A stretch of 64,000 bases of DNA, taken from Spisula solida. Taxonomy: Eukaryota > Mollusca > Bivalvia > Venerida > Mactridae. The translations under genes and the position numbers were made by a program. Below are positions 1-64,000 of this stretch, piece by piece. The notes beneath the pieces were generated by a model. The model saw nothing but the letters and a program-made list of their open reading frames with translations, was not told the DNA's origin and did no database searches. Location of the stretch: assembly GCA_947247005.1 (NCBI GenBank), contig OX365946.1, forward strand, positions 46,340,734 to 46,404,733. Reading direction: 5' to 3'. Positions within the stretch are counted from its first letter, which is position 1. Every line of letters starts with the position of its first letter.

Positions 1-10953
<10,953 letters not shown>

Positions 10954-11170
10954 CTTTGCACAGTTTTATGTTGATGAACAGGGTTAAATTGTTGATATAT
11001 GCCGCACACGGAGGCAATTTCGTGCTAAACTAAGACGTTTTCCACACGTTGAAATCTGGTTCAGTGATAAAACCCAAAATTAGGCCGTACCAATCGGTAA
11101 TCAAAACACGCGAACTCAGTTACTTCCCTTTGTAATTAGAAGTTTCAGTGCGCGGGACCAATCAAATTTC
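10954..11170 (-). promoter_or_regulatory. Probable CDC5L 5' UTR and promoter
   Basis: The stretch just upstream of the CDC5L start is richer in GC and CpG than the surrounding DNA. It contains two CCAAT motifs in inverted orientation relative to the gene (plus-strand CCAAT at 11090-11094 and 11158-11162). There is no clear TATA box at a usable distance. The transcription start cannot be placed from sequence, and a non-coding first exon is possible. Confidence 0.3.
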
Positions 11171-11241
11171 TGTCCAGTGATAAAGAAATAGATGTTTTAT
11201 AATAGTCGTATAGTTCCTTATAATGTTAAACTTATTAAATC

Positions 11242-11272
11242 CAAAGACCTAAATATACATGTTAGGTCTTTG
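11242..11272. repeat. Short perfect hairpin
   Basis: CAAAGACCTAA and TTAGGTCTTTG pair perfectly around a 9-base loop. The 17-base string CAAAGACCTAAATATAC in it recurs at 12196 and, inverted, near 12688. Confidence 0.6.
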
Positions 11273-11309
11273 TTAAATCACACAAAGCAATATATACAAT
11301 AAAAGATAA

Positions 11310-11525
11310 ATGTCTCTGGATACGTAAATCCACGCATGTTAATTAAACGTGCGTGGTAAATCGGACAATATCGGTCATTAAGAATGGCGTTGGTATTACA
11401 TCTCGAGAGTCTTCGTGATACTTCCCGCTTACATACAACCGAGGTTATAAATATAGACAATATATCAGCTGTTAAATTATGCTAATGAAAGGTCGAGAGT
11501 CGTGTCAAATTCTCTGGGCTACTTA
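11310..11525. repeat. Dispersed repeat R-A, copy 1
   Basis: Contains 'cgagagtcttcgtgatactt', 'gttataaatatagacaatat' and 'cgagagtcgtgtcaaattct', which reappear at 20080-20275 and 20276-20405. No ORF or terminal repeat was recognised, so its class is unknown. Confidence 0.7.
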
Positions 11526-12194
11526 CTCATGAATTCAATTAAATCATGAACTAGTTGATGTAGAATTATGTTTAATTTGTTGTTCATGGCAAATTCAAGC
11601 CGTTACTTTGCTATCACGTAGGTTGAGGCACCTTGCGTTTAACGATAACCCGACAATGATTGATTAGGATCGAGTTAAGAATGGGACAACTAGAAGCAAA
11701 GTATATGTCATCAACGTAGTTTAGCGTCAGTTGATGTCTAATAATACATGTCTGTGACTTGTAACATTGGCTAGCTGTTGTTGCATGTTTGGACAGGATA
11801 ATATACAATACTATACATTTTGTACACATTATATAACGCGAGTGTTGTGTTCATGCATGGCCAGTGATTACCAGGCGTGATATACATTGTTAAATTATGT
11901 AGAAGTTGCTTTCCACCAATCTGTTACTTTTTCTTTTCATTTGAGAATATAAGTCGCCATCTTCTATGAGATATATAAAACTTACACGACACGGGCCCGG
12001 ATCCAACGGGTGAGGGCACAGGTGTCCCTTGCCCCCTCCCCCAGTTAGCCTCGGAGTGACCATTTTATACATCCCAAAAATGTTAAAATCCTTAAACTAT
12101 TACCAATCGATCTGGCTATGGACCGATATTTTGTGATAACAGCCTCTGTATATTACGCATAACTGAAGCGAGTGCAATGAATTGAATGCCTGAT
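11526..12194. other. Intergenic, nothing recognised
   Basis: AT-rich sequence with only short chance ORFs. No gene, RNA or element could be supported. Confidence 0.6.
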
Positions 12195-12704
12195 GCAAAG
12201 ACCTAAATATACAAAGATTGGAAAAATCTACCAAATATCGCAATATCTCGCGGCAGTCTTCTAAAATCTCGTGAAATCTCGTTTGTTTTTAATTCCTTAT
12301 ATCTCCTGTTTCCGTGTACATAGGAAAACACTAGTAAGTTTATGCAATAGATTTATTATTCTGCTTTAAAATGAAACCTAATTTATTGAAATTAGTGAAG
12401 AAATAAAACATTAGACCTCAAAGAGCCAGACCTACTCTCATTTTAATGGAAATTCAAATTTTATCAGAAAACACCCAATTTGCCTCATTCAAACAATCAT
12501 TTTCTGAATTCTATAAGAGATAGAAACAAATAAGCCACACCACTGCAGTAAAAGAAACCTAGCTCTTCAAAATGAGACATTGGTCATTTAAAAAGGATGA
12601 AAAACAAGCTTTTGATGCAAAGTATCAGCATCTGCTGCTTGCCATTTTGCATTTTCTCCCCGTTTTCAATTAAGTGTCCAATCTGTGTATATTTAGGTCT
12701 TTGC
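12195..12704. mobile_element. Candidate inverted-repeat element, 510 bp
   Basis: Bounded by a perfect 19-bp inverted repeat (GCAAAGACCTAAATATACA at 12195-12213, its complement at 12686-12704). No coding capacity and no obvious target duplication. It may be a MITE or two inverted copies of the dispersed 17-mer. Confidence 0.4.
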
Positions 12705-13089
12705 CTGGTGATAATACTGGTATTCGATTCACTGATCTATGTTACTTTAATGTGTGAACTGATCGATTTAATAAAAGTGACACGACCGAACTTAAATTAC
12801 ATATCGAAATTTTATGTTGATAGATTTATTACTGATTATGTAACAATGTTATTTTAATAATTTCACGTGAGTTTTTAGAACATAAATGCTGCAAAAACGA
12901 TTTTAATTCAAAATTGACAAAAGTCATCGAAATGGGAGGGGGCACATATTTTAAGAGCATGTGTCTAGCGTTGAATTTTGATATTTTTTAAAAGTTAGAG
13001 TGCAGGACATTTCAGGAGTTTTATTAAACTGTTACAAAAATTCGATTTGAACCTGATGAAACTTTCAGTTATAGATCTAATATTGTTTA

Positions 13090-13385
13090 TTTCATGAGTT
13101 ATGTATTTTGATTTGTAGCGGTAGACCTACACTTTTAATAATTTAACGTCTAACTCAAAAAATCTTCAATTGGGTTAACATTTGCATAAAAAATTTACGT
13201 TGTCTGATTATGTAGCGTAAATTTTAATAACTTGACGCCTGATTTGTAAATTAACTAAATTTTAGGGAATTGAAAGAAATTATCGCAATTTATGTTGATG
13301 TAGCAGTACAATTTTAGTACCTTGACTTCTGATTTTAAAAGCTTAAAGTGCAGGAAACTGCATGATTCTAATTCTAAAAGTGAAA
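13090..13385. repeat. Degenerate tandem repeat, about 90 bp, 3 copies
   Basis: Blocks such as 'tgtagcg.ta...ttttaataa.ttgacgtctgatt' recur at about 13114, 13210 and 13297. Strongly diverged, so old. Confidence 0.5.
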
Positions 13386-14000
13386 AACTCTTCGCCCATA
13401 GGGGACACCCACCCGCACCCACCCACTATAACATCCCAATTGCTAGCTGTGCCCCCCCCCCCAAACTCGAACATTTCTGGAGCCGGGGCGGAGACAATAT
13501 TTATGTACCTAAAATCAAATAGAAATTAACACAAATGATTGTAGCTCAAGGCCAAGAACTCTGCCTGATTCAAACAGTTAAGTTATTCGAGTTGCTCCCC
13601 TGAGGTTGTGATATTATAATTATTTATAATGTTGGCCGTGGCGAGTAAGTTATTTTTTACAATTTTTACGTAGATCCAACGCGATTTATGTTCATTATAC
13701 TAGCTCGGCAGGATATAGCAATTAACACGCACATCAATTGGTGTTTCAATAAAATAAATATGATTTAAGCGATTTTCGGCTTTGAGCCAATAAGCCCTGC
13801 TTTGAGTCAGGTGTCCTCGAGTACAGAGATACTAACCCACATGTATACAAAATGGATCCACGGCGCACATTTTTATGCTATTCAGACATAACTATATAAA
13901 TAAAGTAAATCATACGTGTTAAATCATGTAATATTTTATATTATGTATATATATACATTGCATTCATGACCTTACTCCATTTAACGAGTTCGCCGTTAAT

Positions 14001-14024
14001 GGAGGGGAGGGGAGGGGAGGGGCT
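14001..14024 (+). other. G-quadruplex motif
   Basis: Four G4 runs separated by single A bases (14004-14022), in otherwise AT-rich DNA. This is a near-ideal intramolecular quadruplex pattern with one-base loops. Confidence 0.75.
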
Positions 14025-14328
14025 GCTTTAACTCACATTTGGGCGACGCCAAAAGAAGAAAGTTCGTCCCTTTAGTTTTTGAGGAAAATACGCGATACAG
14101 AGATGCGCCAGTTCCAGAAGCACCATTGGAGCTTTTGCGATTCGATGTTAACTTACAGGGACCAAATCGTTAGAATATTATAGTTTGTGGTGTTAGTTCA
14201 GGTGGGAAACACTGATGTTTCATCTATCAGTTTATGTTACGCTAGTTTATAATATTAAGTCCGAAACATTTGAATATTCTCTCATACGTTGCACGTTTTC
14301 TGCGTGAAGCATTGGTCTTAGAAAGGGA

Positions 14329-14551
14329 TATTCACGAGACGGATGACATTCCCCCAACTGTATACTCGCCTGGATCAGGTGCTGCATGATTTTATCGTGC
14401 GGTAGTCACCATATTCACGAGCCGGATTACATTCCTCAACTATATACAAACAAAGATCAGACAGTGCACGAATTTATCGTGCGGTAGTCACCATATAAAT
14501 GAATCGGTTTAAATTCCTTAGGTGTCCACGAATATTTCGTGTGTCACCATA
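14329..14551. repeat. Degenerate tandem repeat, about 83 bp, 3 copies
   Basis: Units start 'attcacgagacgg', 'attcacgagccgg' and 'ataaatgaatcgg' at 14329, 14412 and 14494 and end 'cgtgcggtagtcaccat' or a variant. Each unit contains 'tttatcgtgcggtag' next to short inverted 'cacga'/'tcgtg' strings. Confidence 0.75.
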
Positions 14552-15654
14552 AAATTGTATTTCTTCCTAACGCTATTAAAGAGGACTTTAAAATCAATCT
14601 CGGACTATATAGTTGCAATGGATTTATTATTTTTCCCTTATCCGTGAACATGATATATATAAAAGACATGTACAACCAACTTGAAACGCGTAAAATGAAA
14701 TCGGAAAACGGAGAAACTTCGTAAAATGACCAATCTACCACCAGGGATATAGGTAATGCCAAACAAACTAATCATTAACGCTGAAAAAGAGTCGAGAACG
14801 TAGATAGGAAAACAGTTTTAATAGTTTAAGTATCTTTTGCCACGGATATACACTAGAATTCTCATGTATTCTTTGCTTTTGTCATGTTCCAGCAAAATGT
14901 TGAAACAATGTTTAAGATAGGGACAAACATAGGGTTGGTAGGCTGAGGTAGGGCATGTAAATTAATTATAGCTCAATCATTTGTTGATTTCCGTGGGTAG
15001 AACCACAATATTATTTTGTCTTGGTCTAATAATTTAATATTTTCTCACTACACTTTTAAATGTCGTCAAATTTAGTCGCTCAATATTTGCCCGAGGCGCG
15101 CTAATCTCATTCTCTTCACACCGGCCCTTTATAAATACCGAAGGATACGGAAATGCTCGAACTTTCACGGTAGCGTTAATCTGTGGGGCCGAATCTGTGT
15201 ACCGGAAAAGCACGAGATTTCTCCGTATATGCATTCTTTGGTTGTTTTACCTGCGAACATGACGTCATTCACAGGTTGTGGATATTTTCCTATGTTTTCG
15301 AATGAGAACACCTGCATGTATATCGACGACTGCAAGGAAACGAATATAGGTCCAAGGTCTTTGACGATGGCACGAATTTGAATGCACGACGGTGAATATT
15401 ACTCATTACATCGACCGCCAGTATTGACGAACGACCATTTAGTAAGTTTGGCTCAAATGATACTTGTGTTTTTATTTGACCGGCGCGTTACGATTTTTGA
15501 AAATTCAATTATTGCATTACCAATCAAATTTTAATTCAAGGCCTTTGACGATGATCATTAAATTTCGTAATTGTAGGGGGTCCTTTCTCTGCCTCTGGGC
15601 TGTTTTCAGACTAAATATCAATAACGGTCCAGGGGAGTTTGACACTCCTATAGG
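14552..15654. other. Intergenic, nothing recognised
   Basis: Unique-looking AT-rich DNA. Open frames here are short, lack conserved motifs and overlap on opposite strands. Confidence 0.55.
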
Positions 15655-15661
15655 TGGTATT

Positions 15662-15928
15662 CAGAGCTACAGATAAGCTGCCTATTGGGGTAATTACCCA
15701 ATTAATTTTCTTAAAAACCCAATTGATTTTGAGAGGAGGGAGTAAGAAAAAGCAAAGACAATCTGAAATACCCAAATAGAAAAGGGTGTTATAGTGAAAA
15801 ATAGTACATAAAAGCTTATTTACCCTTTGAGTTTTATTAAATACCCAATTAAAATTTGTCAAAACCCAATCAAAATTGAAAATTGGGGGTAAAATACCCA
15901 ATTGATTAAAACCTTATCTGTAGCTCTG
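15662..15928. mobile_element. hAT-like MITE, 267 bp
   Basis: Perfect 16-bp inverted ends CAGAGCTACAGATAAG and CTTATCTGTAGCTCTG, flanked by TGGTATT on both sides (15655-15661 and 15929-15935). Ends starting CAGAG and a 7-8 bp duplication fit the hAT superfamily. The interior has many 'acccaatt' and 'aattgggt' segments able to pair. No ORF of its own. Confidence 0.75.
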
Positions 15929-16453
15929 TGGTATTCCTCCTATACCCCATTGATTTTTATTGCATTTTGGCATTTTTATTTTTTCGACTGTCGGAAGAAA
16001 GCTGCGGCCTATATGGTAGTTACACTCCTGGTTGCACGTAGCAAACAATGACGTACCATTTGTGCGTTTGTAATGTTATGATTTTTTAAAGGGTGAGTTA
16101 TGAATATACATTTGTAGATCATTGCATCCATTATTTCAAAGAATAAAAAATATTTATATAAAATTGCTACTTTTTTAAGAGAAGCCTTTTTTATCAGAAA
16201 TGATCAGTTGAAAAATCTAAATTAGATAACTAAAATTTCTTCTTTTAATTACAGTCTACATAATCAACCATGGTATTTAATTGTATTTACCTTACCGACC
16301 ACCATTTAATTTTGTTTGTTTCTTTGTACTTTTTGTTTGTATGTATTTATATGAATGTTCAGGCATGTATGAGAGTATGTATGTATTGAATGTCTTTGTG
16401 CTGTTTTGTGTTGTATTACAAAAGGCACGTATGTGCCGAGTTTGGAAATGAAG

Positions 16454-17077
16454 ATATATATGAGCCAGTCTCCAGGAAAACCTGCTATTTTGACAAAAAT
16501 ATTGACTTTAAGATTTTCCATAGTATTACAGGATAATGTTAAATAAGCAAATTGCAAAAGAAATTATGTTAATATCTTGAGTTTTAAGGAAGTTACAGAT
16601 GTTTTTGCGGAGTCCCCATTCGGAGCTTTTTGTGTGACGTCGCAAACGTCATTCAAACGTTATTCGACATAACTGAAATAAGTATTTCATTATTATACCA
16701 TTTGATTCATTCTTGACATAAACTGTTCAAAATAGTACAAAATTCTAAATTATGTTTCATTTTTCAAAATATATATCAAAATCGAAATTGTTTGCATTCA
16801 GAGAAAGGCTAGTTCTGTTTTAAACAACTAAATCCTCGTTTTTCTCAATCGGAATACTTTTCTGAAATTGGTCACCATAGCAACGAAGTATGTGTTTTCG
16901 ACATAATTCATAGGAAAATTTAAAGCTAAGGTGTAGTATTATATGGGTCAATTAGTTAAAATAGAATAAATAGATATGTATTTTTCCTTATTTGAGAGCG
17001 TTATCAAAATCTTGTTACATATAGTAATTACATAATGTCATTATAGCAGGTTTTCCTGGAGACTGGCTCATATATAT
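16454..17077. mobile_element. Inverted-repeat element with 40-bp arms, 624 bp
   Basis: The arm at 16454-16493 (TGAGCCAGTCTCCAGGAAAA and neighbours) is repeated inverted at 17038-17077 with about two mismatches. Both ends sit in short TA runs, consistent with a TA target. No coding capacity was recognised, so this is a probable MITE. Confidence 0.7.
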
Positions 17078-17742
17078 TATTTCAAAAAAAATGTTTTAAT
17101 GTCAAAATTCCATTTTTAAGCTATTTGCTTCAAAGTCGTCTGAAAATGAGTGTGATACAAAAGTCGGTGACAAAAAGTCGTGTTGTGAATGGAATGTAGT
17201 AAAATACCAATGACAATGTTGCAAAATGCAACAAATATGTAATAACATACAAAACTGGTGTCTGTTTTGCATATTCTCTCATACATAGCCACGTGAAACA
17301 ATGTCGACATGCGAATGGGTCTGCTACGACAAAGTTACTTCATCAATATTAATGTACTCCAACATGTCCATAAAATATTAAGCTATTGCTTTGTCAAAAC
17401 TTGCTACACATTTTCACCTTACTTTTTTTAAGCAAGACTCATAACTGTCCCAGTTATTTAAGGGTAATGGGCTTTTTTACAGAGACAATGATCAGATGAG
17501 CGTTTGCACCTGCTCTCAATGTAGAGCTCATCTACTTTGGTTTTATTCTAAGACCTAAATATTACAGAACAACTAATTACATGGTTTTATCTAATTAAAT
17601 AAAGTTGTTTTTGAAGAACCTATACTTAACTCAAGGAATTAACTTTCACGTGTACAGCGCTTTTGAGACTTCAGAGGTGCTATATAAATATTTTCAATTA
17701 TTATTATAATTTAAATAAGGCGGTTCACACGCTAAGCGAATT

Positions 17743-18131
17743 GAATTTTGAATTTGCCATCATGGCACGCTAAGCGCAGAATATTGAATTTGCCATCATC
17801 GCGTGCTAAGCACAGAGTATTGAATTTGCCATCATCGCGCGCTAAGCACAGAATATTGAATTTGCCATCATCGTGCATTTAGCACAGAGTATTGAATTTG
17901 CCATCATCGCGCACTAAGCACAGAGTATTGAATTTGCCATCATTGCGCGCTAAGCACAGTGTATTGAATTTGCCATCATCTCGCGTTAAGCACAGAGTAT
18001 TGAATTTGCCATCATCGCGCGCTTAGCACAGAATATTGAATTTGTAATCATCGTGCGCTAAGCACAGATTATTGAATTTGCCATCATCGCGCGCTAAGCA
18101 AAGAATATTGAATTTGCCATCATTGCGCGCT
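17743..18131. repeat. 36-bp minisatellite, about 11 copies
   Basis: The unit is 'tgaatttgccatcatcgcgc' plus 'gctaagcacagaatat', with substitutions concentrated in the 'cgcgcgct' part. It is CpG-bearing in a CpG-poor region. Spacerless repetition excludes a CRISPR array. Confidence 0.9.
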
Positions 18132-18538
18132 TTAATCCAATGTTTGCTAGCATCTCAGACTTTTGCATGATTTTATTATGGCAGGCCTGCAGTTTTGAAA
18201 CATAAAAAAGCGCTGAAGACATTTAACAACACCTACTATCACATCTTGCAACTGTAGTACAGTATAATTATTATATTGTATATAATTCTTGGGTTGCTAC
18301 AGGTTTGTTCAGGTGTAAACTCATTCTCTACTTGATAATTGTTGTGTGAGCAAAGTAAGCCAGAAAAAACAACATTGTTGATCTGAGCGGCATCGTTGTA
18401 TATAGGAACTAAAACAAAAATGGGTGTGAAAATGAGTCGTGAAGAGGTGACGGCCAGAGAAGATTAGAGAAGGTGGTGTGCCCATCCTTCTGATGGAGGC
18501 CGGTTGGGGCTTATTGCTCCGATATTTTTAGGGAAAAT

Positions 18539-18812
18539 CCTAGTGAAAATTGTCTCTGGAATTCCGGTGATATTTTCACCATAATTCTAAGGTGAAATGA
18601 ATGATTTTTATGGATATAAGTGAAATTTTCCTCAAACCTTCTCTGAAATTTTGGTGACTTCTCTGGAATTCCGGTGGTATTTCAGTGGTATTTTGGTGGT
18701 TTTTCCGGAATTACAGTGAAATCTTGAAACATTACACATGATTGTTTTGCCATAATTCTGGTGGAATAACGATGAAAATATCACCGGAATTCCAGAGACA
18801 ATTTTCACTAGG
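18539..18812. mobile_element. Foldback or MITE-like element, 274 bp
   Basis: Begins CCTAGTGAAAATTGTCTCTG and ends with the exact complement. The arms extend about 39 bp, ending in 'gatattttc'. The interior contains further degenerate 'tctggaattccggtg' copies in both orientations, so most of the element can fold on itself. No target duplication was seen. Confidence 0.7.
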
Positions 18813-19014
18813 GTTACGCAGGTTTTATTGTGTCCGAGATTTCCTCGTATTTTTAAGAAAACTCTGCAAACAAGTTCTTTTCACGTTTTGCATTCTGACG
18901 TGATTTTGGTTTCTAGCTTTAACGTGTGGTAAGGGCAACATACAGAATAAAATATTTTCAATTTAAAACAAGTTCAACAACCACTTTTGCTGTCGAAGTC
19001 ACGGTATGGGTTAA

Positions 19015-19258
19015 TTTATTTCTAGTGTTTGGTCACATCTCAAGCTGCATGAGATATGTTTGTGCAAACTGTTGTATGCACTTAATTGATCAACAATGAA
19101 TGGTGTGAACATTACAGGTAAATCCACGATTTCATACAGGCAAGATAGGTAGCAAGGTTTTATATAGACAAAGAATGGGAAAAATTGGGACTTAAATAAA
19201 AATTTCGACATAACGGAAAATTCGATATAGGCGAGTTCGAGATAACGAGAGTTGACTG
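19015..19258. mobile_element. 5'-truncated pogo-like element (relic)
   Basis: Matches the right part of the 652-bp element at 34422-35073, including 'gcgagttcgagataacgaga' and the terminal GTTGACTG, followed by TA. The left terminus is missing and the match is diverged, so this copy is older than the one in the array. Confidence 0.8.
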
Positions 19259-20079
19259 TAGTATGAAAATCTAGTATAAGATCATGCATAAAATGCTACA
19301 ATATGTTTTTCATGCACTTTCATATTTTCAAGTTTATTTGCATGTGTCAAATTGGTCTATTTCCAGGTAATGTGTTGACAACAAGTGTGGATCTTTATTT
19401 TCAAACAGACCCAATCAGAGTAAGCCTGTATTCAAGCAGTTGTTACCATCTAGGCCAGAGTACTTTGATTTTTCGTCACTAAGACCCTCCTGCCCAATTT
19501 TTGTCATTTTCAAAAAAAGTTTTGAAAAACTTAAAAAACAAAAATTACGTAACATATTATTTTGTTTTGATGATAATGTACCTGCCTCGTTTTATTATTT
19601 CATTATTTTGTTGATGATAAGTTGATATTATCGGTGCTTCAGTGCAGTGTACTAGTCTTAAGATAAATTGGTTGTTTTCTTGAAAACTAACGCTCACAGT
19701 CATTGATTTCTTTAAATGGTCGACTAGTCCACCACCAACAGCATGGTAGATATACTTTGGGAATTTTTATTTTTTCCCCTCCTGTTGACAAGTCTGAGTA
19801 ACAAAAAATTTAAAAACTCTGGCCCTAGTTATCACAAGTCTGGAAGTGGTGAGTACAACACCTTATGAAAACCTTAATATGAATACATGAGAAATTATTA
19901 TGAATAGTATCATAGTCAATTATAGCACGGAGAATTCGTTGTGAACCTGACCTTTATGAATGAATATATTACAAGGTTCTTGTGTTAAATCATGCAATAT
20001 TTGTCCTTTAGTTTTATGTTGGTATAGCACAGAGAATTTGACATGATCTTGACCTTTATGCATGAATATATTACAAGGT

Positions 20080-20405
20080 TCTTGCATTGAATATATAAAT
20101 TTCCGCGAGCAAATTGCGCAATATCGGTCCTTTAGATATTTGATGGTATTTACACCTCGAGCGTCTTCGTGATGTCCCGCTTCTGAAAACATACGACCAG
20201 GGTTATAAATATAGATATATCAGCTGTTAAATTACGCAAATAGAAGTTCGAGAGTCGTGTCAAATTCTCTGGACTATATAACACCTCGAACATCTTCCTG
20301 ATACTTTCCGCTTATGAAAACATAACCGGGGTTATAAATATAGACAATATATCAGCTGTTAAATTATGCTAAAAGAAAGTCGAGATTTGTGTCATATTCT
20401 CCGTA
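20080..20405. repeat. Dispersed repeat R-A, copies 2 and 3 in tandem
   Basis: Two adjacent copies (about 20080-20275 and 20276-20405) share 'cctcgagcgtcttc', 'gttataaatatagac', 'atatcagctgttaaatta' and 'gtcgtgtcaaattctc' with 11310-11525. Just upstream (19920-20095) a different segment, 'cctttatg.atgaatatatta', is itself duplicated. Confidence 0.7.
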
Positions 20406-20409
20406 CTAT

Positions 20410-21190
20410 ACCTCCTTGTCAATCTTTACAGATTACAAATGGAGTCTTCAGTGGTGATTAAAATTAAAACTAAATAAAAAATCAAGGAATCTCGTTAGTT
20501 GCAAAGAGTAAAAAAATATTATTCAGCGCAAAGTTAAAACCAAACTAGCGGAATTAGTATGGTCCAGTTACAGTGGCCAGAAACTCAGAAAAGATGTTGA
20601 GGTTGGACTGTAAACTGACCGGGAGGCTGTAAACTGTAGGGGAGGGACTGTAAACTGTAGGGGAGGCTGTTTCAGTGCCTGAATGTGTGAATAATTCATG
20701 ATATTAGGTCCGTCAAAGTGTGGAACCAGATAATTCAGGTTTCTGGTATGTCAGTAAGGTGGTTGTGATCAACGGATAGTAAGTTTCAGCACCGTGCCAT
20801 ATAAGTGAACGTCCAAATGTCATTTCTGTGATACTTTTGCTCAAAATGTGTCTGTGAAAACATTCACTGATTTTTTTTAGAGGTTAATACATGACACAGC
20901 TGGGTAGGGAGGTGATCATCTGCCTTGAAAATTGATAATTACCTCCTGGGCTTCACATTCACCTCATGGCCTGACTCTGAAGAGTATTAAAGCCTTTAAT
21001 ACAATTGTTCATTACCATCATGAATATCTACGGAGAACAAATAAAGTCAATATTACTGATGTAGATCAATAATATACTGAGGATGCAAAATTAAACAGTC
21101 AAAATTGAAAAAGATATCTTAAATCTTGATAACATACGTCATTTTGGCTCCAACGTGACGTCATGTTTACATGGATAACGTAATGTGCGC
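20410..21190. other. Intergenic, only a short triplication seen
   Basis: No gene was found. A short string, 'gactgtaaactgtagggga', is repeated three times with changes around 20605-20670. Confidence 0.5.
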
Positions 21191-21354
21191 CCATTTAACC
21201 AGTCCGATTATGATTATGAGATTGCGGCCCGGGCGAATTGGTGATAAGTAAGCGTGTGATGGCCATAAACAGCCGCAAGTATGCTAATTTTTGTGTTGCC
21301 TGAAAAGGCGACATATAGGGGTTACTTTTGTCAGTGGCGGTTGCGACGTCAGAT

Positions 21355-22075
21355 TTTGCTTGTCCGGAGCATAACTTTGTCACCTTAAGTTCAAATGACT
21401 CAAAAATTGGTATGCATGTTTCTTGCAATAAGCCGAAGTGCAATGCACAATAACTATAACTCTACCTTGCATCGTTTTTTAATTACTTCCCTTGGATTGA
21501 TTTTATTACAGCATTTCTTGTCCGGAGCATAACTTTGTCACCTAAATTTCAAATGACTCAAGATTTGGTATGCATGTTTCTTGCAATAAGCTGAAGTATG
21601 CAAGAACCATCACTCTACCTTGAACCGTTTTTGAATTATTTCACTTTGATTGATTTTATTAGAGTATTTCTTGTCCGGAGCATAACTTTTGTCACCTAAT
21701 GTTCAAATGACTCAACATTGTGTATGCATGTTTCTTGCAATAAGCCGAAGTGCAATGCGCAAGAACCATAACTTACCTTGCATTGTTTTTTAATTATTTC
21801 CCTTTGATTGATTTTATAAGCATTTCTTGTTCGGGGCACAACTTTGTATAATGAATGACCCCAAAATTGGTATGCAGTGCACAAGAACCATAACTCTACC
21901 TTGTGGCATTTTTGAATTATTTTCCTTTGATTGATTTTATAAGCATTTCTTGTCGGGGGAATAACTTTATCACCATAAGTATGAATGACTCTTGCTGTGA
22001 TATGAAATGCAGTGGGCAAGAATCATAACTCTACCTTGTGTAGTTTTTGAATGATTCTCCTTTGATTGATTTTTA
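21355..22075. repeat. About 150-bp degenerate tandem repeat, 5 copies
   Basis: 'cttgtccggagcataacttt', 'atgcatgtttcttgcaataa' and 'ccctttgattgattttat' recur at intervals of about 120-160 bp. Short ORFs across it are periodic and are by-products of the repeat. Confidence 0.8.
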
Positions 22076-22529
22076 TGTGGCTAAACAAGTTCAATAACCC
22101 TGATGTATTAGAATTTTGGGTTAATGTGGCATATTTTCATTTTATATTACTTATTTAGTCACATAACTACCAACAATTACCTTCATTCATAGAAATAGTC
22201 ACATACGAGTAAAACCGTTCTGTTAGAACGTCCGTTCATTTGTCCGGGCATCCACCTAAAGTTTTTAATAAACTTCAAAAGTTTGTGTACTATCAATGCT
22301 ATTGCATTGAAACTTGGTAAACTCATTTATTATCATAGGTCAAACACTTTGTTAAATGTGTCTCAGACATGTGTTGTTAAATTTCTGGATCTTCTTGGTG
22401 GTTGCCACAATGGTACTCCACGTTTCAGCAGACAGACTTTACATTTGTGTTGAAGATCCTGATCTTAAATTGTTTTGATAGACAGTTCTCTTGATTTCCA
22501 AAATGTTGTTTAGTTGACTAAAAGCTGCC

Positions 22530-23110
22530 CTAACCTTGCCAATTCACTTCAGTGTCGGTTTCACTCTGTTTGTTGGCAATGCTGCCCTCTTCCAGGGCTA
22601 CACCATTCAGCGTGATGGGCGATGTGTTAGTGAAGTTGACCTTTAGGAGTCTACTCTTCCTAAAATATGCACATTGAGGCCAATGCAGGTTGAAATTTCT
22701 ACAACAGTGTTGGTCTTTTTCTGCAACTGCTGATGGGTATTGCAGAGTAGGGCTAATTGGTTTGCAAAGTCGAGGTCGTCCAGTTGTGACCATAGTGTCC
22801 AGTGGATTCCATTTTGCTTTCCTGTTGTGGATGTTTACATGACACAGTCAATGGCTAGCAGGAACAGAAACGGTGACAACATGCATCATTGTCTCACTCC
22901 TGTCTGTACCTCTAATGCTTCTGTGAGAACCACCCTGCATGTAAATCCTTCATATGAGTTTCTGATAACTCCGCCATTGCCTGTCCCAAGCCTGTGTGTG
23001 AGTCTGTAAGAACCACTCTGCATGTAAATCCTTTATATGAGTTTCTGATAACTCCGCCATGGCCGGTCCCAAGCCCGGTTGAGAAAGGAGGAGGGTTGAG
23101 CGAAGGGTTA
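22530..23110 (-). pseudogene. Dead non-LTR retrotransposon fragment (reverse transcriptase)
   Basis: The minus strand translates to a recognisable reverse-transcriptase core with in-frame stops: TGVRQ*CMLSPFLFLLAID, then QNGIHWTLWSQLDDLDFANQ and later ITLNGVALEE. The TGVRQGC and CMLSPFLF motifs and the LDFADD position are typical of LINE reverse transcriptases. Here the catalytic FADD reads FANQ, two stops interrupt the core and the frame shifts later, so it cannot be active. An 84-bp segment (about 22926-23009) is also duplicated just upstream. The clade cannot be fixed from this fragment. Confidence 0.85.
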
Positions 23111-23699
23111 GCAACCCTTCCTCGTAAAAATATCGTACTGCTACAGATATGGTCATAACGTACAATGGATTTTAGTGACGTTTGGTCAGAGTGTATGTTT
23201 TAATGAATTGTATACGGATCATCTAGGGTCAAAAACTTGGTCACGATGTCAAATGTTAGGAAAATGTATGCGATAGAGGCTTTCTTTTGGTGTGAAGAAA
23301 ATCCCATGGTCTAAATGATATTACCTGGTTGCTCTATACGCTATATGCAGCCACCCCCTGAGGTATATTCGGAACATCTCGCGTTACCAATCAATTAATT
23401 CTGTAATCCTGGAAAACAGGTTTTATCCTATTACATTGTATGTCGATATGGCAAATAACTAAACAATAATTCAATGTTAATTATTCCAGTCTTTTCTCAT
23501 ATAGTGCGCCAGAGATAACTCTAGCCTTTGTTTACAAATAAAAATGTAAATTAAATGCATTTCCAATGTCCATTTTTGTTCAATCTTGTGCATATTATCT
23601 TTTAATGAAATACTCTTTAAATCTACACTGATAACAAGCCGTCAATTGACCGTGCATTGTGTATATTATGACTATTTGTTTAATGATAAGTCTAGAGTT

Positions 23700-24345
23700 A
23701 TCCCCAGTGAACTACAGGTGTCATTAAACCTGGGTATTGCACATGACACACCACCTTGATGTGGTGAACATTCGTACCAAGCAATTTTAAACTACAGTAA
23801 GAAATGACAAGTTTCAGAGCAGACACGACTTGCATGACTATATAACCTTTGACCTCTAAGTGTGACATTGACCTTAAAGCTAGGGACCTGGGTCTTGTGT
23901 ACGACTCACAGACTTGATGTTGTGAACATGTGTAACAAGCAATTTTAAAATCCAGTAAGAAACGACAAAGTTAAAGAGTGGACATGACTTGCATGACTAT
24001 ATAACTTTTGCCCTCTTAGTATGACCTTGACCTTAGAGCAAGGGAGCTGGGTCTTGTGCATGAGGCACCGTCTTGACGTGGTGAACATTTGTACCAAGCA
24101 AGTTTAAACTCCAGTAAGAAACCGACAAAGTTACAGAGGACACATCTTGCATGACTATATAACCTTTGACCTCTAAGTGTGACCTTGACCTTTCATCTAG
24201 GGACCTGGGTCTTGCACATGACATACCGTCTTGATGTGGTGATAATTTGTACCAAGCGATTTTAAAATCCAGTAAAAAACGACAAAGTTACAGAATGGAA
24301 ACAATTTTGCTAACAGACCAAAAGACCAACCAACCAACCGACCAA
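23700..24345. repeat. About 159-bp 'gaccttgaccttt' tandem repeat, 4 copies
   Basis: Blocks 'gacctctaagtgtgaccttg', 'gggtcttg..catgac.cac' and 'ccagtaagaaacgacaaag' repeat about every 159 bp. It ends in 'gaccaaccaaccaacc'-like sequence. One isolated copy lies at 5815-5985. Confidence 0.85.
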
Positions 24346-24972
24346 CCAACACGGTGGCTCCAGTTTACCCTCTTGTTTGCGGGGTATAATTAAATGTAAT
24401 TATTGAAATTGAATTGATCAACTATGTTTCCATAATATTTTGATCTTCCTATCCTTTTCTAAGGGATCTTGAAACATTATATTAAGAACCATCTTTTCTT
24501 TCATCCAAAAAAATCCATGGTCTATATGATATTACTGATTCTTGACCCATGTCAAGTTTTTACCAATGTCTAGTACTCCTGTTTTTATAAGATATAGGTC
24601 TATTGTTTTATCATGACAGAATGTTTCAATAAGACAGTCTGCATTTGGTTATGAAACTTGTAGCATAAAGGTTGATGTATTCTGCATTTAGTATTCCTTT
24701 CTACCTATCGTACCCTCCTATATATGCACACTGTGATTTTAAAGGAAATAGAACACTTGAATAATGTTCAAAGAATATTTAAATTAAATATTTTCCTGTT
24801 AAAGTCTATTTTCAGACATATGTCTGTTCAACTGACTATTTATCTTACCCCTGGTCATTGCAAGTAGGCTAACATGAAGCATGTTACATTTTCTTTTGGC
24901 CCTCTCATTTACCCATTCATGATACACTGGGTGAAGTGGAGCAATGCTCTTTGCTCAGAGAAATTGACAAGT
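24346..24972. other. Left flank of the 2.93-kb array, nothing recognised
   Basis: AT-rich sequence with no gene motifs. Similarity to the array unit begins at about 24973. Confidence 0.55.
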
Positions 24973-27900
24973 GACAGGTATTAAACTTGGAACCTCCCAG
25001 AGTATGCACCCTGCCTCTAGGCTATGGCTTCCCACATATTTGGTGATTCTGCTTAATATCACTCAGTTGACAATGTATTATCTTAAAATCCCGATGCTGG
25101 TCATAGCGTTTATTTGCCAGTCAGCATTCTGCTGAAATATGGCAGGCATATATATGTACGTGTGCCTCCACCCAGTTTTGAACCTGGGTTGCCAGATTAG
25201 ACGGCAAGCGTGCTAACCATTGAGCTGTGGAGACACACTATTGCTTCCGAACTCAGAAAACATAAAAAACATATATACAAGGCACAATGCCCAACAGAAC
25301 CAACCGAGCATATCAGAAAAAACATAAAAAACATACTAGGCACAATACTCAACTAAACAAGTAAGCGATCCACCCAAGTTCTAGTTGTCGAAAAGTAGAA
25401 TTAATTAGTTTCAGCAATCAAAATGTAGAATGAATTAGTTTCAGCAATCAAACAGCTGAACGACCCAGTTCCAAAAGTTCCACCAGTAAAACTTTGCAAT
25501 CTACCCAATTAAATTAAAAAACATACAAGGCACAATGCCCAAGTAAGCGATCTGCCCAAGTCCTAGTTGTCGCCTAAGTCCTAGTTGTCGATAAGTAGAA
25601 TGAATTAGTTTCAGCAATCGAAATGTAGAATGAATTAGTTTCAGCAATCAAACAGCTGAATGACCAAGTCCCAACAAACAGTTCCACCAGTAAAACTTTG
25701 CAATCTATCCAATTAAATTAATTATAATTGAATCAATCTTCTCCACTATCCTATAATAAATATGTTCTTGTCTTTCCTAATAGGGGTATTTAATATTGTT
25801 CATTACAACTATCTCTATTGGTATGAAGGATATCCCATGATCTATAACTGTTGTATATGTATTCTTCACTTATCTCCCTTATCATTGATATGTGTGTTAA
25901 ATGTTATGTAATTGGACCATTTAAGTATACATGAGTACAGAAATTCCAATTCTATTTTGGCATGTTATAATCTGTAAGTATGTTCTTGGTTTCAAACTGA
26001 TTTTTACATTTTTAAATGTAGTTACTTTATAATTATCTTAACAATTTGAAAGTAGGTTGAAGTTAGGTGCACTACTATGCTAGTGTTAAGTGTCATTTAA
26101 GGGTATTCTGGACATGAATCATATGGCAACATTTTGACCTGACCCTGTTTCAAATTTCATGTTAAGTTATTTTAAGGGAAAATGCATTGGACATGTGATT
26201 GAGGTTTAAGAACTATTGCTTGAAATTGTTATTTTTTAATAAATACCTCACCACTTAGGATATAAATAATGTAAGGTAGCTTTATGGAATTTCCAGACCT
26301 TATTTTTACTGGGAGTTTCATGATAGGGTTTATTTAACAATTCAATTATTGGTGGTATGTTTAGAGGAACATTCTGGACACTTAATGTTCAAATTTCATA
26401 TTAATGTTTAGGGTGAGAAACTTTTTAAACATATTTTTGTTATAAAAATGCTTTTAAATTACTTCAAATACTTTTTATCAACATATCACCTTCTTGCATA
26501 AGGGGCGTTATGATCTGAAGCTCAGCTGTCAACCTTTCTATCTTCAGTTTTAATACTGTATTTTGGCTTTTGAGCCTTGGTTATTAAAACAATTTTAGTC
26601 TATGGACTTTTGGTCAATTTTGATGACGATACAGTAGTAATAGTTTTATTTGCATAGTTTGTAATATAAGGTGATGAGTTAATGTATTTTTCCATCCATG
26701 AAATGGTTAATCATGATGGAATTTATATCTAGCTATGCAAAACAGGTCTTGGCCATTAGTTAGTGTAAAACAGTATCATTGTCCGTATGTGATACATCAT
26801 TTTATATTTTCCTATTATCTGTCAATCATGACACAGTGTAAATTGTGGTTATAACCAAATTGTAGGTATCTGTTACTGAGTTTATGGTTATATACAAGGA
26901 ATGACACCATAAGAGCTTGTGAGGATCGTAATTTAACCTTCCAACTATTTCATTTAAATAAGGTCATGTTCAATGCAAAAATGCTTTTATTATTGTATTG
27001 TATTTATCTGCCTACTATACTATAGACTACTTGACTGTTTTAATGAGAAAATTAAACAGCATTGGTTGTTTAGTTCCTCAACATTCATACAACAATGGTT
27101 GTGTTTTGTTCCTCAACATTCATCCTATATATTACCGGTATGTCAAATATAGTAGTAAAAGATGTATAATAATGGTTACCAAAGTCATGAACAGTATTTG
27201 TCACCTAAGTCACAACCATAATGGTAACCAAAGTCACAAACCATAATGGTAACCAAAGTCACAAACCATAATGGTCACCAAAGTCACAAACCAAAATGGT
27301 CACCAAAGTCACAAACCATATTGGTCACCCAAGTCACTAACGTAGTTTTTCTCCTATGTATGATTACTCATACTAACTAATGCATTTGGCTTGTAATGGT
27401 AGTCCACCAATATTCATGTATATATGTGGACCACCAATTCCTGGAATGTGGTGCTCACAGGTCTTGAAAGTATGTGCTGATAGTCTACATCAGACATGTG
27501 GATATAACTTTTTCTAGTTTGGTTTTTGTTGTACCGGTAAACCTTTTTACAATGTATAAGACATGACTGTATTTAGGTAGATAATATATTTTTTCAATAG
27601 TACACCTCAATACTATTAAACTGTATATTTTTAAACATCAAATTTGTCACTTCAACTTCCTCGTTTTCTCTTACTTGTTTTAAATTATTTTAGGTTCTTG
27701 GTCATAAAGTTTAGTAAATGTAGAGGATTACTAATGAGGTGGACTTGAGGGTCATGTGATCATTGCTCCATTATACAAGGTTAGGCAGAGAACTTGTAAA
27801 TCTCATGCCTCTTTTAGGATTTGTTTTCATTTTCATTCTTCGTTGGAATCATGAACATACTTCTAAATTAATTTGCCTATGCATTTTTATCCAATTTTGC

Positions 27901-28089
27901 TCCAATTGTCTTACTTACAAAACGACTGTTCAAACATATAACTTGGGGAGCACACTTAATAAGTATTTACTTAAATGGTTCCGATTTAGTCATTGATCAC
28001 TGACTTAATCATTGATCACTCACTTAATCAACATAGTAGGGTGACCATCACCTAATGCCTTTGGACCTGGTTATCCCTGTTGAAACATA
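24973..28089 (+). repeat. Array unit 1 (long, edge form, 3117 bp)
   Basis: Its start is the most diverged of the left ends. It keeps about 190 bp missing from all others: the repetitive module is present twice (25253-25515 and 25516-25735), while the others look deleted between the direct repeats AAAAAACATAC at 25326 and 25516. VNTR 27174-27340. Confidence 0.9.
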
Positions 28090-28353
28090 GACAGGTATCA
28101 AACTTGGAACCTCACTGAGTAAGCAGCCTGCCTCTAGGCTACGGCTTCCCAAATATTTGGCGATTCTGCTTAATATCACTCAGTTGACAATGTATTATCT
28201 TAAAATGCCAATGTTGAGCATTGCCTTTATTTGCCAGTCAGCTTTCTGCTGAAATATGGCAGGCATATATATGTATGTGTGCCTCCACCCAGTTTTGAAC
28301 CTGGGTTGCCAGATTAGACAGCAAGTGCGCTAACCATTGAGCTGTGGAGACAC
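28090..28353 (-). mobile_element. Two tRNA-derived SINE heads (representative copy, in every array unit)
   Basis: Read on the minus strand, one head has A box CAGCTCAATGG and B box GGTTCAAAACT followed by the 'gccatatttcagcagaaagc' body (28205-28353). A second head (28090-28150) has TAGCCTAGAGG and AGTTTGATACC. Both patterns repeat at the same place in all units, so the array holds about 22 pol III promoter-like heads. Confidence 0.75.
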
Positions 28354-31018
28354 ACTATTGCTTCCGAACACAGAAAACATAAAAAACATATATACAAGGC
28401 ACAATGACCAACATAACCAACCGAGCATATCAGAAAAAAACATAAAAAACATACAAGGCACAATGCCCAAGTAAGCGGTCCGCCCAAGTCCTAGTTGTCG
28501 CCTAAGTCCTAGTTGTCGATAAGTAGAATGAATTAGTTTCAGCAATCGAAATGTAGAATGAATTAGTTTCAGCAATCAAACAGCTGAATGACCAAGTCCC
28601 AACAAACAGTTCCACCAGTAAAACTTTGCAATCTATCCAATTAAATTAATTATAATTAATTCAATCTTCTCCACTATCCTATAATAAATATGTTCTTGTC
28701 TTTCCTAATAGGGGTATTTAATATTGTTCATTACAACTATCTCTATTGGTGTGAAGGATATCCCATGATCTATTACTGATGTATATGTATTCTTCACTTA
28801 TCTCCCTTATCATTGATATGTGTGTTAAATGTTATGTAATTGGACCATTTAAGTATACGTGAATACAGAAATTCCAATTCTATTTTGGCATGTTATAATC
28901 TGTAAGTATGTTCTTGGTTTCAAACTGCTTTTTACATTTTTAAATGTAGTTACTTTATAATTATCTTAACAATTTGAAAGTAGGTTGAAGTTAGGTGCAC
29001 TACTATGCTAGTGTTAAGTGTCATTTAAGGGTATTCTGGACATGAATCATATGGCAACATTTTGACCTGACCCTGTTTCAAATTTCATGTTAAGTTAATT
29101 TAAGGGAAAATGCATTGGACATGTGATTGAGGTTTAAGAACTATTGCTTGAAATTGTTATTTTTTGATAAATACCTCACCACTTAGGATATAAATAATGT
29201 AAGATAGGTTTATGGAATTTTCAGACCTTATTTTTACTGGAAGTTTTATGATAGGGTTTATTTAACAATTCAATTATTGGTGGTATGTTTAGAGGAACAT
29301 TCTGGACACTTAATGTTCAAATTTCATATTAATGTTTAGGGTGAGAAACTTTTTAAACATATTTTTGTTATAAAAATGCTTTAAAATTACTTCAAATACT
29401 TTTTATCAACATATCACCTTCTTGCATAAGGGGCGTTATGATCTGAAGCTCAGCTGTCAACCTTTCTATCTTCAGTTTTAATACTGTATTTTGGCTTTTG
29501 AGCCTTGGTTATTAAAATAATTTTAGTCTATGGACTTTTGGTCAATTTTGATGAGGATACAGTAGTAATAGTTTCATTTGCATAGTTTGTAATATAAGGT
29601 GATGAGTTAATGTATTTTTCAATCCATGAAATGGTTAATCATGGTGGAATTTATATCTAGCTATGCAAAACAGGTCTTGGCCATTAGTTAGTGTAAAACA
29701 GTATCATTGTCCGTATGTGATACATCATTTTAAATTTTCCTATTATCTGTCAATCATGACACAGTGTAAATTGTGGTTATAACCAAATTGTAGGTATCTG
29801 TTACTGAGTTTATGGTTATATACAAGGAATGACACCATAAGAGCTTGTGAGGATCGTAATTTAACCTTCCAACTATTTCATTTAAATAAGGTCATGTTCA
29901 ATGCAAAAATGCTTTTATTATTGTATTGTATTTATCTGCCTACTATACTATAGACTACTCGACTGTTTTAATGAGAAAATTAAACAGCATTGGTTGTTTA
30001 GTTCCTCAACATTCATACAACAATGGTTGTGTTTTGTTCCTCAACATTCATCCTATATATTACCGGTATGTCAAATATAGTAGTAAAAGATGTATAATAA
30101 TGGTTACCAAAGTCATAAACAGTATTTGTCACCTAAGTCACAAACCATAATGGTCACCAAAGTCACAAACCATAATGGTAACCAAAGTCACAAACCATAA
30201 TGGTCACCAAAGTCACAAACCAAAATGGTCACCCAAGTCACAAACCATATTGGTCACCAAAGTCACTAACGTAGTTTTTCTCCTATGTATGATTACTCAT
30301 ACTAACTAATGCATTTTGCTTGTAATGGTAGTCCACCAATATTCATGTATATATGTGGACCACCAATTCCTGGAATGTGGTGCTCACAGGTCTTGAAAGT
30401 ATGTGCTGATAGTCTACATTAGACATGTGGATATAACTTTTTCTAGTTTGGTTTTTGTTGTACCGGTAAACCTTTTTACAATGTATAAGACATGACTGTA
30501 TTTAGGTAGATAATATATTTTTTCAATAGTACACCTCAATACTATTAAACTGTATATTTTTAAACATCAAATTTGTCACTTCAACTTCCTTGTTTTCTCT
30601 TACTTGTTTTAAATTATTTTAGGTTCTGGGTCATAAGGTTTAGTAAATGTAGAGGATTACTAATGAGGTGGACTTGAGGGTCATGTGATCTTTGCTCCAT
30701 TATACAAGGTTAGGCAGAGAACTTGTAAATCTCATGCCTCTTTTAGGATTTGTTTTCATTTTCATTCTTCGTTGGAATCATGAACATACTTCTAAATTAA
30801 TTTGCCTATGCATTTTTATCCAATTTTGCTCCAATTGTCTTACTTACAAAACGACTGTTCAAACATATAACTTGGGGAGCACACTTAATAAGTATTTACT
30901 TAAATGGTTCCGATTTAGTCATTGATCACTCACTTAATCATTGATCACTCACTTAATCAACATAGTAGGGCGACCATCACCTAATGCCTTTGGACCTGGT
31001 TATCCCTGCTGAAACATA
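28090..31018 (+). repeat. Array unit 2 (2929 bp)
   Basis: Standard unit with SINE body at about 28205-28353 (minus) and VNTR at 30100-30269 with 6 'aagtcac' steps. Confidence 0.93.
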
Positions 31019-33944
31019 GACAGGTATCAAACTTGGAACCTCACAGAGTAAGCAGCCTGCCTCTAGGCTACGGCTTCCCAAATATTTGGCGATTCTGCTT
31101 AATATCACTCAGTTGACAATGTATTATCTTAAAATGCCAATGTTGAGCATTGCCTTTATTTGCCAGTCAGCTTTCTGCTGAAATATGGCAGGCATATATA
31201 TGTATGTGTGCCTCCACCCAGTTTTGAACCTGGGTTGCCAGATTAGACGGCAAGTGCGCTAACCATTGAGCTGTGGAGACACACTATTGCTTCCGAACAC
31301 AGAAAACATAAAAACATATATACAAGGCACAATGACCAACATAACCAACCGAGCATATCAGAAAAAAACATAAAAAACATACAAGGCACAATGCCCAAGT
31401 AAGCGATCCGCCCAAGTCCTAGTTGTCGCCTAAGTCCTAGTTGTCGATAAGTAGAATGAATTAGTTTCAGCAATCGAAATGTAGAATGAATTAGTTTCAG
31501 CAATCAAACAGCTGAATAACCAAGTCCCAACAAACAGTTCCACCAGTAAAACTTTGCAATCTATCCAATTAAATTAATTATAATTAATTCAATCTTCTCC
31601 ACTATCCTATAATAAATATGTTCTTGTCTTTCCTAATAGGGGTATTTAATATTGTTCATTACAACTATCTCTATTGGTATGAAGGATATCCCATGATCTA
31701 TAACTGTTGTATATGTATTCTTCACTTATCTCCCTTATCATTGATATGTGTGTTAAATGTTATGTAATTGGACCATTTAAGTATATGTGAATACAGAAAT
31801 TCCAATTCTATTTTGGCATGTTATAATCTGTAAGTATGTTCTTGGTTTCAAACTGCTTTTTACATTTTAAATGTAGTTACTTTATAATTATCTTAACAAT
31901 TTGAAAGTAGGTTGAAGTTAGGTGCACTATTATGCTAGTGTTATTAGTGACATTTAAGGGTATTCTGGACATGAATCATATGGCAACATTTTGACCTGAC
32001 CCTGTTTCAAATTTCATGTTAAGTTAATTTAAGGGAAAATGCATTGGACATGTGATTGAGGTTTAAGAACTATTGCTTGAAATTGTTATTTTTTGATAAA
32101 TACCTCACCACTTAGGATATAAATAATGTAAGATAGGTTTATGGAATTTTCAGACCTTATTTTTACTGGAAGTTTTATGATAGGGTTTATTTAACAATTC
32201 AATTATTGGTGGTATGTTTAGAGGAACATTCTGGACACTTAATGTTCAAATTTCATATTAATGTTTAGGGTGAGAAACTTTTTAAACATATTTTTGTTAT
32301 AAAAATGCTTTAAAATTACTTCAAATACTTTTTATCAACATATCACCTTCTTGCATAAGGGGCGTTATGATCTGAAGCTCAGCTGTCAACCTTTCTATCT
32401 TCAATTTTAATACTGTATTTTGGCTTTTGAGCCTTGGTTATTAAAACAATTTTAGTCTATGGACTTTTGGTCAATTTTGATGAGGATACAGTAGTTATAG
32501 TTTTATTTGCATAGTTTGTAATATAAGGTGATGAGTTAATGTATTTGTCCATCCATGAAATGGTTAATCATGGTGGAATTTATATCTAGCTATGCAAAAC
32601 AGGTCTTGGCCATTAGTTAGTGTAAAACTGTATCATTGTCCGTATATGATACATCATTTTATATTTTCCTATCATCTGTCAATCATGACACTGAGTGTAA
32701 ATTGTGGTTATAACCAAATTGTAGGTATCTGTTTCTGAGTTTATGGTTATATACAAGGAATGACACCATAAGAGCTTGTGAGGATCGTAATTTAATCTTC
32801 CAACTATTTCATTTAAATAAGGTCATGTTCAATGCAAAAATGCTTTTATTATTGTATTGTATTTATCTGCCTACTATACTATAGACTACTTGACTGTTTT
32901 AATGAGAAAATTAAACAGCATTGGTTGTTTAGTTCCTCAACATTCATACAACAATGGTTGTGTTTTGTTCCTCAACATTCATCCTATATATTACCGGTAT
33001 GTCAAATATAGTAGTAAAAGATGTATAATAATGGTTACCAAAGTCATAAACAGTATTTGTCACCTAAGTCACAACCATAATGGTAACCAAAGTCACAAAC
33101 CATAATGGTAACCAAAGTCACAAACCATAACGGTCACCAAAGTCACAAACCAAAATGGTCACCCAAGTCACAAACAATATTGGTCACCAAAGTCACTAAC
33201 GTAGTTTTTCTCCTATGTATGATTACTCATACTAACTAATGCATTTTGCTTGTAATGGTAGTCCACCAATATTCATGTATATATGTGGACCACCAATTCC
33301 TGGAATGTGGTGCTCACAGGTCTTGAAAGTATGTGCTGATAGTCTACATCAGACATGTGGATATAACTTTTTCTAGTTTGGTTTTTGTTGTACCGGTAAA
33401 CCTTTTTACAATGTATAAGACATGACTGTATTTAGGTAGATAATATATTTTTTCAATAGTACACCTCAATACTATTAAACTGTATATTTTTAAACATCAA
33501 ATTTGTCACTTCAACTTCCTTGTTTTCTCTTGTTTTAAATTATTTTAGGTTCTGGGTCATAAGGTTTAGTAAATGTAGAGGATTACTAATGAGGTGGACT
33601 TGAGGGTCATGTGATCATTGCTCCATTATACAAGGTTAGGCAGAGAACTTGTAAATCTCATGCCTCTTTTAGGATTTGTTTTCATTTTCATTCTTCATTG
33701 GAATCATGAACATACTTCTAAATTAATTTGCCTATGCATTTTTATCCAATTTTGCTCCAATTGTCTTACTTACAAAACGACTGTTCAAACATATAACTTG
33801 GGGAGCACACTTAATAAGTATTTACTTAAATGGTTCCGATTTAGTCATTGATCACTCACTTAATCATTGATCACTCACTTAATCAACATCGTAGGGCGAC
33901 CATCACCTAATGCCTTTGGACCTGGTTATCCCTGTTGAAACATA
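31019..33944 (+). repeat. Array unit 3 (2926 bp)
   Basis: Carries private variants shared with unit 6: a one-A deletion near 31310, 'tcaattttaat' near 32402, 'gtagttatag' near 32493, 'gacactgagtg' near 32688 and 'ctgtttctgag' near 32729. VNTR 33031-33199. Confidence 0.93.
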
Positions 33945-36900
33945 GACAGGTATCAAACTTGGAACCTCACTGAGTAAGCAGCCTGCCTCTAGGCTACGGC
34001 TTCCCAAATATTTGGCGATTCTGCTTAATATCACTCAGTTGACAATGTATTATCTTAAAATGCCAATGTTGAGCATTGCCTTCATTTGCCAGTCAGCTTT
34101 CTGCTGAAATATGGCAGGCATATATATGTATGTGTGCCTCCACCCAGTTTTGAACCTGGGTTGCCAGATAAGACGGCAAGTGCTATAAGCATTGAGCTGT
34201 GGAGACACACTATTGCTTCCGAACACAGAAAACATAAAAAACATATATACAAGGCACAATGACCAACATAACCAACCGAGCATATCAGAAAAAAAACATA
34301 AAAAACATACAAGGCACAATGCCCAAGTAAGCGATCCGCCCAAGTCCTAGTTGTCGCCTAAGTCCTAGTTGTCGATAAGTGGAATGAATTAGTTTCAGCA
34401 ATCGAAATGTAGAATGAATTACAGTCAACTCTCGTTATCTCGAATTTCACGGGACCGTGGAAATTACTTCGACATAACGAAAATTCGAGATAGAATTTTC
34501 GGCATCGAAGTTGCAAGTTTTCCAGTTTCTGTCATTTTACGCCGCCATATTGTTACGGTCGTAAGAACGACATATTCGTGAGAATTGCTTGTTGTGATAT
34601 TTATGTACATGTATTCCTCCTCGAGAAAATTCATTTTATTTTAATTATTATTTTTACAAACAATTGTTCGAGATGACATGTTTATTGATGTTAGTACGTA
34701 ACCCGAAGCTTTATGACATGTTTGCGCAAATTGTTGCAAACAAATATTTGTTCAACAATGGAAGGCGCGAAAATTACAGGTAAATCGAAGATTTTATACT
34801 GGCGAAGTGTGAAAATCATTCGACGCTAGTCGAATACGATCAGACTTCGACCCGACTTCGAGATGAACAATAGATTTAAAGTGCAAATTGGTTAATCGGG
34901 ACCAAAAAAATAATTCGACATAACGAAAAATTCGAGCCGTATTCGAGCCGAAACTTCGAGATGGGTCTCGAGAATTCATATAGACAAAGAAGGAGAAAAA
35001 TCGGGACTTGAAAAAAACTTCGACATAACGGAAAATTCGATATAAGCGAGTTCGAGATAACGAGAGTTGACTGTAGTTTCAGCAATCAAACAGCTGAATG
35101 ACCAAGTCCCAACAAACAGTTCCACCAGTAAAACTTTGCAATCTATCCAATTAAATCAATCTTCTCCACTATCCTATAATAAATATGTTCTTGTCTTTCC
35201 TAATAGGGGTATTTAATATTGTTCATTACAACTATCTCTATTGGTATGAAGGATATCCCATGATCTATAACTGTTGTATATGTATTCTTCACTTATCTCC
35301 CTTATCATTGATATGTGTGTTAAATGTTATGTAATTGGACCATTTAAGTATATGTGAATACAGAAATTCCAATTCTATTTTGGCATGTTATAATCTGTAA
35401 GTATGTTCTTGGTTTCAAACTACTTTTTACATTTTAAATGTAGTTACTTTATAATTATCTTAACAATTTGAAAGTAGGTTGAAGTTAGGTGCAGTACTAT
35501 GCTAGTGTTATTAGTGTCATTTAAGGGTATTCTGGACATGAATCATATGGCAACATTTTGACCTGACCCTGTTTCAAATTTCATGTTAAGTTAATTTAAG
35601 GGAAAATGCATTGGACATGTGATTGAGGTTTAAGAACTATTGCTTGAAATTGTTATTTTTTAATAAATACCTCACCACTTAGGATATAAATAATGTAAGA
35701 TAGGTTTATGGAATTTTCAGACCTTATTTTTACTGGAAGTTTCATGATAGGGTTTATTTACCAATTCAATTATTGGTGGTATGTTTAGAGGAACATTCTG
35801 GACTCTTAATGTTCAAATTTCATCTTAATGTTTAGGGTGAGAAACTTTTTAAACATATTTTTGTTATAAAAATGCTTTAAAATTACTTCAAATACTTTTT
35901 ATCAACATATCACCTTCTTGCATAAGGGGCGTTATGATCTGAAGCTCAGCTGTCAACCTTTCTATCTTCAGTTTTAATACTGTATTTTGGCTTTTGAGCC
36001 TTGGTTATTAAAACAATTTTAGTCTATGGACTTTTGGTCAATTTTGATGAGGATACAGTAGTAATAGTTTTATTTGCATAGTTTGTAATATAAGGTGATG
36101 AGTTAATGTATTTTTCCATCCATGAAATGGTTAATCATGGTGGAATTTATATCTAGCTATGCAAAACAGGTCTTGGCCATTAGTTAGTGTAAAACAGTAT
36201 CATTGTCCGTATGTGATACATCATTTTATATTTTCCTATTATCTGTCAATCATGACACAGTGTAAATTGTGGTTATAACCAAATTGTAGGTATCTGTTAC
36301 TGAGTTTATGGTTATATACAAGGAATGACACCATAAGAGCTTGTGAGGATCGTAATTTAACCTTCCAACTATTTCATTTAAATAAGGTCATGTTCAATGC
36401 AAAAATGCTTTTATTATTGTATTGTATTTATCTGCCTACTATACTATAGACTACTCGACTGTTTTAATGAGAAAATTAAACAGCATTGGTTGTTTAGTTC
36501 CTCAACATTCATACAACAATGGTTGTGTTTTGTTCCTCAACATTCATCCTATATATTACCGGTATGTCAAATATAGTAGTAAAAGATGTATAATAATGGT
36601 TACCAAAGTCATAAACAGTATTTGTCACCTAAGTCACAACCATAATGGTAACCAAAGTCACAAACCATAATGGTAACCAAAGTCACAAACCATAATGGTC
36701 ACCAAAGTCACAAACCAAAATGGTCACCCAAGTCACAAACCATAATGGTCACCAAAGTCACTAACGTAGTTTTTCTCCTATGTATGATTACTCATACTAA
36801 CAAATTTATGCATTTTGCTTGTAATGGTAGTCCACCAATATTCATGTATATATGTGGACCACCAATTCCTGGAATGTGGTGCTCACAGGTCTTGAAAGTA

Positions 36901-37517
36901 TGTGCTGATAGTCTACATCAGACATGTGGATATAACTTTTTCTAGTTTGGTTTTTGTTGTACCGGTAAACCTTTTTACAATGTATAAGACATGACTGTAT
37001 TTAGGTAGATAATATATTTTTTCAATAGTACACCTCAATACTATTAAACTGTATATTTTTAAACATCAAATTTGTCACTCCAACTTCCTTGTTTTCTCTT
37101 ACTTGTTTTAAATTATTTTAGGTTCTGGGTCATAAGGTTTAGTAAATGTAGAGGATTACTAATGAGGTGGACTTGAGGGTCATGTGATCATTGCTCCATT
37201 ATACAAGGTTAGGCAGAGAACTTGTAAATCTCATGCCTCTTTTAGGATTTGTTTTCATTTTCATTCTTCGTTGGAATCATGAACATACTTCTAAATTAAT
37301 TTGCCTATGCATTTTTATCCAATTTTGCTCCAATTGTCTTACTTACAAAACGACTGTTCAAACATTCAACTTGGGGAGCACACTTAATAAGTATTTACTT
37401 AAATGGTTCCAATTTAGTCATTGATCACTCACTTAATCATTAATCACTCACTTAATCAACATAGTAGGGCGACCATCACCTAATGCCTTTGGACCTGGTT
37501 ATCCCTGCTGAAACATA
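33945..37517 (+). repeat. Array unit 4 (3573 bp, transposon-bearing)
   Basis: Standard unit enlarged by the element at 34422-35073. Its SINE head 2 has lost part of the A-box region ('agtgctataagcattgag'). VNTR 36597-36763. Confidence 0.93.
34422..35073. mobile_element. Pogo-like non-autonomous DNA transposon, 652 bp, inside array unit 4
   Basis: Inverted ends begin CAGTCAACTCTCGTTATC and are perfect for 23 bp. TA flanks both sides (34420-34421 and 35074-35075), and the uninterrupted 'gaattagtttcag' of the other units is the empty site with one TA. The string 'cgacataacgaaaattcgag' and variants recur inside each end as subterminal repeats. No transposase is encoded. TA duplication and CAGT ends point to the Tc1/mariner-pogo group; assignment to pogo is my judgement. 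Confidence 0.9.
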
Positions 37518-40422
37518 GACAGGTATCAAACTTGGAACCTCACTGAGTAAGCAGCCTGCCTCTAGGCTACGGCTTCCCAAATATTTGGCGATTCTGCTTA
37601 ATATCACTCAGTTGACAATGTATTATCTTAAAATGCCGATGCTGAGCATTGCCTTTATTTGCCAGTCAGCTTTCTGCTGAAATATGGCAGGCATATATAT
37701 GTATGTGTGCCTCCACCCAGTTTTGAACCTGGGTTGCCAGATTAGACGGCAAGTGCGCTAACCATTGAGCTGTGGAGACACACTATTGCTTCCGAACACA
37801 GAAAACATAAAAAACATATATACAAGGCACAATGACCAACATAACCAACCGAGCATATCAGAAAAAAACATAAAAAACATACAAGGCACAATGCCCAAGT
37901 AAGCGATCCGCCCAAGTCCTAGTTGTCGCCTAAGTCCTAGTTGTCGATAAGTAGAATGAATTAGTTTCAGCAATCGAAATGTAGAATGAATTAGTTTCAG
38001 CAATCAAACAGCTGAATGACCAAGTCCCAACAAACAGTTCCACCAGTAAAACTTTGCAATCTATCCAATTAAATTAATTATAATTAATTCAATCTTCTCC
38101 ACTATCCTATAATAAATATGTTCTTGTCTTTCCTAATAGGGGTATTTAATATTGTTCATTACAACTATCTCTATTGGTATGAAGGATATCCCATGATCTA
38201 TAACTGTTGTATATGTATTCTTCACTTATCTCCATTATCATTGATATGTGTGTTAAATGTTATGTAATTGGACCATTTAAGTATATGTGAATACAGAAAT
38301 TCCAATTCTATTTTGGCATGTTATAATCTGTAAGTATGTTCTTGGTTTCAAACTGCTTTTTACATTTTAAATGTAGTTGCTTTATAATTATCTTAACAAT
38401 TTGAAAGTAGGTTGAAGTTAGGTGCACTACTATGCTAGTGTTATGAGTGTCATTTAAGGGTATTCTGGACATGAATCATATGGCAACATTTTGACCTGAC
38501 CCTGTTTCAAATTTCATGTTCAGTTAATTTAAGGGAAAATGCATTGGACATGTGATTGAGGTTTAAGAACTATTGCTTGAAATTGATATTTTTAATAAAT
38601 ACCTCACCACTTAGGATATAAATAATGTAAGATAGGTTTATGGAATTTTCAGACCTTATTTTTACTGGAAGTTTCATGATAGGGTTTATTTAACAATTCA
38701 ATTATTGGTGGTATGTTTAGAGGAACATTCTGGACACTTAATGTTCAAATTTCATATTAATGTTTAGGGTGAGAAACTTTTTAAACATATTTTTGTTATA
38801 AAAATGCTTTAAAATTACTTCAAATACTTTTTATCAACATATCACCTTCTTGCATAAGGGGCGTTATGATCTGAAGCTCAGCTGTCAACCTTTCTATCTT
38901 CAGTTTTAATACTGTATTTTGGCTTTTGAGCCTTGGTTATTAAAACAATTTTAGTCTATGGACTTTTGGTCAATTTTGATGAGGATACAGTAGTAATAGT
39001 TTTATTTGCATAGTTTGTAATATAAGGTGATGAGTTAATGTATTTAATCATGGTGGAACTTATATCTAGCTATGCAAAACAGGTCTTGGCCGTTAGTTAG
39101 TGTAAAACAGTATCATTGTTCGTATGTGATACATCATTTTATATTTTCCTATTATCTGTCAATCATGACACAGTGTAAATTGTGGTTATAACCAAATTGT
39201 AGGTATCTGTTACTGAGTTTATGGTTATATACAAGGAATTACACCATAAGAGCTTGTGAGGATTGTAATTTAACCTTCCAACTATTTCATTTAAATAAGG
39301 TCATGTTCAATGCAAAAATGCTTTTATTATTGTATTGTATTTATCTGCCTACTATACTATGGACTACTTGACTGTTTTAATGAGAAAATTAAACAGCATT
39401 GGTTGTTTAGTTCCTCAACATTCATACAACAATGGTTGTGTTTTGTTCCTCAACATTCATCCTATATATTACCGGTATGTCAAATATAGTAGTAAAAGAT
39501 GTATAATAATGGTTACCAAAGTCATAAACAGTATTTGTCACCTAAGTCACAACCATAATGGTAACCAAAGTCACAAACCATAATGGTAACCAAAGTCACA
39601 AACCATAATGGTCACCAAAGTCACAAACCAAAATGGTCACCCAAGTCACAAACTATAATGGTCACCAAAGTCACTAACGTAGTTTTTCTCCTATGTATGA
39701 TTACTCATACTAACTAATGCATTTTGCTTGTAATGGTAGTCCACCAATATTCATGTATATATGTGGACCACCAATTCCTGGAATGTGGTGCTCACAGGTC
39801 TTGAAAGTATGTGCTGATAGTCTACATCAGACATGTGGATATAACTTTTTCTAGTTTGGTTTTTGTTGTACCGGTAAACCTTTTTACAATGTATAAGACA
39901 TGACTGTATTTAGGTAGATAATATATTTTTTCAATAGTACACCTCAATACTATTAAACTGTATATTTTTAAACATCAAATTTGTCACTTCAACTTCCTTG
40001 TTTTCTCTTGTTTTAAATTATTTTAGGTTCTGGGTCATAAGGTTTAGTAAATGTAGAGGATTACTAATGAGGTGGACTTGAGGGTCATGTGATCATTGCT
40101 CCATTATACAAGGTTAGGCAGAGAACTTGTAAATCTCATGCCTCTTTTAGGATTTGTTTTCATTTTCATTCTTCGTTGGAATCATGAACATACTTCTAAA
40201 TTAATTTGCCTATGCATTTTTATCCAATTTTGCTCCAATTGTCTTACTTACAAAACGACTGTTCAAACATATAACTTGGGGAGCACACTTAATAAGTATT
40301 TACTTAAATGGTTCCGATTTAGTCATTGATCACTCACTTAATCATTGATCACTCACTTAATCAACATAGTAGGGCGACCATCACCTAATGCCTTTGGACC
40401 TGGTTATCCCTGCTGAAACATA
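37518..40422 (+). repeat. Array unit 5 (2905 bp)
   Basis: Standard unit with a short deletion near 39045 (loss of 'tttccatccatgaaatgg') and 'ctcttgttttaaa' near 39995, as in unit 3. VNTR 39510-39676. Confidence 0.93.
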
Positions 40423-43402
40423 GACAGGTATCAAACTTGGAACCTCACTGAGTAAGCAGCCTGCCTCTAGGCTACGGCTTCCCAAATATTTGGCGATTCT
40501 GCTTAATATCACTCAGTTGACAATGTATTATCTTAAAACGCCAATGTTGAGCATTGCCTTTATTTGCCGGTCAGCTTTCTGCTGAAATATGGCAGGCATA
40601 TATATGTATGTGTGCCTCCACCCAGTTTTGAACCTGGGTTGCCAGATTAGACGGCAAGTGCGCTAACCATTGAGCTGTGGAGACACACTATTGCTTCCGA
40701 ACACAGAAAACATAAAAACATATATACAAGGCACAATGACCAACATAACCAACCGAGCATATCAGAAAAAAACATAAAAAACATACAAGGCACAATGCCC
40801 AAGTAAGCGATCCGCCCAAGTCCTAGTTGTCGCCTAAGTCCTAGTTGTCGATAAGTAGAATGAATTAGTTTCAGCAATCGAAATGTAGAATGAATTAGTT
40901 TCAACAATCAAACAGCTGAATGACCAAGTCCCAACAAACAGTTCCACCAGTAAAACTTTGCAATCTATCCAATTAAATTAATTATAATTAATTCAATCTT
41001 CTCCACTATCCTATAATAAATATGTTCTTGTCTTTCCTAATAGGGGTATTTAATATTGTTCATTACAACTATCTCTATTGGTATGAAGGATATCCCATGA
41101 TCTATAACTGTTGTATATGTATTCTTCACTTATCTCCCTTATCATTGATATGTGTGTTAAATGTTATGTAATTGGACCATTTAAGTATATGTGAATGCAG
41201 AAATTTCAATTCTATTTTGGCATGTTATAATCTGTAAGTATGTTCTTGGTTTCAAACTGCTTTTTACATTTTAAATGTAGTTACTTTATAATTATCTTAA
41301 CAATTTGAAAGTAGGTTGAAGTTAGGTGCACTACTATGCTAGTGTTGTTAGTGTCATTTAAGGTTATTCTGGACATGAATCATATGGCAACATTTTAACC
41401 TGACCCTGTTTCAAATTTCATGTTAAGTTAATTTAAGGGAAAATGCATTGGACATGTGATTGAGGTTTAAGAACTATTGCTTGAAATTGTTATTTTTTAA
41501 TAAATACCTCACCACTTAGGATATAAATAATGTAAGGTAGCTTTATGGAATTTTCAGACCTTATTTTTACTGGAAGTTTCATGATAGGGTTTATTTAACA
41601 ATTCAATTATTGGTGGTATGTTTAGAGGAACATTCTGGACACTTAATGTTCAAATTTCATATTAATGTTTAGGGTGAGAAACTTTTTAAACATATTTTTG
41701 TTATAAAAATGCTTTTAAATTACTTCAAATACTTTTTATCAACATATCACCTTCTTGCATAAGGGGCGTTATGATCTGAAGCTCAGCTGTCAACCTTTCT
41801 ATCTTCAATTTTAATACTGTATTTTGGCTTTTGAGCCTTGGTTATTAAAACAATTTTAGTCTATGGACTTTTGGTCAATTTTGATGAGGATACAGTAGTT
41901 ATAGTTTTATTTGCATAGTTTGTAATATAAGGTGATGAGTTAATGTATTTTTCCATCCATGAAATGGTTAATCATGGTGGAATTTATATCTAGCTATGCA
42001 AAACAGGTCTTGGCCATTAGTTAGTATAAAACAGTATCATTGTCCGTATATGATACATCATTTTATATTTTCCTATCATCTGTCAATCATGACACTGAGT
42101 GTAAATTGTGGTTATAACCAAATTGTAGGTATCTGTTTCTGAGTTTATGGTTATATACAAGGAATGACACCATAAGAGCTTGTGAGGATCGTAATTTAAC
42201 CTTCCAACTATTTCATTTAAATAAGGTCATGTTCAATGCAAAAATGCTTTTATTATTGTATTGTATTTATCTGCCTACTATACTATAGACTACTTGACTG
42301 TTTTAATGAGAAAATTAAACAGCATTGGTTGTTTAGTTCCTCAACATTCATACAACAATGGTTGTGTTTTGTTCCTCAACATTCATCCTATATATTACCG
42401 GTATGTCAAATATAGTAGTAAAAGATGTATAATAATGGTTACCAAAGTCATAAACAATATTTGTCACCTAAGTCACAACCATAATGGTAACCAAAGTCAC
42501 AAACTGAAATGGTTACCAAAGTCACAAACCAAAATTGTCACCCAAGTCACAAACCATATTGGTCACGAAAGTCACAATCTGTAATGGTCACCAAAGTCAC
42601 AAACCAAAATGGTCACCCAAGTCACAAACCATATTGGTCACCAAAGTCACTAACGTAGTTTTTCTCCTATGTATGATTACTCATACTAACTAATGCATTT
42701 TGCTTGTAATGGTAGTCCACCAATATTCATGTATATATGTGGACCACCAATTCCTGGAATGTGGTGCTCACAGGTCTTGAAAGTATGTGCTGATAGTCTA
42801 CATCAGACATGTGGATATAACGTTTTCTAGTTTGGTTTTTGTTGTACCGGTAAACCTTTTTACAATGTATAAGACATGACTGTATTTAGGTAGATAATAT
42901 ATTTTTTCAATAGTACACCTCAATACTATTAAACTGTATATTTTTAAACATCAAATTTGTCACTTCAACTTCCTTGTTTTCTCTTACTTGTTTTAAATTA
43001 TTTTAGGTTCTGGGTCATAAGGTTTAGTAAATGTAGAGGATTACTAATGAGGTGGACTTGAGGGTCATGTGATCATTGCTCCATTATACAAGGTTAGGCA
43101 GAGAACTTGTAAATCTCATGCCTCTTTTAGGATTTGTTTTCATTTTCATTCTTCGTTGGAATCATGAACATACTTGTAAATTAATTTGCCTATGCATTTT
43201 TATCCAATTTTGCTCCAATTGTCTTACTTACAAAACGACTGTTCAAACATATAACTTGGGGAGCACACTTAATAAGTATTTACTTAAATGGTTCCGATTT
43301 AGTCATTGATCACTCACTTAATCATTGATCACTCACTTAATCAACATAGTAGGGCGACCATCACCTAATGCCTTTGGACCTGGTTATCCCTGCTGAAACA
43401 TA
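40423..43402 (+). repeat. Array unit 6 (2980 bp)
   Basis: Shares the private variant set of unit 3. Its VNTR (42436-42652, 8 steps) has a 'ctgaaatggttacc ... cacgaaagtcacaatctg' block found only here and in unit 7. Confidence 0.93.
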
Positions 43403-46363
43403 GACAGGTATCAAACTTGGAACCTCACTGAGTAAGCAGCCTGCCTCTAGGCTACGGCTTCCCAAATATTTGGCGATTCTGCTTAATATCACTCAGTTGA
43501 CAATGTATTATCTTAAAATGCCAATGTTGAGCATTGCCTTTATTTGCCAGTCAGCTTTCTGCTGAAATATGGCAGGCATATATATGTATGTGTGCCTCCA
43601 CCCAGTTTTGAACCTGGGTTGCCAGATTAGACGGCAAGTGCGCTAACCATTGAGCTGTGGAGACACACTATTGCTTCCGAACATAGAAAACATGAAAAAC
43701 ATATATACAAGGCACAATGACCAACATAACCAACCGAGCATATCAGAAAAAAACATAAAAAACATACAAGGCACAATGCCCAAGTAAGCGATCCGCCCAA
43801 GTCCTAGTTGTCGCCTAAGTCCTAGTTGTCGATAAGTAGAATGAATTAGTTTCAGCATTTGAAATGTAGAATGAATTAGTTTCAACAATCAAACAGCTGA
43901 ATGACCAAGTCCCAACAAACAGTACCACCAGTAAAACTTTGCAATCTATCCAATTAAATTAATTATAATTAATTCAATCTTCTCCACTATCCTATAATAA
44001 ATATGTTCTTGTCTTTCCTAATAGGGGTATTTAATATTGTTCATTACAACTATCTCTATTGGTATGAAGGATATCCCATGATCTATAACTGTTGTATATG
44101 TATTCTTCACTTATCTCCCTTATCATTGATATGTGTGTTAAATGTTATGTAATTGGACCACTTAAGTATATGTGAATACAGAAATTCCAATTCTATTTTG
44201 GCATGTTATAATCTGTAAGTATGTTCTTGGTTTCAAACTGCTTTTTACATTTTAAATGTAGTTACTTTATAATTATCTTAACAATTTGAAAGTAGGCTGA
44301 AGTTAGGTGCACTACTATGCTACTGTTATTAGTGTCATTTAAGGGTATTCTGGACATGAATCATATGGCAACATTTTGACCTGACCCTGTTTCAAATTTC
44401 ATGTTAAGTTAATTTAAGGGAAAATGCATTGGACATGTGATTGAGGTTTAAGAACTATTGCTTGAAATTGTTATTTTTTAATAAATACCTCACCACTTAG
44501 GATATAAATAATGTAAGATAGGTTTATGGAATTTTCAGACCTTATTTTTACTGGAAGTTTCATGATAGGGTTTATTTAACAATTCAATTATTGGTGGTAT
44601 GTTTAGAGGAACATTCTGGACACATAATGTTCAAATTTCATATTAATGTTTAGGGTGAGAAACTTTTTAAACATATTTTTGTTATAAAAATGCTTTAAAA
44701 TTACTTCAAATACTTTTTATCAACATATCACCTTCTTGCATAAGGGGCATTATGATCTGAAGCTCTGCTGTCAACCTTTCTATCTTCAGTTTTAATACTG
44801 TATTTTGGCTTTTGAGCCTTGGTTATTAAAACAATTTTAGTCTATGGACTTTTGATCAATTTTGATGAGGATACAGTAGTAATAGTTTTATTTGCATAGT
44901 TTGTAATATAAGGTGATGAGTTAATGTATTTTTCCATCCATGAAATGGTTAATCATGGTGGAATTTATATCTAGCTATGCAAAACAGGTCTTGGCCATTA
45001 GTTAGTGTAAAACAGTATCATTGTCCGTATGTGATACATCATTTTATATTTTCCTATTATCTGTCAATCATGACACAGTGTAAATTGTGGTTATAACCAA
45101 ATTGTAGGCATCTGTTACTGAGTTTATGGTTATATACAAGGAATGACACCATAAGAGCTTGTGAGGATCGTAATTTAACCTTCCATCTATTTCATTTAAA
45201 TAAGGTCATGTTCAATGCAAAAATGCTTTTATTATTGTATTGTATTTATCTGCCTACTATACTATAGACTACTTGACTGTTTTAATGAGAAAATTAAACA
45301 GCATTGGTTGTTTAGTTCCTCAACATTCATACAACAATGGTTGTGTTTTGTTCCTCAACATTCATCCTATATATTACCGGTATGTCAAATATAGTAGTAA
45401 AAGATGTATAATAATGGTTACCAAAGTCATAAACAGTATTTGTCACCTAAGTCACAACCATAATGGTAACCAAAGTCACAAACCATAATGGTAACCAAAG
45501 TCACAAACTGAAATGGTTACCAAAGTCACAAACCAAAATGGTCACCCAAGTCACAAACCATATTGGTCACGAAAGTCACAATCTGTAATGGTCACTGGTC
45601 ACCAAAGTCACTAGCGTAGTTTTTCTCCTATGCATGATTACTCATACTAACTAATGCATTTTGCTTGTAATGGTAGTCCACCAATATTCATGTATATATG
45701 TGGACCACCAATTCCTGGAATGTGGTGCTCACAGGTCTTGAAAGTATGTGCTGATAGTCTACATCAGACATGTGGATATAAGTTTTTCTAGGTTGGTTTT
45801 CGTTGTACCGGTAAACCTTTTTACAATGTATAAGACATGACTGTATTTAGGTAGATAATATATTTTTTCAATAGTACACCTCAATACTATTAAACTGTAT
45901 ATTTTTAAACATCAAATTTGTCACTTCAACTTCCTTGTTTTCTCTTACTTGTTTTAAATTATTTTAGGTTCTGGGTCATAAGGTTTAGTAAATGTAGAGG
46001 ATTACTAATGAGGTGGACTTGAGGGTCATGTGATCATTGCTCCATTATACAAGGTTAGGCAGAGAACTTGTAAATCTCATGCCTCTTTTAGGATTTGTTT
46101 TCATTTTCATTCTTCGTTGGAATCATGAACATACTTCTAAATTAATTTGCCTATGCATTTTTATCCAATTTTGCTCCAATTGTCTTACTTACAAAACGAC
46201 TGTTCAAACATATAACTTGGGGAGCACACTTAATAAGTATTTACTTAAATGGTTCCGATTTAGTCATTGATCACTCACTTAATCATTGATCACTCACTTA
46301 ATCAACATAGTAGGGTGACCATCACCTAATGCCTTTGGACCTGGTTATCCCTGCTGAAACATA
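43403..46363 (+). repeat. Array unit 7 (2961 bp)
   Basis: VNTR 45414-45613 (7 steps) with the block shared with unit 6 and a local 'ggtcactggtcacc' duplication. Confidence 0.93.
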
Positions 46364-49300
46364 GACAGGTATCAAACTTGGAACCTCACTGAGTAAGCAG
46401 CCTGCCTCTAGGCTACGGCTTCCCAAATATTTGGCGATTCTGCTTAATATCACTCAGTTGACAATGTATTATCTTAAAATGCCGATGCTGAGCATTGCCT
46501 TTATTTGCCAGTCAGCTTTCTGCTGAAATATGGCAGGCATATATATGTATGTGTGCCTCCACCCAGTTTTGAACCTGGGTTGCCAGATTAGACGGCAAGT
46601 GCGCTAACCATTGAGCTGTGGAGACACACTATTGCTTCCGAACACAGAAAACATAAAAAACATATATACAAGGCACAATGACCAACATAACCAACCGAGC
46701 ATATCAGAAAAAAACATAAAAAACATACAAGGCACAATGCCCAAGTAAGCGATCCGCCCAAGTCCTAGTTGTCGCCTAAGTCCTAGTTGTCGATAAGTAG
46801 AATGAATTAGTTTCAGCAATCGAAATGTAGAATGAATTAGTTTCAGCAATCAAACAGCTGAATGACCAAGTCCCAACAAACAGTTCCACCAGTAAAACTT
46901 TGCAATCTATCCAATTAAATTAATTATAATTAATTCAATCTTCTCCACTATCCTATAATAAATATGTTCTTGTCTTTCCTAATAGGGGTATTTAATATTG
47001 TTCATTACAACTATCTCTATTGTTATGAAGGATATCCCATGATCTATAACTGTTGTATATGTATTCTTCACTTATCTCCCTTATCATTGATATGTGTGTT
47101 AAATGTTATGTAATTGGACCATTTAAGTATATGTGAATACAGAAATTCCAATTCTATTTTGGCATGTTATAATCTGTAAGTATGTTCTTGGTTTCAAACT
47201 GCTTTTTACATTTTAAATGTAGTTACTTTATAGTTATCTTAACAATTTGAAAGTAGGTTGAAGTTAGGTGCACTATTATGCTAGTGTTATTAGTGTCATT
47301 TAAGGGTATTCTGGACATGAATCATATGGCAACATTTTGACCTGACCCTGTTTCAAATTTCATGTTAAGTTAATTTAAGGGAAAATGCATTGGACATGTG
47401 ATTGAGGTTTAAGAACTATTGCTTGAAATTGATATTTTTAATAAATACCTCACCACTTAGGATATAAATAATGTAAGATAGGTTTATGGAATTTTCAGAC
47501 CTTATTTTTACTGGAAGTTTCATGATAGGGTTTATTTAACAATTCAATTATTGGTGGTATGTTTCGAGGAACATTCTGGACACTTAATGTTCAAATTTCA
47601 TATTAATGTTTAGGATGAGAAACTTTTTAAACATATTTTTGTTATAAAAATGCTTTAAAATTACTTCAAATACTTTTTATCAACATATCACCTTCTTGCA
47701 TAAGGGGCGTTATGATCTGAAGCTCAGCTGTCAACCTTTCTATCTTCAGTTTTAATACTGTATTTTGGCTTTTGAGCCTTGATTATTAAAACAATTTTAG
47801 TCTATGGACTTTTGGTCAATTTTGATGAGGATACAGTAGTAATAGTTTTATTTGCATAGTTTGTAATATAAGGTGATGAGTTAATGTATTTTTCCATCCA
47901 TGAAATGGTTAATCATGGTTGAATTTATATCTAGCTATGCAAAACAGGTCTTGGCCATTAGTTAGTGTAAAACAGTATCATTGTCCGTATGTGATACATC
48001 ATTTTATATTTTCCTATTATCTATCAATCATGACACAGTGTAAATTGTGGTTATAACCAAATTGTAGGTATCTGTTACTGAGTTTATGGTTATATACAAG
48101 GAATGACGCCATAAGAGCTTGTGAGGATCGTAATTTAACCTTCCAACTATTTCATTTAAATAAGGTCATGTTCAATGCAAAAATGCTTTTATTATTGTAT
48201 TGTTTTTATCTGCCTACTATACTATAGACTACTTGACTGTTTTAATGAGAAAATGAAACAGCATTGGTTGTTTAGTTCCTCAACATTCATACAACAATGG
48301 TTGTGTTTTGTTCCTCAACATTCATCCTATATATTACCGGTATGTCAAATATAGTAGTAAAAGATGTATAATAATGGTTACCAAAGTCATAAACAGTATT
48401 TGTCACCTAAGTCACAACCATAATGGTAACCAAAGTCACAAACCATAATGGTAACCAAAGTCACAAACCATAATGGTCACCAAAGTCACAAACCAAAATG
48501 GTCACCCAAGTCACAAACCAAAATGGTCACCCAAGTCACAAACCATAATGGTCACCAAAGTCACAAACCAAAATGGTCACCAAAGTCACAAACCATATTG
48601 GTCACCAAAGTCACAAACCAAAATGGTCACCCAAGTCACAAACCATATTGGTCACCAAAGTCACTAACGTAGTTTTTCTCCTATGTATGATTACTCATAC
48701 TAACAAATTTATGCATTTTGCTTGTTATGGTAGTCCACCAATATTCATGTATATATGTGGACCACCAATTCCTGGAATGTGGTGCTCACAGGTCTTGAAA
48801 GTATGTGCTGATAGTCTACATCAGACATGTGGATATAACTTTTTCTAGTTTGGTTTTTGTTGTACCGGTAAACCTTTTTACAATGTATAAGACATGACTG
48901 TATTTAGGTAGATAATATATTTTTTCAATAGTACACCTCAATACTATTAAACTGTATATTTTTAAACATCAAATTTGTCACTCCAACTTCCTTGTTTTCT
49001 CTTACTTGTTTTAAATTATTTTAGGTTCTGGGTCATAAGGTTTAGTAAATGTAGAGGATTACTAATGAGGTGGACTTGAGGGTCATGTGATCATTGCTCC
49101 ATTATACAAGGTTAGGCAGAGAACTTGTAAATCTCATGCCTCTTTTAGGATTTGTTTTCATTTTCATTCTTCGTTGGAATCATGAACATACTTCTAAATT
49201 AATTTGCCTATGCATTTTTATCCAATTTTGCTCCAATTGTCTTACTTACAAAACGACTGTTCAAACATATAACTTGGGGAGCACACTTAATAAGTATTTA

Positions 49301-49420
49301 CTTAAATGGTTCCGATTTAGTCATTGATCACTCACTTAATCATTGATCACTCACTTAATCAACATAGTAGGGCGACCATCACCTAATGCCTTTGGACCTG
49401 GTTATCCCTGCTGAAACATA
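46364..49420 (+). repeat. Array unit 8 (3057 bp)
   Basis: VNTR expanded to 11 steps (48375-48665). Otherwise standard. Confidence 0.93.
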
Positions 49421-52380
49421 GACAGGTATCAAACTTGGAACCTCACTGAGTAAGCAGCCTGCCTCTAGGCTACGGCTTCCCAAATATTTGGCGATTCTGC
49501 TTAATATCACTCAGTTGACAATGTATTATCTTAAAATGCCAATGTTGAGCATTGCCTTTATTTGCCAGTCAGCTTTCTGCTGAAATATGGCAGGCATATA
49601 TATGTATGTGTGCCTCCACCCAGTTTTGAACCTGGGTTGCCAGATTAGACGGCAAGTGCGCTAACCATTGAGCTGTGGAGACACACTATTGCTTCCGAAC
49701 ACAGAAAACATAAAAAACATATATACAAGGCACAATGACCAACATAACCAACCGAGCATATCAGAAAAAAACATAAAAAACATACAAGGCACAATGCCCA
49801 AGTAAGCGATCCGCCCAAGTCCTAGTTGTCGCCTAAGTCCTCGTTGTCGATAAGTAGAATAAATTAGTTTCAGAAATCAAAATGTAGAATGAATTAGTTT
49901 CAGCAATCAAACAGCTGAATGACCAAGTCCCAACAAACAGTTCCACCAGTAAAACTTTGCAATCTATCCAATTAAATTTCATCTCCTGCTTCATTACAAC
50001 TATCTCTATTGGTATGAAGGATATCCCATGATCTATAACTGTTGTATATGTATTCTTCACTTATCTCCCTTATCATTGATATGTGTGTTAAATGTTATGT
50101 AATTGGACCATTTAAGTATATGTGAATACAGAAATTCCAATTCTATTTTGGCATGTTATAATCTGTAAGTATGTTCTTGGTTTCAAACTGCTTTTTACAT
50201 TTTAAATGTAGTTACTTTATAATTATCTTAACAATTTGAAAGTAGGTTGAAGTTAGGTGCACTACTATGTTAGTGTTATTAGTGTCATTTAAGGGTATTC
50301 TGGACATGAATCATATGGCAACATTTTGACCTGACCCTGTTTCAAATTTCATGTTAAGTTAATTTAAGGGAAAAATGCATTGGACATGTGATTGAGGTTT
50401 AAGAACTATTGCTTGAAATTGTTATGTTTTAATAAATACCTCACAACTTAGGATATAAATAATGTAAGGTAGCTTTATGGGATTTTCAGACCTTATTTTT
50501 ACTGGTAGTTTCATGATAAGGTTTATTTAACAATTCAATTATTGGTGGTATATTTAGAGGAACATTCTGGACACTTAATGTTCAAATTTCATATTAATGT
50601 TTAGGGTGAGAAACTTTTTAAACATATTTTTGTTATAAAAATGCTTTTAAATTACTGCAAATACTTTTTATTAACATATCACCTTCTTGCATAAGGGGCG
50701 TTATGATCTGAAGCTCAGCTGTCAACCTTTCTATCTTCAGTTTTAATACTGTATTTTGGCTTTTGAGCCTTGGTTATTAAAACAATTTTAGTCTATGGAC
50801 TTTTGGTCAATTTTGATGAGGATACAGTAGTAATAGTTTTATTTGCATAGTTTGTAATATAAGGTGATGAGTTAATGTATTTTTCCATCCATGAAATGGT
50901 TAATCATGGTGGAATTTATATCTAGCTATGCAAAACAGGTCTTGGCCATTAGTTAGTGTAAAACAGTATCATTGTTCGTATGTGATACATCATTTTATAT
51001 TTTCCTATTATCTGTCAATCATGACACAGTGTAAATTGTGGTTATAACCAAATTGTAGGTATCTGTTACTGAGTTTATGGTTATATACAAGGAATGACAC
51101 CATAAGAGCTTGTGAGGATCGTAATTTAACCTTCCAACTATTTCATTTAAATAAGGTCATGTTCAATGCAAAAATGCTTTTATTATTGTATTGTATTTAT
51201 CTGCCTACTATACTATAGACTACTTGACTGTTTTAATGAGAAAATTAAACAGCATTGGTTGTTTAGTTCCTCAACATTCATACAACAATGGTTGTGTTTT
51301 GTTCCTCAACATTCATCCTATATATTACCGGTATGTCAAATATAGTAGTAAAAGATGTATAATAATGGTTACCAAAGTCATAAACAGTATTTGCCACCTA
51401 AGTCACAACCATAATGGTAACCAAAGTCACAAACCATAATGGTAACCAAAGTCACAACCATAATGGTAACCAAAGTCACAACCATAATGGTAACCAAAGT
51501 CACAAACCATAATGGTCACCAAAGTCACAAACCAAAATGGTCACCAAAGTCACAAACCATATTGGTCACCAAAGTCACAAACCAAAATGGTCACCCAAGT
51601 CACAAACCATATTGGTCACCAAAGTCACTAACGTAGTTTTTCTCCTATGTATGATTACTCATACTAACAAATGCATTTTGCTTGTAATGGTAGTCCACCA
51701 ATATTCATGTATATATGTGGACCACCAATTCCTGGAATGTGGTGCTCACAGGTCTTGAAAGTATGTGCTGATAGTCTACATCAGACATGTGGATATAACT
51801 TTTTCTAGTTTGGTTTTTGTTGTACCGGTAAACCTTTTTACAATGTATAAGACATGACTGTATTTAGGTAGATAATATATTTTTTCAATAGTACACCTCA
51901 ATACTATTAAACTGTATATTTTTTAACATCAAATTTGTCACTTCAACTTCCTTGTTTTCTCTTACTTGTTTTAAATTATTTTAGGTTCTGGGTCATAAGG
52001 TTTAGTAAATGTAGAGGATTACTAATGAGGTGGACTTGAGGGTCATGTGATCAGTGCTCCATTATACAAGGTTAGGCAGAGAACTTGTAAATCTCATGCC
52101 TCTTTTAGGATTTGTTTTCATTTTCATTCTTCGTTGGAATCATGAACATACTTCTAAATTAATTTGCCTATGCATTTTTATCCAATTTTGCTCCAATTGT
52201 CTTACTTACAAAACGACTGTTCAAACATATAACTTGGGGAGCACACTTAATAAGTATTTACTTAAATGGTTCCGATTTAGTCATTGATCACTCACTTAAT
52301 CATTGATCACTCACTTAATCAACATAGTAGGGCGACCATCACCTATTGCCTTTGGACCTGGTTATCCCTGCTGAAACATA
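49421..52380 (+). repeat. Array unit 9 (2960 bp)
   Basis: First unit with the 'aaatttcatctcctgcttc' junction (about 49974) replacing about 70 bp present in units 1-8. VNTR 51366-51630 (10 steps). Confidence 0.93.
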
Positions 52381-55239
52381 GACAGGTATCAAACTTGGAA
52401 CCTCACTGAGTAAGCAGCCTGCCTCTAGGCTACGGCTTCCCAAATATTTGGCGATTCTGCTTAATATCACTCAGTTGACAATGTATTATCTTAAAATGCC
52501 AATGTTGAGCATTGCCTTTATTTGCCAGTCAGCTTTCTGCTGAAATATGGCAGGCATATATATGTATGTGTGCCTCCACCCAGTTTTGAACCTGGGTTGC
52601 CAGATTAGACGGCAAGTGCGCTAACCATTGAGCTGTGGAGACACACTATTGCTTCCGAACACAGAAAACATAAAAAACATATATACAAGGCACAATGACC
52701 AACATAACCAACCGAGCATATCAGAAAAAAACATAAAAAACATACAAGGCACAATGCCCAAGTAAGCGATCCGCCCAAGTCCTAGTTGTCGCCTAAGTCC
52801 TCGTTGTCGATAAGTAGAATAAATTAGTTTCAGAAATCAAAATGTAGAATGAATTAGTTTCAGCAATCAAACAGCTGAATGACCAAGTCCCAACAAACAG
52901 TTCCACCAGTAAAACTTTGCAATCTATCCAATTAAATTTCATCTCCTGCTTCATTACAACTATCTCTATTGGTATGAAGGATATCCCATGATCTATAACT
53001 GTTGTATATGTATTCTTCACTTATCTCCCTTATCATTGATATGTGTGTTAAATGTTATGTAATTGGACCATTTAAGTATATGTGAATACAGAAATTCCAA
53101 TTCTATTTTGGCATGTTATAATCTGTAAGTATGTTCTTGGTTTCAAACTGCTTTTTACATTTTAAATGTAGTTACTTTATAATTATCTTAACAATTTGAA
53201 AGTAGGTTGAAGTTAGGTGCACTACTATGTTAGTGTTATTAGTGTCATTTAAGGGTATTCTGGACATGAATCATATGGCAACATTTTGACCTGACCCTGT
53301 TTCAAATTTCATGTTAAGTTAATTTAAGGGAAAATGCATTGGGCATGTGATTGAGGTTTAAGAACTATTGCTTGAAATTGTTATTTTTTAATAAATACCT
53401 CACCACTTAGGATATAAATAATGTAAGATAGGTTTATGGAATTTTCAGACCTTATTTTTACTGGAAGTTTCATGATAGGGTTTATTTAACAATTCAATTA
53501 TTGGTGGTATGTTTAGAGGAACATTCTGGACACTTAATGTTCAAATTTCATATTAATGTTTAGGGTGAGAAACTTTTTAAACATATTTTTGTTATAAAAA
53601 TGCTTTTAAATTACTTCAAATACTTTTTATCAACATATCACCTACTTGCATAAGGGGTGTTATGATCTGAAGCTCAGCTGTCAACCTTTCTATCTTCAGT
53701 TTTAATACTGTATTTTGGCTTTTGAGCCTTAGTTATTAAAACAATTTTAGTCTATGGACTTTTGGTCAATTTTGATGAGGACACAGTAGTAATAGTTTTA
53801 TTTGCATAGTTTGTAATATAAGGTGATGAGTTAATGTATTTTTCCATCCATGAAATGGTTAATCATGGTGGAATTTATATCTAGCTATGCAAAACAGGTC
53901 TTGGCCATTAGTTAGTGTAAAACAGTATCATTGTCCGTATGTGATACATCATTTTATATTTTCCTATTATCTGTCAATCATGACACAGTGTAAATTGTGG
54001 TTATAACCAAATTGTAGGTATCTGTTACTGAGTTTATGGTTATATACAAGGAATGACACCATAAGAGCTTATGAGGATCGTAATTTAACCTTCCAACTAT
54101 TTCATTTAAATAAGGTCATGTTCAATGCAAAAATGCTTTTATTATTGTATTGTATTTATCTGCCTACTATACTATAGACTACTTGACTGTTTTAATGAGA
54201 AAATTAAACAGCATTGGTTGTTTAGTTCCTCAACATTCATAGAACAATGGTTGTGTTTTGTTCCTCAACATTCATCCTATATATTACCGGTACGTCAAAT
54301 ATAGTAGTAAAAGATGTATAATAATGGTTACCAAAGTCATAAACAGTATTTGTCACCTAAGTCACAACCATAATGGTAACCAAAGTCACGAACCATAATG
54401 GTAACCAAAGTCACAAACCATAATGGTCACCGAAGTCACAAACCAAAATGGTCACCCAAGTCACAAACCATATTGGTCACCAAAGTCCCTAACGTAGTTT
54501 TTCTCATATGTATGATTACTCATACTAACTAATGCATTTTGCTTGTAATGGTAGTCCACCAATATTCATGTATATATGTGGACCACCAATTCCTGGAATG
54601 TGGTGCTCACAGGTCTTGAAAGTAAGTGCTGATAGTCTACATCAGACATGTGGATATAACTTTTTCTAGTTTGGTTTTTGTTGTACCGGTAAACCTTTTT
54701 ACAATGTATAAGACATGACTGTATTTAGGTAGATAATATATTTTTTCAATAGTACACCTCAATACTATTAAACTGTATATTTTTAAACATCAAATTTGTC
54801 ACTTCAACTTCCTTGTTTTCTCTTACTTGTTTTAAATTATTTTAGGTTCTGGGTCATAAGGTTTAGTAAATGTAGAGGATTACTAATGAGGTGGACTTGA
54901 GGGTCATGTGATCATTGCTCCATTATACAAGGTTAGGCAGAGAACTTGTAAATCTCATGCCTCTTTTAGGATTTGTTTTCATTTTCATTCTTCGTTGGAA
55001 TCATGAACATACTTCTAAATTAATTTGCCTATGCATTTTTATCCAATTTTGCTCCAATAGTCTTACTTACAAACGACTGTTGAACATATAACTTGGGGAG
55101 CACACTTAATAAGTATTTACTTAAATGGTTCCGATTTAGTCATTGATCACTCACTTAATCATTGATCACTCACTTAATCAACATAGTAGGGCGACCATCA
55201 CCTAATGCCTTTGGACCTGGTTATCCCTGCTGAAACATA
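52381..55239 (+). repeat. Array unit 10 (2859 bp)
   Basis: Its first 800 bp are almost identical to unit 9, including 'tcctcgttgtcgataag' and 'cagaaatcaaaatg'. VNTR 54326-54490 (6 steps). Small deletions near 55070 disrupt the 77-codon frame. Confidence 0.93.
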
Positions 55240-58200
55240 GACAGGTATCAAACTTGGAACCTCACTGAGTAAGCAGCCTGCCTCTAGGCTACGGCTTCCC
55301 AAATATTTGGCGATTCTGCTTAATATCACTCAGTTGACAATGTATTATCTTAAAATGCCAATGTTGAGCATTGCCTTTATTTGCCAGTCAGCTTTCTGCT
55401 GAAATATGGCAGGCATATATATGTATGTGTGCCTCCACCCAGTTTTGAACCTGGGTTGCCAGATTAGACGGCAAGTGCGCGAACCATTGAGCTGTGGAGA
55501 CACACTATTGCTTCCGAACACAGAAAACATAAAAAACATATATACAAGGCACAATGACCAACATAACCAACCGAGCATATCAGAAAAAAAACATAAAAAA
55601 CATACAAGGCACAATGCCCAAGTAAGCGATCCGCCCAAGTCCTAGTTGTCGCCTAAGTCCTAGTTGTCGATAAGTAGAATGAATTAGTTTCAGCAATCGA
55701 AATGTAGAATGAATTAGTTTCAGCAATCAAACAGCTGAATGACCAAGTCCCAACAAACAGTTCCACCAGTAAAACTTTGCAATCTATCCTATTAAATTTC
55801 ATCTCCTGCTTTATTACAACTATCTCTATTATATGGTATGAAGGATATCCCATGATCTATAACTGTTGTATATGTATTCTTCACTTATCTCCCTTATCAT
55901 TGATATGTGTGTTAAATGTTATGTAATTGGACCATTTAAGTATATGTGAATACAGAAATTCCAATTCTATTTTGGCATGTTATAATCTGTAAGTATGTTC
56001 TTGGTTTCAAACTGCTTTTTACATTTTAAATGTAGTTACTTTATAATTATCTTAACAATTTGAAAGTAGGTTGAAGTTAGGTGCACTACTATGCTAGTGG
56101 TATTAGTGTCATTTAAGGGTATTCTGGACATGAATCATATGGCAACATTTTGACCTGACCCTGTTTCAAATTTCATGTTAAGTTAATTTAAGGGAAAATG
56201 CATTGGACATGTGATTGAGGTTTAAGAACTATTGCTTGAAATTGATATTTTTTAATAAATACCTCACCACTTAGGGTATAAATAATGTAAGGTAGCTTTA
56301 TGGAATTTTCAGACCTTATTTTACTGGAAGTTTCATGATAGGGTTTATTTAACAATTCAATTATTGGTGGTATGTTTAGAGGAACATTCTGGACACTTAA
56401 TGTTCAAATTTCATATTAATGTTTAGGGTGAGAAACTTTTTAAACATATTTTTGTTATAAAAATGCTTTAAAATTACTTCAAATACTTTTTATCAACATA
56501 TCACCTTCTTGCATAAGGGGCGTTATGATCTGAAGCTCAGCTGTCAACCTTTCTATCTTCAGTTTTAATACTGTATTTTGGCTTTTGAGCCTTGGTTATT
56601 AAAACAATTTTAGTCTATGGACTTTTGGTCAATTTTGATGAGGATACAGTAGTAATAGTTTTATTTGCATAGTTTGTAATATAAGGTGATGAGTTAATGT
56701 ATTTTTCCATCCATGAAATGGTTAATCATGGTGGAATTTATATCTAGCTATGCAAAACAGGTCTTGGCCATTAGTTAGTATAAAACAGTATCATTGTCCG
56801 TATATGATACATCATTTTATATTTTCCTATTATCTGTCAATCATGACACAGTGTAAATTGTGGTTATAACCAAATTGTAGGTATCTGTTACTGAGTTTAT
56901 GGTTATATACAAGGAATGACACCATAAGAGCTTGTGAGGATCGTAATTTAACCTTCCAACTATTTCATTTAAATAAGGTCATGTTCAATGCAAAAATGCT
57001 TTTATTATTGTATTGTATTTATCTGCCTACTATACTATAGACTACTTGACTGTTTTAATGAGAAAATTAAACAGCATTGGTTGTTTAGTTCCTCAACATT
57101 CATACAACAATGGTTGTGTTTTGTTCCTCAACATTCATCCTATATATTACCGGTATGTCAAATATAATAGTAAAAGATGTATAATAATGGTTACCAAAGT
57201 CATAAACAGTATTTGTCACCTAAGTCACAACCATAATGGTAACCAAAGTCACAAACCATAATGGTAACCAAAGTCACAAACCAAAATGGTCACCCAAGTC
57301 ACAAACCATAATGGTCACCAAAGTCACAAACCATAACGGTCACCAAAGTCACAAACTATAATGGTAACCAAAGTCACAAACCATAATGGTCACCAAAGTC
57401 ACAAACCATAATGGTCACCAAAGTCACAAACCAAAATGGTCACCCAAGTCACAAACCATAATGGTAACCAAAGTCACAAACCAAAATGGTCACCCAAGTC
57501 ACAAACCAAAATGGTCACCCAAGTCACAAACCATATTGGTCACCAAAGTCACTAACGTAGTTTTTCTCCTATGTATGATTACTCATACTAACTAATGCAT
57601 TTTGCTTGTAATGGTAGTCCACCAATATTCATGTATATATGTGGACCACCAATTCCTGGAATGTGGTGCTCACAGGTCTTGAAAGTATGTGCTGATAGTC
57701 TACATCAGACATGTGGATATAACTTTTTCTAGTTTGGTTTTTGTTGTACCGGTAAACTTCTTTACAATGTATAATACATGACTGTATTTAGGTAGATAAT
57801 ATATTTTTTCAATAGTTCACCTCAATACTATTAAACTGTATATTTTTAAACATCAAATTTGTCACTTCAACTTCCTTGTTTTCTCTTACTTGTTTTAAAT
57901 TATTTTAGGATCTGGGTCATAAGGTTTAGTAAATTTAGAGGATTACTAATGAGGTGGACTTGAGGGTTATGTGATCATTGCTCCATTATACAAGGTTAGG
58001 CAGAGAACTTGTAAATCTCATGCCTCTTTTAAGATTTGTTTTTCAATTTCATTCTTCATTGGAATCATGAACATACTTCTTACTGAATTTGTCTATGCAT
58101 GTTTATCCAATTTTGCTCCTATTGTCTTACTTACAAAACGACTGTTCAAACATTCAACTCAGGGAGCACACTTAATAAGTATTTACTTAAATGGTTCCGA

Positions 58201-58277
58201 TTTAGTCATTGATCACTCACTAAGTCAACATAGGGCTACCTAATGCCTTTGGACCTGGTTATCCCTGCTGAAACAAT
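55240..58277 (+). repeat. Array unit 11 (right edge, 3038 bp)
   Basis: Same junction as units 9 and 10 (about 55794). Longest VNTR, 14 steps (57187-57553). The last 300 bp or so are clearly more diverged and have one 'cattgatcactcact' where other units have two. Confidence 0.9.
57187..57553 (+). repeat. 25-bp VNTR, longest copy (14 steps), in array unit 11
   Basis: The unit is 'aaaccataatggtcaccaaa' plus 'gtcac', with variants ataatgg/aaaatgg/atattgg and gtaacc/gtcacc/gtcaccc. Copy number across units 1-11 is 6, 6, 6, 6, 6, 8, 7, 11, 10, 6, 14 (counting 'aagtcac' or its variant). Confidence 0.92.
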
Positions 58278-58432
58278 AGATCTGCCATCACCTCACGCCA
58301 TGTGACCCAGTTATTCCTGCTGAAGCATAGAGCTGCCATCACCTCACGCCATTGGACCTGGTAATCCCTGCTGGAAAATACCGCTGCCATCCCCTCACGC
58401 CATTGGACCCAATGAGCACATAGCGTTTCACT
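58226..58432 (+). repeat. 51-bp repeat at the right edge of the array
   Basis: 'ctgccatcacctcacgccat' starts at 58282, 58333 and, varied, 58384 (spacing 51). The last array unit ends in a related copy, 'ctaatgcctttggacctggt', and one such copy closes each array unit. Confidence 0.85.
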
Positions 58433-58691
58433 GTTAGCATTTCTTTAATTGGTGGTTTTGAACATTAGCTATAATAACTAATTGTCTATAATCTTATGGA
58501 TAATTGAAAAAGATCCAATTGGGATCAGCCCCTTTCCACTGTATAACACCCCATTTATAATGCTTGCCATCAATTAAACTCAGGTCTTAAAAATATAACT
58601 ATACAAATTAGTAATTTAATGTTTCACTTTTTATTCAATTTGTCGTCCTTTTCTTATAGGTGTCTTCAAACATTGGCCTTAACATCCAAAT

Positions 58692-58935
58692 GGTCCTCGA
58701 TAGCCTAGTGGTAGAGCGTTTGCTTCGAGTGCGGGAGATCTCAGATTCGATCCCTGGCCGTGTCATACTAAAGCTGAAATAAAAATGGTACCAGAAATTC
58801 CCTTGCGAGACGCTCAGCAAAAAAGGGAAACTGGCTTCTCTTCTCTCATACCCTCGTGGCCATCAGGAATGAGGTGTCAAGAGTGATTAATATAAGTTGG
58901 AAAAACTTGTTTCACAATCGACCTTAAATAAATTA
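58692..58935 (+). mobile_element. tRNA-derived SINE, second family
   Basis: Head with A box TAGCCTAGTGG and B box GATTCGATCCC, followed by a body with 'aaaatggtaccagaaattcc' and 'gagacgctcagcaaaaaag', ending near 'cgaccttaaataaa'. The tRNA part lacks a proper acceptor-stem match, so it is a SINE and not a gene. Confidence 0.8.
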
Positions 58936-59189
58936 GTATAAACTAAATGATCCGCTTCCTGTGTGTGGATGAAATGCCAATGTTAATTACTGTAATATTT
59001 CTTGTCTATTCAATTCTTGAATAATTGTAATGATTAATTCAAGGTTATTAAAGGAAATATTCAACTCTTCTTCAATAAATATCTTCCTGTCTGAAAATAA
59101 TCAACGCTTCTTAAACAAGACAGTCCAAAAGACAGCTGTAATCCCTGCTGCATTAATGAACAATGAAATTGTCCAATGAGTTACACATT

Positions 59190-60120
59190 TGCTAAGAGTT
59201 CCTGCAATTTGGCAAAGGCGTTAAAAACTTAAGGTTCGGATAGGAAATGTAAGGTTCAAACCTTTGACCTTTTAACTGTGACCTTGCCCTTGAACTGGCA
59301 TGGCTGGAATGTTGGTTCTGTATGTCATTTTTATTACATTTTATGTAGTTACACATTTGGTATCAGTATCATGCAATTCCGCCCAGGTGTTAAAAAGTTA
59401 TTGAGTGGACATGAAATGTAAGATTTAAACCTTTGACCTTGAACTGTGGCCTTGACCCTGCATGGTTGAAATGTTGGTTCTGCATGTCAGCTTTACTAGT
59501 TATACATATGGTATGAGTTTCATGCCCAGCCATTTAAAAGTTAAAATGAGGACATGAAATGTAAGATTTAAACTTCTGACCTTGAACTGTGACCTTGACT
59601 TTGAACCAGCATGATTGGCATGTGGGATATGCACATCGTCATCATTAGTTTTACATTTGGTATCAGATTCCTGCAATTTGGCCCTGACAATAAAAAGTTA
59701 TGGAGTGGACAGGAAATGCAAGATTCAAACTTTTGACCTTAAATTGTGACCTTTAACCGACATGGTTGGGATATGGGATCTGCATGTTGCCCTCATTAAT
59801 TACACATTTGGTATCAGTTTCATGCGCTTCGGCCCAGGCATTAAAAAGTTATGGAACGGACACAAAATGTAAGATTCAAACCTTTGACCTTGAATTGTGA
59901 CCTTGACCTTGAACCGGTATGGTTGGAATGTGGATTCTGCACGTCGTCTTTATTAGTTACATATTGGTTATGTGTTTCATGCAATTTGGCCAAGGCATTT
60001 AAAAGTTAAAGAGCAGACACAATTTTGTTGCGGCGGACTGACGAACGTACGTTTTGTTGCGGACGGACTGACGAACGTACGTACGTACGCACATAAACCA
60101 TTCGTATAATCCCCTCCCAC
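59190..60120. repeat. About 155-bp 'gaccttgaactgtgacc' tandem repeat, 5-6 copies
   Basis: Blocks 'tttgaccttgaactgtgacc', 'acatttggtatcagtttcat' and 'taaaaagttatggag.ggac' repeat at 146-165 bp. It ends with a duplicated 'gcggacggactgacgaacgt' and a run of 'acgt'. Confidence 0.85.
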
Positions 60121-60199
60121 TTTGTGGCGGGAGTTTAATATATATGATGTTTGGGTAAAAAATTACCTTCTTCAATATGTTCTTTATACTGAAATGTAT

Positions 60200-62260
60200 T
60201 CGAGGTCCCTATAGTGACGTTATTAATTAATTTATTCTATTATATGCAAACTGATAAAATTTAAGGGAGCTGTGTAGTATGGTGGTTTTGATGTGAAGTT
60301 TTCCCCCATGTGATTTTGTCGGGTAGTAGAATTGGACCTCTGTCTAACTCGGGTAGTAGAATTTGACTTCTGTCTTACTTGCTTGCATGTTCATGAAAGG
60401 CGACTCAGTGGGAAAACATGTTGAATGTGTCTAGTTTCTCAACTTGTATTGAATTATATTCATCACACACTGGTGCACTTTTGTACAGTACTGCAATCAA
60501 ACTCATAATACACAGTGTGCATTGAATATGCAAATGACATGTTTGTTTATTGTGATAACATCATGGATTGTGTAATTTGTGTGGTGAATATGTGATAGAT
60601 AGAATATTTTATTCCTGTTGATTTAATATTGCATTTATTCAACTTTTTGAACAAATTCAATAATAAACCAACATTCATTCATTATGACCTGTATGTAAAT
60701 ACAATTTGAAGTTGAGTCACTGAATAACAGTAAACCCTCAATTTTAGAAAATCTTTATAACTCGATCAAGTCAGTTATAGAGTTTATCTTAAAAGCCAGG
60801 TTGTATATTAAGTGCATATTGGTTAAAACATATAATTATTGAGTTCAGGTCTTGAAATAGTGGGTTGTATAATATGCAAACCGATAAAATTTGAGACATA
60901 AACTTTGGTATATCTTTAGAGGGAACCAATTAGTATGGTGGTTTTATGTGAAGTTTTCCCTGTGTGGTCCAGGGTAGTAGAATTGGACCTCTGACTCCCT
61001 GGCATGTTCGTAAGAGGCGACTAAATGGGAGTGTATGTTGATTTATTATTGAATTCAATAATAAACCAACTCTCATTCAATATAAGATTTTGAAGTTGAG
61101 TCACTGAATAACAGTAAATCCTCAATTTCAAGTCCACCCTGATAACTCCGTCTAGTTATAGTTTGTCTCAAAAGCGAGGTTGTATATTCAGTGCAAAACT
61201 TGAAAACCATAATCTTATAATTCAACCAACTAATAGAGCTGGTAGTAAATGCCAGGTTTTATATTAAGTGCAAATTGGTCACTTGTAATGTGCAGTGTGC
61301 ATTGAATATGCAAAGGACGTCATTTGACGTTGTTTGTTTATTGTGATGACGTGACGAATGTTAATACTTATATAAGTGAACTAAGTGGCTGTTTATCAGC
61401 AGAATCAAGTATAAATGTCTTGTCTTATTTTTGTTGTCTATTTGATAAATATAATATTCAATTCCTGTTGATTTATTATTGCATTTATTCGTCAATAATA
61501 AACCAGCACTCATTCAATAAACTGTGTGTAAATAAGATTTTGAAGTTGGATAACTGAATAACAGTAACTCCTCAATTTTAAGACCATCCTTAAAACTCAA
61601 TCAAGTTATAGAGTTGGTGGTAATATACAAGGTTGTATATTAAGTAAATTGGTAAAATGCATAGAATTATTGAGTTGATCTCTAAACTGTGATTGTATAA
61701 TATGCAAACTGAAAACTAAATGAGAAATAAAATTCGGTTTTACTTTAGAGGGAGCTCCCAAGTGTGGTGGTTTGATGTGAAGTTTTCTCTTGCGGTTCTG
61801 GGTAGTAGAATTGGTTGTCTTTCTGTCTCACTTGTATGTTTGTAAGAGGTCAGTAAATGGAAGAGTATGTTGGATGTATCTAGTTTCTCATCTTGTATTG
61901 AAATCTTTTTTGGTGTGCACTTTTGTACAGTGCCATAATACTTGTAATGCATTAAATATACAAATTACGTCATGTGGCGTCACAGATGTTATAAAGGGTT
62001 GCTCATTATAAAGGTAGAATCAAGTATGAATGTCTTAATTGTCTTATCTTTTTCCTGTATTGATAAGAATGATATTTGATTCCTGTTGATTTATTATTGC
62101 ATTTCTTCCACTTGTTGAATAAATTCAATTATAAACCAACTCTCATTCAATATACTGTGTGTAAAAAAAAATTGAAGTTGAGTCCCTGAATAACAGTTTA
62201 ATAATCCTCAATTTTAAATCCATCCTCACAACTCAATCAAGTTATAGGGTTGGTCTTAAA
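60200..62260. repeat. Degenerate large tandem repeat, about 650-830 bp, 3 copies
   Basis: 'gtagtagaattgg', 'gtggttttgatgtgaagttt', 'cattgaatatgcaaa', 'tcctgttgatttattattgc' and 'gaagttgagtcactgaataa' recur in the same order, with copies starting near 60266, 60925 and 61750. No ORF is shared between copies. Confidence 0.8.
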
Positions 62261-62299
62261 AGCAAGATGTATATCAAGTGCAAATCAGTAAAAACCTTG

Positions 62300-63089
62300 A
62301 TTATAATATTCGCGGCTTTATTTCGTTTATTTTTAAACATATCGGCTATCTATCAAGTGCAGCTGTTCTGTCATTTCCACAGATAAAGAGCGCTATGTAA
62401 GTAACATTCAAAGAGTGTCTATATTCAAGTGCCTGAAACTTCATACACCTTACAGCGTGTGTAAAACTCGTCATCAGCGTGCAAGGAAAGATGGAGTGAC
62501 AACGTCTAGTGATCGAGAGGCTCTGACCCAAAATGGCCGCAATCGTCCTTAGACCTGGTATGCCAAGTCAGCTCTTCATATCAACATACGACATCCTGCC
62601 CCTCGTGTCCCGCTACAGCTGGCTGAGAGATTGTTAGATGTACATAATAATTTATTTAAAATGATATAAATTTGATTTATACCCATCTGTCTTGCTATAG
62701 GTGAAGAATCTCATTCAACGGCCATGAGGAATTTGTCTGAATTTACAGGCTCTACAGACAGCATCCAAATCTAGAGGAAGCAATAAGGCATTCAAGCATT
62801 CAGTTATTTCTATGGACGAAAACAAGGGTAAGAAAGTTGTATTCAATATGTAGCTAACCAAGTATTCAGTTGAAAATTCAGGCGACAGATTTTATTCCTG
62901 GCATCTACTGATGCAGGAGGCATATAGGGATTGTCCTGTCCGTCTGTTGAAACTCAATTATTTTTAATTCCATCGAGGCATTGTTTCAAACTTGGCATAC
63001 CATCATAAGAACCTTACATTCAAAAGCCATGTAACACTATCCAACATGTCAACAGAATTATGGCCCGCTGATTGGTTGTATACAGGTCA
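62300..63089. other. Intergenic, possible but unproven exon signals
   Basis: CpG-bearing sequence around 62380-62540 precedes an ATG at 62532 in a CAAAATGGCCGC context. Acceptor-like sites at about 62700 and 62747 and a donor (AAG|GGTAAG) near 62828 follow, but no joined frame stays open convincingly and the peptide was not recognised. Treated as non-coding. Confidence 0.3.
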
Positions 63090-63743
63090 TTTCGTAACCA
63101 GGCTTAATCATAACCTAAATAGTATCGACGAACTCGTAACCGCCGATTTATTGCTTTATTCATATAAGTAAATCATATACATGGCTTATATCATCGTAGA
63201 AATGTGTTTTAAGGTGTTAAAATAGTTTGATATTCAAAATGTATTGATAATTTCGTTAATATTTATGGAATGAATAGCAAATTGTATTTCAAAAAGATTA
63301 TAGTAAGTCAGACAGGGAAGGCAGCACTCAACTTAACTAGGCGAGCAGAGAAAACATTAAAAACACACAAGGCACAATGCCCAACTAAACAAGCGCAGAT
63401 CCGCCCAAGTCCAAGCTGTCGAAAAGTATAATAAATTATAACTAGCTGAATGACCCAGTAGAAAAGATTCAGCAAACAAAAGGTGGAATGCCTACGCTGA
63501 ATGACCTAGTTACAACAGTAAAACTGCTGAACTACATAGTTTTAGCAGCCTTTAGTCTCAAAATGTAAATAACAGTATTAAAACGTTAAAATGCCCATAT
63601 AGTCGGATGACCTACTTTCAATTCGTAAAATTACGTAATTGAACAAGCTTTCTTGAGGTCGGTTACGAATCAGCCAAAATATGGTTATGATAGGTTACGA
63701 AATAGCCGAAAATGGACGGTAACAAATAAGCCTGGTTACGAAA
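63090..63743. mobile_element. Inverted-repeat element enclosing a copy of the array module
   Basis: Perfect 17-bp inverted ends (TTTCGTAACCAGGCTTA at 63090-63106, complement at 63727-63743). GGTTACGA-type motifs recur inside both ends (near 63130 and 63660-63700), as subterminal transposase sites often do. No ORF. The region 63340-63560 matches the repetitive module of the array. Confidence 0.6.
63340..63560 (+). repeat. Solo diverged copy of the array's repetitive module
   Basis: Contains 'caaggcacaatgcccaacta', 'gatccgcccaagtcc', 'gtcgaaaagta', 'gctgaatgacc' and 'agtaaaact' in the order seen in array unit 1, which also has 'aactaaacaag' and 'gtcgaaaagtag'. It therefore resembles the longer edge form of unit 1 more than the interior units. 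Confidence 0.8.
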
Positions 63744-64000
63744 AATTGCCGCATACCGATTGATTGATTTGGCTTGTTTTATGGACAAGGCTTCCAACAG
63801 AGCATAGGTGTTTATTGAACGGAGTCTTGCGCTTGTTGTGTGAAGCTTGAATAATGTGCTTTGATAGTTAATTGATGAGACAACCCAAATACACCGAAAT
63901 ATACCCAGATACTGTATTTATAGAAACGTTGGTAGAGGAAACAAACCACCAAATGCCTACGCGGACCAAAATCAGATACACTCAAGTAGTCCTGTAAAAA

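What the first reader, a model, noticed from the sequence alone, without database searches (positions are those of the whole stretch)
24973..58277. A 33-kb, 11-unit macrosatellite with a composite 2.93-kb unit
The sequence shows 11 head-to-tail copies that are nearly identical in the interior. Each unit mixes SINE pieces, a repetitive module, unique DNA and a VNTR. Large arrays of this kind (such as D4Z4 or DXZ4 in mammals) can be copy-number variable and chromatin-active; whether this one is either is unknown.
Basis: partly seen in the sequence, partly recalled or inferred. Interest (0 to 1): 0.85.

Follow-up and report, generated by a model that had tools for sequence, protein, structure and literature searches.

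The report
An 11-copy, 33-kb tandem repeat array
A 2.9-kb piece of apparently non-coding animal DNA near a splicing-factor gene is repeated head to tail eleven times; it looks like a passive repeat array shaped by exchange between copies, with a mutation pattern that hints at DNA methylation.

Summary
The window holds 11 complete head-to-tail units at 24973-58282 (consensus 2929 bp, range 2859-3573). Interior units are 98.14-99.10% identical, almost regardless of distance. Units carry a tRNA-like SINE, an 18/30-bp repetitive module, about 2.2 kb of other DNA, a 25-bp VNTR (7-15 copies) and one copy of a 51-bp minisatellite that continues beyond the right edge.

The array lies about 15 kb upstream of the first coding exon found of an animal CDC5L gene. 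Its two outer ends are about 10% diverged. Blocks shared by non-adjacent units, and site conflict that grows with distance, show exchange. Simulated steady unequal exchange reproduces the diverged ends and, with larger shifts, the flat identity, but rarely the excess of private variants (103 of 131), which suggests a recent expansion.

No conserved core, no domain above cutoff in the unit scanned (U02) and no convincing CTCF-like core were found. I read it as a passive macrosatellite: a new member of a known kind.

One lead is unexpected: the unit is CpG-depleted and CpG transitions are about five times more frequent than at other C/G sites, the footprint of germline methylation. Depletion also reaches parts of the flanks, so it may not be the array's own property. 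Copy-number variation, uniqueness and species could not be tested.

The parts
24973..58282 (.). Whole array, 11 complete head-to-tail units
24973..28089 (+). U01 (3117 bp), left edge unit; first 150 bp 10% diverged; 188-bp private insertion (repeated module)
28090..31018 (+). U02 (2929 bp)
31019..33944 (+). U03 (2926 bp)
33945..37517 (+). U04 (3573 bp), carries a private TIR-element insertion
37518..40422 (+). U05 (2905 bp)
40423..43402 (+). U06 (2980 bp)
43403..46363 (+). U07 (2961 bp)
46364..49420 (+). U08 (3057 bp)
49421..52380 (+). U09 (2960 bp), shares 14-bp and 54-bp deletions with U10 and U11
52381..55239 (+). U10 (2859 bp)
55240..58280 (+). U11 (3041 bp), right edge unit; last two consensus bins 7.4% and 10.6% diverged; VNTR of 15 copies
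28280..28351 (-). tRNA-like SINE head in U02 (corresponding stretches in the other units by BLAST)
   Evidence: Rfam tRNA model matched end to end at 17.0 bits, below the gathering score of 29; second copy at 5343-5460, 83-85% identical to the unit copies
28481..28591 (+). Repetitive module in U02: 18-bp and 30-bp short tandem repeats; a piece at 63346-63438 matches the module of U01 at 83%
30097..30270 (+). 25-bp VNTR in U02 (7 copies; about 7-15 among units)
34422..35073 (.). 652-bp TIR element inserted in U04 only: 23-bp perfect terminal inverted repeats, TA on both sides; no Pfam match in the 94-aa frame tested
58238..58411 (+). 51-bp minisatellite at the right edge; one copy of it forms the right end of the units, so the right breakpoint of the founding duplication lies in it

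Best explanation
A passive, non-coding macrosatellite. Shown: 11 whole units with the same junction, as expected if one local segment of about 2.9 kb, running from a SINE-like stretch on the left to inside a 51-bp minisatellite on the right, was duplicated in tandem. Shown: units have exchanged sequence since, while the outermost ends have stayed diverged. Inferred: copy number grew and fluctuated by unequal exchange between misaligned units, with a comparatively recent expansion that left mostly private variants. Inferred: the SINE, module and VNTR are passengers already in the segment; the VNTR changes by slippage; a TIR element later landed in U04. Most likely the array has no selected function. 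It probably sits in a germline-methylated stretch of chromatin.
For: Integral units and shared junction. Outer ends diverged: U01 first 150 bp 10.0%, U11 last two bins 7.4% and 10.6%, lower inwards. Identity flat with distance in U02-U10, lag means 98.49-98.69%; lag-1 to lag-4-8 divergence ratio 0.92. Incompatible site pairs rise with distance: 1 of 30 (1-50 bp), 9 of 39, 28 of 85, 75 of 193, 90 of 248 (1001-3000 bp); U03 and U06 alone share consensus sites 1387, 1479, 1656 and 1715. Simulated unequal exchange at matched diversity gives mean end divergence of 9-14% in 3 of 4 settings and 18-23% in the fourth. Private variants 103 of 131 in U02-U10 against 41% expected; Tajima D -1.54. Near star-like tree: ultrafast bootstrap 97 for U09+U10 and 86 for U09-U11, others 65 or less. 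Longest SNV-free stretch 109 bp, P 0.33. No domain above cutoff in six frames of U02.
Against: Steady exchange alone reaches the observed private fraction in 0-6.2% of the 40-65 diversity-matched runs per setting, and private fraction and flatness jointly in 0-0.7% of 150 runs per setting, so the expansion is an added assumption. Residual sequencing error would look similar (private ts/tv 66/53 with the VNTR counted, shared 18/12; private 55/48 without it). Some inner bins also stand out (U09 and U10 5.0% at 451-600, U09 5.3% at 1051-1200, U11 4.2% at 451-600). The junction microhomology is 2 bp (GA), too short to prove a mechanism. Adjacent units do not share significantly more minor alleles than in shuffled order (18 against 12.0, P 0.15), and identity does not fall with distance as it does in simulations limited to single-unit shifts (ratio 0.35-0.37) or up to two (0.67). 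Absence of function cannot be shown from one haplotype.
Confidence: 0.75

Rival explanations
1. On the CpG signal: the array lies inside the transcribed, methylated body (a long intron or long non-coding transcript) of a neighbouring gene, and its CpG depletion is ordinary invertebrate gene-body methylation. This is compatible with a passive array.
For: CpG o/e is 0.27 in the array without the U04 insert and 0.26 in the consensus, like the CDC5L part (0.38 over 1-10000), against 0.66-1.06 in four 2.9-kb windows at 10.5-22.2 kb and 0.55 and 0.71 in two at 58.3-64 kb. Depletion continues into parts of the flanks: 0.22 at 24321-24972, 0.39 at 23700-24320, 0.36 at 59176-60020.
Against: No Pfam exon above cutoff other than CDC5L in six frames of 10000-24972 and 58281-64000; no transcript data. 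Depletion is uneven at the flanks (0.70 at 22900-23700, 0.74 at 60021-61000).
Confidence: 0.35
2. On the CpG signal: repeat-triggered methylation, the tandem array itself attracts DNA methylation in the germline.
For: CpG transitions among units: 11 of 410 cells against 49 of 9009 at other C/G positions, Fisher P 5e-5; by sites 9 of 40 against 36 of 858, P 8e-5. The reverse, CpG-creating transitions, are at background (14 of 4164 against 40 of 15260, P 0.41). In the Pacific oyster SINEs are the most methylated repeat class, and satellites and tandem repeats are twice background (PMC4378273, passages read). The bivalve satellite SSUsat is methylated at three times the genome mean (PMC5537241, abstract read).
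Against: Stretches outside the array are depleted too. The CpG-rich U04 insert (o/e 2.15) is not depleted: it is young, or methylation is not array-wide. A small control, a 36-bp array in CpG-normal DNA, has 7 of 60 against 7 of 110, ratio 1.8, P 0.25, too small to rule out a raised CpG rate there. Polarity is by majority, no outgroup.
Confidence: 0.3
3. A functional regulatory array that works like DXZ4 or D4Z4, acting on CDC5L or on chromosome folding.
For: Position about 15 kb upstream of the first CDC5L coding exon found; unit size close to 3 kb.
Against: GC 33%; no CTCF-like core better than shuffles; no domain above cutoff; no conserved stretch.
Confidence: 0.05
4. Assembly artefact: the copy number is inflated or collapsed.
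For: One assembly only; no reads available.
Against: Each interior unit has 8-17 private substitutions, and VNTR and unit lengths differ.
Confidence: 0.07

Closest known systems
Human macrosatellites such as the TAF11-Like, SST1, PRR20 and ZAV arrays (PMC3018141, passages read)
   Same: Units of several kb, head to tail at one or a few loci, copy numbers in the range reported there (3 to 98 in the passages seen)
   Different: Those are reported to vary in copy number and to be expressed; neither could be tested here. No gene was found in this unit.
DXZ4 (PMC3218863, abstract read) and D4Z4 (PMC13138017, search listing)
   Same: About 3-kb unit in a tandem array; 11 copies lies within the 8 to >100 given for D4Z4
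   Different: DXZ4 is described as GC-rich with a promoter and CTCF site; this array is AT-rich and no such site was detected. The DUX4 gene of D4Z4 (recalled) has no counterpart in U02.
Bivalve satellite DNAs, e.g. SSUsat of Spisula (PMC5537241, abstract read)
   Same: Tandem repeat with methylation above background (measured for SSUsat, only inferred here)
   Different: SSUsat is at least 1.3% of the genome and lies mostly in heterochromatin; here a 2.9-kb composite unit at the one locus seen, genome-wide abundance unknown

Membership tests
Macrosatellite | Tandem head-to-tail units of several kilobases | tested here: met
   11 units of 2859-3573 bp
Macrosatellite | Confined to one or two chromosomal places | not testable with these tools
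   The own-genome search was unanswered six times; one place in the 64-kb window
Macrosatellite | Copy number varies between individuals | not testable with these tools
   One haplotype only
DXZ4-like regulatory array | GC-rich unit | tested here: not met
   Array GC 33.3%
DXZ4-like regulatory array | CTCF site in each unit | tested here: not met
   Best core in the unit consensus has 3 mismatches, as many as or more than in 99 of 100 shuffles; crude consensus recalled from memory
D4Z4-like array | Homeobox gene (DUX4, recalled) in each unit | tested here: not met
   No homeobox in six frames of U02, the one unit scanned; only a sub-threshold DUF5301 match, E 0.073
tRNA-derived SINE (the piece in the unit) | tRNA-like head with A and B boxes | tested here: inconclusive
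   Full-length tRNA model match at 17.0 bits, E 0.63, below gathering 29; ARAGORN none; boxes read by eye with recalled motifs
tRNA-derived SINE (the piece in the unit) | Dispersed copies elsewhere in the genome | tested here: inconclusive
   One further copy seen, 5343-5460 in opposite orientation, 83-85% identical, between CDC5L exons; the rest of the genome was not searchable

The most novel reading that the evidence does not exclude
The array is itself a target of germline DNA methylation in an invertebrate whose methylation is otherwise mostly in gene bodies: tandem repetition would recruit methylation near a housekeeping gene, so array length would set a local chromatin domain, as at D4Z4.
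Probability: 0.15. Interest if true: 0.6.

Novelty: new member of a known kind. Interest (0 to 1): 0.3.

Why it matters
Multi-kilobase arrays are well known in mammals (search listing). A search of the open library for macrosatellite with bivalve found two papers, neither with the terms in title or abstract. Passages of one were read; it uses the word for crayfish repeats above 100 bp. The other was not read, and most subscription papers are not held. If the window is molluscan, this is a well-resolved example in which every unit can be told apart, so exchange between units can be followed directly. It also offers a place to test whether tandem repeats attract DNA methylation in an invertebrate, where 5mC is said to concentrate on transcribed genes and in some species transposable elements (abstract of PMC11292947 in the listing).

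Tried and rejected
Protein-coding unit: the roughly 94-aa stop-to-stop frame is listed in 9 of 11 units (not U08 and U10) at 80 aa or more, and six frames of U02 gave no domain above cutoff. Structured RNA unit: in the window no Rfam match reached its gathering score (four matches with E up to 1). Conserved core: the longest SNV-free stretch is within chance. Purely steady unequal exchange: fits the edges, rarely the private-variant excess. CTCF-type function: no support. Relatives elsewhere: a 27-base SINE pattern had no exact match in viral contigs or genome contigs, and a 27-base VNTR pattern none in viral contigs (collections of viruses and prokaryotes, so weak evidence). Searches with an 81-aa frame of U02 and a 94-aa frame of the U04 insert found no protein. 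Species: the CDC5L exon frame (202 aa) gave 160 relatives, 120 listed; named ones with the best scores were fish (Archocentrus, 61%), bird (Meleagris, 54%), gastropod (Batillaria, 59%) and rodent (Cricetulus, 54%), so the species stays unknown. A second tRNA-like fragment at the very left end of the unit (28090-28150, minus strand) is my reading by eye with recalled box motifs; the tRNA model did not report it.
Full report
OBSERVATION. One unit compared with the window gives a continuous head-to-tail series from 24973 to about 58280. Counted from the sharp left limit (24973) to the right limit (58280-58282) there are 11 whole units and no partial one. The aligned consensus is 2929 bp; lengths run from 2859 to 3573 bp. 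The differences come mainly from VNTR length, a 652-bp insertion in U04, a 188-bp insertion in U01 and deletions shared by U09-U11. Identity is 98.14-99.10% among U02-U10.

ANATOMY OF A UNIT. From left to right (U02 as example): a SINE-like stretch with a tRNA-like head on the minus strand at 28280-28351. It matches the Rfam tRNA model end to end but below threshold (17.0 bits against 29), and a related copy in the opposite orientation lies at 5343-5460. Next comes a module of 18-bp and 30-bp repeats; the module of U01 matches a piece at 63346-63438. Then follow about 1.5 kb without other match in the window and a 25-bp VNTR with 7, 7, 7, 7, 7, 9, 8.3, 12, 11, about 7 and 15 copies in U01 to U11 (U10 was missed by that script and is taken). 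About 0.7 kb more leads to a last stretch that is one copy of a 51-bp minisatellite, which continues outside the array to 58411. No Pfam domain above cutoff is found in six frames of U02 and no Rfam match reaches gathering in the window.

SURROUNDINGS. An animal CDC5L gene lies on the minus strand: a Myb repeat at about 10.07-10.19 kb, a second Myb exon in 9332-9544 and the Myb_Cef region in 2491-3099. The best solved match is a Cell division cycle 5-like chain (5mqf, human by recall). The array begins about 15 kb upstream of the first coding exon found. No other Pfam match above cutoff was found in six frames of 10000-24972 and 58281-64000. A sub-threshold DUF6451 match near 22.45 kb (E 1.3e-4, 22.2 bits against 28) was not followed up.

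ORIGIN. The unit junctions read from the minisatellite into the SINE-like stretch, while the outer left and right flanks each carry only one side of that junction. This is what one tandem duplication of a local segment gives. The two sides share only GA at the junction, too little to name a mechanism. The mixed content of the unit would then simply be what lay between the two breakpoints.

TURNOVER. The first 150 bp of U01 differ from the interior consensus by 10.0%, followed by 3.3, 2.7 and 1.3%. The last three bins of U11 differ by 3.3, 7.4 and 10.6% (the last bin is 79 bp). Other bins of U01 lie at 0-2.7%; U09-U11 share a raised bin at 451-600 (4.2-5.0%) and U09 has 5.3% at 1051-1200. Of 191 biallelic sites without gaps and outside the VNTR, 35 have the minor allele in two or more units. 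Pairs of these show all four combinations in 1 of 30 pairs at 1-50 bp, 9 of 39 at 51-150, 28 of 85 at 151-400, 75 of 193 at 401-1000 and 90 of 248 beyond. Blocks are shared by non-adjacent units. These facts fit exchange between units in which the ends take little part.

I simulated steady unequal exchange with a simple model of my own. First came 8 settings of 60 runs, then 4 settings of 150 runs nearer the observed diversity. In the 40-65 diversity-matched runs per setting, mean end divergence was 0.087-0.144 in three settings and 0.18-0.23 in the fourth, against about 0.10 observed. The mean divergence ratio of near to far units was 0.35-0.37 with single-unit shifts, 0.67 with up to two, 0.79-0.89 with up to three and 1.12 with up to five; observed 0.92. 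The observed private fraction (103 of 131 variants in U02-U10) was reached in 0-6.2% of the matched runs per setting. So steady exchange alone is unlikely, and a recent expansion is the simplest addition. Residual sequencing error cannot be excluded: private variants have ts/tv 66/53, shared ones 18/12.

CONSTRAINT. The longest stretch free of substitutions in U02-U10 is 109 bp, against 103 expected (P 0.33); in all units 77 against 75 (P 0.39). There is no sign of a protected core.

CpG. The consensus has 21 CpG where mononucleotide shuffles give 79 (sd 7.5). C-to-T and G-to-A changes at CpG occur in 11 of 410 cells against 49 of 9009 at other C/G positions (P 5e-5), and at 9 of 40 CpG positions against 36 of 858 others (P 8e-5). 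The VNTR, the first 600 positions of U01 and the positions of U11 beyond 2400 were left out. CpG-creating transitions are not raised (14 of 4164 against 40 of 15260, P 0.41). Polarity is by majority among units. This is the footprint expected of germline CpG methylation. Depletion is shared with the CDC5L part (0.38) but not with 10.5-22.2 kb (0.66-1.06 in four windows; 0.55 and 0.71 in two windows right of the array). Against an array-specific cause: DNA just left of the array has o/e 0.22 and 59176-60020 has 0.36, so the domain is wider than the array or the founding segment was already depleted. The U04 insert has o/e 2.15, consistent with a young insertion. A small control array in CpG-normal DNA gave 7 of 60 against 7 of 110 (P 0.25) and decides nothing.

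COMPARISON. The word macrosatellite fits by unit size and order (definition from passages of PMC3018141); copy-number variation and restriction to one locus are untested. The likeness to DXZ4 or D4Z4 ends at unit size and copy number (abstract of PMC3218863; listing). In the oyster, SINEs are the most methylated repeat class and tandem repeats are above background (passages of PMC4378273), so methylation here would not be without precedent.

VERDICT. A real, well-resolved and probably passive tandem array; ordinary in kind, interesting mainly as a record of exchange between units and as a place to test repeat methylation.

Noticed in passing
window 23045-23099 (+), with a partial tandem copy from 22920: A type-P1 twister ribozyme-like sequence (Rfam RF03160, 47.6 bits, below gathering 67.2, E 1.9e-7 for the window), matched over the whole model with one hairpin mostly missing, at the end of an 83-bp tandem pair (22920-23075), 1.9 kb left of the array. 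A library search for twister ribozyme with bivalve gave no paper.
   Followed up: partly
window 34422-35073: A 652-bp CpG-rich TIR element (23-bp perfect terminal inverted repeats, TA on both sides) inserted in one unit only; related pieces lie within 19053-19262.
   Followed up: partly
window 1625-2233: A 67-bp tandem repeat, 9.1 copies, 99% matches, in the CDC5L region.
   Followed up: no
window 23728-24299 and 59340-60020: Arrays of about 150-158-bp repeats lie on either side of the macrosatellite. The whole-window self-comparison showed no match between them at E 1e-8; the left one matches 5757-5979.
   Followed up: no
window 9000-12000: CpG o/e in 1-kb bins goes from 0.34 (9-10 kb) to 0.65 and 1.21 just upstream of the first CDC5L coding exon found, like a gene-body methylation boundary.
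   Followed up: partly
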